Source: an uncultured Rikenellaceae bacterium
GTDB taxonomy: Bacteria; Bacteroidota; Bacteroidia; Bacteroidales; Rikenellaceae
NCBI GenBank assembly: GCA_946486375.1
Contig: CAMLTW010000001.1
Coordinates: forward strand, 372,001 to 436,000
Reading direction: 5' to 3'
DNA length: 64,000 nt
Shown here: positions 1-64,000 of the stretch, piece after piece
Numbering within the stretch: position 1 is the stretch's first letter
How the letters are laid out: every line of letters begins with the position of its first letter
Program-made: the position numbers and the translations under genes
The notes under the pieces: generated by a model
What the model was told of the DNA's origin: nothing
Seen by the model: the letters and a program-made list of their open reading frames with translations, nothing else
Databases searched by the model: none

Positions 1-2
1 CG

Positions 3-368
3 CCGCGAGCCATGAAGGAGTCGAGCCTGGCGCTGGGCGCCACGCATTGGCAGACCATTCGCCGCGTAGTGCTGCCCTATTCGGTTTCGGGCATCACGGC
101 TGCGGCCGTGCTCGGTATCGGACGGGCGATCGGGGAAACCATGGCTGTACTGATGGTGACGGGAAATGCGGCGGTCATTCCGCACACCTTGCTGGAGCCG
201 ATGCGTACCATTCCGGCCACCATTGCGGCGGAACTGGGTGAAGCGCCGAGCGGAGGGGCTCATTACGAAGCCCTGTTTCTGCTGGGATGCATCCTTTTCG
301 TCCTGACGCTGGCGGTCAGCCTTTCGGTGGAATTCATTTCGGCCCGGCGGCCCAAACAAACGATTTGA
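3..368 (+). CDS. pstC: phosphate ABC transporter permease PstC, C-terminal part (partial)
   Basis: The open frame enters from the left edge, so only the last ~120 residues are present. The sequence reads PRAMKESSLALGATHWQTI, the cytoplasmic EAA-type loop of PstC that contacts the PstB ATPase, followed by GRAIGETMAVLMVTGN and a last membrane segment (LFLLGCILFVLTLAVSLSV). PstC pairs with PstA to form the inner-membrane channel for phosphate. The stop at 366-368 is followed at once by the pstA ATG at 370, so the genes are translationally coupled. An internal ATG at 12 is unlikely to be a start because it lies inside the conserved loop. The periplasmic binding protein PstS presumably lies upstream, outside the window. 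Confidence 0.95.
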   Translation, partial: PRAMKESSLALGATHWQTIRRVVLPYSVSGITAAAVLGIGRAIGETMAVLMVTGNAAVIPHTLLEPMRTIPATIAAELGEAPSGGAHYEALFLLGCILFVLTLAVSLSVEFISARRPKQTI

Positions 369-369
369 A

Positions 370-1248
370 ATGGCAAGTGCGGATAAAACGGCCCGGCGGA
401 AACGCCGTTCGGAAAAGGCGGTCTTCTGGCTGCTGCGGCTGATGAGTCTGGCGGTGGTCGGGGTACTGTTCTGGATTCTCGGCTTCATCGTCGTGAAAGG
501 GATCGAGGTGATCGACTGGCAGTTCCTGACCGGGATGCCGAAGGAAGGCATGACGGAAGGGGGAATCTTTCCGGCGATCGTCGGCACCCTCTGTCTGGTG
601 GCGGGAAGCGTGGTCATCGCTTTTCCCATCGGAGTCATGTCGGGGATTTATATCAGCGAATACGCGCCGGACAACTGGCTGGTGAAGTTCATCCGGGTGA
701 TGACCAACAACCTCAGCGGAGTTCCGTCCATCGTTTTCGGACTGTTCGGAATGGCGCTTTTCGTCAATACGCTGGGATTCGGGGATTCCATCATCGCGGG
801 GTCGTGCACCCTGGCGCTGCTGGTGCTGCCGGTAGTCATCCGGACGACGGAGGAGGCATTGCGGGCCATCGACCATTCCTACCGCGTCGGGAGTCTGGCG
901 CTCGGGGCGACCAAATTGCAGACCATCCGGAAAGTGTTGCTGCCGATGGCCTTCCCGAACATCGTTACGGGACTCATCCTTTCCGTGGGCCGGATTTCCG
1001 GGGAGACGGCCCCGATCCTGTTTACGGCGGTGGCCTATTTTCTGCCGAAACTTCCGACGAGCATTTTCGATCAGGTGATGGCGTTGCCCTATCACCTGTA
1101 CGTGATCGCTACGAGCGGAACCGATCTGGAAGCGGCCCGGCCGATGGCCTACGGGACGGCGCTGGTGCTGATTCTGATCGTACTTTTCATCAATCTGCTG
1201 GCAGGCGGTCTGCGGCGGTATTTCGGCAACAAGGTTAAAACGAATTAG
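370..1248 (+). CDS. pstA: phosphate ABC transporter permease PstA
   Basis: 292 residues, usual family length. The N-terminus has a basic stretch ([12 protein letters not shown]) and then a first membrane helix. The binding-protein-dependent permease loop is seen as [23 protein letters not shown] near residues 175-200, followed by [14 protein letters not shown]. Several hydrophobic segments alternate with short loops across the protein. PstA is the second inner-membrane subunit of the high-affinity phosphate importer. The start is placed 1 bp after the pstC stop, and pstB follows 11 bp after the stop, consistent with one polycistronic pst operon. Confidence 0.97.
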
Positions 1249-1259
1249 CGGTTAGCGTT

Positions 1260-2018
1260 ATGGAAACGAGCAGTATCAGCGCGAAGGACGTGAATTTTTA
1301 CTACGGAGATTTTCAGGCCCTCCGCAACGTGTCGCTGGAAATGGAACGGAATACGGTGACGGCGCTCATCGGGCCGTCGGGATGCGGGAAGTCCACCTTC
1401 CTCCGGTTGCTGAACCGGATGAACGACCTGATTCCCGGTGCCCGGCTGGAGGGAAAAGTGACGGTAGACGGGGAAGACATTTACGGGAAGAACGTGCAGG
1501 TGGTGGAGCTGCGGAAAAAGGTGGGGATGGTTTTTCAGAAGCCGAATCCCTTTCCGAAGTCGATCTTCGAAAACGTAGCCTACGGGCTGAGGGTGAACGG
1601 AGTCCGGGACAGGGAGACGATTCGCAGCCGGGTGGAAGAGTCCCTTCGGGGCGCGGCTTTGTGGGAGGAGGTGAAAGACAAGCTCAAACGGTCGGCTTTC
1701 GAGCTTTCCGGAGGGCAGCAGCAGCGATTGTGCATCGCCCGGGCGCTGGCCGTGCAGCCTTCCATCCTGCTGATGGACGAACCCGCCTCGGCGCTCGATC
1801 CGGTTTCCACTTCAAAGGTGGAAGATCTGATCTACGAGCTGAAGAAGAATTATACCATCGTCATCGTGACCCACAACATGCAGCAGGCGGCTCGGGTCAG
1901 CGACCGAACGGCTTTTTTCTATCTGGGGAAGCTGGTGGAATACGACCGGACGGAAAAGATTTTTACCCATCCGTCCGAAGAGGCGACCCAGAATTACGTG
2001 ACAGGGCGGTTCGGATAG
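1260..2018 (+). CDS. pstB: phosphate ABC transporter ATP-binding protein PstB
   Basis: 252 residues. All ABC ATPase motifs are visible: Walker [10 protein letters not shown] near residue 38, Q-loop in [17 protein letters not shown], signature LSGGQQQRL, Walker [14 protein letters not shown] and the switch histidine in IVTHNMQQA. The KPNPFPKSI stretch and the tail [21 protein letters not shown] are typical of PstB rather than other ABC ATPases. It energises phosphate import with PstCA. It starts 11 bp after pstA, with no terminator between them. Confidence 0.97.
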
Positions 2019-2103
2019 CAAAGGTTTCGGGCGGTGATTCGGAAAAAGGATAAGGATGCGGAAAAACGTTTTTCCCGTCGGTACGTTCAAAAACAAAACG
2101 GTT

Positions 2104-2805
2104 ATGAAACATACGGAAGATTCCATCCGCGCGGTCAAAAAGAGTCTGGCCGAAATGTGGGTGCTGGTACAAGGACAAGTGGAGAAGGCCGTGCAGGCGC
2201 TCCTGACGGGAAATGCGGAACTGGCGCATGAAGTGATCGGTCGCGAAAAGCTGGTCGATTCTTACGAATTGGCCATCGACCGGGAGTGCGAAAATTTTTT
2301 CGCTCTGCTGAATCCGGTCGCCGTCGATCTGCGGATGATGCTTTCGATCATCAAGATCAACAACAACCTGGAACGGATCGGAGATTTCGCCGAAGGAATC
2401 GCTTCCTTCGCGGCACGGCATCCCGGTGTCGGCGTCGATCAACAGTTGCAGGAAAAGCTCCGTCTTCGGGAAATGACGGAAACGGCGTTGGAAATGCTGA
2501 ACCTGTGCAAAACGGCGCTGGCTCGTGAGGACGGCAAGACGGCCGGGAAAGTGTTTCTCCGCGACGATACCCTCGACCGGATCCATGGGGATTCGGTGGA
2601 TATTTTGGCCGGTTACATTCGGGAACATCCCAATGCGGCCCGTGAATGCCTTCTGCTTCATTCCGCCATCCGGCGGATCGAACGGATCGGAGACCGTTGC
2701 AGCAACATCGCCGAGGACATCGTCTTTTACCTGGAAGCGCGGGTGTTGAAACACAGCGCCCTTTCGGAAGGAGCTGTCGGGGGAACGGAAAACGGGAAGG
2801 AATAA
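2104..2805 (+). CDS. phoU: phosphate transport regulator PhoU
   Basis: 233 residues from this start. Two repeated PhoU units are visible: residues ~1-110 (MWVLVQGQVEKAV, MMLSIIKINNNLERIGDFAEGI) and ~115-225 (RRIERIGDRCSNIAEDIVFY). The E-R-I-G-D motifs bind metal clusters in PhoU proteins and are intact. PhoU links the Pst transporter to the PhoR kinase and dampens phosphate uptake. The frame extends upstream to an ATG at 2056, but homologues begin near MKHTEDS, so I prefer 2104; the 16-residue extension is not ruled out. It is the last pst operon gene, followed by a terminator. Confidence 0.9.
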   Translation: MKHTEDSIRAVKKSLAEMWVLVQGQVEKAVQALLTGNAELAHEVIGREKLVDSYELAIDRECENFFALLNPVAVDLRMMLSIIKINNNLERIGDFAEGIASFAARHPGVGVDQQLQEKLRLREMTETALEMLNLCKTALAREDGKTAGKVFLRDDTLDRIHGDSVDILAGYIREHPNAARECLLLHSAIRRIERIGDRCSNIAEDIVFYLEARVLKHSALSEGAVGGTENGKE

Positions 2806-2868
2806 AAGCAAGGAATGTTGGGATAAATACCATGCATGATATTCCGGTCGTTTTTAGAAGCAACCTAC

Positions 2869-2895
2869 GGCCTTTCGTCCAAAAGACGAAAGGCC
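2869..2895 (+). terminator. Rho-independent terminator of the pst operon
   Basis: Perfect 11-bp stem (GGCCTTTCGTC / GACGAAAGGCC) around a 5-nt loop, followed by a T-rich tail. It lies 64 bp after the phoU stop. The remaining bases to 3223 are AT-rich and hold no ORF I can support; they probably contain the promoter of the next gene, but I find no full TTTG-N19-TAnnTTTG match. Confidence 0.85.
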
Positions 2896-3223
2896 GTTTC
2901 CGTTTCGGTTAGACCCGGTTTTTCGGGGGAGCTGTATGGGTGTGTTCGGTATTTTCATTACCGGGTCAATGCTGGATTAAATTAATTTTTGTATCGAAAA
3001 CGCCGTTTGTATCGAGATAAATATTATATTTATGGAAATCCGTGTGTCTAAATATGGCACGGCTAAACCGGACAACGCTTGAAGGCAGTACGGTATGAAG
3101 AGGTGTTGTTTCAAGAGCCGTAGCGAGGGGATGAAATGAAATCGGGCTTACGGAAGGACAAAGACAATCTTAAGGAACAAGGTCTTTTCCTGTATAAATA
3201 TTGACATCCAAATTTTCTGACCG

Positions 3224-4339
3224 ATGAAATCATTTAACAGGTTATTTCCATTCGTAATAATAGGTTTGTCGTTCGGTTGTACGGGGCACGATAGGGGTTT
3301 CAAGAATGAAAGCATACGGGACATTAAGTATACAGAGATAACGGTTGATACTTTAGATATCCGATTGCCGAACACATCGTTCGGCGGCCATTCGGGAGTG
3401 CAAGGAGATCGGATTTATTTTTTGGATAAGTACTTCGGTCATTTGTACTTAATGGATGTGAACGGCAAGGTTAACGATCGTAAAATGGGATTGGGAAGAG
3501 CTGCTAATGAAATACCCATCAAATCCTCCTTGGCTGCGGCGGTAAAAAATGATGATCTTTTGGTATTCGGGGGGACATATGATGCATATGTTTTCAAGAA
3601 TTTCGGGAAAAGAAAAAAAATAGACATACTCGTTTCCCCGCAAAAAAAGTCTTTGGAAGATTCGCGGGCCTATACTTCTTTTTCCGAAATTGTCCGAATA
3701 AACAATCGGGATGAATTTTTTTACAATATCTATTCCGAAGCGGAGTTTGCGAATCCGGCCGAGCACGATAAAAAATATTTTCGGGATGCCCATATTTTAA
3801 TGAAAGTCGATTTAAAGACGGGACATGCCCGTCCGGTTGGTAAGTATTCTTCTTACTATGTTGAAAATTATGCGAATATAAAACACCTTTTCGGGATAGT
3901 GTATGATATTGATAAGGAGGATAACTTTTATGTTTCTTATCAAACCGATTCCTTGATCTACATGTATGATGAAAACTTCCGAATCTTGAGGGCCTTCGGT
4001 TTCGAAGGAAAGAATATGGATAAGGCATACGGTCGGGCACGATACGGTTGGGAAAACTTCAACAAGACCTACAAGGAAGATATCGAAACGAAAGGGTATT
4101 ATTATTGGCTTGAACACATCGATGCTACCGGTCATTCTTTCAGAAGTTATCGAAAGGGACAAAACTCCGGATACGATGGTTTGCAGATTTATCGGGACGG
4201 AATTCTGGTAGGGGATGTCGAGGTGCCGAAACAATTTAAAGTTTGCGGATATATTCCTCCTTATTACGTGACTCAGATCATTTGCGATGAGGAAAAGGAA
4301 TCCTTGAAGTTATATCGATTTAAGTTGGAAGAAAGATGA
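3224..4339 (+). CDS. 6-bladed beta-propeller lipoprotein (BF3164/TolB-like)
   Basis: 371 residues. The N-terminus is a lipoprotein signal (MKSFNRLFPFVIIGLSFGC, Cys 19 as probable lipidation site). The rest shows repeated beta-propeller strands such as GDRIYFLDKYFGHLYLMDVNG and NFYVSYQTDSLIYMYDENF, the pattern of Bacteroidales BF3164-like/6-bladed beta-propeller proteins, which have no assigned reaction. It overlaps the next gene by 4 bp (ATGA). This gene and the next are clearly more AT-rich than their neighbours, which suggests horizontal acquisition or relaxed codon use. Function unknown. Confidence 0.75.
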   Translation: MKSFNRLFPFVIIGLSFGCTGHDRGFKNESIRDIKYTEITVDTLDIRLPNTSFGGHSGVQGDRIYFLDKYFGHLYLMDVNGKVNDRKMGLGRAANEIPIKSSLAAAVKNDDLLVFGGTYDAYVFKNFGKRKKIDILVSPQKKSLEDSRAYTSFSEIVRINNRDEFFYNIYSEAEFANPAEHDKKYFRDAHILMKVDLKTGHARPVGKYSSYYVENYANIKHLFGIVYDIDKEDNFYVSYQTDSLIYMYDENFRILRAFGFEGKNMDKAYGRARYGWENFNKTYKEDIETKGYYYWLEHIDATGHSFRSYRKGQNSGYDGLQIYRDGILVGDVEVPKQFKVCGYIPPYYVTQIICDEEKESLKLYRFKLEER

Positions 4340-4800
4340 GTAATAAAATAGTAAGTGTTATCTGTATAATGTTATTAGGAACGGCAATCTTTTTATTGTC
4401 CAAAGTATTTTTAGGTACAAAAGATACGTATCGGAAAGATCATCTATTGGAAAATACTTTCAAACATGTAAAAACAGATCCATTAACGGAAATTGCTTTT
4501 GAGGAAAATCTAATCAATGTTGGAGATGTTTCGCAAGATACGGTTATCCAACGTGAATATACTTTGATAAACATAGGGAATAATCCTCTGTTAGTGTATA
4601 ATGTTATACCTGATTGCAATTGTACTGATTACCATTTATCTAAAAAGTCTGTGCTTCCTAAGGATAGCTTGGTGATTTGTTTAGTAGTTGATACTAAAAA
4701 TAAACGTATAGGTAATTTTATGCTTAATACCGTGGTAGAGCTTAATACAAAGAAGCAGCATTACCGATTACGTATGATAGGAAATGTTGTTAAAAAATAA
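4336..4800 (+). CDS. DUF1573-domain membrane-anchored protein
   Basis: 154 residues. One N-terminal hydrophobic segment (VSVICIMLLGTAIFLLSKVFL) is an anchor or uncleaved signal. The rest matches the DUF1573 pattern: INVGDVSQDTVIQREYTLINIGNNPLLVYNVIPDCNCT, an immunoglobulin-like beta sandwich with a CNC motif. It overlaps the preceding beta-propeller gene by 4 bp, a frequent pairing in Bacteroidetes. No catalytic role is known for the family. Strongly AT-rich. Confidence 0.75.
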   Translation: MSNKIVSVICIMLLGTAIFLLSKVFLGTKDTYRKDHLLENTFKHVKTDPLTEIAFEENLINVGDVSQDTVIQREYTLINIGNNPLLVYNVIPDCNCTDYHLSKKSVLPKDSLVICLVVDTKNKRIGNFMLNTVVELNTKKQHYRLRMIGNVVKK

Positions 4801-4910
4801 AATTGTTTTATATTTTTATATATTGTTAATTTTATATCTTACTTCGAAAATGTACCATTGTATGGAGATTGTTCTTTGATGAGGAAGTCTTTATATTATT
4901 AGAAGTAAAG

Positions 4911-6023
4911 ATGAAAAAATATTATATCGGTTTGTTCCTGCTTTTGCTTTCCTGCGGCCGGGCGACGGACCCCGGTCGGCAGGGTATTCCGGAAACCGTC
5001 GTGCTTCCTTTGAAGAACGATCGGCCCGCTTTGTTGAAAGAAAAGACAAAGAGGATAAAACGGATCATGCTGGAAAGCGGCACTTCGGAATCCGCTTTTA
5101 TGGACATGGATAAACTCGTGGTGAAAAACGACAGAATTTACATCCTGGATTTTGTCGGAACGCGCGCTTTGTATGTTTTCGGCATGGACGGCAAATACCA
5201 GGGACGCATAGGCCGGATGGGGGGCGGGCCGGGGGAATACGGACGAATGATCCGGGATTTCGATGTCGACTCGCACGGTCATGTTTTGCTGGTCGACAAT
5301 CAAAAGAAAAAGCTGCATAAATATACTGCCGGAAACGACTATATCGGTTCGGTGGATTTGCCTTTTGTGATCGACGGCTTTTGCGCGTTGGACAATTCGG
5401 ATTATATGGTCGTTTTGCCGGCCCGGAAGGGAACGGCGGAGGTCGTGGTTTGCGATTCCCTGTTCCGGCAAAAAAGGACGTATTTTTCCTATGCGGAAAA
5501 CGGCGATAAATTGGACCTTCCCGCATTTACCCGAGCGGAAAAGAGAATCGTTTATCACAGGGGAATTCAGGATACGGTTCGTCTTTTTTCTTCGGAGGAC
5601 GGTACCCTGCTGAAGTCTTACCTGCTGAATTTCGAGGGAAAACAGGTGCCCGAAAGCATGAAAAACGATTATAGCGAATTCGTCAAGATCAGAAAGGAGA
5701 CGGATTTCCGGTACCTGTATCAGACTCCGTTCATACTGGGACGGTATATGGTGGGGAACATGTATGCCGGGCGACACAAGGCCTTGTTCGGCGTGGATAC
5801 GGAGACGGGAGAGTCCTGTGTGATTCCTCTGCTGGAAAATGCGGTCGATGGCGACTTGCCCGATTTCCCCCTTTTCGTCCTGAACGATTCGGTCCTGGTA
5901 TCCTATATGGACTACAATGTATTCATCGCTCTTGAAAACCGGGATGCAATGGGGGAAGAGGCGATTGCTCATTTGGAAGAAGGCGGGACGATTCTGGATT
6001 TCTGGACAATCGTTCGGCCCTGA
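4911..6023 (+). CDS. 6-bladed beta-propeller lipoprotein
   Basis: 370 residues from the ATG at 4911, which opens a lipoprotein signal (MKKYYIGLFLLLLSCG, Cys 15). An in-frame ATG at 4869 would add 14 residues before the signal and is rejected. Propeller repeats are seen in NDRIYILDFVGTRALYVFGMDGKY, GRIGRMGGGPGEYGRMIRDFDVD and GHVLLVDNQKKKLHKY. The GRxGxGPGEY turn is typical of the Bacteroidales family (PF17170-like). Its base composition returns to the GC-rich norm, unlike the two genes before it. Probably surface or periplasmic; ligand unknown. Confidence 0.8.
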   Translation: MKKYYIGLFLLLLSCGRATDPGRQGIPETVVLPLKNDRPALLKEKTKRIKRIMLESGTSESAFMDMDKLVVKNDRIYILDFVGTRALYVFGMDGKYQGRIGRMGGGPGEYGRMIRDFDVDSHGHVLLVDNQKKKLHKYTAGNDYIGSVDLPFVIDGFCALDNSDYMVVLPARKGTAEVVVCDSLFRQKRTYFSYAENGDKLDLPAFTRAEKRIVYHRGIQDTVRLFSSEDGTLLKSYLLNFEGKQVPESMKNDYSEFVKIRKETDFRYLYQTPFILGRYMVGNMYAGRHKALFGVDTETGESCVIPLLENAVDGDLPDFPLFVLNDSVLVSYMDYNVFIALENRDAMGEEAIAHLEEGGTILDFWTIVRP

Positions 6024-6142
6024 TCCCGCTTTCGAATGCAGGACATGGAGATTCGATGAGAAAAACCGGAGTCGTTTCCGAAAGGACGGCAGAACGCGGA
6101 AAAAAGATTATCTTTGGAAAGACTCTTTCAGTTTTGGAAACC

Positions 6143-7090
6143 ATGAAGAAAACCTTTTTCGCCAGCCTATGGATGCTGCTGGCTGTTGCGGGGCAGGCAA
6201 AAACGAACGAAATCGTGGTGGCGAAGGACGGTTCGGGGGATTTCCGGAGCCTGCAGGCCGCCATTAATTCGGTGCGGGTGTTTTCGTCCGACAGTACCCG
6301 GATTCTGGTAAAGAACGGCGTTTATGACGAGAAGGTCGTGATTCCGATGACCCATCACCGGATCGCTATCGTCGGGGAGGATGCGGAAAAGACTGTGATC
6401 CGCAACAACGATTATGCGGCCAAAAACGATATGGGCACTTTCCGGACTTACACGATGCTGATCGCCGGGAACGACATCGCGCTTGAAAACCTGACCGTGG
6501 AAAACTGGGCCGGACGGGTCGGGCAGGCGGTGGCTCTTCATACGGAGGGCGACCGGCTCGTGTTCCGCAACTGCCGGATCATCGGAAATCAGGACACGAT
6601 TTACACGGGAAACAAGGATGGCCGGCAGTATTACGTGAATTGCTACATCGAAGGCACGACGGATTTCATTTTCGGCCCGTCTCCGGCCTGGTTCGAGGGA
6701 TGCGAGCTGCGAAGCAAGGGAAATTCCTACCTGACGGCCGCTTCGACGTATCCCGATACGAAGTTCGGGTACGTGTTCCATCGCTGTAAGCTCACCGGGG
6801 ACGGAACTCCGGGGCAGCGGGTTTATCTGGGACGTCCGTGGCGTCCTTACGGAGCGACCGCTTTTCTGTTTTGCGAGCTGGGAGCGCACATCCGGCCTGA
6901 AGGGTGGCACAACTGGGGCAATCCCGAAAACGAGCGGACTGCCCGGTATGCGGAATACAAAAATACGGGGCCGGGGGCTGACATGTCCGGGCGTGTGTCC
7001 TGGAGCCGGCAGTTGACCGATGAGGAAGCGGCGGCTTATACGGTGGAAAATGTATTCCGACTTCAGAATGGGTGGAATCCGGCCCGATAG
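6143..7090 (+). CDS. pectinesterase (carbohydrate esterase family 8), secreted
   Basis: 315 residues from the ATG at 6143, which starts a clean signal peptide (MKKTFFASLWMLLAVAGQA). Family CE8 motifs are present in order: GNQDTIYTG (residues ~149-157, catalytic Asp152), DFIFG (~174-178, second Asp) and LGRPW (~229-233, Arg231). The enzyme removes methyl esters from homogalacturonan, exposing it to lyases. The reading frame extends upstream to 6056, but that stretch lacks signal-peptide character. A pectate lyase lies about 9 kb downstream, so the organism likely uses pectin. A hairpin terminator follows. Confidence 0.92.
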   Translation: MKKTFFASLWMLLAVAGQAKTNEIVVAKDGSGDFRSLQAAINSVRVFSSDSTRILVKNGVYDEKVVIPMTHHRIAIVGEDAEKTVIRNNDYAAKNDMGTFRTYTMLIAGNDIALENLTVENWAGRVGQAVALHTEGDRLVFRNCRIIGNQDTIYTGNKDGRQYYVNCYIEGTTDFIFGPSPAWFEGCELRSKGNSYLTAASTYPDTKFGYVFHRCKLTGDGTPGQRVYLGRPWRPYGATAFLFCELGAHIRPEGWHNWGNPENERTARYAEYKNTGPGADMSGRVSWSRQLTDEEAAAYTVENVFRLQNGWNPAR

Positions 7091-7113
7091 CTGTCATGGT
7101 ACATACTAAGTCT

Positions 7114-7141
7114 TAGGGGTTTCGCTTTTGCGGAACCCTTA
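7114..7141 (+). terminator. hairpin terminator after the pectinesterase
   Basis: GGGTTTCGC-TTTT-GCGGAACCC forms a stem of about nine pairs between two convergent genes. It can serve both strands. Confidence 0.6.
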
Positions 7142-7191
7142 ACGGTTGGCAGGTTGTACCTGTTTGGGGCTTTTTACGGACAGGGCAGGTC

Positions 7192-7560
7192 TTATTTGCG
7201 GAAAACGAAATAGACCGCCAGTATCAGGCAAACGAATCCCGCGATATGATTCCAGCGGAAAGTCTCGGTACGGAACACCACCAGCGTAAAGGCCGTAAAG
7301 ACCAGCAGGGAAACGACTTCCTGAATGACTTTGAGTTCGATCAGGGAAAAAGGGCCTCCGTTTTCCTGGAACCCGATCCGGTTGGCCGGTACCTGAAAAC
7401 AGTATTCGAAAAAAGCGATTCCCCAGCTGATCAGGACGATCAGCATCAGCAGCAGGGCGTCGAATCCTTTCATCGTTTTGAATTTCAGGTGGCCGTACCA
7501 GGCGACGGTCATGAAGGTGTTCGAGCAGATCAGCAACAGGATGGTATAAAAAGCTTTCAT
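7192..7560 (-). CDS. DMT-superfamily small membrane protein (DUF486)
   Basis: 122 residues from the ATG at 7560 (MKAFYTILLLICSNTFMTVAW). Four hydrophobic segments are visible, with the family pattern SWGIAFFEYCFQVPANRIG and the ending FVCLILAVYFVFRK. DUF486 proteins resemble half of a drug/metabolite transporter; no substrate is established. The frame extends to 7611, but the extra residues are not conserved in character. It converges on the pectinesterase gene. Confidence 0.85.
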   Translation of the reverse strand: MKAFYTILLLICSNTFMTVAWYGHLKFKTMKGFDALLLMLIVLISWGIAFFEYCFQVPANRIGFQENGGPFSLIELKVIQEVVSLLVFTAFTLVVFRTETFRWNHIAGFVCLILAVYFVFRK

Positions 7561-7680
7561 CGACGTTTGCGTTTTTTCGACGCGCAAAGATAAGGGATTC
7601 CGGGGCAGCATGTAACCGCCCTGTTGAAATTTTCCGGGCTCCCTTTTCCTGCCGAAACGTAAGTCGATCGTGCACGAAAA

Positions 7681-7708
7681 AAGAGGCGGAACTGCGGTTC
7701 CGCCTCTT
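7681..7708 (-). terminator. bidirectional hairpin terminator
   Basis: A 12-bp perfect stem (AAGAGGCGGAAC / GTTCCGCCTCTT) with a 4-nt TGCG loop and A/T runs on both sides. It lies 60 bp downstream of the methylmalonyl-CoA mutase genes on the minus strand and is the likely end of that transcript. Confidence 0.85.
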
Positions 7709-7767
7709 TTTGAACGGCCTTTTCGCCGGAAAAGGAAAAAGTTTCCGACAAAAGCAAACAGGGCCGG

Positions 7768-9909
7768 TTATGCCAGTAAGAGCTCCAGCATTTTGATAGC
7801 CGCCGTAGCCACCGGGGTTCCGGGGCCGAAGATGGCCGCGGCTCCCGCCTGGTACAGCGCATCGTAATCCTGCGGAGGAATCACGCCTCCCACGATTACC
7901 ATGATGTCCTCCCGTCCCAGTTTCTTCAGTTCGTTCACGATTTGCGGCACCAGCGTTTTATGTCCTGCCGCCAGCGACGATACGCCCACCACGTGAACGT
8001 CGTTTTCCACGGCCTGTTTGGCCGCTTCCGCCGGCGTCTGGAACAGCGGGCCCATATCGACGTCGAATCCGATGTCCGCATACCCGGTGGCCACCACTTT
8101 GGCGCCCCGGTCGTGTCCGTCCTGACCCAGTTTGGCGATCATGATCCGGGGCTGCCGCCCTTCCTTCTTCGCAAATGCTTCGCAAAGCGCCTTGGCTTTC
8201 GCAAATTCTTCGTTGTTTTTCACTTCTGCGGAATATACACCTGAAATGGTACGGATAACTGCGTTGTAACGTCCTACGATTTTTTCGCAGGCGTCGGAAA
8301 TTTCACCCAGCGAAGCCCGCACTTTGGCCGCTTCCACCGCCAGTTCCAGCAGGTTTCCCTCGCCGCTTTCGACGCACTTGGTGATGGCTGCCAGCGCCGC
8401 CTGCACCTTCGCTTCGTCGCGCGATGCGCGCAGGTCTTTCAGCCGCTTGATCTGTTCCTCCCGGACGGCGGTGTTGTCCACGTCCAGGATGTCGATCGGA
8501 TCTTCCTTTTCCAGCCGATACTTGTTCAGGCCGACGATGATGTCGTTTCCGGAGTCGATGCGGGCCTGTTTCCGGGCGGCCGCTTCTTCGATCCGCATCT
8601 TCGGAATGCCCGTTTCGATGGCCTTGGCCATTCCGCCGAGTTTTTCCACCTCCTGAATCAACTCCCAAGCCTTGTGTACGATCTCGTTGGTGAGTTCTTC
8701 CACATAGTAGGAACCGGCCCACGGATCGACCACGCGGGTGATGTTGGTCTCTTCCTGCAGGTAAATCTGCGTGTTCCGGGCGATCCGGGCCGAGAAGTCG
8801 GTCGGCAGCGCAATGGCTTCGTCCAGCGCATTGGTATGCAGCGACTGGGTATGTCCCAGTGCCGCCGCCATGGCTTCGATGGCCGTCCGCGCCACGTTGT
8901 TGAACGGATCCTGTTCGGTCAGCGACCATCCCGAGGTCTGCGAGTGGGTACGCAGGGCCAGCGATTTCGGGTTTTTCGGGTTGAACTGTTTCACGATCTT
9001 CGCCCAGAGCAGACGAGCCGCCCGCATTTTGGCGATTTCCATGAAATGGTTGGTTCCGATGGCCCAGAAGAACGACAGCCGCGGCGCGAAAGCGTCGATG
9101 TCCATGCCGGCATTGACCCCCGTGCGCAGGTACTCCAGCCCGTCGGCCAGCGTGTAGGCCAGTTCGATATCGGCCGTCGCTCCCGCTTCCTGCATGTGGT
9201 ACCCCGAAATGGAAATCGAATTGAATTTCGGCATGTTCTTCGACGTGTATTCGAAGATGTCGGCGATGATCTTCATCGAGAATTTGGGCGGATAGATGTA
9301 GGTGTTCCGCACCATGAATTCCTTCAGAATGTCGTTCTGAATCGTTCCGCTCAGCTGTTCGAGCGTAGCGCCCTGTTCCAGACCGGCCACGATGTAGAAG
9401 GCCAGCACCGGCAGGACGGCTCCGTTCATCGTCATCGACACGGACATTTTGTCCAACGGAATCCCGTCGAACAGCACTTTCATGTCTTCCACGCTGCAAA
9501 TCGAAACCCCGGCTTTTCCGACGTCGCCCACCACCCGCGGATGATCGGCGTCATAGCCCCGGTGTGTAGCCAGGTCGAACGCCACGGAAAGCCCTTTCTG
9601 GCCCGAAGCCAGGTTCCGGCGATAAAAAGCGTTGGATTCCTGTGCGGTGGAGAAACCGGCATACTGCCGGATCGTCCACGGACGCATCACGTACATCGTG
9701 CTGTAAGGCCCCCGGAGGAACGGCGCGATCCCCGCCGCATAGTTCAGGTGTTCCATGCCTTCCAGGTCGGCGGCCGTATAGCCTCCCTTCACCGGAATGT
9801 GCTCGGCGGTCATCCACGCCGGATTTTCTCCCGCGCCCTTGTTGGAAGCGCAGCAGGAACCGGCCGCCGCTTCCGGTTGATATGTCAGTTCTGAAAATTT
9901 CGCTCTCAT
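7768..9909 (-). CDS. mutB: methylmalonyl-CoA mutase large (catalytic) subunit
   Basis: 713 residues, full length. The N-terminal TIM-barrel half shows the substrate region [20 protein letters not shown] and [16 protein letters not shown]. The C-terminal cobalamin-binding half has DGHDRG (His599, lower axial ligand of B12) and GGVIPPQDY. The enzyme converts succinyl-CoA and (R)-methylmalonyl-CoA, a step of propionate formation in Bacteroidales. It follows mutA with a 12-bp gap and should be co-transcribed. The small subunit lacks the DxHxxG motif, as expected for the heterodimer. Confidence 0.97.
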
Positions 9910-9921
9910 TGTACTTTCTTT

Positions 9922-11808
9922 TTAGATACCGAGTTCTTGCTGATACTGTTTCAGGGTTTCCAGCACGTTCGACCGGATGTGGATGAAGTTTTTGATCCCC
10001 GCCGCTTCCAGTTCGGGCCGCGATGCCGGATCGCCTGCCACCACGAAAACAGCCTTGTCGCCGATCAACTTGAACGCTTCGGGCGCATAGGTCGCGTATT
10101 CGTCGTCCGAGCTGCAGATCACCACGATGTCCGCCTTGGCGTCCAGAGCCGCCTTGACACCTTCTTCCACGGAGCCGAACCGGATGTTGTCGATCGGCTT
10201 GATTCCCGCGCAGGCGAAGAAGTTGCTGGAGAACTGGGCACGCGCCCGGCAGAAAGCCAGGTTGCCCACCGTCAGCATGAAAGCCGTCGGTTTTTTGCCG
10301 CTGCGGTCTACGGCCAGCCGGAGCTGTTCGAACGGCATGGCGCCCCGGTAGGGTTTCAGCGGCCGTACCCCGTCTGCGGCATTGTTGTGCGCACAGTGGC
10401 AGCTGCAGGCATGCGGCCGTACCGCTTCCTCGGCGATGGCGTCGCCCGCTGTTTCCATGAAGTTGGGGAATTGATTGGTTCCCAGCAGGGATTCGCGTCG
10501 GGTGGCGACGTTTTTGTCCTTTTTCGCCGCCGAAGCTTCCACCTGTTCCTGAATGAAACCGGCCTTGAAAGCGGCGATGTAACCGCCCATGTCTTCCACC
10601 TGGCGGAACAGCTTCCAGGCTTCTTCCGCAATGGAACGGGTCAGGTTTTCGACATAGTACGATCCCCCTGCCGGGTCTGCCACCTGGTTGAAATGGGATT
10701 CCTCCTTCAACAGCAACTGCACGTTGCGGGCGATCCGGGAAGAAAATTCCGTGGGCTTTTCATACGGAGCGTCGAACGGCGTCACTTCCATCGAATCGAC
10801 GCAGGCGATGGCCGCCGACATCGCTTCGGTGGTTCCCCGGAGCATGTTGACATACGGATCGTAGACCGTCATGTTCCACTGCGACGTCACGGCATGTATC
10901 TTCATCTTGGACGCGCAGCCCCGTGTCGGATTGTATGCCTTGGCGATGTTGGCCCACAGCATCCGCGCTGCCCGGAACTTGGCGATTTCCATGAAATAGT
11001 TGGAGCTGACCGCCAGGTTGAACACGATGGACGGGGCCACCTGATCCACCGAGAGTCCCATATCCGTCAGTTTCGCGATGTATTCGTGACCCACGGCCAG
11101 CGAGAAAGCCAGCTCCTGTACGATCGTGGAACCGCTGTTGTGGAATACGCTGCCGTTCACGCCGATGAAACGCATCCGTTTATAGGGAGCCGCCTTTTCG
11201 ATGAGCGACCGGAGGGTTTCGAAATGTTTGCTCCCGTCTTCGCTGCAACCGAAGTTCCCTTTCAGGGTAAGCCGCTTGACGATGGGGTCGATGTTGAAGG
11301 AAACCTTCACGTTTTCCGGATCGAGTCCTGCCTTTTTTACCTTGTCGATCAGCAGGTCGGCCACCCGTGCGGCGCCGCATCCGGTGAAATCCAGTTCCAC
11401 GGCTTTGAGTTCGATTCCCGCCAGCAGCGTATCGAGGTCTTCCGCGGTAAACTCCTTGTTTTTAATGACGAATCCCAAAGAGTCGGCTCCTTTCATCAGC
11501 ACGTCGAGTGCTCTGGCGTTGGCTTCTTTGGGATCGTTCACTTCGATGGTCTGGCGGGTCAGCCAGTTATTGTTGGCCCGGGTTCCGCGCACGTACGGGA
11601 ATTCTCCCGGACGGGAACCGAGGAAGCTGATTCCTTCGAGATTTTCGGCCCGGTAGTACGGACGGACGTTGAATCCTTCCATCGTCCTCCATACCAGTTT
11701 CTTCTCGTAATCGGCTCCTTTAAGGTCTTTGTTTATCACCTCTTCCCATTGCTCCGTGGACACGGGCGGAAAATCGGCGAAAAGTTTGGTTTCCTTATTT
11801 TCTGCCAT
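9922..11808 (-). CDS. mutA: methylmalonyl-CoA mutase small subunit
   Basis: 628 residues from the ATG at 11808 (MAENKETKLFADFPPVSTEQWE). The upstream frame to 11871 would add 21 residues that run into the promoter, so it is rejected. The barrel is recognisable (YVRGTRANNNWLTRQTIEV, EIAKFRAARMLWANIAKAY, DPAGGSYYVENLT), while the C-terminal domain has lost the cobalamin histidine motif, typical of the non-catalytic subunit. It is the first gene of the mutA-mutB operon. Confidence 0.95.
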   Translation of the reverse strand: MAENKETKLFADFPPVSTEQWEEVINKDLKGADYEKKLVWRTMEGFNVRPYYRAENLEGISFLGSRPGEFPYVRGTRANNNWLTRQTIEVNDPKEANARALDVLMKGADSLGFVIKNKEFTAEDLDTLLAGIELKAVELDFTGCGAARVADLLIDKVKKAGLDPENVKVSFNIDPIVKRLTLKGNFGCSEDGSKHFETLRSLIEKAAPYKRMRFIGVNGSVFHNSGSTIVQELAFSLAVGHEYIAKLTDMGLSVDQVAPSIVFNLAVSSNYFMEIAKFRAARMLWANIAKAYNPTRGCASKMKIHAVTSQWNMTVYDPYVNMLRGTTEAMSAAIACVDSMEVTPFDAPYEKPTEFSSRIARNVQLLLKEESHFNQVADPAGGSYYVENLTRSIAEEAWKLFRQVEDMGGYIAAFKAGFIQEQVEASAAKKDKNVATRRESLLGTNQFPNFMETAGDAIAEEAVRPHACSCHCAHNNAADGVRPLKPYRGAMPFEQLRLAVDRSGKKPTAFMLTVGNLAFCRARAQFSSNFFACAGIKPIDNIRFGSVEEGVKAALDAKADIVVICSSDDEYATYAPEAFKLIGDKAVFVVAGDPASRPELEAAGIKNFIHIRSNVLETLKQYQQELGI

Positions 11809-11839
11809 AACTCGACTTATGTTTTGATTAAATTGAACA

Positions 11840-11871
11840 CAAAGGTATGGTTTTTTGATTTGTTTTTCCAA
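11840..11871 (-). promoter_or_regulatory. Bacteroidales-type promoter of mutA-mutB
   Basis: On the minus strand TACCTTTG (11840-11847) matches the -7 consensus TAnnTTTG. TTGG, one mismatch from the -33 box, lies 20 bp further upstream (11868-11871). It is about 30 bp from the mutA ATG. Confidence 0.65.
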
Positions 11872-12095
11872 TAACAGCTTAAAAATGTTTTATAGCACCA
11901 TCCGGGGCGGAAGGCTTATGGGAGGACGTTTTCCGGGACGAAAATCCGCTTCGGTTCCGGACGCGTCGACAGCATACGTGAGGGGGGCGATCCGGCATCC
12001 GTTTTCCCGTTGCGGCGGGCGGTTCGGGAATCCGGGGCCGAATTTGGGTATGTGGGACGGAATCGTTAAATTGCTCCGATCAAAATCGTACAGTC

Positions 12096-13466
12096 ATGCA
12101 GAATGTGAAGGAATACATCGAACGAAACGAGGAACGTTTTCTGAACGAACTTTTTGAAGTACTGCGGATTCCGTCCGTCAGCGCCCAGTCCGAGCACAAG
12201 GAGGACATGATCCGGTGCGCCCGGTGGTTGCAGGAGGCGTTGCTGAAAGCGGGAGCCGACCGGGCGGAAGCGATGCCTACGGAAGGCAATCCGGTGGTCT
12301 ATGCGGAGAAAATCCTCGGTCCGGATTTTCCGACCGTGCTGGTTTACGGACATTACGACGTGATGCCGGTCGATCCGCTGGACGAGTGGAAAACCGATCC
12401 TTTCGAGCCGGTGATTCGGGACGGGCGGATTTACGCTCGTGGGGCCGATGACGACAAGGGACAGAGTTTCATGCATGTCAAGGCTTTCGAGGCGCTGGTG
12501 AAAACGGACAGTCTCCCGTGCAACGTGAAGTTCATGTTGGAGGGAGAGGAAGAAATCGGCTCGGAAAGTCTGTACAAGTGGTGCGAGGAAAACCGGGAGA
12601 TGTTGAAAACGGATGTCATACTGGTATCGGATACGAGCATGATCGGAATGGATACGCCGTCCATCACCTGCGGTCTGCGCGGATTGTGCTATATGGAGGT
12701 AGAGGTGCAGGGGCCCGACAAAGACCTTCATTCGGGACTGTTCGGCGGAGCGGTGGCTAATCCGGCCAACGTGTTGACGAAAATGATCGCTGCGCTGACG
12801 GACGAAAACGGGCGCGTTACGATTCCCGGTTTCTACGACGACGTGAAAGTTTATGCCCCTACCGAGCGGGAGGAACTGAACCGCGCTCCTTTTTCGGAAG
12901 GCGATTACAAAAAAGGAATCGGGATCGCCGAAGTCGACGGAGAAAGAGGGTATACGACCGTCGAACGCACGGGTATCCGTCCTTCGCTCGATGTGAACGG
13001 CCTGTGGAGCGGTTATACGGGCGAAGGCTCCAAGACCATCATCCCGGCTTCGGCCCGTGCCAAGATTTCCATGCGGCTGGTGCCCGATCAGGATTACCGG
13101 AAGATCGGGAAACTGTTCGAGGATTATTTCGTGTCCCTGGCGCCCGCTTCCGTGCGGGTGAAGGCGAGGATGCTGCACGGAGGGGCTCCCTACGTTTGTC
13201 CTGTCGACCTGCCGGCTTACCGGGCTGCGGCCGAAGCGGTGGAAAGCACTTTCGGGAAGCGGCCTTTGCCGTTTTATTCCGGAGGGAGTATTCCGATCAT
13301 CAGCGCTTTCGAACGGATTCTGGGCGTTAAGTCCGTCCTGCTGGGTTTCGGCCTCGACCGGGATGCCATCCATTCGCCCAACGAAAGTTACGGAGTGGAA
13401 AATTTTCGGATCGGCATCGAAACGATCGCCCGTTTTTACGGGTATTTCGCCCGGGAGAAACGCTGA
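12096..13466 (+). CDS. M20 family dipeptidase/carboxypeptidase
   Basis: 456 residues. Metal-site motifs of the di-zinc M20 peptidases are intact: YGHYDVMPVDPLDEW (His ligand and Asp), GADDDKGQ (bridging Asp) and LEGEEEIGS (catalytic Glu). The dimerisation domain lies roughly at residues 200-320 (DLHSGLFGG). It resembles the carnosinase-like dipeptidases common in Bacteroidetes; no signal peptide, so cytosolic. The region 11872-12095 upstream holds no further gene. The ApbE-like gene follows 6 bp after the stop. Confidence 0.9.
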   Translation: MQNVKEYIERNEERFLNELFEVLRIPSVSAQSEHKEDMIRCARWLQEALLKAGADRAEAMPTEGNPVVYAEKILGPDFPTVLVYGHYDVMPVDPLDEWKTDPFEPVIRDGRIYARGADDDKGQSFMHVKAFEALVKTDSLPCNVKFMLEGEEEIGSESLYKWCEENREMLKTDVILVSDTSMIGMDTPSITCGLRGLCYMEVEVQGPDKDLHSGLFGGAVANPANVLTKMIAALTDENGRVTIPGFYDDVKVYAPTEREELNRAPFSEGDYKKGIGIAEVDGERGYTTVERTGIRPSLDVNGLWSGYTGEGSKTIIPASARAKISMRLVPDQDYRKIGKLFEDYFVSLAPASVRVKARMLHGGAPYVCPVDLPAYRAAAEAVESTFGKRPLPFYSGGSIPIISAFERILGVKSVLLGFGLDRDAIHSPNESYGVENFRIGIETIARFYGYFAREKR

Positions 13467-13472
13467 CCTTCG

Positions 13473-14351
13473 ATGGGAGCGGGACAGAGTATATACCGGG
13501 AAACCGCCGACGGATGCCCGATGTGGTACGGGTGGACTTCGGCCATGCATACCCGTTTCGATGCGATCCTGTGCGGACGCGGACAGGAGGAATGCGAGGC
13601 CGCTTTCCGCCGGATGACGGAAGAGCTGAACCGGCTGGAAAAGCGGCTCAGCCGGTTCGATCCGGTTTCGGACGTGTGGAAGATCAATGCGCTGGCAGCC
13701 GACGAGCCGGTGATGCTGGACGGAGAAATGCGGGACATGCTGACGGCGGCTTTGGAATACGGGCGGAAAACGGAATGGTTTTTCGATATCACGGCCGGTT
13801 CACCGGCCCGGAAGGTGCATCCTTCGCAAAGGGTGTTTCTCGATCCCGGAACGGGGGAGGCCCTTTTCAAGACGCGGGGCGTGCAACTCGATCTGGGAGG
13901 ATACGCCAAGGGATATGCCGTGGAGGTGTTGAAGAAAGAGTTGTTGGAAAAGGGGTGGCGGGATTTTCTGCTCAATTTCGGAAACAGTTCGGTGTACGGA
14001 GGCGGCAGCCGTCCGGGAGGGGATGGCTGGCGGATCGGAGTGGAGCATCCGGAGCGTCCCGGATTCAACGTGTTGGAAGTGACGCTCCGCGACAACGCTC
14101 TGAATACTTCCGGCAACATGCCGCAGCACACGGAACATATTTTTCTGCCTGTTTCCGACCGCTATGCGAAGGATACGATGGCCGTCAGCGTGGTGTCGGA
14201 ATCGCCGTTGGACGGGGAGGTGTTGTCCACGGCCGTTTTCGCTGCCGCTGCGGACGGCCGTCCGGTCGGTTTTCTCCGGAATTTCGGAAAGGTTTCGGTT
14301 TACGGAATAAGGTATGAAGGCCTTTTTCCCGTCGTGAGCGTCCTTTGGTGA
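13473..14351 (+). CDS. ApbE-family FAD:protein FMN transferase
   Basis: 292 residues, starting 6 bp after the dipeptidase gene. ApbE motifs: ELNRLEKRLSRFDPVSDVWKIN (N-terminal), LDLGGYAKGYAVE (nucleotide binding) and a C-terminal YAKDTMAVSVV in place of the canonical DGxxTAD-like motif. The family moves FMN onto Ser/Thr of target proteins such as NqrC/RnfG. There is no obvious lipoprotein signal, unlike many relatives. The metal-site motif looks divergent, so activity is not assured. A strong terminator follows. Confidence 0.8.
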   Translation: MGAGQSIYRETADGCPMWYGWTSAMHTRFDAILCGRGQEECEAAFRRMTEELNRLEKRLSRFDPVSDVWKINALAADEPVMLDGEMRDMLTAALEYGRKTEWFFDITAGSPARKVHPSQRVFLDPGTGEALFKTRGVQLDLGGYAKGYAVEVLKKELLEKGWRDFLLNFGNSSVYGGGSRPGGDGWRIGVEHPERPGFNVLEVTLRDNALNTSGNMPQHTEHIFLPVSDRYAKDTMAVSVVSESPLDGEVLSTAVFAAAADGRPVGFLRNFGKVSVYGIRYEGLFPVVSVLW

Positions 14352-14417
14352 GCGGGACGGCGAAAAGCGTATCGGCTTGTTTTACGGTTCCCGGAAGGGA
14401 AATTCTAATCTTTTTCT

Positions 14418-14454
14418 AATCCCGGAAAGACGGAAAGTTTTTCCGGGATTTTTT
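14418..14454 (+). terminator. Rho-independent terminator
   Basis: An 11-bp stem (AATCCCGGAAA / TTTCCGGGATT), loop of 11 nt, then a run of T. It ends the dipeptidase-ApbE transcript. Confidence 0.85.
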
Positions 14455-14497
14455 AATTTTGAACACGTTAACCCAATGTAATCCAAAACTGACAGGC

Positions 14498-15802
14498 ATG
14501 GAAAAGAAGGAACCCATTTCCCGCCGGGAATTCTTGAAAGATATGTGTTTCGTGGCCGGAGGATCGTTGCTGGCCACGTGTCCGTGGTTCTCCGCCTTCG
14601 CGCAGGAAAAGGAAACGGCGCGCGAAAAAGGACGGGTAGCGGTCATCGGCACCGGTTCGCGGGGACGGTACCATTTGAGGCACCTGATGAACGATCCGAA
14701 GGCGGAAGTCGTGGCCATCTGCGACGATTATCAGCCCAGCATCGACGAAGCGTTGAAAATAGCTCCCAAGGCCAAAGTATATAAGGATTACCGGAAACTG
14801 CTGGAAAACAAGGATATCGACGGCGTGGTGATCGCTACGCCCCTGCACGTGCATCGGATGATGGTGACGGATGCTTTTGCGGCTGGCAAGCATGTGATGT
14901 GTGAAAAATCCATTACGAAAACCCTCGAGGACACGTTGGCGGTCTACAAGGCTTACCAGAGAAGCGGTCGGGTGTTTTTCGTGGGGCAGCAGCGGCTGTT
15001 CGATCCCCGTTATATCAAGGCGATGACCCTGATCGAACAGGGGGAATTCGGGCCGATCGAGGGCATCAAGACCTATTGGTACCGGAACAACGACTGGCGC
15101 CGCAAGGTGCCTTCGCCCGAACTGGAACGGAAAATCAACTGGCGTCTGTACCGGGACTATTCGCTGGGCATGATGACCGAGCTGGCCTGTCACCAGATAC
15201 AGGTGGGGTCGTGGGCGCTGAAGGCCCTCCCCAATACCATCATGGGCTCCGGTTCCATCGTCCATTGGAAGGACGGGCGCGAGGTGTACGATAATGTGTC
15301 CGTGCTGTATGTTTACGACAACGGAATTAAGATGTCCTTCGATTCGATTATTTCCAACAAATTCTACGGACTGGAAGAGCAGATTCTGGGGAACAAGGGA
15401 ACCGTCGAGCCGGAAAAGGGCAAATACTATTATGAGACGATTCCGCCCGCTACGGGGATGATGCAACTGCTTCACGAGGTGGAAACCGGGCTGTTCAGCT
15501 CCATTCCGTTCGCGGGGCCGAGCTGGGTGCCCGAAACGGCCAACGAGAACAAGGGGGAATACCTGCTCGGGGAGAAACCGAAGGAGGACGGTTCCCGGAT
15601 TCTGCTGGAGGCTTTCGTGGAATCGTGCATTACCGGCAAACAGCCGGAAGGGCTGGTGGAAGAGGCTTACTATGCGACTACTTTGTCCATCCTGGGGGAT
15701 CAGGCGATGGTGGAGGGCCGGATATTGACCTATCCCGACGAGTACAAGATCGATTACCTGAATCACCGGGCGCCTGCTCCGGTGGCGGAAGTGCAGGGCT
15801 GA
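14498..15802 (+). CDS. Gfo/Idh/MocA family oxidoreductase, twin-arginine signal
   Basis: 434 residues from the ATG at 14498. SRREFLKDMCFVAGGSLLA is a Tat-type signal, so the protein is likely exported folded. A Rossmann fold follows (VAVIGTGSRGRYHLRHL), then the sugar-dehydrogenase motif HVMCEKSITKTLEDT, where the canonical EKP is EKS, and a C-terminal beta domain (YDNVSVLYVYDNGIKMSFDS). Such exported Bacteroidetes members often act on sugars or glycosides with a tightly bound NAD(P); the substrate cannot be told. The earlier in-frame ATG at 14459 lies just after the terminator. Confidence 0.85.
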   Translation: MEKKEPISRREFLKDMCFVAGGSLLATCPWFSAFAQEKETAREKGRVAVIGTGSRGRYHLRHLMNDPKAEVVAICDDYQPSIDEALKIAPKAKVYKDYRKLLENKDIDGVVIATPLHVHRMMVTDAFAAGKHVMCEKSITKTLEDTLAVYKAYQRSGRVFFVGQQRLFDPRYIKAMTLIEQGEFGPIEGIKTYWYRNNDWRRKVPSPELERKINWRLYRDYSLGMMTELACHQIQVGSWALKALPNTIMGSGSIVHWKDGREVYDNVSVLYVYDNGIKMSFDSIISNKFYGLEEQILGNKGTVEPEKGKYYYETIPPATGMMQLLHEVETGLFSSIPFAGPSWVPETANENKGEYLLGEKPKEDGSRILLEAFVESCITGKQPEGLVEEAYYATTLSILGDQAMVEGRILTYPDEYKIDYLNHRAPAPVAEVQG

Positions 15803-15826
15803 AGTTTTTGATTATTAAATCGTTGA

Positions 15827-16087
15827 ATGATGAAGGAAACCGTTATTACCATACGCAGAAAGAAAATCGAACTCGTCACCTTTCTGATCTGCATCGCGGT
15901 GGCTTTAGGACTGAATGTCTATGCCATTGTTCGGTATGATACACCTTGGAGCGAGCTTTATACGGAATTGTTGTGGGTCGTGGTGTGGGGGTGCGGGATT
16001 TATGTGCTGTGGAGCCTGGGCAGGCTGGCGTTCTGGGGCGTTTACCGGTTGTTTCGGAAGCGGCCCGGAACGGTAGGGCGGATCTGA
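15827..16087 (+). CDS. small two-helix membrane protein
   Basis: 86 residues, starting 24 bp after the oxidoreductase. Two hydrophobic segments are visible (LVTFLICIAVALGLNVYAIV and LLWVVVWGCGIYVLWSLGRLAFWGVY), with a basic C-terminal tail. Many Bacteroidetes have short proteins of this type; I know no function. Translation could start at either of the two adjacent ATGs at 15827 and 15830. Confidence 0.65.
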   Translation: MMKETVITIRRKKIELVTFLICIAVALGLNVYAIVRYDTPWSELYTELLWVVVWGCGIYVLWSLGRLAFWGVYRLFRKRPGTVGRI

Positions 16088-16236
16088 GGTTCCGGGCCGG
16101 AAGGCCGGGAGAAATGGAAAACCGGTTCCGGATCATGGTTCGGAGCCGGTTTGCGTTTGCCGATACCGACCGTAACCGGAAACGGGAAGCATGGGGATAA
16201 AAAATGTATCTTTGGGAAACGAAACAAAGAAAGGTT

Positions 16237-17358
16237 ATGAAAAAAGCATTCGTATTTCTCGCGGTATGGTTCGTATGGCCGGTCGCCGGGCAGCAAAAAA
16301 CGCTTCCGTCGCTTCCGCTGGATGACTTTCAGGACGGGATTCACCACTGGAACCTGCTCCATGCCGAACGGAACTATCCCCGGCTTCGTCCCGATCAGGT
16401 GACGGAGATCGCGGACAATTTTCTGGCCTACCAGAACGAAGACGGCGGCTGGCCGAAGAACCTGGACTGGCTGGGAGTACTGGATGCGGATTCGGTGAAA
16501 CGGACCCTCACGCCCCGGTACCGGGAAAGTACGGTGGACAACCGGAATACCTATCCGCAAATCGAATACCTGGCGCAGGTGTACACCCTGACGGGCATCG
16601 ACAAATATCGGCAGGGAGCCGAAAAGGGGATCGGATATATTCTGAACACCCAGAATGCCAGCGGAGGCTGGAGGGGCTGGGATGTGGACGCCATCACCTT
16701 CAACGATGACGTGACGACCGGAGCGATGGATCTGATGCTGCGGGTCAAAGAGGGACGGGAGCCGTTTGCGTGGGCGGATGCTGCTGTGCGTGAAAAGGCC
16801 GCCCGGTCATTCGAGCGGGCGCTGGACGTCACCCTGCGCTGTCAGATCGTGGTGGACGGGGTGAAAACCGCCTGGTGCCAGCAGCACGATCACCGGACGC
16901 TGGCGCCCGTGAAAGCCCGGACGTATGAACTTCCCTGTATTACGCCCTTCGAAAGCTCGGATGTGGTGCTGTTCCTGATGAGCCTCGAAAATCCCGACCG
17001 ACGGGTGATCGAAGCGGTGAAAAGTGCGGTAGCCTGGCTGCGGAAGGCTGCCCTGGAAGGATTCCGGATCGAGCGGGTTCCGGTAGCGGAGAGCGAAATT
17101 ACCAATCATGAATATCCTTACAACCTGGTAGTGGCCGAAGATCCTTCCGCCAAACCGATCTGGGCCCGGTTCTACGAGGTGGACAGCCGGGTGATCCCGT
17201 TCCTGTGCAATCGGGACGGCATCAAGGTGTACAAGTTGTCCGATGTGTTGCCGGAACGTCGTATGGGGTATTCCTGGTACGGCTACTGGCCGGAGAAAGT
17301 ATTCGCGGCCTATCCGGCGTGGCTGGCCCGCGTGGGAGAGACGGACGGGACGAAGTAA
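16237..17358 (+). CDS. pectate lyase, PL10 family, secreted
   Basis: 373 residues from the ATG at 16237, preceded by an AAAGAAAGG ribosome-binding stretch. A signal peptide (MKKAFVFLAVWFVWPVAGQ) is followed by an (alpha/alpha)-toroid lyase domain: NFLAYQNEDGGWPKNLDW, TVDNRNTYPQIEYLAQVYTLT, LNTQNASGGWRGWD and the conserved AWCQQHD. PL10 enzymes cleave homogalacturonan by beta-elimination. It fits the pectinesterase at 6143. No SusCD pair is present in the window. Confidence 0.9.
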   Translation: MKKAFVFLAVWFVWPVAGQQKTLPSLPLDDFQDGIHHWNLLHAERNYPRLRPDQVTEIADNFLAYQNEDGGWPKNLDWLGVLDADSVKRTLTPRYRESTVDNRNTYPQIEYLAQVYTLTGIDKYRQGAEKGIGYILNTQNASGGWRGWDVDAITFNDDVTTGAMDLMLRVKEGREPFAWADAAVREKAARSFERALDVTLRCQIVVDGVKTAWCQQHDHRTLAPVKARTYELPCITPFESSDVVLFLMSLENPDRRVIEAVKSAVAWLRKAALEGFRIERVPVAESEITNHEYPYNLVVAEDPSAKPIWARFYEVDSRVIPFLCNRDGIKVYKLSDVLPERRMGYSWYGYWPEKVFAAYPAWLARVGETDGTK

Positions 17359-17504
17359 AACGTTTCCGCATTCCCTGGAGCCGGGTGCGGAACGGAGAAT
17401 TTGGCTTTTTCGGGAAAAAGCCGGATATTTGTCCCCGTCCGGGAAGGAGGGATTGTTAGAGAGTGAACGAAGCCCGGAGGAAAAACTACTTAACTTTAAA
17501 GCGT

Positions 17505-18389
17505 ATGAAAGCATTTGTGTTTCCCGGTCAGGGAGCCCAGTTCGTGGGGATGGGGAAAGACCTTTACGACAACGTGCCGCTGGCAAAGGAAATGTTCGAA
17601 AAAGCGAATGAAATACTCGGTTTCCGCATCACGGACATCATGTTTTCCGGTACGGACGAAGAGATGCGCCAAACGAAGGTGACCCAGCCGGCGGTATTTC
17701 TCCACTCGGTCGTGTTGGCGAAGGCCATGGGCGACGATTTCAAGCCCGATATGGTGGCGGGACATTCGCTGGGCGAATTCAGCGCGCTGGTAGCTGCCGG
17801 AGCTATGGATTTCGAAGACGGTTTGAGGCTGGTTTCCAAACGGGCGATGGCCATGCAGAAAGCCTGCGAAATGAATCCTTCGACCATGGCCGCGATCATC
17901 GGGCTGGATGACAAGACGGTGGAAGACATTTGCGCTTCGGTGGACGATGTGGTGGTGGCTGCCAACTACAACTGTCCGGGGCAGCTGGTGATTTCCGGCT
18001 CCAACGAAGGGATCGACAAGGCGTGCGCCAAGGCGACGGAAGCCGGGGCGAAACGGGCGCTGAAGCTGAAAGTGGGAGGCGCGTTTCATTCTCCGCTGAT
18101 GGAACCGGCGCGGGTGGAACTGGAAGCCGCCATTCAGGCCGCTCCGTTCCGTAAGCCGGTGTGCCCCGTGTATCAGAACGTGGACGGAAAGCCGTACACC
18201 GATCCGGAAGCCATCAAGGCCAACCTGATCGCCCAGCTGACGGCGCCCGTGCGGTGGACGCAGATCGTGCGCAACATGATGGCCGACGGGGCGACCGAAT
18301 TCGTGGAAGTGGGTCCGGGTACCGTGTTGGCCGGCCTTATCAAGAAAGTGGATCGCGAAGCCGTCTGCGAATCGAAACAGTCTTTGTAG
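17505..18389 (+). CDS. fabD: malonyl-CoA:ACP transacylase FabD
   Basis: 294 residues from the ATG at 17505 (MKAFVFPGQGAQFVGMG). The nucleophile elbow GHSLGE places Ser88, and the catalytic histidine is His195 in FHSPLM. The final motif VEVGPGTVLAGLIKKVD is typical. It loads malonyl groups onto ACP for fatty-acid synthesis. A frame extension to 17463 lacks FabD character. A perfect hairpin terminator lies 52 bp after the stop. Confidence 0.96.
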   Translation: MKAFVFPGQGAQFVGMGKDLYDNVPLAKEMFEKANEILGFRITDIMFSGTDEEMRQTKVTQPAVFLHSVVLAKAMGDDFKPDMVAGHSLGEFSALVAAGAMDFEDGLRLVSKRAMAMQKACEMNPSTMAAIIGLDDKTVEDICASVDDVVVAANYNCPGQLVISGSNEGIDKACAKATEAGAKRALKLKVGGAFHSPLMEPARVELEAAIQAAPFRKPVCPVYQNVDGKPYTDPEAIKANLIAQLTAPVRWTQIVRNMMADGATEFVEVGPGTVLAGLIKKVDREAVCESKQSL

Positions 18390-18440
18390 GAAAGCGGTTG
18401 CTTTACGGCTTCCGTAGGAATGTCCGAATATATTTTGTCG

Positions 18441-18466
18441 AAAGGGGAAGCTTATGCTTCCCCTTT
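18441..18466 (+). terminator. Rho-independent terminator of fabD
   Basis: An 11-bp perfect stem (AAAGGGGAAGC / GCTTCCCCTTT) with a TTAT loop. The sequence from 18467 to 18577 shows no gene. Confidence 0.85.
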
Positions 18467-18577
18467 GACATCGGTATCATACGGCCTTGGTAGGTTGCAG
18501 CCTTTCGGGACGGTTCTCTTTATTTCCCTCTATATCGGAGGCGATAACTTTCGTGTAAAAGGTATAATATTTTTTTG

Positions 18578-19153
18578 CTACCGTAGCTTTCTTTCCGCTT
18601 TCCGAATCAGGCCGGACAAGCGGGTCTCGTATTTTTCCAGCGGTTTTTTCCGGTTTTTCGTGCCTCCGATTTGCAGATTGCGTGTGCAATAACCGCCGGT
18701 TTTCAAGATTTCCCGGATGGCCCGGACGGTTCCGCCGCTTTGTCGGAAAATCCGGTTGAACGGCCAGGGTGTCGTGCAGGCCGCTACGATGACGGCTCTC
18801 TTTCCTTTGAGCCGGGGACGAGGGATGCCACGCGGGGATTCTTCCATGAAGAGATAAACCAGGCGATCGAACAGGTTTTTCAGCGAAGCTGGCATGTTTC
18901 CCTAATAAGTCGGGGAGCCCACGATCAGCAGATCCGCTTCCCGGATCATTTCGGCCAGCCGGTGGGCATCGTCCCGTTCCAGCCGGCAATCTCCGGTTTT
19001 CCGGCAAACCATGCATCCGGTGCAGTGGTGAATGCGGCAACGGTGGATGTCGACCAGCGTTCCGTTTGTCCCTGTTTCCTGCAAAGCGTGTTGCATCAGC
19101 GTATGGATCGTCCCGCCTTTTCAGGGACTGGCATTGAGAATGAGTGTTTTCAT
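18578..19153 (-). pseudogene. flavodoxin-fold NAD(P)H-dependent oxidoreductase, two in-frame stops
   Basis: Read from the ATG at 19153 the minus strand gives MKTLILNASP-stop-KGGTIHTLMQHALQETG, then HCTGCMVCRKTGDCRLERDDAHRL and LLIVGSPTY-stop-GNMPASLKNLFDRLVY. The TGA (19121-19123) lies where relatives have Arg or Lys. The TAG (18902-18904) lies where GSPTYWGN is expected. The frame is otherwise continuous to 18578, so the gene of ~190 codons has been lost by two point mutations with no frameshift. The family reduces flavin- or iron-sulfur-linked substrates. Recent inactivation is likely because the rest is well kept. Confidence 0.85.
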
Positions 19154-19199
19154 CGCTTTGAATCGGAAAATCGGGGTTTTATCGGATCGAGGCGGTTCG

Positions 19200-19874
19200 T
19201 TATCCGTTCAGGATGGCCCGGTTCAGAAATTCGTTCAGCGGTTGCATGATACGGAACAACCCGGCGGCGGTTTCGACATAGCCGGGGGAACAAACCGTAT
19301 CGTCGTCTAAATCCTTGAATGCATAGAAACTGGTCAGTTTCAGGTACTCCGCAGCGGGGGAATCCTTGTCGAATCCCGTCGGAACCCGCTTGAGTACCCT
19401 GTCTTCACGGGACAGGTCGCCCAGATTCGTTTTGAATGCTTTCCGATCGAGGATGGCCCGGAAGGTTTCCCATTCGTCGTCGATGGCTTCCCGGATCGAC
19501 CGGAGGGTTTCCGGTTCCGGCAGATAGACGCCGCAGGATACGAAAGAGGCACCGGGTTCGATGTGCATGTAAAAACGGGAAAGCGGACTATGTACCCGTC
19601 CATCCGGAGCGAATACTACGCCCAGATTGGTTTTATACGGGGATTTGTCTGCGGAAAACCGGGTGTCGCGAGCAATGCGGAACATGCATCGGCGCAGATC
19701 GGGGTACCCCATCGACGAATCGAACCGGTTGATTGCGACCAGCAGTTCCGAAGCCGTTTCTAATACGTTGTTTTTCGCCGCCTCATAGCGGTTCCGGCTG
19801 GCGTGGAACCATTCGCGGTCGTTGTTCTTTTTCAGGTCCTGGAGGAAATCCAGGGTGGAACGTTCGATTTGCAT
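19200..19874 (-). CDS. DUF2461 domain protein
   Basis: 224 residues, family length (TIGR02453). Typical features: LDFLQDLKKNNDREWFHASRNRYEAAK at the N-terminus, RIARDTRFSADKSPYKTNLG in the middle and SFVSCGVYLPEPETLRSIREAI. The family is widespread in Bacteroidetes; the biochemical role is unknown. It ends 46 bp from the broken oxidoreductase gene and follows the UDG-like gene on the same strand with a 32-bp gap, so the two may be co-transcribed. Confidence 0.9.
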   Translation of the reverse strand: MQIERSTLDFLQDLKKNNDREWFHASRNRYEAAKNNVLETASELLVAINRFDSSMGYPDLRRCMFRIARDTRFSADKSPYKTNLGVVFAPDGRVHSPLSRFYMHIEPGASFVSCGVYLPEPETLRSIREAIDDEWETFRAILDRKAFKTNLGDLSREDRVLKRVPTGFDKDSPAAEYLKLTSFYAFKDLDDDTVCSPGYVETAAGLFRIMQPLNEFLNRAILNG

Positions 19875-19906
19875 GGCGGTTTATTTGTTAGGGTTAGCAT
19901 TCAGGA

Positions 19907-20497
19907 CTATAGCAGGCCGAGTTCGGCGAGCATCTTCCGGTATGTTTCGGCTTTTTCTTCGATCGGTCTGGGATAAGCCCGCGAAGAAGACGGCATCCGG
20001 TAAAGCCGGATCATGCGCTCTCCGAAAGGAAATTCCGTGAAACGGCCCACTTTCGGTTCCAGTGCAGGCAGCATGGTCAGGATGGTTTCCGTGGCTTTCT
20101 GTCCCGTGGTAGCGATGGCCCGGCAGTAGGGCAGTTTTTCCAACAGCACGGCCGGGTCGCGCGGGGTGACGATTTCCAGAAATTTGTCCGAGGCGTTGTC
20201 TTTCAGCCGGGCCACTTCATAACCCGTGTCGCACAGGGCTATGCCCCGCTCTTCCAGAAATGCCGCGATCCGTTCCCGGCAAAACGCTTTTTTATCCTCC
20301 CGGAGGAAGTGGTTTTTGTTGTGAAAAAAAATCCATCCGAAAATGCGCCACATGTCGTTTTGCAGGTTCGGGTAGTAGAAATCCATCGACCAGCGTTCCC
20401 GCTTCGGAGGAAAGCTGCCCATCATCAACAGGACGGCACGCGGAGGCAGAAAAGGCTCCAGCGGATGGATTTCGGTCGGGGTGATATTCGGTTGCAT
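19907..20497 (-). CDS. uracil-DNA glycosylase-family protein
   Basis: 196 residues from the ATG at 20497. The motif LLMMGSFPPKRERWSMDFYYPNLQNDMWRIFG is the GSFPP active-site loop of small UDG-like proteins, and LPYCRAIATTGQKATETI is the core strand region. The ending PSSSRAYPRPIEEKAETYRKML matches the family's second motif. Probably a DNA-repair glycosylase or a nucleic-acid-binding relative; base specificity is not known. The long frame upstream to 21706 is only antisense to mdh. Confidence 0.8.
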   Translation of the reverse strand: MQPNITPTEIHPLEPFLPPRAVLLMMGSFPPKRERWSMDFYYPNLQNDMWRIFGWIFFHNKNHFLREDKKAFCRERIAAFLEERGIALCDTGYEVARLKDNASDKFLEIVTPRDPAVLLEKLPYCRAIATTGQKATETILTMLPALEPKVGRFTEFPFGERMIRLYRMPSSSRAYPRPIEEKAETYRKMLAELGLL

Positions 20498-20643
20498 GCT
20501 TCTGTTTCGTTTAGAATTGTTTTGTATGGCGAACGTTTTTTGCACATTTCGTTCCGTTACAAAACGCATTCTTCTCCTGGCTTGGTATGATGGACGGGGA
20601 CGAATTCCGGAAATAAGTCGGTTCTTCCTTGCCCCGTTCCGCA

Positions 20644-20651
20644 CAAAGTTA
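20644..20651 (-). promoter_or_regulatory. candidate -7 box for the UDG-like/DUF2461 genes
   Basis: Minus strand TAACTTTG matches TAnnTTTG. A weak -33 candidate (TTCG) lies about 18 bp upstream. It sits ~147 bp before the ATG at 20497, in the 294-bp divergent region that also serves mdh; nothing else is visible there. Confidence 0.4.
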
Positions 20652-20791
20652 CGAAACTCTTTCCATTTCCGAACGATGCCGGAAATCCCAGCTTCCGAAG
20701 CCGGGAGAAGACGCTCATTCCGGATGGACGGGCATGTTTTTTGAACCGGGCATCGGAAATCCGGATGCGGATCGAATAAAAACCTTATACC

Positions 20792-21793
20792 ATGGAATTT
20801 TTGACGCAGGATAAGCTGACGCTGATCGGAGCCGGGGGAATGATCGGCTCGAATATGGTGCAGACCGCCATCATGATGGGGCTTACCCCCAATATTTGCG
20901 CTTACGATCCATACGCTCCCGCCCTGGAAGGGATGGCCGAAGAAATGTTTCATTCGGGTTTCGACCGGATCAACCTGACGTTTACCGACAACATCGAAGC
21001 CGCGTTGAAGGATGCCGTCTATGTCGTTTCTTCGGGAGGCGCGGCACGCAAGGCCGGTATGACCCGTGAAGACCTGCTCCGGGGAAACGCCGAAATCGCC
21101 GCGCAGCTCGGGCGGGATCTCCGCCGCTACGGGAAGAAAGTGCGGTTTGTGGTGATCGTGTTCAATCCGGCTGATATTACAGGTTTGGTTACACTGCTCT
21201 ATTCGGGATTGGAACCTTCCCGGCTTTGTACCCTTGCGGCTCTGGACAGTACCCGGCTGCAAACCGCGCTCGCCCAGTATTTCGGAATTCCGCGCGACCG
21301 GGTGCAGAATGCACGTACCTATGGAGGACACGGCGAACAGATGGCCGTTTTCGCTTCCACGGCACGGATCGACGGCAATCCTTTGTCCACATTGATCGGG
21401 ACGCCGGCCCTGCCCGAAGAACAGTGGAAGGAATTGCAGCAAAAGGTGATCCAGGGCGGAAAGCGGATCATCGACCTGCGGGGGCGCTCCTCGTTCCAAA
21501 GTCCCGCCTACCTGTCGGTAGAAATGATCCGGGCCGCGATGGGCGGCGAACCTTTCCGCTGGCCGGCCGGGGTGTACGTGAACCGGGACGGATTCGACCA
21601 CATCATGATGGCGATGGAAACCGACATCGACCGGAACGGCGTCACCTACCGGGTTCCACAGGGCACTCCCGCCGAGATGGAGGCTTTGCGGGACAGCTAT
21701 CTGCACCTGTCCCGATTGAGGGACGAGGTGATCCGGATGGGAATCATACCCCCGGTTCCGCAGTGGGCCAGGGTGAATCCTTATTTGGCATAG
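20792..21793 (+). CDS. mdh: malate dehydrogenase
   Basis: 333 residues. The Rossmann motif is LTLIGAGGMIGSNMVQTAIMMG (residues ~9-30). Further LDH/MDH features are VVSSGGAARKAGMTREDLLRGN (substrate Arg region), VIVFNPADITGLVTLL and the catalytic loop TYGGHGEQMAVF with its His. This is the longer MDH type common in Bacteroidales. It interconverts malate and oxaloacetate, feeding the reductive branch to fumarate, succinate and (through mutAB) propionate. A hairpin terminator follows 5 bp after the stop. Confidence 0.93.
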   Translation: MEFLTQDKLTLIGAGGMIGSNMVQTAIMMGLTPNICAYDPYAPALEGMAEEMFHSGFDRINLTFTDNIEAALKDAVYVVSSGGAARKAGMTREDLLRGNAEIAAQLGRDLRRYGKKVRFVVIVFNPADITGLVTLLYSGLEPSRLCTLAALDSTRLQTALAQYFGIPRDRVQNARTYGGHGEQMAVFASTARIDGNPLSTLIGTPALPEEQWKELQQKVIQGGKRIIDLRGRSSFQSPAYLSVEMIRAAMGGEPFRWPAGVYVNRDGFDHIMMAMETDIDRNGVTYRVPQGTPAEMEALRDSYLHLSRLRDEVIRMGIIPPVPQWARVNPYLA

Positions 21794-21797
21794 AACG

Positions 21798-21824
21798 AAG
21801 CGCTTCCGGGAGGAAGCGCTTTTT
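21798..21824 (+). terminator. Rho-independent terminator of mdh
   Basis: A 10-bp stem (AAGCGCTTCC / GGAAGCGCTT), loop GGGA, and a T tail, starting 5 bp after the stop codon. Confidence 0.88.
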
Positions 21825-21846
21825 ACATACCTTTATTTAAAAAAGA

Positions 21847-21870
21847 GGGAAACGTTTCCGTATGTTTCCC
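21847..21870. terminator. second hairpin with T tail
   Basis: GGGAAAC / GTTTCCC stem with a 10-nt loop followed by TTTT. It may back up the mdh terminator. The bases from 21871 to 22092 carry no gene I can support. Confidence 0.5.
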
Positions 21871-22092
21871 TTTTCGTTCCGGGCAACCCCGGCTTTTGTG
21901 AAAAAACGTTGAACCCGGCAGGTTCCCGGCCGGGAAATTCGGATAATTGGTACGGAGGAAAGCAGGGTTTTGTCGCAAAGCGTCGGAGGCGGGATAAGAC
22001 ATTGAAGCGAAGCGACCGGAGCCGAATGACGCTTCCGGATCATGGACATCTTCCGGCGAAGGGTTTCCGAAAGCGTGTGCCCCACGAGTGAA

Positions 22093-22125
22093 AATAGCCG
22101 GAAGAGGGTTCGCTTCCGGCTATTT
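22093..22125 (-). terminator. terminator of the serine recombinase gene
   Basis: A 12-bp perfect stem (AATAGCCGGAAG / CTTCCGGCTATT), loop of 8 nt. It lies directly after the stop of the minus-strand recombinase, with a T-rich tail on that strand. Confidence 0.8.
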
Positions 22126-22126
22126 G

Positions 22127-22723
22127 TTACAATTCGTTGTTTCGCTTGTATTCGTAGAAGGTGTCCCGCGAGATGTTGAAGTAGCGGCAGATGGCCGTTA
22201 TGCTTTTTCCTTCTTCGAGCATTCTTTTTACCTGAGGCCGGTTGTCCGCCAGGATTTTTTGACGGAAGTTGTTTCCCTTGGCTCTTCCCAGCCGCTTTCC
22301 TTCCGCTTTTCGGACGGCGAGGGCTTCTTTGGTGCGCATGGAGATCAGGTTGCGTTCGATTTCGGCCACCAGCCCGAAGGCGAAAGCCAGCACTTTGCTG
22401 TTGATGCTGTTGTCGAAGGCGTAGCCGTCTTTGGTACTGTAAACGGTGATGTTTTTTTCCAGGCAGCGGTTGAGGATGGACATGATGTCGAATAATGTGC
22501 GGCTGAGACGGGAAAGTTCGGTCACGATAAGAATATCCCCTTTCTGGAGGTTCTGCAGGGCTTTTCCCAGTTCGCGATCCTCCCCTTTTTTCTTTCCGCT
22601 GACGATTTCGGTTACCCAACGATCCACCTTAAGGTTTCTCAGGGCGGCGAATTTCTGAATTTCCTCTTTCTGATTTCCCAGGTGTTGTTTCCCGGTACTG
22701 ACTCTCAAATATGCGATAATCAT
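22127..22723 (-). CDS. serine recombinase (Mpi/Hin-type DNA invertase)
   Basis: 198 residues. The catalytic domain begins MIIAYLRVSTGKQ, with nucleophile Ser9 in RVST. The arginines of VTELSRLSRTLFDIM and the E-helix region FAFGLVAEIERNLISMRTKEAL are present. A C-terminal helix-turn-helix (SITAICRYFNISRDTFYEY) ends the protein. Length and layout match small invertases such as Mpi of Bacteroides fragilis, which flips promoters of surface-molecule operons. It diverges from the fimbrial operon, and the 415-bp region between them contains inverted repeats and a promoter, so this enzyme probably flips that promoter. Confidence 0.9.
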   Translation of the reverse strand: MIIAYLRVSTGKQHLGNQKEEIQKFAALRNLKVDRWVTEIVSGKKKGEDRELGKALQNLQKGDILIVTELSRLSRTLFDIMSILNRCLEKNITVYSTKDGYAFDNSINSKVLAFAFGLVAEIERNLISMRTKEALAVRKAEGKRLGRAKGNNFRQKILADNRPQVKRMLEEGKSITAICRYFNISRDTFYEYKRNNEL

Positions 22724-22830
22724 AACACATGGTTCATTAACGGTTAATATTCAGCTTGATTACCGTAATCCCCTATGATAAAATAAAATGTCGCTTTTTT
22801 AAGAGAAATTGTCAGAATGATTGTTCGTTA

Positions 22831-22995
22831 AAACGTTCATTTCTGTCGACAAAGATACGACAATTCTAACAAATACCAAAAAAATGGTAAAAAATATTAA
22901 ATACTAAGACGTTATTCTCATAGATAAAACATAAATGTCCGGAATAAGGGTACTTATAAGCGACACAATTTGACAGTCGGAATGAACGAACGTTA
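22831..22995. promoter_or_regulatory. candidate invertible promoter segment
   Basis: AAACGTTCAT at 22831-22840 and its inverted partner at 22986-22995 (TAACGTTCGT on the minus strand) each match ARACGTWCGT, as I recall the class of inverted repeats reported for B. fragilis Mpi sites, at 9 of 10 positions. Flanking bases extend the symmetry imperfectly (GTTCATTTCTGTC against GTTCATTCCGACTGTC). They enclose about 165 AT-rich bases containing one good promoter. The element lies between a DNA invertase gene and a fimbrial operon, the usual setting of phase-variable promoters. Inversion itself is inferred. Confidence 0.7.
22850..22880 (-). promoter_or_regulatory. promoter inside the invertible segment, currently pointing left
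   Basis: On the minus strand TTTG (22877-22880), exactly 19 bp, then TATCTTTG (22850-22857): a full match to the Bacteroidales consensus. It now reads toward the recombinase gene. If the segment flipped, it would read toward the fimbrial operon at 23139. I find no equally good plus-strand promoter in 22724-23138, so the operon is probably OFF in the sequenced orientation. Confidence 0.7.
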
Positions 22996-23138
22996 TATGC
23001 GACAATATTTGTGCCATAAATTATTGATTATGAATGTTTGCCGGGGAACGGCAACGAGGTGCGGGGGGATCTGCGGTGAAGGGGGAAAGAGCGGCCATAT
23101 TGTTTCTGATACGTTAAAATCCAAGCCTTTATAAGATT

Positions 23139-23660
23139 ATGAATACTTCCGAGAGTAATGGTGTGCTATTTTATCGTAAAAACGATTCCGACTTCGGGCA
23201 GGTGATGGAGGCTGCGGCGCCGGGGCAGGAAATCGTAGTGGAGAGCCTGACCGATGTTTGTTCTTCGTTGAAAGAGCTGCTGGGGATCGTCAAAAAACTG
23301 ACGGCCGGGCGAATCTCTTTGCGGTCGATCGGAGAACCGTGGTTCCGGCTTAGTCCGGAGGACGGTACCCTGTGCAAATTACTGGAAGATTTTTATCAAT
23401 TGCAAAAAGCGTTTTCCGCCACGAGCACCGCACAAGGGTTGAAGAAGGCGCGGGAAAACGGAAAACGGCTGGGGCGCCCGAAGGGAATCAGCCGAAACAT
23501 TTCATCCAAATTCGAACAGGCTCATACGATGTACGTCAATTCGCGGATGAGCGTAAAGGCCATCTGCGAAATCGCCGGTTGCAATCCGAGAACCTTTTAC
23601 CGCTATCTGAAGGAGGCGGACAACGAGGTGATGCGGCGGCGCATCCCTTCTTCCAAGTAG
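23139..23660 (+). CDS. degenerate recombinase-like DNA-binding protein
   Basis: 173 residues. The C-terminal half resembles serine recombinases: a long helix (QLQKAFSATSTAQGLKKARENGKRLGRPKG) and a helix-turn-helix (MSVKAICEIAGCNPRTFYRYLKEA). The N-terminal half has no R-x-S nucleophile motif; the matching place reads LFYRKNDSD. It therefore looks catalytically dead but able to bind DNA or to partner with the active invertase. It is the first gene downstream of the invertible segment, and the DUF3575 gene starts 48 bp after its stop. A role as operon regulator or recombination directionality factor is plausible but unproven. Confidence 0.75.
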   Translation: MNTSESNGVLFYRKNDSDFGQVMEAAAPGQEIVVESLTDVCSSLKELLGIVKKLTAGRISLRSIGEPWFRLSPEDGTLCKLLEDFYQLQKAFSATSTAQGLKKARENGKRLGRPKGISRNISSKFEQAHTMYVNSRMSVKAICEIAGCNPRTFYRYLKEADNEVMRRRIPSSK

Positions 23661-23708
23661 AGGACGGAAAGACGGGCAGGGCGGAGAATTTGGTTTAACG
23701 CGCACGAA

Positions 23709-25301
23709 ATGAAAGAAAATAAAAGATACCGTAGCGGAATGAAGCGGATCGTTGCATGGGCGGCGGTTTTGTGTTTAACGGCAGGAACCGGCGCGTTGCA
23801 GGCTCAGCCCGGAGAGTTGACGGAAGGGACGCGGTTCGGATTCGATTTCCGTCCGGAAGGGAAACTGCTTCTGGCGGATTACAAAAGCAACCGCACGGGA
23901 CTGGAACGGTTGCGGGCGCTGACCCGGACGCATCAGGACGAACTGCGGAACGGCGAAGCTCATTATGTGGTGGTATCCTATATCCGTCCGGGCGAGTCTT
24001 CGAGCGACCGGGCGATCAACAATGCATCGGTGCAGGGAAGCGTGGTGCGGGCTTACATGAAAGTTTGGTACGGGCTGTCCAACGACTGTTTCACCTTTTA
24101 CATAGATAATACGCAGCAGGCTTCCAATCGGGTGGACGTGTTCTATGTGGGGACGCCCATTGCGGCGGGGGCCAACCGGGTCATTTGTTATACGGAGAGC
24201 ACGGGCGATGCGCTGAAGGTGAGCCGGGCGGTGTCGAAATACGATCCGGTGCCGTTCATCGGTTCCTACGTGACGTATTGGGATGCGGAGAACCGGCGTC
24301 GCCGTGAGGTACAGGAGCTGATGGCACGGCGGCAGCGCGAAGAACGGGAATCGATGGCGCAGCAACAGCGCGAGGCGGCGGCCCGCAGACTGGCCGAAGC
24401 GAGGACGGCGGATTCTCTGCGGCGCGTGGAAGCGGAGCGGCAGCAGCGTATGCGGGAAGAGGCGGAACGCCGGATGCGGGAGGAACAGGAACTGATGGCG
24501 CAGCGCGAAGCGGAAGCCCGCAGGCTGGCGGAAGAAAAGGCGGCGGCCGAAGCGGCAGCAGCGGCGGAGGCGGCACGGTTGGCGGCCCAAAATGCGGCTC
24601 GAAGCACGACCGAAAGCGCGGAGACTCCCTTTTTCGTGACCGACATACCGGGGCTGACGGTCGACGGCCAGCGGACGCCCGTGAAGATGGCGAAACCTTC
24701 CCGGCAGGAACGGGTGAAGGTGCAGAAGGTGAAGATTCCGAAGGAACCGAAATACCGGGAGTACAATTACCACTGGGCATTCGAAACCAATCTGCTGTAT
24801 TGGCTGGCGGCGACTCCGAACCTGGGCGTGAAATACCATTTCGCCGACCGGTGGGCCGCGGAGGTGAGCGGGGGCTATGCTTGGTGGTCGTGGAAGAAGG
24901 CCGACCGTCGGTTCTACGTCTGGGGCGTGAAACCTCAGTTGCACTACTGGCTGAGGAACGACGGAAGCTATCATGGGCATTGCATCGGTATTTACGGGCA
25001 CTGGGGACAGTACGATATCAAGCTGGGGCGCAAGGGACGCCAGGGGGACTATTATGGCGGCGGATTCTCCTACAACTACCTGTTCCCGCTGAGCGATGCC
25101 TTCGATATGGGGCTCAATCTGGATTTGGGATACGTACATAGTCCGATGGATAAATACGCGAGCGAATACGACGCCTATTTCGTGCGGACGGAAAAGCGGA
25201 CGAAGAATTATTTCGGCCCGACGGGAATCGGGGTGACGGTGATTTGGAAGCTGGGATACAAGTGGCAGAAGAACCGGGGCGTATCGACCGGGAATTATTA
25301 G
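23709..25301 (+). CDS. DUF3575 outer-membrane beta-barrel protein with charged linker
   Basis: 530 residues. A signal sequence (RIVAWAAVLCLTAGTGALQA) follows a basic N-terminus; a second ATG at 23739 may be the real start. Residues ~195-300 are a long Arg/Glu/Gln/Ala-rich stretch (RRQREERESMAQQQREAAARR) likely to be helical or coiled coil. Residues ~355-530 form DUF3575, with beta strands such as AFETNLLYWLAATPNLGVKYHF and GIGVTVIWKLGYKWQKN. DUF3575 proteins head many Bacteroidales fimbrial operons and may help assemble or anchor the fimbria in the outer membrane. Confidence 0.8.
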   Translation: MKENKRYRSGMKRIVAWAAVLCLTAGTGALQAQPGELTEGTRFGFDFRPEGKLLLADYKSNRTGLERLRALTRTHQDELRNGEAHYVVVSYIRPGESSSDRAINNASVQGSVVRAYMKVWYGLSNDCFTFYIDNTQQASNRVDVFYVGTPIAAGANRVICYTESTGDALKVSRAVSKYDPVPFIGSYVTYWDAENRRRREVQELMARRQREERESMAQQQREAAARRLAEARTADSLRRVEAERQQRMREEAERRMREEQELMAQREAEARRLAEEKAAAEAAAAAEAARLAAQNAARSTTESAETPFFVTDIPGLTVDGQRTPVKMAKPSRQERVKVQKVKIPKEPKYREYNYHWAFETNLLYWLAATPNLGVKYHFADRWAAEVSGGYAWWSWKKADRRFYVWGVKPQLHYWLRNDGSYHGHCIGIYGHWGQYDIKLGRKGRQGDYYGGGFSYNYLFPLSDAFDMGLNLDLGYVHSPMDKYASEYDAYFVRTEKRTKNYFGPTGIGVTVIWKLGYKWQKNRGVSTGNY

Positions 25302-25353
25302 CGGTGTTCGGAGCCGGAACGAAATCGAGGTATAGGTTAAAATATAACGGATA

Positions 25354-26322
25354 GTGAAAACAGTCAGAAACGGATGGATGGCGGGAATGTTCCTGTTGAC
25401 GGCGGCGGCGGTTTCGTGCGGCAAGGGGGACCTCTATGATCCCACGACGCGTCACGAAGTTTCGATCGCCTTCGATTGGAGCGAAAACCCGTTGATCGAC
25501 GGTGAAAGCGACAGGCCGACGGGAATGAAGATGCATTTCTACCCGCAGCCGACGACGGGAACGGGGAGCACGGAGGCGGAAATATACGAGGTCGGCCCGA
25601 CGGGCGGTTCCGTGAACTTGACGATGGGCGATTATAAGATGTTGGCTTATAACAACGATACGAGGGAAGAGGTGGTTCATTTCCGGAACATGGAGCGGTT
25701 CGAGACGGCGGAGGCGTACGTGGCGGAAGCGACCGAGCCGACGGAGGCCATGCAGGATGCGGAGCGGCTGCCGGGGACGAAAAGCGGGGGAGGCGTGGTG
25801 GTCTACCAGCCCGACCGGTTGCACGGCGGGGTGTGGGAAGGACTGCGTGTGACCCCGGAAGGCGGCGCCTCGGGCGTGGTGAAGCCGATCCCGATGGTTC
25901 GGGTGATCCGGTTCGACGTCGATGTGGCCGAGATAGCGGACGTGGCTTCGAGCGAAGGGTTGCTGTCGGGTGTGGCTTCCGCGGTGAATCTGAGCACGGG
26001 GGAAAGCGTGCCGGGGTCGAATGCACGGACGGCGTTTTCGATGACCAAAACGGCGAAGGGCGTAGTGGGAGTGGTGACGGTTTTCGGGGTCAATACCCCC
26101 GATACGACGGGGACGAAGGATCTTTCGCAACTGAAGCTGTCCTTTCACCTGAACGACGGATCGGTTTCGACGGTGACGGTGGACGTTTCCAAGGCGGTGG
26201 AACAGGCTTCCGGGAACAAGATCGTGGTGAACGTCGAGGTGAAGGGGTTGCATGAAATGTACGTGACGGCTCAGGTGACGGGTTGGCAGAGCGGGGGCGA
26301 CCTCAACATCGACCTCATTTGA
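25354..26322 (+). CDS. DUF5119 lipoprotein of a fimbrial operon
   Basis: 322 residues with a GTG start at 25354. The lipobox LTAAAVSC puts the lipidated Cys near residue 22. The next part, DLYDPTTRHEVSIAFDWSENP, is the usual opening of DUF5119/FimB-like proteins, followed by a beta-rich domain (MKMHFYPQPTTG, YKMLAYNNDTREEVVHFRN). Such proteins accompany fimbrillins and are thought to anchor or limit fimbrial length. The order DUF3575, DUF5119, fimbrillin, tip is a recurring one in Bacteroidales. Confidence 0.8.
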   Translation: MKTVRNGWMAGMFLLTAAAVSCGKGDLYDPTTRHEVSIAFDWSENPLIDGESDRPTGMKMHFYPQPTTGTGSTEAEIYEVGPTGGSVNLTMGDYKMLAYNNDTREEVVHFRNMERFETAEAYVAEATEPTEAMQDAERLPGTKSGGGVVVYQPDRLHGGVWEGLRVTPEGGASGVVKPIPMVRVIRFDVDVAEIADVASSEGLLSGVASAVNLSTGESVPGSNARTAFSMTKTAKGVVGVVTVFGVNTPDTTGTKDLSQLKLSFHLNDGSVSTVTVDVSKAVEQASGNKIVVNVEVKGLHEMYVTAQVTGWQSGGDLNIDLI

Positions 26323-26482
26323 CGGTGCGTGCGGGAGGACATGAAGACAGAGACTGCATAATTCCACGCCTATGAAAAAACGAAAAGGTTACAAAAGGAA
26401 AAACGGCCGGCGGATTCGGCGGCCGATCGTTGAAGTTTTGATGTAAAATTATTGTTAACCAAATTTTTAAACACAAAAGAAG

Positions 26483-27601
26483 ATGAAAAAAGTTTTACTG
26501 GGTGCGCTTGCCATAGCAGCTATGGCGAGTTGCGGAAAGAACGATGTGAACGGGGACGGCTCGAAGCCGGGACCGGACGGGCTGGTGCCTATCGAACTGA
26601 ATACGTCGGTGGTTTCGGTGCAGTCCAAAGCTACGGGAACGCCGATCGTACCGGGGACGTGGGATGACGACAACGATGCTTCTACGCCGGAAGTGGCTGT
26701 GAAATTCAAACCGACTTTCATCGGGTATGAAGGTACGACTGAACCGAACTACGGGTCGGCTACTGCCAACTGGGTGACGACCGGTGAAATGGAAATCGCC
26801 AACACGGCGAAAGCAGTGACTTTCGATCCGGCACAGTATTACAACGCCAGCAACGCCATCAAGACGTACGTGCTGGGCGTGTATCCGAAGATCAGTGAAG
26901 CGGCTTCGGCCATTACTGCCGGGAAGGTGACTTTCGCTACGAAGGATGGGTATCAGGATGCGATGCTGGCTTTCGGCGCTACCAACACTACGTCTATCAG
27001 CGTTTCCGGAAGCAAGGATAACAAGGTTTCGGAAGCCCTGATGTTCAAGCACCTGACGACGCAGCTGAATTTCCAGATGATCAAAGCCGCTTCCTACAAG
27101 GATTTCGTCATCAAGGAATGCAAGATCAACGAGGCTAAACTGCCCACGGGGATCGACCTGTATGCGAAAGGTGCGACTTGGGATGCGACTGCTGCTGCGC
27201 TGGTGATCAACACCGAACTGAAAGGCAAGCCGGTTGCCGGAACTCCGGGAGCGGCGGAAGACGATCCGAATACGGCGGACGTGGATGAAACGCAGCCGGT
27301 TCCGGCTCCGATGGGGATCGTGATGATCAAGCCGGGCGAAAAGGTCATCATGACGATCACGGCAGGACCGGACGCTACGCAGGCTCCTTATGGTAAAACG
27401 AATTCGTATGATCCTACGGCAGACGACGTGACCTATACGGTGACGGTTTCCGATCAGACGGTTACCCCGAAGGTAGGGCCGGAACTGAAAGAGAGCAATG
27501 CTCACAAGGTGACCCTGACCTTTACGTTGCAGGGAATCGACGTGCAGGCCGGTGTGACCGACTGGACTCCGGGTACGGATATCAATTGCCCGGTCATGTA
27601 G
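26483..27601 (+). CDS. fimbrillin-family (Mfa-like) lipoprotein, probable structural fimbrial subunit
   Basis: 372 residues. Lipoprotein signal MKKVLLGALAIAAMASCGKN with Cys17. The start DGLVPIELNTSVVSVQSKAT and the motif KVSEALMFKHLTTQLNFQM are hallmarks of fimbrillin_A / Mfa-like proteins. The ending LTFTLQGIDVQAGVTDWTPGTDINCPVM is the typical final strand (donor-strand type assembly). It is preceded by 160 bp without a gene that includes a GC-rich hairpin near 26402-26425, and followed by another hairpin before the tip gene, so expression of subunit and tip may be set separately. Confidence 0.88.
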   Translation: MKKVLLGALAIAAMASCGKNDVNGDGSKPGPDGLVPIELNTSVVSVQSKATGTPIVPGTWDDDNDASTPEVAVKFKPTFIGYEGTTEPNYGSATANWVTTGEMEIANTAKAVTFDPAQYYNASNAIKTYVLGVYPKISEAASAITAGKVTFATKDGYQDAMLAFGATNTTSISVSGSKDNKVSEALMFKHLTTQLNFQMIKAASYKDFVIKECKINEAKLPTGIDLYAKGATWDATAAALVINTELKGKPVAGTPGAAEDDPNTADVDETQPVPAPMGIVMIKPGEKVIMTITAGPDATQAPYGKTNSYDPTADDVTYTVTVSDQTVTPKVGPELKESNAHKVTLTFTLQGIDVQAGVTDWTPGTDINCPVM

Positions 27602-27646
27602 GGGAGCGCTGGTGTAGCGATTACCGACTGCATTGACTAAGGAACG

Positions 27647-27684
27647 AGCGGAGCGGGACACAGGGATGTATCCCCTCCTCCGCT
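27647..27684 (+). terminator. hairpin between fimbrillin and tip gene, possible attenuator
   Basis: Outer 7-bp stem AGCGGAG / CTCCGCT with an inner GGGA-TGTA-TCCC hairpin, followed by TCATTT. It would lower read-through from the abundant subunit gene into the tip gene. Weak T tail, so partial termination is more likely than full. Confidence 0.5.
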
Positions 27685-27711
27685 TCATTTAAACAACTAA
27701 ATTTCAAAGTT

Positions 27712-30153
27712 ATGAAAAGAAATTTCTTGATGGGGCTCGCGGGAGTTGCTCTCCTGTTGACGGGTTGCCAGAAAGGAGAGGGGATTTTCCAGCGTCCCGT
27801 TATCGACGAAGGGGAAGCGGATGCCCACATCACCATCAACGTGGATGGGAACATGATTACGACCTATTCTCCGGCGAGCGAAGATGAAAATCTGGTGCGG
27901 AATTACGACCTGTTCATTTTCGACCAGGCTACTGGACTGTTGGAAGTATATAGAAAGGATATTGCTGCGGCCGGATACGATCCGAACGGACAGAATGCTC
28001 AGGTGGACGAACAGACCGTGAAGGTGCCGACGGGCGGTGCGAAGGCGGTTTACGCCATTGCCAACCGGACGAAAACCGACGGCGCAGCGTCTCCGGTGGA
28101 AATCAACAAGATTGCCTATCCGGAACTGGTGACTACCAAGGATGCGGCAGATGATCCTACCAAGACGGCGACCAAAAAATCCGATTTCCTGTCGGCGGTG
28201 AAGGCTTCGTTGAAAGCCAATGCGGCGATTTTCGAAGTGCCGGTTTCGCCGTTCGTAATGCTCGGTTCCGCTTCGGTGAACGACATCGCCAATCAGAAGG
28301 TGTCCGTTACGCTCTCGCGTCAGGTGGCCAAGCTGGACGTGGTGAACGAAAATCCTTGGGATGGAAGCCAGGGGCTGACTGTGACCTCGGTTCAACTGAA
28401 GCATGTGCCGACCGAACAGTACCTGTTGAACCGGAATTACGATGCGCTGGTGCCGGTTTTCGGAGACTATGCGGCGATTACCGAAGGGTTCCTGACTCCT
28501 TCGGCCAGCGCGGAAGACAAGACCATTCTGAAGGACAAGATTTACCTGTTCTACACGCCTTCAACCAAGACGCTGGACAAGGATTACCAGATCGAAGTGG
28601 TGGTGAAAGGGAAACTGGACGGCAACGGTACCACCGGAACGGACTATGAAGGATCGTTCTACATCACCAACGCCATCAACCCCAATTATCACTACAAGCT
28701 GTTGCTCAAGTACAACGACGAGTCGGTGAGCCAGAAAGTGACCGCCAGCCTGGTGGAAGCCTGGACGGACGGGGATGCGATGAATGCCATGGTAGGGGCC
28801 GTGACCTTGACGGGGGCTCAGTTGGCGGCCAATACGCTGACTTATCCGTTTACGGCGGAATCCAATTATGGGTATGAACTCACTTTTAATACCGATTCCA
28901 AACAGCCGGCTGAACATGAATGGGTGACCGATGCCGCCGGTACGGCGACGACTACCGCTCCGGGATGGGTGGATGTAACCATCGATCAGGATCTGCGGAC
29001 GATCACCGTCAAGACGATCACCGACAACAACAGCAATGACCGGGTGGCCTACCTGCGCATTAAAGCCGGTTCATCCAAGGCGAAAGTCGTTACCATCAAC
29101 CAGATGGGTGCGGCAAGTGCGACCTCCACGATGTTCAACGGTTTGAAGTGGATGAACTATAACCTGGGTGCGACGCTGCCGTGCGAAGAAGCGAACATGG
29201 ACAACTCCGGTACCTACGGGTATTATTACCAGTGGGGTCGGAACCTGCCGTTCCCGACGCTGGGCAACAAGGTTCAGGAAACCGCTGTCGACGGGCCGCT
29301 GGATAAGGCCGGTGTGCTGGATGCGAACTCGAAAGGGTTGTTCATCAAGAATTCGACTTCTCCGTACGACTGGTTTACCAAACCGAACGGCGAGCCTGCT
29401 AACTGGAAGGCCCGCGATAAGGAAATCAACGACGGCGAGGGTACGGAACCTGCTCCGACCGGATGGCGTTTGCCGACCGACTATGAAATCCGCGCCATCA
29501 TGCCGAGCACGTCTGCGCTGGGTACGTGGAATTCCGATGCGGTTTCGGTAACGGACAATGTGACCAACGAAGTGCTGGATGCGACCGGTACGCAGTACAA
29601 GGCGCATTACCTGCGGAGCAAGTATTGCGTGTACGGGATCAAGAAGCAGGGTACTGCCGATGCGTATATGCTGAAGTGGGAGTACAAGCTGATGAACGGC
29701 AAGCGTTACCTGAAGATTACGAAGAAGACGGTAGGTGCCGATGCTTCGTTGTCCGGTATGGACGCCGCTACGGCTGCTGATGCTTTATTGGCTGGAGGTA
29801 CGCAGGAGGAAGTCCTCTTCTTCCCGACTGCGGGCTTCCGGCTCGATTCGTCGGGAGCGTCGATGAGTATCGGTTCCAACGGATACTTTTGGTCGTTATC
29901 GCCTTTCGGCTCGGATGCTATGTATCTGTTAATCGATGACGGTCGGCCGTGCTTGTTCGCGTATTACCGTACCAGGGCTTTTTCATTGCGTTGTGTCCAA
30001 GCGTTTGCGCGGCTTCTCTGGTTTCGGGTCGATCTTCTTCCCGTCTGGGGGGTATCGCCACTACGGTTCGGGAGCGCTGACATACGTCGGTTTCGAAGGG
30101 TATTGTTGGCCTTCTGTGCCGTCGGGTTCCATCGGTTTAAGACTGGGCTATAA
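27712..30153 (+). CDS. fimbrial tip-like lipoprotein with C-terminal FISUMP/C-type-lectin variable domain (expressed copy)
   Basis: 813 codons. Lipobox in MKRNFLMGLAGVALLLTGC. Residues ~30-360 are Mfa-like (LSRQVAKLDVVNENPWDG). About 365-470 is a BACON-like beta domain ending KVVTINQMGAA. About 475-763 is a FISUMP domain (MFNGLKWMNYNLGATLPCEE, GWRLPTDYEIRAIMPS). The last part, residues 703-763 (FFPTAGF to SLRCVQ), is the variable cassette. After RCVQ no stop follows: translation continues about 50 residues through the linker and into the next cassette in a shifted frame, ending at 30153. That tail is probably dispensable. This is the only cassette joined to a start codon and an export signal, so it is the expression site. 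Confidence 0.85.
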   Translation: MKRNFLMGLAGVALLLTGCQKGEGIFQRPVIDEGEADAHITINVDGNMITTYSPASEDENLVRNYDLFIFDQATGLLEVYRKDIAAAGYDPNGQNAQVDEQTVKVPTGGAKAVYAIANRTKTDGAASPVEINKIAYPELVTTKDAADDPTKTATKKSDFLSAVKASLKANAAIFEVPVSPFVMLGSASVNDIANQKVSVTLSRQVAKLDVVNENPWDGSQGLTVTSVQLKHVPTEQYLLNRNYDALVPVFGDYAAITEGFLTPSASAEDKTILKDKIYLFYTPSTKTLDKDYQIEVVVKGKLDGNGTTGTDYEGSFYITNAINPNYHYKLLLKYNDESVSQKVTASLVEAWTDGDAMNAMVGAVTLTGAQLAANTLTYPFTAESNYGYELTFNTDSKQPAEHEWVTDAAGTATTTAPGWVDVTIDQDLRTITVKTITDNNSNDRVAYLRIKAGSSKAKVVTINQMGAASATSTMFNGLKWMNYNLGATLPCEEANMDNSGTYGYYYQWGRNLPFPTLGNKVQETAVDGPLDKAGVLDANSKGLFIKNSTSPYDWFTKPNGEPANWKARDKEINDGEGTEPAPTGWRLPTDYEIRAIMPSTSALGTWNSDAVSVTDNVTNEVLDATGTQYKAHYLRSKYCVYGIKKQGTADAYMLKWEYKLMNGKRYLKITKKTVGADASLSGMDAATAADALLAGGTQEEVLFFPTAGFRLDSSGASMSIGSNGYFWSLSPFGSDAMYLLIDDGRPCLFAYYRTRAFSLRCVQAFARLLWFRVDLLPVWGVSPLRFGSADIRRFRRVLLAFCAVGFHRFKTGL
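29818..30000 (+). repeat. cassette 0: variable-domain cassette at the expression site
   Basis: It starts at the box TTCTTCCCGACTGCGGG (FFPTAG) and ends at TTGCGTTGTGTCCAA (LRCVQ). It has the same boundaries and length (~183 bp) as the silent cassettes that follow. The peptide includes IGSNGYFWSLSPFGSDAMYLL, the pattern G-S-x-G-x-x-W-S seen in DGR-type variable regions. The next cassette begins about 33 bp later. Confidence 0.85.
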
Positions 30154-33100
30154 CGGTTCGTACGTATGTTTCGTCGAGAACTATCGCTCGATCGGCTTCA
30201 ACCTGCGTTGTGTCCAAGAATTTGCGCGGAAACTGTTTCGGGAGAGTTTCTTCCCGTCTGTGGGGTACCTTAATTATCCGTCGGGGGAACTGAGGACTGT
30301 CGGTTCCAGCGGGTTCTGGTGGTCGTCGTCCGTTCTCGCGTACGATGGCGGCTATCTGTCTGTTACGTCATCCCAGATCTGCCTGCAGTTCTATGCGCGT
30401 GCGAATGGCATTCCGGTGCGTTGTGTCCAAGCGTTTACAGGCTCTGTTTCGGGATTCTTCTTCCCGTCTGCGGGGTGCCGGCATAGCGTGTCCGGAGCGC
30501 TGGAGTATATTGGTGCGGATGGCGATTGTTGGTTGTCTTCCGTTTCCGGATCCTCTGCTTTTCGTATGTTTTACGATGGGGCGTCTTTGTACCTCGGGGC
30601 CTTGACTCGCACTCGCGGTTATTCGTTGCGTTGTGTCCAAGCACTTGCATGGAATCTGTTTCGGGATGGATTCTTCCCGTCTGCGGGATACCGTCATCGG
30701 GATACGGGAGAGGTGTCGGGTGTCGGTCCCGTCGGGGGTTTTTGGTCGATATCCGTTTTGGAGTACGATGCCGGCTACCTGTCTACTACGTCGGTACAGC
30801 TCTGCCTTCAGTTCTATGCGCGTGCGAATGGCCTTATGGTGCGTTGTGTCCAAGCGTTTACGGATTCTGTTTCGGGAGGATTTCTTCCCGACTGCGGGGT
30901 ACCGTCACCGTGAAACGGGAGCGCAGGCGGGCGTCGGTGTCGAAGGGATTTTCTCGTCTTTCTCCGTGTCCGGGACTTACGGCTGGCATCTTTATTTTCA
31001 CGGTGCTTATGCGTGCCTCAATGCACTCAGTCGTACGTTCTGCTTTCCGTTGCGTTGTGTCCAAGCATTTACACGTTCTGTTGCGGAATGGCCTTCTTCC
31101 CGTCTGCGGGGCTTCGCCTCCGGGAGACCGGAGCGTTGGCGGGAGTCAATACCAGCGGATATTATTGGTCGTTGTCGCCTTCGGGGACGAATGCCCGATA
31201 CATGGAGTTTCACGGTTCGTCTTCAGTTGTCGGTACGAGTGCCCGTTCGATCGGCTTTCCGTTGCGTTGTGTCCAAGCGTTTGCGGATTCTGTTTCGGGA
31301 TGGATTCTTCCCGTCTGCGGGGTATCTTCCCCGGGATACGGGAGTTCTGACGGGCGTCGGTTCCTGGGGGCAGTGCTGGTCATCTTCACCGATGGGTAGC
31401 GATGCTTGCTATTTGGAGTTACAGCCCCCTACGGGTTACTTGCGGATTTTCTCTCGTTCGTATGCCTTTCTGTTGCGTTGTGTCCAAGCGTTTACGGGTT
31501 CTGTTTCGGGAAGGTTTTCTTCCCGTCTGCGGGGCTTTGCTACCGGGAAACGGGAGCGCCCGCGAACGTCGGTTCCAATTGTTACGCATGGTCTTCATCG
31601 CCTTCGGGGACGGTTGCCCGGAATGCGGAGTTTCACGGTTCGTATGTGGTTCTCGGCTCGAATAGCCGTTCGAGTGGTTTTTCGCTGCGTTGTGTCCAAG
31701 CGTTTACGGGTTCTGTTTCGGGAGGGTTTCTTCCCGTCTGCGGGGCTTTGCCTCCGGGATACGGGAGCGCTGACGAATGTCGGTTCCGAAGGAAACGTTT
31801 GGTCTTCGATGCGTGAGGGCACGTACGGTTTCCGGTTGATTTTCAACAGCGCGTTTACGGCTTCCAACGGAACGAACCGTTCGTACTGCTTTCCATTGCG
31901 TTGTGTCCAAGCGTTTGCAGATTCTGTTTCGGGAGAGCTTCTTCCCGTCTGCGGGGTACCGGTACCGGATATCGGGAGCACTGGCGAGCGTCGGTTCCGA
32001 AGGGTATTTTTGGTTGTTGCCACCTTCGGGCTGGAATTCGCACTTACTGTTCTTCAGCTCGTCCCATGTGTACCTCAATGGGTCGTACCGTACGCATGGT
32101 TTTTCGCTGCGTTGTGTCCAAGCACTTGCAGGCTTCTGTTTCGGATCGGTCTTCTTCCCGGCTGCGGGGTTCCGTCCCCGGGATACGGGGGCGCTGGCGA
32201 GTGTCGGCTCCGAAGGGATCGTCTGGACTGCTTCGCCTTCGGAGGCTTCTGGCCGGTTCCTCGATTTCCTCGGTTCTTACGTATGCTTTCAAATGAGTGG
32301 CCGCCGTGCGAGTAGTTGTTCGTTGCGTTGTGTCCAAGAACTTGCATGGATTCTGTTTAGGGAAGGTTTCTTCCCGTCTACGGGTTACCGACACTATACG
32401 ACGGGAGCGCTGCCGAGCATGGGTTCTCTGGGGTACTTTTGGCCGTTGTCGCCTGCGGGTGCGAATGCGTATTTCTGGTGTTTCGGTTCGTCCGGCGTAT
32501 CCCTCACTACGGCGTACCGTGCCTATGGCCTGAGTTTGCGTTGTGTCCAAGCGTTTACGGATTCTGTTTGGAGATGGTTTCTTCCCGTCTGCGGGGGTTC
32601 GATACCGTGAGACGGGATTGCTGTCTGCTGTCGGTTCCACCGGGTATTATTGGTCGTTGTTGCCTTTGGATACGAATGCTCGGTACCTGTGTTTCGGTGA
32701 CTCCGATCTGTGTATGCGGTCATACTCTCGTTCAAGCGCATTTCCGTTGCGTTGTGTCCAAGCGTTTGCGGATTCTGTTTCGGGACGGTCTTCTTCCCGT
32801 CTGCGGGGTATCGGCATTACCGTACGGTAGTGCTGATGGCTGCCGGTTCCGAAGGTGCCTTTTGGTCTGCGATTCAGGTTGGTTCGGACGGCTTTCGATT
32901 GGTGTCTCATGATATGTTTGCGGCTTCTAACGGGACGTATCGTGTAATCGGCATACCGTTGCGTTGTGTCCAAGAATTTGCACGGCATTTGTTTCAGGCC
33001 GATTTTCTTCCCGTCTGCGGGGTACCGGTATTGTGCGACGGGAGCGCTGACGGATGTCGGTCTCAATGGCTATGCTTGGTCTTCGTTACCTTTGGATTCG

Positions 33101-36100
33101 GGAAGTGCCCGGTTCCGATTTGTCGATTCCGATGTCGCCTTTAGCAGCCTCCAACGTTCTTACGGTTTTCCGTTGCGTTGTGTCCAAGCGTTTGCAGGTT
33201 CTGTTTCGGGACGGTCTTCTTCCCGTCTGCGGGGTACCTTTATTACACGATGGGGACATTGTCGTTCGTCGGTGCGGTGGGATCTTTCTGGTCAGGGCTT
33301 TCGGGAGGAACAGACGCGTTTCGTCCGCGTTTTGCAGATGACAGCGTTATTGTGGGTACGATGTTGCGTGCTTACGGTTTTCCGTTGCGTTGTGTCCAAG
33401 AACTTACTCGGAATTTGTTTCGGTTGGGTTTTCTTCCCGTCTGCGGGGTTCCGGCATTATTCGTCGGGAGCACTGACGAGCGTTGGTGCCGGCGGGTATC
33501 TTTGGTCGACGTTTGTTTCCGATTGCGATGCGGGCTATCTCTACTTTAGTTCTCCCTATGCCTATCTGCAGTTTTATTCGCGGGGTTACGGCTTATCGTT
33601 GCGTTGTGTCCAAGCGTTTGCAAACTCTGTTGCAAGGAACTTCTTCCCGTCTGCGGGGAGCCTGCCTCGGGATACGGGAGCGCCGACGGGAATCGGTTCT
33701 AACGGTTACGGTTGGTCATCGGTGTCTGAAGGTGCGAGTGGTTATCGTTTTCTTTTTTACGGTGCTTTCGCCGCCTCTTATGACTCTCCCCGGTCATACG
33801 GTTTAGCGTTGCGTTGTGTCCAAGCGTTTGCAAACTCTGTTGCAAGGAACTTTTTCCCGCCTGCGGGATATCGTCGAGCTGGTGGCGGAGAATTGTCGAG
33901 CGTCGGTTCCTGGGGCGAGTATTGGGCGTCTTCTCCGATAGGAGCTGAAGGCTGTTATTTGGAGTTGCAGCCCACTGCGGGTTATTTGCGGATCAACTAT
34001 CGAGCGTTCGCATTTTCGTTGCGTTGTGTCCAAGCGTTTGCAGATTCTGTTTCGGGAAGGTTTCTTCCCGTCTGCGGGGCATCGGCACTACGCGACGGGA
34101 ATAATGACGAGCGTTGGTTCCGTTGGGCTATGCTGGTCTTCGGTACCGTCCGGTTCCAATGTTGTCAGATTGGGCTATGATGACGGGGGTGTTTGTTACT
34201 ACGCGCTCTATCGTACGGGAGGCTTTCTGTTGCGTTGTGTCCAAGAACTTGCACCGAATCTGTTTCTGGAGAGAGTTTTTTCCGTCTGCGGGGTTCCGGT
34301 GCTATTCGTCAGGAGTGCTGTCGAGCGTCGGTTCCGAAGGAGACTGCTGGTCTTTTGTTCCGTCGGGTTCCATGGGTGTAAGTTTGAGTTATTTCAGTTC
34401 CTGCGTTTGTTTCGGCGTGTATGGGCGTTCGTATGGTTTCAGTTTGCGTTGTGTCCAAGAACTTGCATAGAATCTGTTTGAGATCGTCCTTCTTCCCGTC
34501 TGCGGGGCATCGGCACTACGCGACGGGAATAATGACGAGCGTTGGTTCCGTTGGGCTATGCTGGTCTTCTGTACCGTCCGGTTCCAATGTTGTCAGATTG
34601 GGTTATGACGACGGGGGCGTTTGTTACTACGCGCTCTATCGTACGGGCGGCTTTCTGTTGCGTTGTGTCCAAGCGTTTACGATTCTGTTTCGGAATGGCC
34701 TTCTTCCCGTCTGCGGGGTACCGTAGTACTGCCACAGGAGCACTGTCGAGCACCGGCTATGTCGGTTGTTATTGGTCGCTTTGGCCTTCGGGGACGTATA
34801 CCCTGTATCTGTATTTCGGTGGTACCGAGGTGTATTTGTTGTCGTACGCTCGTGCAAATGGCTTTGTTTTGCGTTGTGTCCAAGCGTTTGCGGATTCTGT
34901 TTCAAGAGGGTCTTCTTCCCGTCTGCGGGGCTTCGCCTCCGGGAGACGGGAGCGTTGTCGGGTGTCGGTTCCTACGGGTATTATTGGTCGCTGTCGTCTT
35001 CGGGGACGAATGCCCGGAATGTGGGGTTTCTCGGTTCGTCTTCGGTTGTCGGTACTAGTGCCCGTCCGATCGGCTTTTCGTTGCGTTGTGTCCAAGCGTT
35101 TACGGATTCTGTTTCGGAATGGCCTTCTTCCCGTCTGCAGGGTACCGGAGCAATACGGGGGGAATGCTGGCGTACGTCGGTTCCGAAGAGTACTGCTGGT
35201 CTTTTGTTCCGTCGGGTTCCGGTAGTGTGAGACTGGGCTATAGCGGTTCGTACGTTTGTTTCAACGCGACCTATCGTGCGTTCGGCTTTGCGGTGCGTTG
35301 TGTCCAAGAATTTGCACGGCATTTGTTTCGGGACGGTTTTCTTCCCGTCTGCGGGGCTTCACGGCAGCAGTGCGGGAGCACTGACAGACGTCGGTTTCAA
35401 TGGATACGGTTGGGCATCTTCGTCTTTGGGCTTGTATTCGTACTTCTTGTATGTCTACTCGTCCGGCGTATATATCGGTGCTACGAGCCGTGCGCACGGC
35501 TTTGCGTTGCGTTGTGTCCAAGAATTTACGGGTTGTTCGGGAGCACTTCCCGTCTGCGGGGCATCGTTCTTATGCGACGGGAATGCCGGCAGATGTCAGC
35601 ACCTGGGGGTATTTTTGGTCATTGTCGTCTTCAGGTTCGCATCCGTGCTTCCTGTACTTCAATTCGTCCTACCTGTGCTTCAGTACGACAGCCCGTTCTT
35701 ACGGTTTTACGGTGCGTTGTGTCCAAGCGTTTGCAGAATTCTGTTTTGGGGATGGTTTCTTCCCGTCTGCGGGGTTCCGGCGCTATTCGTCAGGAGTGCT
35801 GTCAAGCGTCGGTTCCAACGGTTATGCCTGGTCATCGTCGTCTTCGGATCCGCATGCCTGGACTGTTGAGTTTCATGGTTCTTATACGGTTCTCGGGTCG
35901 CTTTTCCGTGCGTTCGGTTTTACGTTGCGTTGTGTCCAAGCATTTACACGTTCTGTTGCGGAATGGCCTTCTTCCCGTCTGTGGGGTTGTGCCACCGGGA
36001 GTCGGGAGCGTTTGTGAATGTCGGTTCCAGCGGATATTTTTGGTCGTCGTCCGTTTCAATGCCGTATTCCTGGTGGTTGGAGTTCCAGGGGGCGTACGCC

Positions 36101-39100
36101 TACGTGCGCGCGAGTAACCGTACGAACGGCTTTACAGTGCGTTGTGTCCAAGCATTTGCACGGAATCTGTTTCGGGATGAATTTTTTCCCGTCTGCGGGG
36201 ACCCTGCACTATTCGACAGGAGCGCTGACGCTTGTTGGTTCTGTCGGTTATTCCTGGTTATCGATGTCTTGGGATATGAACTCGTGTTTCTTGTCCATTG
36301 GCACCTCTTTTGTGTACCAGGGGCCGACATTCCGTTCGAGCGGTTTCAGCTTGCGTTGTGTCCAAGAAATTACATGGGGCGGTTTTCTTCCCGTCTGCGG
36401 GTTTCCGGAACGATACGACGGGAGCGCCGGAGTACGTTGGTACGGATGGTGATTATTGGTTGTCTTCCGTTTCCGGGTCGGTTGCTCCGCATCTGTTTTT
36501 TGATGCTGCGAGTTCGTATGTGCGTGGCTATCGTCGTGCCCGCGGCTTCGGTTTGCGTTGTGTCCAAGAACTTGCACGGAATCTGTTTCGGGATGATTTT
36601 CTTCCCGCCTGCGGGGTATCGTTTCAGCACGTCGGGAACGTTGGCAGTCGTCGGTTCCGAAGGTCATGTTTGGTCTTCGCTTCTTTCGGGTACGAGCAGT
36701 TGTCGGCTTGCTTTCCGCAGTGTTGGCGTAGGTTCCGACGGGGTGGTTCGCGCGTATGGTTTTATTTTGCGTTGTGTCCAAGAAATTACATGGGGCGGTT
36801 TTCTTCCCGTCTGCGGGGTACCGGAGCAATACGGCGGGAACGCTGGCGAGTATCGGTTCCAATGGTTATGTTTGGGTCGCTATTATTTCGTCGCCGAATG
36901 CTCCGGGCCTGTTTTTTGACAGCGCGAATTCGTATTTGAGCAGCCATTTTCGTTCCCGCGCTTGTGCGTTGCGTTGTGTCCAAGAACTTGCACGAATCTG
37001 TTTCCGGATAGTCTCTTCCCGTCTGCGGGGTATCGGAGCAATACGGCGGGAACGTTGGCGAGTATCGGTTCCAATGGTTATGTTTGGGTCGCCGTTATTT
37101 CGTCACCGAATGCTCCGGGCCTGTTTTTTGACAGTGCGAATTCGTATTTGAGCAGCCATTTTCGTTCCCGCGCTTGTGCGTTGCGTTGTGTCCAAGCATT
37201 TGCACGGATTCTGTTTCGGGAAAGCTTCTTCCCGTCGTCTGCGGGGTACCGTCGCTACAGTTCGGGAGTGCTGTCGAGCGCGGGTTCCGAAGGGTACTGT
37301 TGGTCTTCGATGCGGTTGACTGCCGATGGTGTAACACTGGTCTCTATCGGTTCGAGCGTTTGTGTCAGTTCAAGCTACCGTACCAGCGGCTTCATGTTGC
37401 GTTGTGTCCAAGAACTTGCACGAATCTGTTTCCGGATAGTTTCTTCCCGTCTGCGGGGTTTCGCGACCGCGTTACGGGAGCGCGGGGGATTGTCGGTACC
37501 GACGGTGACATCTGGTCTTCCGTCGTTTCAGGTGTGCACGGTTACCGGTTGATATTCTATGGTGCGACCGTTTGCGGTGCAGGAACGGACCGTACGTACG
37601 CTTTCAACTTGCGTTGTGTCCAAGTATTTACGAGTTCTGTTTCGAGAAGGGTTTCTTCCCGTCTGCGGGGTATCGTCGCGGCACTTCGGGTGAATTGTCG
37701 AGTGTCGGTTCGAGCGGTTACGCTTGGTCTTGGTTGACTTCAGGCGCAAGCACCCTATGCATAGAGTTTCATGCTTCGTATGCTGTCTTCGGCGTTGGCT
37801 ACCGTTCGTTCGGTTTCATTTTGCGTTGTGTCCAAGAACTTACATGGAATCTGTTTGGGGGACGGCTTCTTCCCGTCTGCGGGGTTCCGGCATCATTCGT
37901 CGGCGGTGCCGACGAATGTCGGTTCCAATGGGTATGTTTGGTCGTTGTCCCCTTCGGGTACGTCTTCGTCCTTCTTGTACTTTGGCTCGCCCAATGTATA
38001 CTTTACTTCGGTATACCGTGCGTTCGGTTTCATTTTGCGTTGTGTCCAAGAACTTACATGGGATCTGTTCGGGGATGGTTTCTTCCCGGTTGCGGGGTTC
38101 CGGAACAATTCGACGGGAGCGTCGACGACTGTCGGTGCCAATGGTTATTATTGGTCGTCGTCCGTTTCGGCGCAGTACTCCTGGTGGTTGGAGTTCCAGA
38201 GCTCGTATGCCTTCATGTACGCGTACAGTCGTTCGCGCGGTTTTGCGTTGCGTTGTGTCCAAGCGTTTACAGGCTCTGTTTCGGGATGGTTCTTCCCGGC
38301 TGCGGGGTATCGCAGCCGGGAGGCGGGAACGCCGTCTGCTGTCGGTTCCAACTGTAATGTCTGGTCGTCGTGCGTTTCCGGTACTGTTGCAGGGTATGCC
38401 TATTTTAGCGATCCTGTTGTTTGTCTGCAGTTCGGATCGCGTGGTTACAGCTTATCATTGCGTTGTGTCCAAGCGTTTACAGGCTCTGTTTCGGGATTCT
38501 TCTTCCCGTCTGCGGGGTATCGCACGCTTGAGACGGGAACGCAGGTGAGTGGCGGTTCCTGGGGCGTATACTGTGCTTCTTCTCCGATGGGAATTAGTGG
38601 ATGCTATTTGGAGTTGCAGCCTGCTACGTGTTATTTGCGGTTCAACCATCGGTCTTTCGGCTTTTCGTTGCGTTGTGTCCAAGCGTTTACAGGCTCTGTT
38701 TGCCGGGAGGTTTTCTTCCCGTCTGCGGGGTATCGGCACATTGCGTCGGGCACGCCGACGAATGTCGGTGCTGAAGGTTTTGTCTGGTCTCCGATCTGCG
38801 TGGATGCGAGTGGTTTCCGATTAGTCTTTAATCGTTCGTTAATTGCTTCGGAGGGCTCATACCGTGCGTTCGGTTTCAGTTTGCGTTGTGTCCAAGAATT
38901 TGCACGAAATCTGTTTCGGGATTCTTCTTCCCGTCTGCGGGATACCGTATTAATACGACGGGAGTGTCGGTGAGTACCGGTTCCAATATTTGTTGCTGGT
39001 CGTCGGCTCCCTTGCTCACGAGTTCGGCTTTCTTGTTCGCGTATTCATCCGGTGTGTCTTGCAATCTGTCGCATCGGGTAAGCGGTTTTGCGTTGCGTTG

Positions 39101-42100
39101 TGTCCAAGCGTTTACAGGTTCTGTTTCGGGAGGTTTTCTTCCCGTCTGCGGGGTTCCGTTCCGCTGGGGCCGGATCGCTGACGAGTATTGGATATCGGGG
39201 CGATTTTTGGTCGTTGTCGGCTTCAGCTTCGGGAGGTGCCCGGTTGCGGTTTATCGATTCCGGCGCTGTTTTTGACGGTCTCGATCGCTCGTACGGTTTT
39301 TCGTTGCGTTGTGTCCAAGGATTTGCAGGCTTTGTTTGTCGGATGGTTTTTCCCGTCTGCGGGGTTCCGCGAACGGCCTACGGGAATGGTGTCGGGTATC
39401 GGCTCTTACGGATACTTTTCCTGCTCGTCTCCTTTAAGTACGGATGTCTGGCGTCCGCGCTTTGCCGGAGATTATGGCAGTATGGGTGCGGGCGGTGGCC
39501 GTACGTGTGCGTTCGGTGTGCGTTGTGTCCAAGCGTTTACAGGTTCTGTTTCGGGCTGGTTTTCTTCCCGTCTGCGGGGTTTCGGAGCAATACGACGGGA
39601 GTGTCTGGTGTTGTCGGTTCCAACGGGTATGTGTCGTTATCGCTTTCATCGGGTGCTTATGCCCTGTGTTCGCTCTTCCAGCCGTCCGGTTCGTATCTCA
39701 ATGCGGAAGGTGGCCGTACACATGGCTTTCCATTGCGTTGTGTCCAAGCGTTTACAGGTTCTGTTTCGGGATGTCTTCTTCCCGGCTGCGGGGAATCGTC
39801 ACCGCGAAACGGGAGCGCTGACGAACGTGGGTTCCGAAGGGGTTGTATGGGCTGTTTCCGCGTCTGGGATTTACAGCCGGTTCCTTGATTTTTATAGTTC
39901 TTCCGTGTTCCTCAATACGCTCAGTCGCTCTTACGGCTTTGCGTTGCGTTGTGTCCAAGCATTTACAGGTTCTGGATCGGGATGATTTTCTTCCCGTCTG
40001 CGGGGAATCGTCATCGCGAAACGGGAGCGTTGGCTTACCTCGGCTCCAATGGTTATTGTTGGATGTCGTCCGTTTCGATGCAGTTTTCCCGGTGGTCGGA
40101 GTTTCAGGGTTCGCAAGTTTGTTTGAACGAAGGCGGTCGTTCGAATGCCTTTTCGTTGCGTTGTGTCCAAGCATTTACAGGTTCTGGATCGGGATGATCT
40201 TCTTCCCGTCTGCGGGGTTTCGGAGCAATACGACGGGAACCCTGGCGAGCGTAGGGTCGACCGGTTATTGTTATGCGTCGGTCTCTTCCGGTTCGGGCGC
40301 ATGGCGGTCGGAGTTTTCCGGTTCGTATGGTTGCGTGAGTGCGAATCTCCGTACCTACGCTTTTTCGTTGCGTTGTGTCCAAGCATTTACAGGTTCTGAA
40401 TCGGGATGATCTTCTTCCCGGCTGCGGGGTGTCTTCATTACGCGACAGGGGGGCTGGCCGGTGTGGGTTCCAGCGGCTACGCATGGACTTTGTCGTTTTC
40501 CGGTGCGAATACCCGGTGTGTAGAATTTCACGGGTCGTATGTGGTTTCCGGTCTGGGTTTTCGTACCTATGCTTTTTCGTTGCGTTGTGTCCAAGCGTTT
40601 ACAGGTTCTGGATCGGGATGGTTTTCTTCCCGTCTGCGGGTTTTCGGGCCAATATGACGGGAGTGATGACGAGCGCCGGTTCTGTCGGTTTCTTTTATGC
40701 TTCCGACTCCGAGAGCGTCAGTTCGTGGCGGGTAGAGTTTCAGAGTACGGGTGCTTGTCTAAGTGCTCTTCATCGTTCATATGGTTTTCCATTGCGTTGT
40801 GTCCAAGCGTTTACAGGTTCTGTTTCGGGATGATTTTCTTCCCGACTGCGGGGTTCCGGGCCAATATGACGGGAGTGCTGACAAGTGTCGGTTTTGAGGG
40901 ACAGTTCTGGAGTGCATCTCCTTTCGTGGATGCTGCTTGCGGGCTCTTGTTTCGGGCGGCGGATTTGTTTTTGCCCGTGGGAAGCAGCCGTACTCACGGC
41001 CGTTCGTTGCGTTGTGTCCAAGCGTTTACAGGTTCTGTTTCGGGATGAATTTCTTCCCGTCTGCGGGGATCTGCGAATTTGCGTCGGGAGTACGGGCGAA
41101 TGTCGGTGCCAATGGCCCGTGTTGGTCGTCATCCATCGTTAGGGATCTGGCCGGTTATCTGGATTTTACGGCTTCCAGGGGCAATCTTTATTCACATACC
41201 CGTTCGTTCGGCTTTGGTGTGCGTTGTGTCCAAGAACTTACACGGAATCTATTTCGGGCAATTTTCTTCCCGTCTGCGGGGTACCGGGACTACATGTTGG
41301 GGTCGTTGGCGTCCGCCGGTTCCGAAGGCGGCATCTGGTCGATCATGGTTGCGTATAGTGACAGTTTCCGTTTGGTTTTCTGGGGAGGTAATGTGTCCGA
41401 ATATGGTACGGGGCGGTGTCGCGGTTATTCGTTGCGTTGTGTCCAAGCATTTACAGGTTCTGGATCGGGATGACTTTCTTCCCGACTGCGGGGTTCCGGC
41501 ATCGTGAATCGGGAGCGCTGGATAACATCGGTTCCGAGAGCGATGTATGGGGTTCGGCCATTTCCGCCGCCGGCGGTTTTCGGCTGTTGTCTTACAATGC
41601 ACTCGTTTGCGTGTTAGGTACCAGTCGTGGAAATGGCTTCAGTTTGCGTTGTGTCCAAGCGTTTATGGATTCTGTTTCGGGACGGTCTTCTTCCCGGCTG
41701 CGGGTTTCCGGAACGAACAGTCGGGTGCGGCCCAGTTCGTCGGTGCTGATGGTGACTACTGGTCATCCTTCGCTTCAGGCTCGTCCGCCCTGCGTTTGTT
41801 TTATGAGGTCTCGACCGTGTATGTCGGTTTCCAGTATCGTGCTCGCGGTTTTAGTTTGCGTTGTGTCCAAGCGTTTACGGATTCTGTTTCGGGCTATTTC
41901 TTCCCGTCTGCGGGGTACCGCGCGCGCGAGTCGGGAGTGCTATTTGCTTTTGGTTCCGAAGGGTACTGTTGGTCATCTGTGCCGTCGGGTTTCAGTGGGA
42001 TAGGATTGGGTTGTATCGGTACGGGCGTTTATTTCTACATGGGCTATCGGACGTACTGCTTTCCATTGCGTTGTGTCCAAGAACTTACACGAAATTTGTT

Positions 42101-43570
42101 TCGGGCTATTTCTTCCCGCCTGCGGGGTACCGGTTCCGGATGTCGGGAGCGCTAACGGGTGTCGGTTCCGAAGGACACTGCTGGTCTTCGATGTCGTCGG
42201 ATTTCAGTGGAGTCAGGCTCGGCAGCAACGGTGCGAACGTTTGTTTCTATGCGAACGGCCGTACGTTCGGTTATTCGTTGCGTTGTGTCCAAGCGTTTAC
42301 AGTTTTCTGTTGCGGGTCGATTTTCTTCCCGTCTGCGGGGTATCTCGGCCAAAACACGGCAGTGCTGACGAACGTCGATTCCGGCGCCTATTGTTGGGCT
42401 TCGACTTCGATGGATTTGCGTGCTGTTTCCGGGGGATATTACGATTTGTACATGTGTTTCTATGTCGGTTCCCGGACGTATGGATTTTCGTTGCGTTGTG
42501 TCCAAGTATTTACAAGCTTTGTTGCAGGGGCATTTATTTCCCGTCTGCGGGGAATCGTAGCCGGGATATGGGAGCTTTGGCGTATGTCGGAAGCGTCGGT
42601 TATTACTGGTTGCCGTCTGTTTCGACGCAGTTTTCCTGGTGGTTGGAGTTTCAGAGTTCGAGCGCTCACGTGAGTGCATACAGTCGTTCACATGGCTTTG
42701 TTTTGCGTTGTGTCCAAGTATTTACGGATTAAGTTTCGGGTTGCTTTCTTCCCGACTGCGGGGTACCGGGAACACGGTTCCGGAGAGTTGGCTGCCATCG
42801 GGTCGAGCGGTTATTATTGGGCGGCCGTTTCTTCGGCGGAACTGGCTCCGTACCTGTATTGTGCCGGTACGGGTTTGTACCTGAATACCTATTATCGGTC
42901 TCGTGCTTATGTGTTGCGTTGTGTCCAAGCATTTACAGAATTGGTTTCGGGATGGTTCTTCCCGTCTGCGGGGTTTCGGCACTACACGGCGGGAGGTTTG
43001 TCGGCCGTCGATTCCGAGGGGCATTGTTGGTCTTCGGTGCCATCGGGGCCGGATGCCGTCCGGATGGGATACTTCGGAGGATACGGCTGTTTTTTTGTCA
43101 ATAATCGTTCGTATGGCTTTAGTTTGCGTTGTGTCCAAGTATTTACGGGCTTTGTTGCGGGGTATTTCTTCCCGTCTGCGGGGTTCTGCCGTAGCGAGTC
43201 GGGAGTGGCGGCGAATATCGGTTCCGAGGGGTATTATTGGTCCGATTTCCCTGCCGGCTCAGTGGCTTTGCGGGCTGTCTTCACTTCCGGGAACCTGGGA
43301 TTGGGTACAGCGAGTAGTCGTTGTCATGCTTTTCCGTTGCGTTGTGTCCGAGCGTTTACGAGTTTTGTTTCGGGCTGTTTTCTTCCCGTCTACGGGGTAC
43401 CGCATGCAGGAAAAAGGGGCGTTGTCCTCCATCGGTTCCAATGGTTATGCCTGGACTTCGTCGCCTTCGGGTACGAATGCCCGACCCGTGGAATTTCTCG
43501 GTTCGTGTGCGGTTACCGGTACGAGTGCGCGTTCGTATTGCTTTTCGTTGCGTTGTGTCCGAGGATTTAC
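30001..43570 (+). repeat. silent cassette array, block 1 (64 cassettes)
   Basis: Tandem variable-domain cassettes, 202-216 bp apart, mostly 210-214. Positions of the GCGTTGTGTCC box that closes each: 30204, 30418, 30628, 30841, 31052, 31264, 31474, 31687, 31898, 32109, 32325, 32538, 32749, 32961, 33175, 33387, 33601, 33811, 34021, 34232, 34446, 34660, 34871, 35083, 35295, 35509, 35714, 35927, 36139, 36353, 36555, 36769, 36971, 37183, 37399, 37611, 37823, 38037, 38250, 38460, 38670, 38883, 39095, 39306, 39520, 39735, 39946, 40158, 40370, 40582, 40794, 41009, 41221, 41434, 41646, 41858, 42068, 42280, 42493, 42705, 42916, 43126, 43339, 43550. None has its own start, ribosome site or promoter that I can see, yet each core is open in the frame of the FFPSAG box. 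Neighbours usually sit in different frames because 212 is not a multiple of 3. Confidence 0.93.
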
Positions 43571-43913
43571 GGAAGCGAATTTTTTTGTTATTGAAAATAT
43601 GGTTATCTTCAACAGAAATAAAACTGAATTTGGAACTGAAAACTTGGAAAAATTGGCACCAAGTTCTTTGGTTTATTGAGAAACGGAATGGATTTCGGAG
43701 GCATATGATGAGAAGTTCGGGAAAAGTTTTTTCCCGATACCCAATGTCGGGTTCTGCAAACGATTCAGGGTGTGGTACGGACATGGGTTATGCTTGAAGA
43801 CCGTTTCCCGGGGATGTTCGGAATGGGTGGTTTACGGGAAGAAGGGCTTTTCCGAGGGGCGTCTTGCGGGAAGTCTTAGAGGATTGTCGGCTATCGGTTT
43901 TGCCGGATCCGGA
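43571..43913 (+). other. AT-rich spacer between blocks 1 and 2, no leader element
   Basis: 343 bp with no cassette. It lacks the hairpin and AAATTCA tract present in the other spacers. It holds a GGGAAAA...TTTTCCC hairpin at about 43719-43735, a possible terminator for read-through from block 1. The first ~110 bases are much more AT-rich than the array. I see no gene. Confidence 0.6.
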
Positions 43914-44528
43914 TCGTTCTTCCGGTCTGCGGGGTATCGTCATCGGGACCCGGGAGCGCTGACGAGCGTCGGCTCCAACGGTTATGCCTGGTCATCGGCC
44001 CTTTCGGGTACCACGGCCCGGCTCGTGGAGTTTCACGGTACGTACGCGGTTGATGGTACGAGCCATCGTTCGAATGGTTTTACAGTGCGTTGTGTCCAAG
44101 CATTAACGAACTGGTTTCCGGAAGTCCTCTTCTTCCCGTCTGCGGGGTACCGCATACGTGAAACGGGAGCGCTGACGAATGTCGGTTCCTACGGATGCTG
44201 TTGGTTGGATTCCGCTTCGGAGGTCAGTGCTTATCGGATGGTTTTCAGCGGTGTCGATGCCTGTTTCCATTCGACTGCCTGTGCTTTCGGTTATTCGTTG
44301 CGTTGTGTCCAAGCGTTTACATGTTCTGTTGCGGAACAGCCTTCTTCCCGTCTGCGGGGTACCGGCATAACACGTCGGGAGTGCTGACGAATGTCGGTGC
44401 CAGCGGGTTCTGTTGGTCGTCGTCCGTCTCCGGAAGCGATGCTGGCTATCTGTACATGGGATCGGCCAACACCTATCTGCAATTCAACCTGCGTGCGAAT
44501 GCCCTTTCGTAGCGTTGTGTCCAAGGAT
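43914..44528 (+). repeat. silent cassette array, block 2 (3 cassettes)
   Basis: Closing boxes at 44087, 44300 and 44512. The first cassette keeps RSNGF before VRCVQ. The third has a stop codon at its end (TCGTAG before CGTTGTGTCC), the only such loss I found in the array. Confidence 0.88.
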
Positions 44529-44584
44529 TTACAGTCCGTTCCGAAGAGGTGGGAAGTCCCTTATTCTTGAAAGCAGTTTCCGAA

Positions 44585-44735
44585 TCCTGAGTTCCGTCCG
44601 GTTACGGCCTGCGGAAGAGAGATCGTAAATTCAGCAGCCCGCTGATGGAAACCGGTTGTGGGTTTTCGTCAGCTATCATCGGTTTCGGGAATAACCGGTT
44701 TCGGCCGTTTTTTCCCGAAGCACACAGCGGTTGCT
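44585..44735 (+). ncRNA. array leader element L1
   Basis: Hairpin with TTCCGT (44592-44597) pairing GCGGAA (44611-44616) around a GGTTACGG loop, then CGTAAATTCAGCAGCCC. A folded middle has 10-bp arms GAAACCGGTT / AACCGGTTTC. CAGCGGTTGC (44725-44734) comes just before block 3. Same order as L2-L6. Transcription is not shown; RNA nature is inferred from compensatory changes among copies. Confidence 0.5.
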
Positions 44736-46390
44736 TATTTTTCCGTCTGCGGGACACCGACACCGTGAGAGGGGAGCGCTGACGAATGTTGGTTCCAACG
44801 GTTATTACTGGTCGTTGTCTGTTTCGACCCAGTACTCCTGGTGGTTGGAGTTCCAGGGGGCGTACGTCTGCATGAACGCGAACAGTCGTTCGAACGGCTT
44901 TCCTGTGCGTTGTGTCCAAGAACTTGCACGGATTCTGTCTGGGCTGACCTTCTTCTCGTCTGCGGGTTTTCGGCATTCAGCGACGGGAGCGCTGACGAGC
45001 GCGGGTTCCGAGGGTCGTTTCTGGCTCGCTGTTTCATCGGGAGCCGGTTCTGTACGGATGGGGTTCGACGGTGCCGGTTTGTCGTTTATCGACATTCACC
45101 GTACGTTCGGTTTCAGTTTGCGTTGTGTCCAAGCATTGACAGGAGTGGTTTCGGGATGACTTTCTTCCCGACTGCGGGGAACCGGAACCACTCGACGGGA
45201 GTGCTGTCTTCCGTCGGTTCCGGCGGCTATTTCTGGTTGCCGTGCGTTTCCGGAAACGATGCCGGTTATGTGTACATCGATGGCACCCGTCTTTTCCTGA
45301 ATTTCAACGCACGCACGCTGAGCTTTCCGTTGCGTTGTGTCCAAGAAATTACGGATTGTTTCGGAGACTTCCCGTCTGCGGGGTACCGCGTCAACACCAC
45401 GGGAGCGCTGACGAACGTCGGTTCCGGCAGTTATCTCTGGTCGCTGTCGCCTTCGGGTACGGGTGCTTACCGTTTGTATACCGGCTCGTCCGATCTGTTC
45501 CTTAATACGACGAATCGTTCGAATAGCTTTCCGTTGCGTTGTGTCCAAGAAATTGCGGATTGTTCCGGAAACTTCCCGTCTGCGGGGTGTCGTCATAATA
45601 TGACAGGAGTATTGACGAACGTCGGTTCCGAAGGGGATGTCTGGTCTTCGATGCGCGAGAGCACGCTCGGTCTTCGGTTGATTTTCAGTGGTGCGTTTGC
45701 GACTTCTTACGGCACGAATCGTGCGTTCGGTTATCCGTTGCGTTGTGTCCAAGCGTTTATGACTTGTTCCGGGATGGCTCTTTCCGTCTGCGGGGCTTCG
45801 ATACCGTGATACGGGAGCGATGACGCTCGTCGGTTCCGAAGGGTTCATCTGGTCTTCGGCATGTGAGGGTACGAACGGTTTTCGATCGATTTTCAGCGGT
45901 GCGTTTGCGACTTCTTACGGCACGGGTCGTGCGTTCGGTTTTCCGTTGCGTTGTGTCCAAGCGTTTATGGGGTTTGTTTCGGGATGACTTTCTTCCCGGC
46001 TTCGGGGTACCGTCATCGGGATACGGGAGCGCTGACGAACGTCGGTTCCGAAGGGAACGTCTGGTCTTCGATGCGCGAGGGCACGAACGGTTTTCGGTTG
46101 ATTTTCAACGGCACGTTAACGGCTTCCAACGGTACGAACCGTGCGAACTGCTTTCCGTTGCGTTGTGTCCGAGCATTTATGGGTTTTGTTTCGGGAAGGT
46201 TTCTTCCCGGCTGCGGGGTACCTCGACTATCCGACGGGAGCGTTGACAGGCATCGGTTCCAATGGACCTTGCTGGTCTTCTTGTGTATCGGGTGCCAGCG
46301 GTTCTTATTTGGATTTTACCGCTTCCCGTGTCAATCTCGCTTCCTTTAGCCGTGCGTACGGTTTCATGGTGCGTTGTGTCCGAGCATTTA
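44736..46390 (+). repeat. silent cassette array, block 3 (8 cassettes)
   Basis: Closing boxes at 44907, 45120, 45332, 45535, 45740, 45948, 46160 and 46371. Some linkers are shorter than in block 1 (for example after 45332 and 45535). The last two cassettes end CCGAG (Arg) in place of CCAAG (Gln). The first cassette carries MNANSRSNGF. Confidence 0.9.
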
Positions 46391-46453
46391 GCTTGTTTGC
46401 AGCCGAAGGAAGAAGGAAATGTGAGAGTCGATTCCGGAAACAGCAATCACAAC

Positions 46454-46604
46454 CGTGAGTCCCGTCGTGTTACGGCCGACGGGAGAGAGGTTCGTAAATT
46501 CAGCAGCCCGCTGGTAACGGACTGTGTCTGTTTATCAGCAAGGATTCGTTCCCGGAAAACCGTCTTGCCGGATGTTTTTTCCGGGAAAATGTCAGTGGTT
46601 GCTT
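46454..46604 (+). ncRNA. array leader element L2
   Basis: Stem TCCCGTCG (46460-46467) / CGACGGGA (46477-46484), loop with GTTACGG. Then CGTAAATTCAGCAGCCC, a folded middle with 11-bp arms TTCCCGGAAAA / TTTTCCGGGAA, and CAGTGGTTGC at 46593. The stem differs in sequence from L1 but stays paired. Block 4 starts about 85 bp after the CAG motif, further than in other leaders. Confidence 0.5.
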
Positions 46605-46685
46605 TACTTTTTCAGACATACCGGTTCTTATCGTGGCCGTGCCGGGTGTATTTTGAGGCATTTCCATGAGAAGTTTGGCGAAACC

Positions 46686-47705
46686 CGGTTCCATCTGCGG
46701 GGAACCGGTATTACACGACGGGAGCGCAGACGAACGTCGGTTCCAATGGTCCGTGCTGGTCTTTTTCTGCGACGGGGTGTACGGTTGGTATCTCGATTTC
46801 TACGGTTCTTACGCGTTCCTCAATGCGGGTAGTCGGGCTTACGGCTTGCTTGTGCGTTGTGTCCAAGAATTTGCATGGATTCAGTCAGGGCTCGGTCTTC
46901 TTCCCGTCTGCGGGGTTGTGCCACCGGGAGTCGGGAGCGTTTGTGAATGTCGGTTCCTATGGTTATTATTGGTCGTCGTCCGTTTCGATGCCGTATTCCT
47001 GGTGGTTGGAATTCCAGGGGGCGTACGCCTACGTGCACGCGAGCAGTCGTTCGCTCGGCTTTGCGGTGCGTTGTGTCCAAGCGTTTATGACCTGTTCCGG
47101 GAAACTTTTCCGTCTGCGGGGTTCCGGAGCTCCGATGCCGGTGTGGTGGCAGGTGTGGGTTCCCAGGGCGTCATTTGGTCGTTTGCCCTTTCGGGCGGCG
47201 ATGGTTCCCGGCTGGTGTTCCTCGGCTCATACTCCTGTCTTTCGGCAGTGAATCGTACGTTCGGCTTCGGTTTGCGTTGTGTCCAAGAAGTTACATGGAT
47301 GGTTTTTCTTCCCGTCTGCGGGTTTTCGGGCCACCACGACGGGAGTGCCGACGGGTATCGGTTCCGACGGCCGTGTCTGGTCTTCGTCGCCTTCGGGGAC
47401 GAACTCTGGCCTGCTGTATTATAATTCCGGTTCTGCGTACTTCAATACGGGCGGTTACCGTACGAATTGTTATTCGTTGCGTTGTGTCCAAGAAACTACA
47501 TTTCGTTCCGGAGATACTTCCCGTCTGCGGGTTGCCGTCACGATACGTCGGGAGAGTCGGTGTATGCCGGTTCCGCTGGTTATGTTTGGACGTCTGTTGC
47601 TTTGTCTGCGTTTGTTCCGCATCTGTTTTTTGATGCTGCGAACTCGTATTTGCATGCTTATCGCCGTGTTCGTGCCTATTCCTTGCGTTGTGTCCGAGCA
47701 TTTGC
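46686..47705 (+). repeat. silent cassette array, block 4 (5 cassettes)
   Basis: Closing boxes at 46854, 47068, 47274, 47479 and 47685. The second cassette is a near copy of one in block 1 (closing box 36139), differing mainly in variable codons. The last cassette ends CCGAG. Confidence 0.9.
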
Positions 47706-47775
47706 AGAATCGGTGAAGCGTTTCGGTTACGGAGTGCCTGGAAAGTGAGCGGAAAAGCTTCCGGAAGAAATCGAA

Positions 47776-47947
47776 ACCCGGAGTTCCGTCAGGTTACGGC
47801 CTGCGGAAGCGTGGTTCGTAAATTCAACAATCCACTGGTTTCCTGAGCCGGAGAAGGCATCGACCTTCCGGCTGAAATTAGTTATGTCGAGATGCCGTAC
47901 GGGTTTGTTTCCTCATATCCCCGTACCGTTTCATACAGAGATTGTTT
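47776..47947 (+). ncRNA. array leader element L3
   Basis: Stem TTCCGT (47784-47789) / GCGGAA (47803-47808) extended by AGG / CCT with one bulged C, loop TTACGG. Then CGTAAATTCAACAATCC. The middle can pair GGCATCGAC with GTCGAGATGCC and GTACGGG with CCCGTAC. CAGAGATTGT at 47936 abuts block 5. About 95 bp are nearly identical to L5, so the two share a recent origin. Confidence 0.5.
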
Positions 47948-49805
47948 TTTATTCCCGTCTGCGGGGTATCGCCACAACAGTTCGGGAGCGCTGACGAACA
48001 TCGGTTCCGAAGGGAACTGCTGGTCTTTTGTTCCGTCGGGTTCCAGTAGTGTAAGACTGGGTTATAACGGTTCGAACGTTTGTTTCAACGCGAACAATCG
48101 TACGAACGGCTTCAGTTTGCGTTGTGTCCGAGCGTTTATAGGTTTGTTTCGGAGCGGCTTCTTCCCGACTGCGGGTACCCGTCATCGGGATACGGGGGCG
48201 CTGGCGTACATCGGTTCCGAGGGGTATTGCTGGTCTTCCGTGTCATCGGGCTCCGGTGGCGTAAGATTGGGTTATATCGGTACGGACGTTTGTTTCATCG
48301 TCTTCCATCGTTCCAATGGTTTCAGCTTGCGTTGTGTCCGAGTATTTACGGGTGTTGTTGCGAAGCGCTTCTTCCCGGCTGCGGGGTATCGCCACAACGG
48401 TTCGGGAGCGCTGTCGAACGTCGGTTCCGGCGGGTACGTGTGGTCGTCCTGCGTTTCACGTTACGATGCAGGTTATCTGAATTTCAACGGCCCCAACGTC
48501 TATCTGCAATTCAATTCGCGCGGTTACGGCTTGTCGTTGCGTTGTGTCCGAGAAATTACGGGTTTGTTCCGGGAAGTTTTCCGTCTGCAGGGTACCGTTC
48601 TTACACGTCGGGAGCACTGTCGAGCGTCGGTTCCGGCGGGTACGTATGGTCGTCCCGTGTTTCGGGTCTCGTTGCGGGCTGTGTGAATTTCAATTGGGCC
48701 AGCGCTTATCTGCAATTCGATTCGCGCGGTTACGGCCTGTCGTTGCGTTGTGTCCAAGCGTTTACGTTTTTTCGATCTGCCTTCCCGTCTGCGGGGTACC
48801 GGTACTGTACAACGGGAGCGCTGACGAACGTCGGTTCTTTCGGGGAGTTCTGGTCGTCTTCTCCGGTGGGCACCGATGCCTGCTATTTGGAGTTGCAGCC
48901 TGCTGCGGGGTATTTGCGGGTCTACCTTCGAACGTATGCATTTTCGATGCGTTGTGTCCAAGCATTTGCGGATTTTCGTTCCAGGAGGTTTCTTCCCGTC
49001 TGCGGGGTATCTGGATCGTGCGTCGGGATCGCAGGCGAGTGTCGGTTCCGAAGGGTATTGCTGGTCATCGTTCCCTTCGGGCACCAGTGCGGTGTTCCTC
49101 AATTTCGACGGTTCCACAACCTGGCCTTATGTCGGTTCTCGTGGCGCGGGCCGTTCGATGCGTTGTGTCCAAGGATTTGCAAATTTGGTTTCAGGATGTT
49201 TTCTTCCCGTCTGCGGGGTACCGGGAACATGGTTCCGGAGCGCATTCGGCGGTCGGTTCTTCGTGTTACTATTGGTGCGGAGACGCTGCCGGTACCGCTG
49301 CCCGCTATCTGGTTGCTGTCGGTTCGGCTGCGATGTTGGGCGATGCCAGCTACAGGACGGAGTGTCGTTCGTTGCGTTGTGTCCAAGAAGTCACATGGAT
49401 CGGTTTTCTTCCCGTCTGCGGGGTACCTGGATCGTTCGTCGGGAGCGCTGTCGAACGTCGGTTCCAACGGGTATTTTTCGTGCTCGTCTCCTTCGGGTTC
49501 GGATGCCTGGCGTCCGCGCTTTGCCGGCGACAACGCCAACATAGGAGCTGCGAACGGTCGTACTTACGCTTTCGGCGTGCGTTGTGTCCAAGAAGTTACA
49601 TGGATCGGTTTTCTTTCCGTCTGCGGGGCGCCGTGTATTCGATGCGGGAGCGCCGACGAATGTCGGTTCCGAGGCTTTTGGCTGGTCTTCAGTTGCTTCG
49701 GCTCCGTCTTCGTCGTATTTGGCCTTTCACGGTTCGGGCGTGTATTTCGCTACGACCGGTCATCGTGCGAATGGCTTTCCGTTGCGTTGTGTCCAAGTAT
49801 TTATG
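47948..49805 (+). repeat. silent cassette array, block 5 (9 cassettes)
   Basis: Closing boxes at 48119, 48329, 48539, 48745, 48949, 49160, 49374, 49579 and 49784. The first cassette reads FNANNRTNGFSLRCVR, the most asparagine-rich end in the array. The first three cassettes end CCGAG. Confidence 0.9.
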
Positions 49806-49856
49806 TCGGGAAAACGAGGGGAGTTTTTTCGATCCTTTCTCTCGAACGATTCTCAT

Positions 49857-49996
49857 ATCCGGAGTTCCGGCAGGCTACGGTCGCCGGAAGTGCGATGGTA
49901 AATTCAGCAGTCCGCTGGTTTCTTTACGGGATTTCCAGCTAAGGCGATCGGCTTGGTTTGGCTTTCTCACCATGCCGCTGTTTTCAGTGGCTGCTA
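49857..49996 (+). ncRNA. array leader element L4
   Basis: Stem TTCCGGC (49865-49871) / GCCGGAA (49883-49889): the U-G pair of L1/L3 is a G-C pair here. Loop contains GCTACGG. Then GGTAAATTCAGCAGTCC, and CAGTGGCTGC at 49985 shortly before block 6. Confidence 0.5.
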
Positions 49997-50002
49997 TCCG
50001 TG

Positions 50003-50617
50003 CATCCCGTCTGCGGGGAACCTGTACTATACGACGGGATCGCTGTCCGCTGTCGGTTCGGAGGGGCAACTCTGGAGTGCGTTTTCTTCCGGGGCTTATG
50101 CCTGTAACCTGGGGGTTCGTTTCGCGGATGTGTTCCTGAATACCGGCGGCTACCGTGCCAACGGTCGATTGTTGCATTGTGTCCAAGCGTTTACAGGTTT
50201 GTTTCGAAGGGATTTCTTCCCGTCTGCGGGTTTTCGCGATCGCCTTTCGGGAGCGCTGTCGAACATCGGTTCCAACGGGTATTTTTCGTGCTCGACTACT
50301 TCCGAATCCGATGTCTGGCGTCCCCGGTTTGTCAGCGATAATGCCAGCCTGGGCACTGCAGGCGGTCGTGCTCATGCTTTCAGCATGCGTTGTGTCCAAG
50401 CGCTTACAGATTTGTTTCGGGGAAATTTCTTCCCGTCTGCGGGATATCGGGACAACGGTTCGGGGAGCCCGGCGAGCGTCGGTTCCGGCGCTTACTTCTG
50501 GACGGATTCGGTTTCGGGTACCAGTGCCGGATATATCTATGTTAACTCGTCCTATGCCGGTATGAATTCCTATACCCGTTCGAACGGCTTTCCGTTGCGT
50601 TGTGTCCGAGCATTTGC
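50003..50617 (+). repeat. silent cassette array, block 6 (3 cassettes)
   Basis: Closing boxes at 50174 (GCATTGTGTCC, so Arg is His here), 50387 and 50597. The last ends CCGAG. Confidence 0.88.
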
Positions 50618-50691
50618 AAAATCGGTGAAGCATTGTTCCGGAAACGGAGCATGGGGAGAATAAGCGGAAAAGCTTCCGGAAAAAATCGAAA

Positions 50692-50851
50692 CCCGGAGTT
50701 CCGTGAGGCTACGGCCTGCGGAAGCGTGGTTCGTAAATTCAACAATCCACTGATCGCGGATCCGAACAGGTCGGATCGCGGTTAGTTAAAGTTTTCCTGC
50801 GCAGGCCGACTGGCCTGTTTTCCTGTCGCAGGCACTGTTCAGCGATTGTTT
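50692..50851 (+). ncRNA. array leader element L5
   Basis: Stem TTCCGT (50699-50704) / GCGGAA (50718-50723) extended by AGG / CCT, loop CTACGG. Then CGTAAATTCAACAATCC. The middle has GATCCGA / TCGGATC and nested CTGCG(CAGGCC / GGCCTG)CGCAG hairpins. CAGCGATTGT is at 50840, just before block 7. Confidence 0.5.
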
Positions 50852-50852
50852 T

Positions 50853-52490
50853 TATCATATTCCGTCTGCGGGGCATCGTAGCTACGCCACGGGAGCGCTG
50901 ACCTACGTCGGTTCCAATGGGTACTTTTGGTCCGTGTTGCCTTCGGGTTCGCTTTCGTACTTCATGTACGTCAACTCGTCCAACATGTATCTCGGTGCTA
51001 CGAATCGTGCGAACGGTTTTCCATTGCGTTGTGTCCAAGAAATTACGGATGGTTCCGAAGCGCCTTCCCGTCTGCGGGGAATCGGCCTTATCCGACGGGA
51101 ACGCTGTCGAATATCGGTTCCGAGGGAAATTTTTGGTCTTCCGTTGTTTTGGGTACGCTCGGTTATCGGTCGTTATTTTACGGTCTGGGCGTTGGTATTA
51201 CTGAGGCAGGTCGTACGAATAGCTTTCCGTTGCGTTGTGTCCAAGAAATTGCGGATCGTTCCGAAGACTTCCCGTCTGCGGGGAACCGGCATTTCTCGAC
51301 GGGAGCGCTGACGAACGTCGGTTCCGAAGGGAACATCTGGGTTTCCACCCTTTCGGGTACTACCGGTTACCGGTTGATATTCTGCGGTCCGACCATTTGC
51401 GGTGCAGAAGCAGGGCGTACGAACGGCTTCCCATTGCGTTGTGTCCAAGCATTTGCGGATTATTCCGGAACCTCCCGTCTGCGGGTTTTCGGATCAATAC
51501 GACGGGAGCGCTGACGAGCGTCGGTTCCGAGGGACGACTCTGGAGTACGGTTTCTTCCGGGGCTTATGCCTGTGGCCTGATGTTTCGTTCAGCGGATTCG
51601 TTCTTGAGTTCCGGCGGTAACCGTTCCGACGGTCGATTGTTGCGTTGTGTCCAAGCGTTTACGGTTTTGTTTCAGGAAGCTTCTTTTCGTCTGCGGGTTA
51701 CCGTCACCGTGAGTCGGGAACGCCCACGAATGTCGGCTCCGAAGGCGAGGTTTGGTCTTCGGGGCGTGAGGGCGCGAATGGTTACCGGTCGATTTTCTTT
51801 AGTGTATTCACGGCTTCCAGCGGAGCGGCTCGTACACTCGGTTTTTCGCTGCGTTGTGTCCAAGCATTTACGGATTATTCCGGAAGCCTCCCGTCTGCGG
51901 GGTTCCGTCGCTTCGATTTGGGGGTGCTGTCGAACTTCGGTTCCGAAGGATACTATTGGTATTCTATACCGTCGGGTTCCGGCAGTGCGACATTGGGCTA
52001 TATCGGTTCGAGCGTTTGTTTCAGCGCGAGTCACCGTTCGGGCGGTTTTTCGTTGCGTTGTGTCCAAGCATTTACGGGTTATTCCGGAAGCCTCCCGTCT
52101 GCGGGGTACCGCTACCGGGAAACCGGAGGGTTGGCGTCGGTCGGTTCCATGGCTTTGTATGTGACCGGTGTTCCTTCCGGCTCGCAGTGCATGGTGATCG
52201 ACTGCGAAAGCCCGTACGTATGTTTGTACGCCGCTGCCCGTACCAATGCTCGTTTGTTGCGTTGTGTCCAAGTTTTTACAGGTTCGTTTCGGAAGGATTT
52301 CTTCCCGTCTGCGGGTTTCCGTACACGTGATACGGGAGCGTTGTCCGCTGTCGGTTCCAACGGTTACGCGTGGTCGGCGGGTTATGAGGATGCGAGCGGG
52401 TTCCGGATCGTCTTCGACGGTACGTTTTTGGCTTCCTCCGGTTCGACCCGTGCGCACGGGTTTGTCTTGCGTTGTGTCCGAGCGTTTACG
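50853..52490 (+). repeat. silent cassette array, block 7 (8 cassettes)
   Basis: Closing boxes at 51026, 51232, 51436, 51642, 51851, 52055, 52259 and 52469. Linkers after 51026, 51232 and 51436 are short. The first cassette ends TNRANGFPLRCVQ. The last ends CCGAG. Confidence 0.9.
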
Positions 52491-52668
52491 TTTTTCCGGA
52501 ATGAAAAAAGACAAGAAATCGGGTATTTGAGTCGGAAATGGCGTCTTTTCGGGAGGGCGGCGTCGAAATAAAGGGTATGTTTCATGAGAAATATTCTTTA
52601 TTTTTGTGCGCTTCCCGGCCCGGAGAAGGCGAAGATCGGCTTTTGGGACAAGATACAGTTCTGTCGAA

Positions 52669-52826
52669 GCCCGGAGTTTCGGCGGCCACGGCTGCCGGGA
52701 GGGAGGTTTGCAGATTCAGTGGCCCACTGATCGGTGAAGGGGATAGAGGAAGAGATTCAGTTAGAGCAGGATTTCGATCCGTTTACCGGACGGTATCCGG
52801 TGAAGAAATCGTTTCAGCGGCTGCGG
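52669..52826 (+). ncRNA. array leader element L6
   Basis: Stem TTTCGGC (52677-52683) / GCCGGGA (52694-52700), again with changed but paired bases, loop with CCACGG. Then GCAGATTCAGTGGCCCACTG, where CAGTGG / CCACTG is a perfect inverted repeat. CAGCGGCTGC at 52815 precedes the single cassette that sits beside the RT gene. This is the most divergent leader. Confidence 0.5.
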
Positions 52827-52827
52827 A

Positions 52828-53012
52828 AACGGCCTGCGGGTTACCGTCACCGTGAGTCGGGAGCGCCGACAAGCGTCGGTTCCAACGGGTATTATTGGTC
52901 GTTGTCGCCTTCGGGAACGAATGCTCTGTACCTGTATTTCGGTGGCCCCGATATGTATGTGCCGGCGAACAACCGTACGAACGGCTTTGTTTTGCGTTGT
53001 GTCCGAGAATCT
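52828..53012 (+). repeat. block 8: single cassette next to the RT gene (template-repeat candidate)
   Basis: Its peptide runs from GYRHRESGAPTSVGSNG through YYWSLSPSGTNALYLYFGG and YVPANNRTNG to the closing VLRCVR box at 52994. It stands alone after leader L6 and 27 bp before the RT start, the usual position of a template repeat in diversity-generating retroelements. It has asparagine (AAC/AAT) codons where others vary. It is the best TR candidate, but differences from cassette 0 are not confined to adenines. Confidence 0.7.
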
Positions 53013-53038
53013 GCGGAACTGTTTATGGACGAAGGAAT

Positions 53039-54328
53039 ATGCACGAGACGAATCCCCGGCTGTTGGAAGATGTTTTCCGGGCCTACTACGCTGCCCGGAA
53101 AAACAAGCGCAATACCTTGAATCAGCTCAATTTCGAGCTGAATCTGGAATCCAACCTGATCCGGCTGTACGAGGAACTGAGGGACAAGACCTATCGGACG
53201 GGTAAGGCCATCACGTTCATCGTGACCAAACCGGTGAAGCGGGAAATATTCGCGGCCGATTTCCGGGATCGGGTGGTGCATCACCTGCTTTTCAATTACC
53301 TGGCGCCGATATTCGAACGAACGTTCATCTACGACAGCTATTCCTGCCGCAAAGGGAAGGGGACTCTGTTCGGAATCGAACGGTTGCAGCATCACATCCG
53401 TTCCTGTTCGCGGAACTATACGGCGCCCTGCTATATCCTGAAAATGGATATCCAGGGATATTTCATGAGCATCAACCGGGAAATCCTTTTTCGGATCGTC
53501 ACGGACAAGCTGAAAAGCTATGCTTCCCGCAAGTCGCCCGACGGAAAACGCTGGGAAGAAGTGTTCGATTACGACTTGGTGATGTACCTGCTGGAAGAGA
53601 TCGTTTTTTTCGATGCCGTGGAAAAGTGCGTCGTAAAAGGTTCTCCGTTGGACTGGAACGATCTGCCGCCGTCCAAAAGCCTGTTCCATTCTCCGAAGGG
53701 ATGCGGTCTGCCGATCGGGAACCTGACTTCCCAACTGTTCAGCAACATTTACCTGAACGACTTCGACCATTACGTCAAACGCACGCTGAAAATGCCGTAT
53801 TACGGACGTTACGTGGACGACTTTTACATCGTCCACGAGGATAAGGAGGAACTCAAGGCAGCGATCGGGAAGATCGACGAATACCTGGTTCGGAACCTGG
53901 ATTTGCGTATCCATCCCAAAAAGATTTACCTGCAATCCTATCAGAAGGGGGTGGAGTTTCTCGGGGCCGTGGTGAAACCGTACCGGACGTACGTGAAGAA
54001 CCGGACGAAAGCCAACTTTTACGCATCCCTGAGTTACTGGGACAAGCAGGCCCGGCAGAAGGAGCCTTTGTCTCCGGAAAAGTTGCAGTTGATGCGGGCT
54101 TCCGTCAATTCCTTCCTGGGGCACATCAGCCATTACAAGAGCCGAAAAATTCGGATGAAGGCGGTTGAACGGGCGGTAAATCTGCGCCGATACGGGTATT
54201 TTACGGGGGATTGCCGGAAGTTCGTTTTGAAGAAAGAATACACGTTATCGAAAACCTATCTCAATGAAGAAAAGAAAAACGAGAATGCCTGGCTCCTTTT
54301 CGGGCCGCTTAAGCCGTCTAAAGCATAG
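53039..54328 (+). CDS. reverse transcriptase, diversity-generating-retroelement type
   Basis: 429 residues from the ATG at 53039 with GAAGGA upstream. The ORF also runs open upstream through cassette 101, but that part is cassette sequence. RT motifs: KREIFAADFRDRVVHHLL (~68-84), YSCRKGKGTLFGIERLQ, motif A KMDIQGYF (Asp137), motif B GLPIGNLTSQLFSNIYLN (~223-240), YVDD (258-261, catalytic Asp260/261), KKIYLQS and VEFLG (~305-309). The G-L-P-x-G-x-x-x-S-Q signature separates DGR RTs from retrons and most group II introns. No maturase, endonuclease or integrase domain is present. I see no Avd gene nearby. The 3' end overlaps the next gene by 65 bp. Confidence 0.93.
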   Translation: MHETNPRLLEDVFRAYYAARKNKRNTLNQLNFELNLESNLIRLYEELRDKTYRTGKAITFIVTKPVKREIFAADFRDRVVHHLLFNYLAPIFERTFIYDSYSCRKGKGTLFGIERLQHHIRSCSRNYTAPCYILKMDIQGYFMSINREILFRIVTDKLKSYASRKSPDGKRWEEVFDYDLVMYLLEEIVFFDAVEKCVVKGSPLDWNDLPPSKSLFHSPKGCGLPIGNLTSQLFSNIYLNDFDHYVKRTLKMPYYGRYVDDFYIVHEDKEELKAAIGKIDEYLVRNLDLRIHPKKIYLQSYQKGVEFLGAVVKPYRTYVKNRTKANFYASLSYWDKQARQKEPLSPEKLQLMRASVNSFLGHISHYKSRKIRMKAVERAVNLRRYGYFTGDCRKFVLKKEYTLSKTYLNEEKKNENAWLLFGPLKPSKA

Positions 54329-55535
54329 GACGATATGGATTTGTGCGGTCGGAATGCTGACGTTCGCCTGTTCCGACGGCGGAACAAGCGGGGATGACGG
54401 CGAACCGGTCGTTTCCCGCACGCTGATCGTCTATATGGGGGGAGGAGAAAAGGGGGTTTCGAAAGACGTGAGCCTGAAACTGAATGCTCTGAAAGCGGGA
54501 ATGCCCGAAACGGATGCCCGGGTGGTCATCTATGTCGATGACCTGAGCGGCGGGCCGCGGCTTTACACGCTGGTCCGAAAGCCGGGGCAGGCGGTCGCGG
54601 AGTTGAAGCAGGTGCGTGTCTGGCCGGGGGAAAATTCCGCCGACCCGGCCGTATTCGGACGGGTGATCCGGGAAACGGTACGCGACTATCCGGCCCGGTC
54701 GTACGGATTGCTGGTATTTTCGCATGCATCGGGCTGGCTTCCCAAGGGAGCTTTCGGTAACCCGTCTTCCTTCGGGGGACCGGTCGAAAGCGTTTCCGGG
54801 AAAAATGCTCCGCAACGCACCATCGTGCAGGACGGGACGGACGAAATGGAATTTTCCGACTTTGCAACGACCGTTCCCGGAGGAGTGTTCGATTACATGG
54901 TATTCGAAACCTGTTTTATGGGCGGTGTGGAAACGGCTTACGAGCTGAAAGACAAAACCCGGTATCTGGTCGGTTCGGCGGCCGAGATCGTTTCCCCCGG
55001 TTTCACGGAGGTTTATCCGCAGGCCTTGCGGTACCTGCTTGCTTCGGGAGAGGAAGTGCCGGCGGCTTTGGTGTCTTTTGCCGAAGCCTATTTCGATGCA
55101 TGGAACATCAAAACCGGCCGCGAACGTTCGGCGACCATCGCCGTGGTGGATTGTTCCAGGCTGGAGGCGCTGGCCGAAAAGGTGCGGACGGTGTTTCGGG
55201 ATAACCGGGATGCCGTATCGTCCTTCGATCCGGACGCCGTTCCCGTGCAGCGGCTCGACCGGTTTTACGGATTGTTCCGGGATTTCGCACACTACCTGCG
55301 GTGCGTGAGCGATCCGATGCAGTATGCGGAACTGGATGCGGCGCTCCGGGAGGCGGTGATTTACAAGGCCGCCACGCCCGGATTTTTCCTCAACGTTAAC
55401 GGAACTCCTCACGAAGGAGGATATGTCATCGAGACGTTCGGCGGTTTGAGCTGCTACATTCCTGCCGGAAAATATCCGGAACTGGATGCCTGTTACGGGC
55501 AAACGTCCTGGGCGAAGAAAATAACCCGGCCATAA
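54264..55535 (+). CDS. C11 (clostripain-like) cysteine peptidase, lipoprotein
   Basis: 423 residues if started at 54264, within the RT gene; an ATG at 54285 is an alternative. Lipobox MLTFAC gives Cys36. The catalytic pair is His154 in VFSHASGW and Cys217 in FETCFMGG, the C11 signature. Clostripain relatives cut after Arg or Lys. In Porphyromonas, Arg-specific gingipain activity matures fimbrillin precursors, so an envelope C11 peptidase tied by gene overlap to the array RT could process this fimbria; that link is inference. Confidence 0.85.
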   Translation: MKKRKTRMPGSFSGRLSRLKHRTIWICAVGMLTFACSDGGTSGDDGEPVVSRTLIVYMGGGEKGVSKDVSLKLNALKAGMPETDARVVIYVDDLSGGPRLYTLVRKPGQAVAELKQVRVWPGENSADPAVFGRVIRETVRDYPARSYGLLVFSHASGWLPKGAFGNPSSFGGPVESVSGKNAPQRTIVQDGTDEMEFSDFATTVPGGVFDYMVFETCFMGGVETAYELKDKTRYLVGSAAEIVSPGFTEVYPQALRYLLASGEEVPAALVSFAEAYFDAWNIKTGRERSATIAVVDCSRLEALAEKVRTVFRDNRDAVSSFDPDAVPVQRLDRFYGLFRDFAHYLRCVSDPMQYAELDAALREAVIYKAATPGFFLNVNGTPHEGGYVIETFGGLSCYIPAGKYPELDACYGQTSWAKKITRP

Positions 55536-55547
55536 AAGCCGGGTTAT
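55521..55547. terminator. bidirectional terminator at the end of the array locus
   Basis: A 10-bp perfect stem ATAACCCGGC / GCCGGGTTAT, loop of 7 nt that contains the C11 gene's TAA stop. It ends the RT-C11 transcript and may serve the convergent GNAT gene. Confidence 0.8.
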
Positions 55548-55575
55548 TCGTCTTGAATGCAGGGGGACGGCGTGA

Positions 55576-55857
55576 TCAGGCTACCACCAGTTCCTGGTAT
55601 TCGGGATGCCGTTCGATGTAAGCGGCGATGAAGGGGCAGCTCGGAATGACTTCCAGTCCGTTTTCCTGGGCATAATCCAGCGCGGCTTTGGCCAGCGCGG
55701 AACCGATGCCGCGTCCTTCCAGCCGGGCCGGAACTTCTGTGTGATAAAGTTCCATGACGCCATCCGAAATCTCGTACGCCGCGAGCGAGGTCATGCCTTC
55801 TTCGACGATCTCGAAACGCCGTTTTTCCTTGTTGTTGACTGCTTTCTTGTTTTCCAT
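55576..55857 (-). CDS. small GNAT-type N-acetyltransferase
   Basis: 93 residues, YjdJ/Gcn5-like minimal form. RLEGRGIGSALAKAALDYAQENG is the acetyl-CoA-binding motif A (R-x-x-G-x-G/A), and IPSCPFIAAYIERHPEYQELV is the conserved ending. Substrate unknown. It converges on the RT-C11 genes and marks the return to ordinary chromosome. Confidence 0.88.
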   Translation of the reverse strand: MENKKAVNNKEKRRFEIVEEGMTSLAAYEISDGVMELYHTEVPARLEGRGIGSALAKAALDYAQENGLEVIPSCPFIAAYIERHPEYQELVVA

Positions 55858-55957
55858 GGTTATTTCGTTTTGTTGATGAATCTTTGTTTTCTGCCGGAGG
55901 CAATCCGAAATCGAACAAGAATTGTTCCCGAACGGTGGCTCCGGGGACGAATACGGA

Positions 55958-56671
55958 CTATTTGCGGTCGAGTCCGGCTTTCCGTGCCTGGGTGTGCTGG
56001 TGATGCCTGGGAATCCGGTAAAGACGGCCGTCCTTGATGAAACGGGCGCCGGTCTGTTTGAAACGGAAGGAAACCCCGGCTGCGACGCATTGTTCCCGCA
56101 GTTGCAGAATCCACTCGTAGCGACAGGGACGGGCGTCGGGACCCGATTCCCCTCCGGCGATCAATCCCTCCACCCACGGGCCGAGGTAAGGGGAAAGGTC
56201 GAGAACTTCCAGCAGGGGTTCGCAGATGATGGCTTTGTGCCGGATGAGTGTTTCCCGGTAAATCGGGAGCCGGTAATCGGCCCGTTCCTGATTTTCCACG
56301 GTACAGCAGACGGTGACGTTTTCATACCCTTCGCCCCAGTCTTCGGGCAGACCGATGCGGAAGCGGTCGATCCGTTTGGTGATGAAGAAAAAATGCAGAT
56401 CGTTCCGCTCTCGAATCATCTTCCACGCTTCCGGCCGCCAATCGTCCGCTTCCTCCACGAAGAAATCGGAGCTGAAACAGGTGTACACGGTTTCACCGGC
56501 CGGAATCTTGTATGATCCGTCCCGCTTCCGGCGCACCGGCAGGGTAAAATCCTGCGTCCGCCGTACGACGGAACTGTCCCTGCCGTGGCGCTCGTCGATG
56601 CGGTAAACGTAGCAGTTCCGGCAGCCCGCGCTGAGTTTGTGGCAGCCGTGCCACGGATTCCATTTGGCCAT
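55958..56671 (-). CDS. DUF5131 (phage Gp37/Gp68-like) protein
   Basis: 237 residues. The N-terminus MAKWNPWHGCHKLSAGCRNCYVYRIDERHG shows the Cys-rich cluster (C-x6-C-x2-C) of this radical-SAM-like family. LHFFFITKRIDRFRIGLPEDW and LIAGGESGPDARPC are further family motifs. Function unknown; homologues occur in phages and bacteria. A decayed copy of its start region and upstream DNA lies at 58033-58154. Confidence 0.85.
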   Translation of the reverse strand: MAKWNPWHGCHKLSAGCRNCYVYRIDERHGRDSSVVRRTQDFTLPVRRKRDGSYKIPAGETVYTCFSSDFFVEEADDWRPEAWKMIRERNDLHFFFITKRIDRFRIGLPEDWGEGYENVTVCCTVENQERADYRLPIYRETLIRHKAIICEPLLEVLDLSPYLGPWVEGLIAGGESGPDARPCRYEWILQLREQCVAAGVSFRFKQTGARFIKDGRLYRIPRHHQHTQARKAGLDRK

Positions 56672-56967
56672 GTTGCGATGCGGATTGTGAAAACGAAGAT
56701 AGCGTTTTTTCGCTTTGTGTTTTCGGAAAAAGCCTTCCGAAAGCGATGTCTTTTTCGAAGACTCGGATGCGGAAGGAGAGGGGCGGATCGGAACTGTCCT
56801 TCCGGGGACACGGCCGGTTGAGCAGTGCAGGGCCGTGTGATGGATGGATCCCGGTAAATCTCGGTTCTGTAAACGAACGAACGGAAGCCTTTACACCGTG
56901 TCATTCGACCGTATGGGGCCGGTTATTCCTGCAGTATGCAGACGTCGTTTCGATGATACGTGTGATT

Positions 56968-57837
56968 TCAATCGGAATCGGGAATGCGTTTTTTCATTTC
57001 GGGTACCGGTTGACAGCCCGGACAATAATAAATGCTGCCGCCCAGATAAGCGTCCTTGCAAAGGATTTCTCCGCAGCGCGGACAAGGGGCGCCGACGGTG
57101 TCGTTTCCCAGAAACGGAACATATCCTTCCTGACGCCCGAACAGGTCGGTTTCGGTACGGCGGCCGTTTTTCCGATAAATTTCGTTCAGCGTATCTTTCA
57201 AGGCGCGGAACAGCGTTTCGTACTCGGCGTCCGTCAGCGTGCCGATCCGGGTCTTGGGGTGGATGCGGGCCTTGTAAAGAATGTCCTGCAGTACTCCGTT
57301 TCCCAAGCCGGGGATCGTTTGTCCCGTAGCGAGGAAGGCCTTTGCGCTTTTCTCCCGCACCCCTTCGCCCCGGATCAAACGGAGAAAATAGGCGAGATCG
57401 AAAGCATCGGACATCACCTGCGGTTTTTGTTTGGCGCTGTCGTAATAGCTTTGGAGCGACCAGCCCGGCGTTTCCGGCGGCAGACAGCAGATTCCGCCGT
57501 ACATCCGGACGGAGACGGTCAGGCAGCTGTCGTCTTCGAATCCGAGCAGCAACTGGTGTTTTTTCGGCAGGGGAGCGCCCGGAGCCAGGTAACGGAGGTT
57601 CGCTCCGTCGCTGAAAAGCAGCCGCATTTCCCCGATTTCGATTTCCACCATTCCTCCGTAGGCGCGGGATACGCCGATCGTCTTTCCGGAAAGCAGGTCG
57701 GGATAGGTTTCCGGGCGTCCATAAAACCAGGTAAATTTATGCGGTGTGTAACCGGCAATCGCTTCGGTGATCCGTTTTCCTTTCAGCGTACGGGTCAGTT
57801 GTTCGGACAGGCAAAGGGCTTCGGGCGCTTCGAGCAT
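56968..57837 (-). CDS. Fpg/Nei-family DNA glycosylase homologue without the N-terminal proline
   Basis: 289 residues from the ATG at 57837. Domain order matches Fpg/Nei: N-terminal beta sandwich, helix-two-turn-helix (GQTIPGLGNGVLQDILYKARIHP) and a C-terminal zinc finger (CPRCGEILCKDAYLGGSIYYCPGCQP). Active Fpg/Nei enzymes begin with Met then the catalytic Pro2 and Glu3; here the start is MLEAPEA, so Pro2 is Leu. It may be a non-catalytic or differently acting relative. The longer frame to 58272 has no support. Confidence 0.8.
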   Translation of the reverse strand: MLEAPEALCLSEQLTRTLKGKRITEAIAGYTPHKFTWFYGRPETYPDLLSGKTIGVSRAYGGMVEIEIGEMRLLFSDGANLRYLAPGAPLPKKHQLLLGFEDDSCLTVSVRMYGGICCLPPETPGWSLQSYYDSAKQKPQVMSDAFDLAYFLRLIRGEGVREKSAKAFLATGQTIPGLGNGVLQDILYKARIHPKTRIGTLTDAEYETLFRALKDTLNEIYRKNGRRTETDLFGRQEGYVPFLGNDTVGAPCPRCGEILCKDAYLGGSIYYCPGCQPVPEMKKRIPDSD

Positions 57838-57910
57838 GGCGGAAGCAGGGTTTGAATTTTCACGAAAGTAGGAAAAATATTTCGCTTTTCCTGTTGCCAG
57901 GGGGAAAGAA

Positions 57911-57940
57911 AAAGCGGGAAAGCGTATGCCTTCCCGCTTT
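57911..57940. terminator. hairpin terminator
   Basis: A 10-bp stem AAAGCGGGAA / TTCCCGCTTT with T and A runs on either side. It may end a lost minus-strand gene, since it is followed by a 33-bp copy of a fimbrillin 3' end. Confidence 0.6.
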
Positions 57941-57950
57941 TGGATAGTCC

Positions 57951-58154
57951 TCAACGTTCGGATCGGATTTCCGCCGTTAGTCCTTGCATCGAACCTTACG
58001 GAAACGGATGTACATGGTTTCTCCGGTCGGGAGCCATTTAGCCGTGTTGCAATGCGGATTGCGAAGATATAAGGTAATGTTTTTTCGCTTTGTGTTTCCG
58101 GGAAAGCCTTTTTGGGGTTTTTGCGAAGACTCGGGTGCGGAAGGAGGACGGCGG
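57951..58154 (-). pseudogene. relic region: copies of a fimbrillin 3' end and a DUF5131 start region
   Basis: 57951-57983 is identical over 33 bp to 59921-59953, which spans the stop of the fimbrillin gene. 58033-58154 resembles 56660-56785, the start and upstream region of the DUF5131 gene, but the ATG is ACG and the coding part is gone. No ORF survives. The rest of the gap to 58402 contains no gene that I can support. Confidence 0.7.
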
Positions 58155-58402
58155 ATGGTAGCCTCCTTCTGGAGATAGAACCGATATTCCGGTCGAAGTT
58201 ACCTTCACTCCCGCCTCTCGTTTCATTCGGAGGATACTGAGGGCCCGATCTTCCCCGGATTGGAAAGAACAACGGTTGCTCCGATTTTCGGTAAGTTTTA
58301 ACCGGGATCTATTTTCGCAACCGTCCGAAAAAGAGACGGCCGTACATTTTTCGGATATTTATATTATTTTCGTACTAATGTACTGACAAACATTTGGAAT
58401 CC

Positions 58403-59776
58403 ATGGAGAATAAATTTTGGAAGAAAACGGTCGGCGGTCTCATCGGCGCCATCTGGCTTTACACGCTGGCAGACATTGCCGGGGGCATCACGGAAGCGGT
58501 GAACGACCTGCTCGATCCCGGGGGAGTGTTGGGCATGTTTGCATCGGTCATGGGGAGCGGAGGCGAGGAATCGCCGTTCGGTATCGGCGATTTGCTGGAA
58601 TGGTTCTTCCCGTTGCTGGTGCTGTTTGGTTACTTGTTGTTCTACGGTTCGCTTTCGCGATTCATGCGTTTGCAGCGCAGCGATGCCGACCGGGAAGCGG
58701 TAGGCAAGGTACGGACATCGTATATTTTACTGCTCGTTGCCGTATTGGTCGATTTCATTCCGGTCATCGGCTGGTTGGCGGCGCTGGTTCTGACGATCAT
58801 CGGTTATGCCAAGATGCTGTCCGGATACAAGGGGATGCGCAATTCGGCAACCTATACCGAAGAAGCGCGCCGAGGCGCGGCAGGGCTTCACAGTGCGACC
58901 GTATGGCTGATCGTGGGATACATCATCGGTTGTATTCCGTTTTGCGGTTTCATCGAATCGCTGATCGCGTTCATCGTCTTCTTCTGCATCCTGTCGGGCT
59001 GGGGGCGCATCCGCAACGGTGCACCCGCATTGACCGAAGCGGAAGCCGCCGACCTGGAACGGGAAGAACAACTTGCCGCACCCCGAAAATCGACGATACC
59101 CGTATGGTGGTTTCCGACCTATATCGGTCTTTATCTTTTTTCGAGCGCGATTTATTTTTCATTGCAGTTGAGAGGATGGCTGACGGATAGATTCACCTTT
59201 ATTTCTCAACAAGAGCTCGACCCGGAGATGTTCGGTGAACTTTCCATAGGCGACATCATATCTTCGGTTTCCCTATTGATCGGCTTGGCGATTATCGGTC
59301 TCTGCATCTTTCTCATTTTTTCGAAAAACGCACGGTTGAGCCGGATGGCTCGACTCGGCGTCCTTCTGTTGATCGTTTCGGTTGCAATATCGAGAATCCT
59401 GCCGTTTTTCTATCACCTGATGCCAGAGGAATTTTTCGGTATGGTATTGCAATGCGTGAACCTGTTCATCGGTTGTGTGGGGATTGCCGGAATGATGTTG
59501 TTCGTTTGGAGTACGACATGCAATCTGACGACTAAAATCACCCTTACCGTGTACGAAATACTCGGATTGGTGGGAGGATATATTCTTTATAAGGTTTGGT
59601 GGTCTTTGTCACAAAACCTATACGGCGACGTGGACTCTTGGGATGTCTGTACTAATTTTAGTTCTCTGTGCAGCAGTGCCTATTACCTTGCATTCAATGT
59701 ACTGTGCTTCATCGCCGTACTGATCGGAGCGATATGCTGGCATCGCAAACAAAAATGTGATTACTCTGCGGCATAA
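58403..59776 (+). CDS. multi-pass membrane protein, unknown function
   Basis: 457 residues from the ATG at 58403. About ten hydrophobic segments are seen, for example LVLFGYLLFYGSL, YILLLVAVLVDFIPVIGWLAALVLTIIGYAKM and IAFIVFFCILSGWGRI. Two charged loops break the membrane part (EEARRGAAG; LTEAEAADLEREEQLAAPRKS). No enzyme or transporter motif is recognised. It stands alone with a strong terminator after it. Confidence 0.8.
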   Translation: MENKFWKKTVGGLIGAIWLYTLADIAGGITEAVNDLLDPGGVLGMFASVMGSGGEESPFGIGDLLEWFFPLLVLFGYLLFYGSLSRFMRLQRSDADREAVGKVRTSYILLLVAVLVDFIPVIGWLAALVLTIIGYAKMLSGYKGMRNSATYTEEARRGAAGLHSATVWLIVGYIIGCIPFCGFIESLIAFIVFFCILSGWGRIRNGAPALTEAEAADLEREEQLAAPRKSTIPVWWFPTYIGLYLFSSAIYFSLQLRGWLTDRFTFISQQELDPEMFGELSIGDIISSVSLLIGLAIIGLCIFLIFSKNARLSRMARLGVLLLIVSVAISRILPFFYHLMPEEFFGMVLQCVNLFIGCVGIAGMMLFVWSTTCNLTTKITLTVYEILGLVGGYILYKVWWSLSQNLYGDVDSWDVCTNFSSLCSSAYYLAFNVLCFIAVLIGAICWHRKQKCDYSAA

Positions 59777-59827
59777 CATGCGCAACATTGCTGTCCTGAA
59801 AGACTGTCCAACCAGCCCTCAAAAATG

Positions 59828-59870
59828 AAAATCCCCCCTGCCGGAGGCATGTCCGGCAGGGGGGGATTTT
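59828..59870. terminator. strong bidirectional terminator
   Basis: An 18-bp stem of AAAATCCCCCCTGCCGGA and its partner with a 6-nt loop, flanked by A and T runs. It separates the convergent membrane-protein and fimbrillin genes. Confidence 0.9.
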
Positions 59871-59946
59871 GTGAAGATTGGGTTTATAACCTCTTTGTCT
59901 TCTTCTAATTTTTTTAAATCTCAACGTTCGGATCGGATTTCCGCCG

Positions 59947-60885
59947 TTAGTCCGTTACCGAACCTTCCCCGTTCGTTCCGCCCGTTGTCCAATCCACTCT
60001 CGACCCGGTTAGGTCCAACCCCGTGCCTTTTACGGTGATGGTGATCGTCGTTTCCTTGCCTGCTTCGAGAACCGGAGCCGTTGTCATGGCAGCGGTCAGT
60101 TCCGTTCCGTTGATCGTCAGCTTGATGTCCGAAATCTGGGCAGAGGGGAGCAGCAGCGGAGTCCATCCTTCCACGGTGTAATCCGAAGTGGACAAAGTCT
60201 GGTTGACCGCTTTGGTCAGCGTTACCGCCGTTCCGCTTTCGGCCAGCGCTCCGGTACGGACGTTCAATTCACCCGTATTTTTGTCGACCGTGAACGCTAC
60301 GTTGGTCAATGCTGCGGTGACGCCTGCATTTTCGGTTTTGACCACGAACCGTACTACGGAAAGTTTGTGATTGAACGTCAGCGCGGCTGCGGGAGCCGTG
60401 CCTGCATATTCCAGCCCGGAATCGAGGCTCGCCCACATCAGATCGACCGGCGCGCCGTTTTCCGTTCCTACGGTCACTTTCACGATGGGGTCTGCACCCG
60501 CCGCCGTGGTAACCGGTGCGTTGGTCGCATCCAGCGGGTAGTAGGCATAGAAATAATGCTTCTTGTTCCGTTCCCAATATGCGTTCGCATCTGAAGTCTT
60601 GAAGCTTCCGGTGGTGTAAGTGTAAGCGGCGTTCGACAGGAAGGCGGTCGCCGGTGCGCTGGGAGCCGTTTCTCCCTTGTATCCGAACACGCCGATCAGA
60701 TCGCCGTTCGTGAAAGCGGTTCCGGTTACAGGGCCGGCTTTGGTCAACGCTACGATAGAGCTTCCGAACCGGATGGGCGTTTTTTCATCCCCGCCGTTTC
60801 CGCCTGCATCTTCCAGTTCGTTTTTGGAACATCCCGTTAATGCCGCTACGGCAAGCGTTCCCAACAATAATTTTTTCAGCATCAT
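59947..60885 (-). CDS. second fimbrillin-family (Mfa-like) lipoprotein
   Basis: 312 residues. Lipobox LGTLAVAALTGC, then KTPIRFGSSIVALTKAGPVTGTAFTNGDLIGVFGY, the opening of Bacteroidales fimbrillin-like proteins. KLSVVRFVVKTENAG matches the central hydrophobic strand motif. It ends GSRVDWTTGGTNGEGSVTD. It is not linked to an assembly operon and has no FISUMP domain. It could supply an alternative subunit for the phase-variable fimbria, or be an orphan. Confidence 0.85.
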   Translation of the reverse strand: MMLKKLLLGTLAVAALTGCSKNELEDAGGNGGDEKTPIRFGSSIVALTKAGPVTGTAFTNGDLIGVFGYKGETAPSAPATAFLSNAAYTYTTGSFKTSDANAYWERNKKHYFYAYYPLDATNAPVTTAAGADPIVKVTVGTENGAPVDLMWASLDSGLEYAGTAPAAALTFNHKLSVVRFVVKTENAGVTAALTNVAFTVDKNTGELNVRTGALAESGTAVTLTKAVNQTLSTSDYTVEGWTPLLLPSAQISDIKLTINGTELTAAMTTAPVLEAGKETTITITVKGTGLDLTGSRVDWTTGGTNGEGSVTD

Positions 60886-61005
60886 TTTAAATTACAATAA
60901 GTGGTTATGAAATCTGCAGCAACTTTTCGTATGGACGAGAAAAAACCATCGACCTACGGTCGTTTGGGTTTCCGTATCCACATCGGAAGTTGTTTTTACG
61001 GGGAA

Positions 61006-61013
61006 CAAAGGTA
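61006..61013 (-). promoter_or_regulatory. -7 box of the orphan fimbrillin gene
   Basis: Minus-strand TACCTTTG matches TAnnTTTG; a near -33 TGTTG lies about 20 bp upstream. It gives a 5' leader of roughly 115 nt. The rest of 60886-61257 shows no gene. Confidence 0.55.
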
Positions 61014-61257
61014 TTTTTATTGTGTGACAAAAACAACATGTTTTATGTCTTTTTGATTTATCTGTATTATCCTAATATCAGGTATTGTGAGTTTAAAATG
61101 GTGTGACAGAAAACAAATATTGTTTCCGTATGCATATCCGGTTCGGAACAAGAAGAACAGCCGTCGGGAAAAGGAATGCAGACTTTTTCGCATCCCTTTT
61201 CCTGTTCGTTTGGATGTTCCGCTGTGGAAAGACGTATGATTTTCCGGGGTCGGTGGA

Positions 61258-61956
61258 TCAGTCCGTCAGATGGAGGTCTTCCGGGCGTTCGATTCTTTTT
61301 TTGAGGATATACCGGGCCGTTTCCCCGCGGGCCATTTTGATGTGCACCACCGGTATCGGCTTGCCGTCCTTTGCACCGCTGAAATCGGGCGTAATGACCC
61401 GTACTTCCTGTTCTACCCGCTTCCAATCGAAAAGCCGTTTCATTTCGCTGCTGGCCAGATTGCAAAGGATGCCTCCGGCATGCTTTACGTCTTCGATGAG
61501 CGGATCGGTCAGCCGTTCCCTCCAGAATTCATACATGGAGAGACCGTCCGTTTCCGGCAGAACGACGTCTCCCTCCATGCGGTATCCGTGAATGCGATCC
61601 AGCGGGCGGAGATAACCGTAACCAAAAGAGGCGATCCGTAAATGATCCTGCGCGTATGCGAAATCGTCGGGCGTGAAATCGGTGGCATTCAATCGCTTGA
61701 AAACGATTCCGGTATAGGCCAGAATCGCTTCCAGGGAAGGATTCCCCGGTGCGGCGAAATACCGGTACCGGGAGCGGTTTTCCTCTGCGATTTTTCGGTT
61801 CGTCCGCAGGATATCCTGTAATTCGCTTGCCGTATACCGGGACATCTGATCCGCAATCCGCTCCGCTTCCTGCTCGAACCGGGGACGGGTGGAAAAGGGA
61901 ACTTCGGCCCGGGGCGTCAGGTTCATGGTTTTGGCGGAGGAAAGGAGAATCAGCAT
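61258..61956 (-). CDS. yaaA: peroxide stress protein YaaA
   Basis: 232 residues. MLILLSSAKTMNL is the conserved YaaA/DUF328 opening. LNATDFTPDDFAYAQDHLRIASFGYGYLRPLDRI and NLASSEMKRLFDWKRVE are family motifs. YaaA limits damage from hydrogen peroxide by lowering free iron. A TATCTTTG box on the minus strand (62177-62184) may be its promoter. The gap 61957-62311 holds nothing else visible. Confidence 0.93.
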   Translation of the reverse strand: MLILLSSAKTMNLTPRAEVPFSTRPRFEQEAERIADQMSRYTASELQDILRTNRKIAEENRSRYRYFAAPGNPSLEAILAYTGIVFKRLNATDFTPDDFAYAQDHLRIASFGYGYLRPLDRIHGYRMEGDVVLPETDGLSMYEFWRERLTDPLIEDVKHAGGILCNLASSEMKRLFDWKRVEQEVRVITPDFSGAKDGKPIPVVHIKMARGETARYILKKRIERPEDLHLTD

Positions 61957-62311
61957 GGTTGTTGTCGGTTATGAAAACATTCACTGCCGATACGGAAGTT
62001 TACCGCTTTCGGCATCGGTCGGAAAATAGCTTTCGCTCGGGCGATTCGGAGCCGGACGTTTCCGGACGCCGAAATCGTAAGATATCCGTTGCCGGTGGAT
62101 TGCATCCGCTCGGAGATACATGAACCGACCACCGTTCATATCTTGCAATTTCCAGGCCCGATAAGCTATTCCCGGACAAAGATAACGATTCCCGTAGAAT
62201 TTATGGGCGATGCGGAAATGGGTATTCGTGCAGAGTTAGAATGTAAACGCAACAGCGGATAAGACTGTCTGCGGACAAAGGCGTTGAGTGTCAGGATTGA
62301 ATCGTTGGTTG

Positions 62312-63703
62312 CTATTTGCCGATGCAGAACCGGGAAAAGATGGAGCCGAGCACGTCTTCGGTCGAGATTTCGCCCGTGACCAGTCCCAGATGGTGGACGG
62401 CTTCCCGCACTTCTTCGGCCAGCAGGTCGCCCGAAAGCCCGGATGCCAATCCTTCCCGTGCTCGTTTCAATGCTTCTCCGGCACGGTCGAGCGCTTCGAC
62501 ATGCCGTGCGTTGGAAACGACGATGTCGCCTTTTTCCCCGGTTTGTTCCCCGACGGTTTGGAACAAGTAGTCCGTCAGCCGGTCGAGGTTCCGGTTTTCC
62601 CGGGCGGAAATGGCCAGCACGGGGACTTCGGTCAGCGCTTTCAGTTCTTCGATCCGTTTCTTGGCGAAATCGGGTGACGTCCGGTCGGTTTTGTTCAGGA
62701 CGACAGCCAGATGCTGACCGGGGCGGATGCCGAGCTGCCGGATTTGCTCCGACACGGCCTCGTCCGGCATTTCCGATTCGACCAGCAACAGAACGACGGA
62801 AGCGCTTCCGATCCGTTGGAAAGTCCGTTCGATGCCCATCGCTTCCAGCCGGTCTTCCGTTTTCCGGATGCCTGCCGTGTCGATGAACCGAAACCGGATG
62901 CCCCGGATGTTCAAAACGCCTTCGATGACGTCCCGTGTGGTTCCGGCCACGTCCGAAACCATGGCCCGATCTTCCCTGAGCAGCGCGTTCAGCAGGGTCG
63001 ATTTCCCTACGTTCGGCGCTCCCGCAATGGTTACCGGCACTCCGTTTTTAATGACGTTGCCCAAGGCGAACGATTTTCGGAGCGCGTCGATCCGGGCCGT
63101 CGTCCGTTCGATGATTTCGGCCAGCTTGAGGCGGTCGGCGAATTCCACGTCTTCCTCTCCGAAATCGAGTTCCAGTTCGAGGAGCGACAGCAATTCCAGC
63201 AACTGATCCCGCAGCTTCCGGAATTCTTCCGAATAGCCGCCCCGCATCTGATGTACGGCCAGAGCGTGCGCTCCCCGGTTGTCCGCTGCGATCAGATCGG
63301 CCACCGCTTCCGCCTGCGATAAGTCGAGTTTCCCGTTCAGAAAGGCCCGCAGGGTAAACTCGCCCGCTCCTGCCGGACGGACTCCGTGACGGGTCAGCAA
63401 ATCCAAGACGGCCTGCCGGATGTAGGGCGAGCCGTGGCAGCCGATTTCGGCCATGTTTTCACCCGTGTAGGAATGAGGAGCCCGGAAGACCGATACAAGT
63501 ACCTCGTCGATGGTGTTTTCTCCGTCCAGCAGGGTGCCGTAGAGCAGGGTATAGCCTTTGGCATCGGCGAGCTTTTTCCCTTTCGGGTTCCGGAAAACCC
63601 GGTCGCAGATCGTCAGGGCGTCGGGGCCGCTGATCCGAAGGACGGAAATGGCTCCTCCTTCGCCCGTGGCTACGGCCGCTATGGTGTTTGTATCGGAATT
63701 CAT
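62312..63703 (-). CDS. mnmE: tRNA modification GTPase MnmE (TrmE)
   Basis: 463 residues from the ATG at 63703. N-terminal THF-binding domain (TIAAVATGEGGAISVLRISG, FTLRAFLNGKLDLSQAEAVADLI). Inserted G domain with GAPNVGKSTLLN (P-loop), VAGTTRD, DTAGIRKTED and NKTD. C-terminal FCIGK, with the Cys essential for tRNA uridine modification with MnmG. Its ATG overlaps the stop of the upstream gene, so translation is coupled. Confidence 0.97.
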   Translation of the reverse strand: MNSDTNTIAAVATGEGGAISVLRISGPDALTICDRVFRNPKGKKLADAKGYTLLYGTLLDGENTIDEVLVSVFRAPHSYTGENMAEIGCHGSPYIRQAVLDLLTRHGVRPAGAGEFTLRAFLNGKLDLSQAEAVADLIAADNRGAHALAVHQMRGGYSEEFRKLRDQLLELLSLLELELDFGEEDVEFADRLKLAEIIERTTARIDALRKSFALGNVIKNGVPVTIAGAPNVGKSTLLNALLREDRAMVSDVAGTTRDVIEGVLNIRGIRFRFIDTAGIRKTEDRLEAMGIERTFQRIGSASVVLLLVESEMPDEAVSEQIRQLGIRPGQHLAVVLNKTDRTSPDFAKKRIEELKALTEVPVLAISARENRNLDRLTDYLFQTVGEQTGEKGDIVVSNARHVEALDRAGEALKRAREGLASGLSGDLLAEEVREAVHHLGLVTGEISTEDVLGSIFSRFCIGK

Positions 63704-64000
63704 GGCAAAGGTCGGTTTGGCGTGCGCGGCGTTTCCGCCGGACAATGGGTCAGAGGGTCGAAAAACTGCACGAATTTTTCATGCGGTACGGAGACGCAGA
63801 TGCGCGAGAACCGGGCCGCCCGTTCTTTTTCCGTATCGGTGAAAAACGAAAGGGAAACGCTGCCGATCCGATGGGCCAGCAGTTCTTCCTCCGTTCGGGA
63901 GACGATGGCGAACATGCCGCGGGGTTCGGCGTCGGCGTAGAATGCTTCCGCCAGCAATCCGCGTTCCCGCAGGTATTCGATATTTCGTTCGATGTTCCGG
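63700..64000 (-). CDS. unrecognised protein, C-terminal part (partial at right edge)
   Basis: About 99 codons enter from the right edge on the minus strand (RNIERNIEYLRERGLLAEAFYADAEPRGMF) and end at a TGA overlapping the mnmE ATG. The part seen is soluble, with charged stretches (FFTDTEKERAARFSRIC). I do not recognise the family. The coupling with mnmE suggests a co-transcribed gene. Confidence 0.7.
   Translation of the reverse strand, partial: RNIERNIEYLRERGLLAEAFYADAEPRGMFAIVSRTEEELLAHRIGSVSLSFFTDTEKERAARFSRICVSVPHEKFVQFFDPLTHCPAETPRTPNRPLP

What the first reader, a model, noticed from the sequence alone, without database searches (positions are those of the whole stretch)
29818..53012. 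One expressed variable domain followed by 101 silent copies in a 23-kb single-strand array
The last 61 residues of the tip-like adhesin's FISUMP domain (cassette 0) are followed by 101 further copies of the same unit, same strand, spaced ~212 bp, with fixed boundary boxes (FFPSAG start, LRCVQ/R end). None has a start codon, signal or promoter of its own. Silent-cassette libraries are known for antigenic variation (pilE/pilS, vlsE), and DGRs are known to vary this fold, but I know of no described DGR-type locus with about 100 tandem variable-region cassettes. That novelty claim is from memory only.
Basis: partly seen in the sequence, partly recalled or inferred. Interest (0 to 1): 0.97.

Follow-up and report, generated by a model that had tools for sequence, protein, structure and literature searches.

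The report
Retroelement-built library of adhesin tips
A bacterial genome carries one likely pilus-tip adhesin gene followed by 101 varied, almost all still readable copies of a 61-residue part of it and a reverse transcriptase of the retroelement kind, so error-prone copying has likely built a standing store of spare binding sites that would be able to reload the gene.

Summary
The array is real: 102 copies of one closing box on one strand, 29987-52993, median spacing 212. The locus derives from a diversity-generating retroelement (DGR). A DGR-type reverse transcriptase starts 31 bp after the last box. Six cassettes carry the leader that precedes template repeats in relatives and are richer in adenine. 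In 12 of 17 same-family genomes from which I took long stretches (chosen for many or strong matches), 3-15 cassettes stand in tandem beside a related RT: multi-template DGRs exist, and this window is the extreme.
New here: cassette cores were replaced between two fixed boxes, unlinked to either flanking spacer, while spacers show tandem descent; cores stay readable (1 of 102 with a stop; 53 of 82 pairs expected) while spacers keep no frame.
Against live switching: cassette 0 has no near donor in the array, no Avd homologue was found in the genome, and the RT-proximal leader is degenerate.
Best reading: a multi-template DGR filled a ~100-slot library, now likely reshuffled by recombination. Loading of slot 0 is untested. 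New variant of a known kind.

The parts
27712..30153 (+). Likely pilus-tip adhesin gene (813 codons) whose FISUMP-like domain holds cassette 0; 50 codons follow cassette 0
   Evidence: NCBIfam FimD_tip_adhes 51.7 bits (cut-off 170), Pfam PF09603 25.5 bits (cut-off 33.9), BACON 24.6 bits (cut-off 25); all below cut-off
29820..30001 (+). Cassette 0, the only cassette inside a gene with an N-terminal part
   Evidence: in frame, LRCVQ end; 3' flank looks like that of templates and array cassettes, no stop
30037..43563 (+). Cassettes 1-64, leaderless
   Evidence: open cores, regular ~212-bp spacing
43919..53007 (+). Cassettes 65-101: 6 leader-bearing (template-type) and 31 leaderless cassettes
44593..44735 (+). 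Leader of template-type cassette c068 (hairpin, GTAAATTCAGCAGCCCGCTG, stem partner)
   Evidence: motif 0 mismatches, stem 11 of 11 pairs
46462..46603 (+). Leader of c076
   Evidence: motif 0 mismatches, stem 11 of 11
47786..47946 (+). Leader of c081, the most A-rich cassette (34 A in the core)
   Evidence: motif 0 mismatches, stem 10 of 11
49866..49995 (+). Leader of c090
   Evidence: motif 0 mismatches, stem 11 of 11
50701..50850 (+). Leader of c093
   Evidence: motif 0 mismatches, stem 10 of 11
52678..52729 (+). Degenerate leader of c101
   Evidence: motif 3 mismatches; best stem partner falls inside the cassette
52830..53007 (+). Cassette 101, in the template position directly 5' of the RT
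   Evidence: 27 A, 5 AAN codons; the template of L019 and of L021 is also directly 5' of the RT
53039..54328 (+). DGR-type reverse transcriptase, 429 aa from the ATG that I chose (the ORF is open from 52895), motifs IGNLTSQ and YVDDF
   Evidence: PF00078 65.3 bits; best PDB sequence match 8ub7, E 1.6e-35, next best 6.4e-08; same motifs in L019, L070, L072
54264..55535 (+). Clostripain-family (C11) protease gene next to the RT, perhaps pilin processing
   Evidence: PF03415 72.3 bits; role of surface clostripain from a PMC12632263 passage

Best explanation
This locus derives from a diversity-generating retroelement with six template-type cassettes whose error-prone copies likely filled about 95 further box-bounded slots behind a likely pilus-tip adhesin gene, a library predicted to feed the one slot that lies in that gene. 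Shown: an intact DGR-type RT frame; six leader-bearing, A-rich cassettes; spacers whose likeness falls with distance, as tandem growth gives; cores unlinked to those spacers; readable cores. Inferred: templates were reverse-transcribed with errors at adenines and the cDNAs overwrote cores of array slots, whose boxes equal that of cassette 0; ordinary recombination between boxes also copies cores without mutation (two near-identical pairs) and would be the way a core reaches slot 0. Also inferred: since no Avd gene was found and the RT-proximal leader is degenerate, the mutagenic step may have stopped in this lineage, leaving a recombination-driven library.
For: RT closest by sequence to 8ub7 (that this entry is the BPP-1 DGR RT is recalled). 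L019, L070 and L072 have VR gene, accessory ORF, Avd, template(s), RT. Leader motif: 6 in the window, 1 in L019, and for example 10 for 11 cassettes in L069, 8 for 8 in L070, 13 for 14 in L072, 7 for 11 in L071. Its stem forms with 10 or more of 11 pairs in 71 of 85 units against 3.6% of shuffles, with A-T/G-C swaps. The six leader cassettes: A 26.5 v 21.4 (p 5e-4), AAN codons 5.3 v 1.9 (p 4e-5), directed A loss towards neighbours (p 8e-5); as templates they explain the other 96 cassettes better than 150 of 150 random sets of six when A changes are free, and than 146 of 150 when they are not. 94 spacers become less alike with array distance (rho 0.19), cores do not (rho -0.002), and cores are linked neither to the downstream (r -0.016, p 0.65) nor to the upstream spacer (r -0.033, p 0.77). 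Core lengths share one frame class in 100 of 102, 94 spacers split 32:31:31; 1 of 102 cores has a stop, 53.1 (sd 3.9) of 82 pairs expected; 647 synonymous single changes against 457.7 expected. Tandem cassettes beside an RT in 12 of 17 genomes examined, G226 being intermediate: 10 leaderless cassettes, mean A 0.161, between 5 leader units, mean A 0.209.
Against: Cassette 0 differs from c101 at 39 of 125 non-A sites and shares at most 15 nt of core with any cassette. Avd not found: 0 hits in G000 with L019's Avd, with A2 and with PF05635, against 9 of 11 relatives for A2. The stop-bearing VR-type 3' flank of relatives is absent at cassette 0. The raw A mismatch excess is no stronger from leader cassettes (0.48 v 0.25-0.32) than from others (0.52 v 0.29-0.37), and A is the rarest base. 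The two most similar pairs (c020/c022, c033/c034) show no A bias. c076 shows no directed A loss (79 v 82). The leader stem was found only after one bulged base was allowed.
Confidence: 0.55

Rival explanations
1. A silent-cassette system like pilE/pilS or vlsE: homologous recombination copies array cassettes into cassette 0, and the RT is incidental.
For: One gene plus copies without an N-terminal part; near-identical cores with different flanks (c020/c022, c033/c034) show box-bounded, non-mutagenic copying; readable cores.
Against: Cassette 0 has no donor-like stretch; the RT is DGR-type and six cassettes carry template leaders; cores are ~50% different, where vls cassettes are ~90% identical (PMC11499132 abstract and passages).
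Confidence: 0.2
2. A retired DGR: the array is a relic of template duplication, and nothing switches any more.
For: No Avd found, degenerate RT-proximal leader, no VR-type flank; no recent donor for cassette 0. Left-over target genes after loss of a DGR are reported in Treponema denticola (PMC4891356, passage).
Against: RT frame intact with its motifs; the box is the same in 102 of 102 copies at its third codon positions; 1 of 102 cores with a stop where 53 of 82 pairs would have one.
Confidence: 0.15
3. All 101 cassettes are templates: each leader starts an RNA holding a run of cassettes, and the array is a concatenated template store rather than a store of products.
For: By eye, spacers resemble the 3' flank of templates, not of VR genes, in the window and in G226; each leader stands at the head of a run.
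Against: Leaderless cassettes have less A; c001-c067 have no leader before them; cores are unlinked to their flanks.
Confidence: 0.1

Closest known systems
Diversity-generating retroelements of Bacteroides that vary type V tip pilins (Macadangdang et al. 2024, seen only as cited in a PMC12632263 passage)
   Same: DGR-type RT beside a tip-like adhesin whose C-terminal part varies
   Different: Here 6 template-type and 95 leaderless cassettes, no Avd found, target flank lost; several relatives have tandem templates
BPP-1 DGR (PMC3240598 and PMC12875486, passages read)
   Same: RT relative by sequence (identity of 8ub7 recalled), template next to the RT, signs of adenine-directed change
   Different: BPP-1 needs Avd and is helped by a hairpin after VR; neither was found here
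vlsE/vls silent cassettes of Lyme Borrelia (PMC11499132, abstract and passages)
   Same: One expression site and a contiguous cassette array
   Different: 15 cassettes in the array first described, ~90% identical, with frameshifts and stops; here 101 cassettes, ~50% different, 1 of 102 with a stop, fixed boxes
pilE/pilS of Neisseria (recalled)
   Same: short fixed boxes around variable cores
   Different: no RT, far fewer copies (recalled)

Membership tests
Diversity-generating retroelement | DGR-type RT | tested here: met
   PDB best match 8ub7 E 1.6e-35; IGNLTSQ and YVDDF shared with the RTs of L019, L070, L072
Diversity-generating retroelement | template repeat near the RT | tested here: met
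   c101's box ends 31 bp before the RT's ATG; templates stand directly 5' of the RT in L019 and L021 too; six leaders, that of c101 degenerate
Diversity-generating retroelement | template and expressed copy differ almost only at template adenines | tested here: not met
   c101 to cassette 0: A 15 of 27, non-A 39 of 125; no other cassette has a lower non-A mismatch
Diversity-generating retroelement | adenine-directed divergence within the array | tested here: inconclusive
   directed A loss from the six leaders p 8e-5, but the raw A mismatch excess is alike in other cassettes
Diversity-generating retroelement | Avd accessory protein | tested here: not met
   0 hits in own genome; found in 9 of 11 relatives; PF05635 rates true relatives' Avds below its cut-off, so that query is weak
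Diversity-generating retroelement | target-specific 3' flank with hairpin | tested here: inconclusive
   VR genes of L019, L021, L070, L072, L074, L077 stop 1-3 codons after the box, cassette 0 does not; but a perfect hairpin was found in only 4 of 8 relatives' flanks
Silent-cassette antigenic variation (pilS, vls) | one expression site and promoterless copies | tested here: inconclusive
   one complete ORF with the array behind it; promoters and expression not tested
Silent-cassette antigenic variation (pilS, vls) | expressed copy is a mosaic of array copies | tested here: not met
   longest exact core run 15 nt; mosaic cost 53 v median 43.5, rank 85 of 102
Silent-cassette antigenic variation (pilS, vls) | switching seen within a strain | not testable with these tools
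   one genome of the genus held
Integron cassette array | cassettes move with their recombination site | tested here: not met
   cores linked to neither flanking spacer; no integrase was sought
Type V pilus tip | tip pilin with C-terminal ligand domain | tested here: inconclusive
   FimD_tip_adhes and Fib_succ_major below cut-off; structure prediction failed, mean pLDDT 31.5

The most novel reading that the evidence does not exclude
A retroelement that turned from rewriting one site into writing a memory: multi-template DGRs of this family lay adenine-mutagenised copies into tandem slots bounded by their homing box, and in this lineage the ~100-slot store of selected binding sites has outlived the mutagenic step and is now shuffled by recombination into the expressed adhesin, bridging DGRs and silent-cassette antigenic variation.
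Probability: 0.35. Interest if true: 0.93.

Novelty: new variant of a known kind. Interest (0 to 1): 0.86.

Why it matters
Known DGRs rewrite a target and keep no record of the product (general knowledge). Here products (or templates) stand in a library of about 100 readable binding sites, and many relatives hold several templates at once. If strain data show reloading of slot 0, random hypermutation and stored, selected variants would be joined in one bacterial system, and the route from one to the other could be read across relatives (single template, template array, mixed array, large library).

Tried and rejected
Single template c101 as the source of all cassettes: rejected; even its best fit, c013, differs at 28 of 125 non-A sites. 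Tandem duplication alone: rejected for cores, kept for spacers. Integron-like movement: rejected. Chance boxes: rejected (the pattern read backwards gave 1 and 1). Resolvase-like ORF 23139-23660 as the shuffler: unlikely, its Pfam match starts only at model position 48 of 145. An ungapped search for the leader stem found nothing above shuffles (own 8.59, shuffled 8.66 of 12); after one bulged base was allowed, an idea taken from reading the units, it did; arms swapped between units that differ still pair 9.70 of 11 against 10.23 for their own, so the covariation is modest. AlphaFold of the tip domain with 4 sequences was useless, pLDDT 31.5. In viral contigs the scan with the RT confirmed no relative and the tandem-box pattern gave no match. 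Rfam: no match at gathering level in the window. Protein search with the tip domain gave 3 proteins, one being the window's own. My first leader tests counted c065 as a seventh leader cassette (there C and G showed no excess and T the reverse); the motif search showed six and I recomputed. A crude motif search of the 27 named RT loci found FISUMP-type ends in 3.

Full report
OBSERVATION. The array is as described. A scan with up to 3 mismatches finds 102 closing boxes in the window, all on the + strand, 29987 to 52993, median spacing 212 bp; in the whole genome (3.13 Mb, 33 contigs) up to 2 mismatches give 102 forward and 1 reverse match. Cassette 0 lies in the ORF 27712-30153, which does not stop after it but reads on 50 codons, out of register, into cassette 1. 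G+C is the same inside and outside the array (0.544-0.545).

SURROUNDINGS. Upstream lie a DUF3575 gene (23709-25301), a DUF5119 gene (25354-26322) and an ORF without a family match (26483-27601); the tip gene matches NCBIfam FimD_tip_adhes over residues 1-335 and FISUMP/PF09603 and BACON further on, all below the curated cut-offs. Downstream, 31 bp after the last box, a 429-aa RT begins at the ATG 53039. Its best PDB sequence match is 8ub7 (E 1.6e-35), far ahead of a maturase (6.4e-08); that 8ub7 is the BPP-1 DGR enzyme is recalled. It carries IGNLTSQ and YVDDF, as do the RTs of L019, L070 and L072. No second copy was found in the genome. A C11 protease gene follows; a surface clostripain is reported to process type V pilins (PMC12632263, passages).

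CANONICAL RELATIVES. The RT found 27 loci in genome contigs. A crude motif search saw FISUMP-type ends in 3 of them (L019, L021, L029), and never more than two in one locus; many flanks are short. I read two. L019 has a VR gene ending RCVQE*, an accessory ORF, an Avd-like ORF, a leader, an Asn-rich template and the RT; L021 shows a VR ending RCVRD* and a template before the RT.

TEMPLATE ARRAYS IN THE FAMILY. The genome is the only one of its genus held. In the family, 121 of 268 genomes, own included, match the cassette alignment. I took long stretches from 17 of them, picked for many or strong matches. In 12 of the 17 (G139, G141, G015, G145, G012, G226, G143, G020, G225, G140, G224, G201), 3 to 15 cassettes stand in tandem beside an RT 49-59% identical to the window's; in 5 (G219, G222, G198, G017, G199) I saw no such array with an RT: G222 has 4 in tandem on a contig without an RT, G017 one cassette beside an RT. 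Typical spacing in L069-L073 and L075-L078 is 400-450 bp, with outliers from 299 to 660. VR genes there differ from their best template more at A than elsewhere: A 28 of 40 and non-A 27 of 155 in L070, 20 of 40 and 19 of 152 in L073, 21 of 41 and 40 of 154 in L072, 15 of 41 and 11 of 139 in L077, 17 of 39 and 24 of 154 in L076, whose VR holds unknown letters; L071's VR was mostly unknown letters and not usable. Letting the template change along the VR lowers the non-A misfit by 3 to 7 sites in 5 of 5 loci, which may be no more than extra freedom.

SIX TEMPLATE-TYPE CASSETTES IN THE WINDOW. The leader motif occurs 6 times in the window, before c068, c076, c081, c090, c093 and c101. A stem between the motif and a segment before the cassette forms with at least 10 of 11 pairs in 71 of 85 leader units (3.6% of shuffles); some pairs change on both sides, but arms swapped between units that differ still pair 9.70 of 11 against 10.23 for their own. 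In the window 5 of 6 form it at the usual place and the c101 leader does not. The six are richer in A (26.5 v 21.4, p 5e-4) and AAN codons (5.3 v 1.9, p 4e-5) and lose A towards their neighbours (p 8e-5); as a set they explain the other 96 cassettes better than 150 of 150 random sets when A changes cost nothing and than 146 of 150 when they cost the same. Against this, mismatch rates at A are high for all cassettes, and A is the rarest base, so the A bias alone proves little.

CORES AND SPACERS HAVE DIFFERENT HISTORIES. 94 of 101 intervals gave a spacer of 20-35 bp; 7 were too long and left out. Spacers are more alike the closer they lie (rho 0.19; mean difference 0.376 for neighbours, 0.517 at 51 or more slots; p 3e-36, though pairs are not independent), and some are identical (17/18, 5/28, 30/32, 2/40). 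Cores show no such relation (rho -0.002, p 0.86; direct neighbours 0.474, others 0.489-0.501) and no link with the downstream (p 0.65) or upstream spacer (p 0.77). So the slots likely multiplied by tandem duplication, and their contents were replaced between the two boxes. The closing box is nearly uniform within a locus but differs between loci.

THE CORES ARE KEPT READABLE. 100 of 102 cores share one length class modulo 3; the others are c076 (degenerate) and c101 (no opening box recognised, length set by default). 94 spacers split 32:31:31. One core (c067) has a stop. Placing the same substitutions at random on the nearest neighbour gives 53.1 (sd 3.9) cores with a stop among 82 distinct pairs; single-change codons are synonymous 647 times against 457.7 (sd 19.9). 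The pairs are not independent, and selection may have acted before a core entered the array.

WHAT COPIED THE CORES. Among the five closest pairs, c029/c077 and c006/c024 differ more at A (9 of 23 v 7 of 129; 11 of 23 v 10 of 129), c074/c009 only weakly (6 of 30 v 14 of 122), while c020/c022 and c033/c034, the closest, do not. Both mutagenic copying and plain recombination thus seem to have acted; that the second is the more recent is a guess from five pairs.

CASSETTE 0. It has no donor: longest exact core run 15 nt (median of all cassettes 19.5), mosaic cost rank 85 of 102, and 39 of 125 non-A differences from c101. This speaks against recent one-way copying that leaves the donor in place; reciprocal exchange, or a long time since the last event, would fit.

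STATE OF THE DGR. Avd is found in 9 of 11 relatives (E below 1e-49; not in G219 and G222) but not in this genome, rated 100% complete, with three different queries. In the BPP-1 system rebuilt in E. coli, inactivating Avd cut repair to about 1e-9 and deleting the inverted repeat severely impaired it (PMC12875486, passages; see also PMC3240598, passages). The mutagenic step may therefore be off here, or use another helper.

LITERATURE. The rows listed by six searches of the held library showed no DGR with a tandem template array or a cassette library of this kind, nor did the passages seen in PMC8144416, PMC3521204, PMC10907252 and PMC4891356. PMC6642488 (passages; section 13 read) counts 271 of 948 DGRs with several VRs, 216 of these with one TR, so presumably 55 with more, without describing tandem template arrays. 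Most subscription papers are not held.

VERDICT. A new variant of a known kind: a DGR-derived locus with several templates and a large slot library. The final step, reloading of the slot in the gene, is a prediction.

Noticed in passing
23139-23660: 173-aa ORF whose resolvase match lacks the first 47 model positions, next to the fimbrial genes; perhaps a regulator
   Followed up: partly
L081 3580-5387 (G224): Leaderless cassettes downstream of the RT with a VR-type 3' flank (stop right after the box), unlike the window's flank: a second way to grow an array
   Followed up: partly
L083, L087 (G198) and other contigs of G198: At least 140 cassette matches over many contigs, many with open frames of about 70 aa: dispersed cassettes
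   Followed up: no
L078 4407-9600 and 12064-15611 (G140): The template array appears twice with nearly the same cassettes, a real duplication or an assembly effect
   Followed up: no
L085 5687-7603 (G201): Units of about 314-323 bp beside units of about 437 bp in the same array
   Followed up: no
43565-43918: 354 bp before c065 without the leader motif; origin unknown
   Followed up: no
27712-30153: The protein database's cluster for the tip protein stands for 6 member sequences, so other strains may be on record; the members were not visible
   Followed up: no
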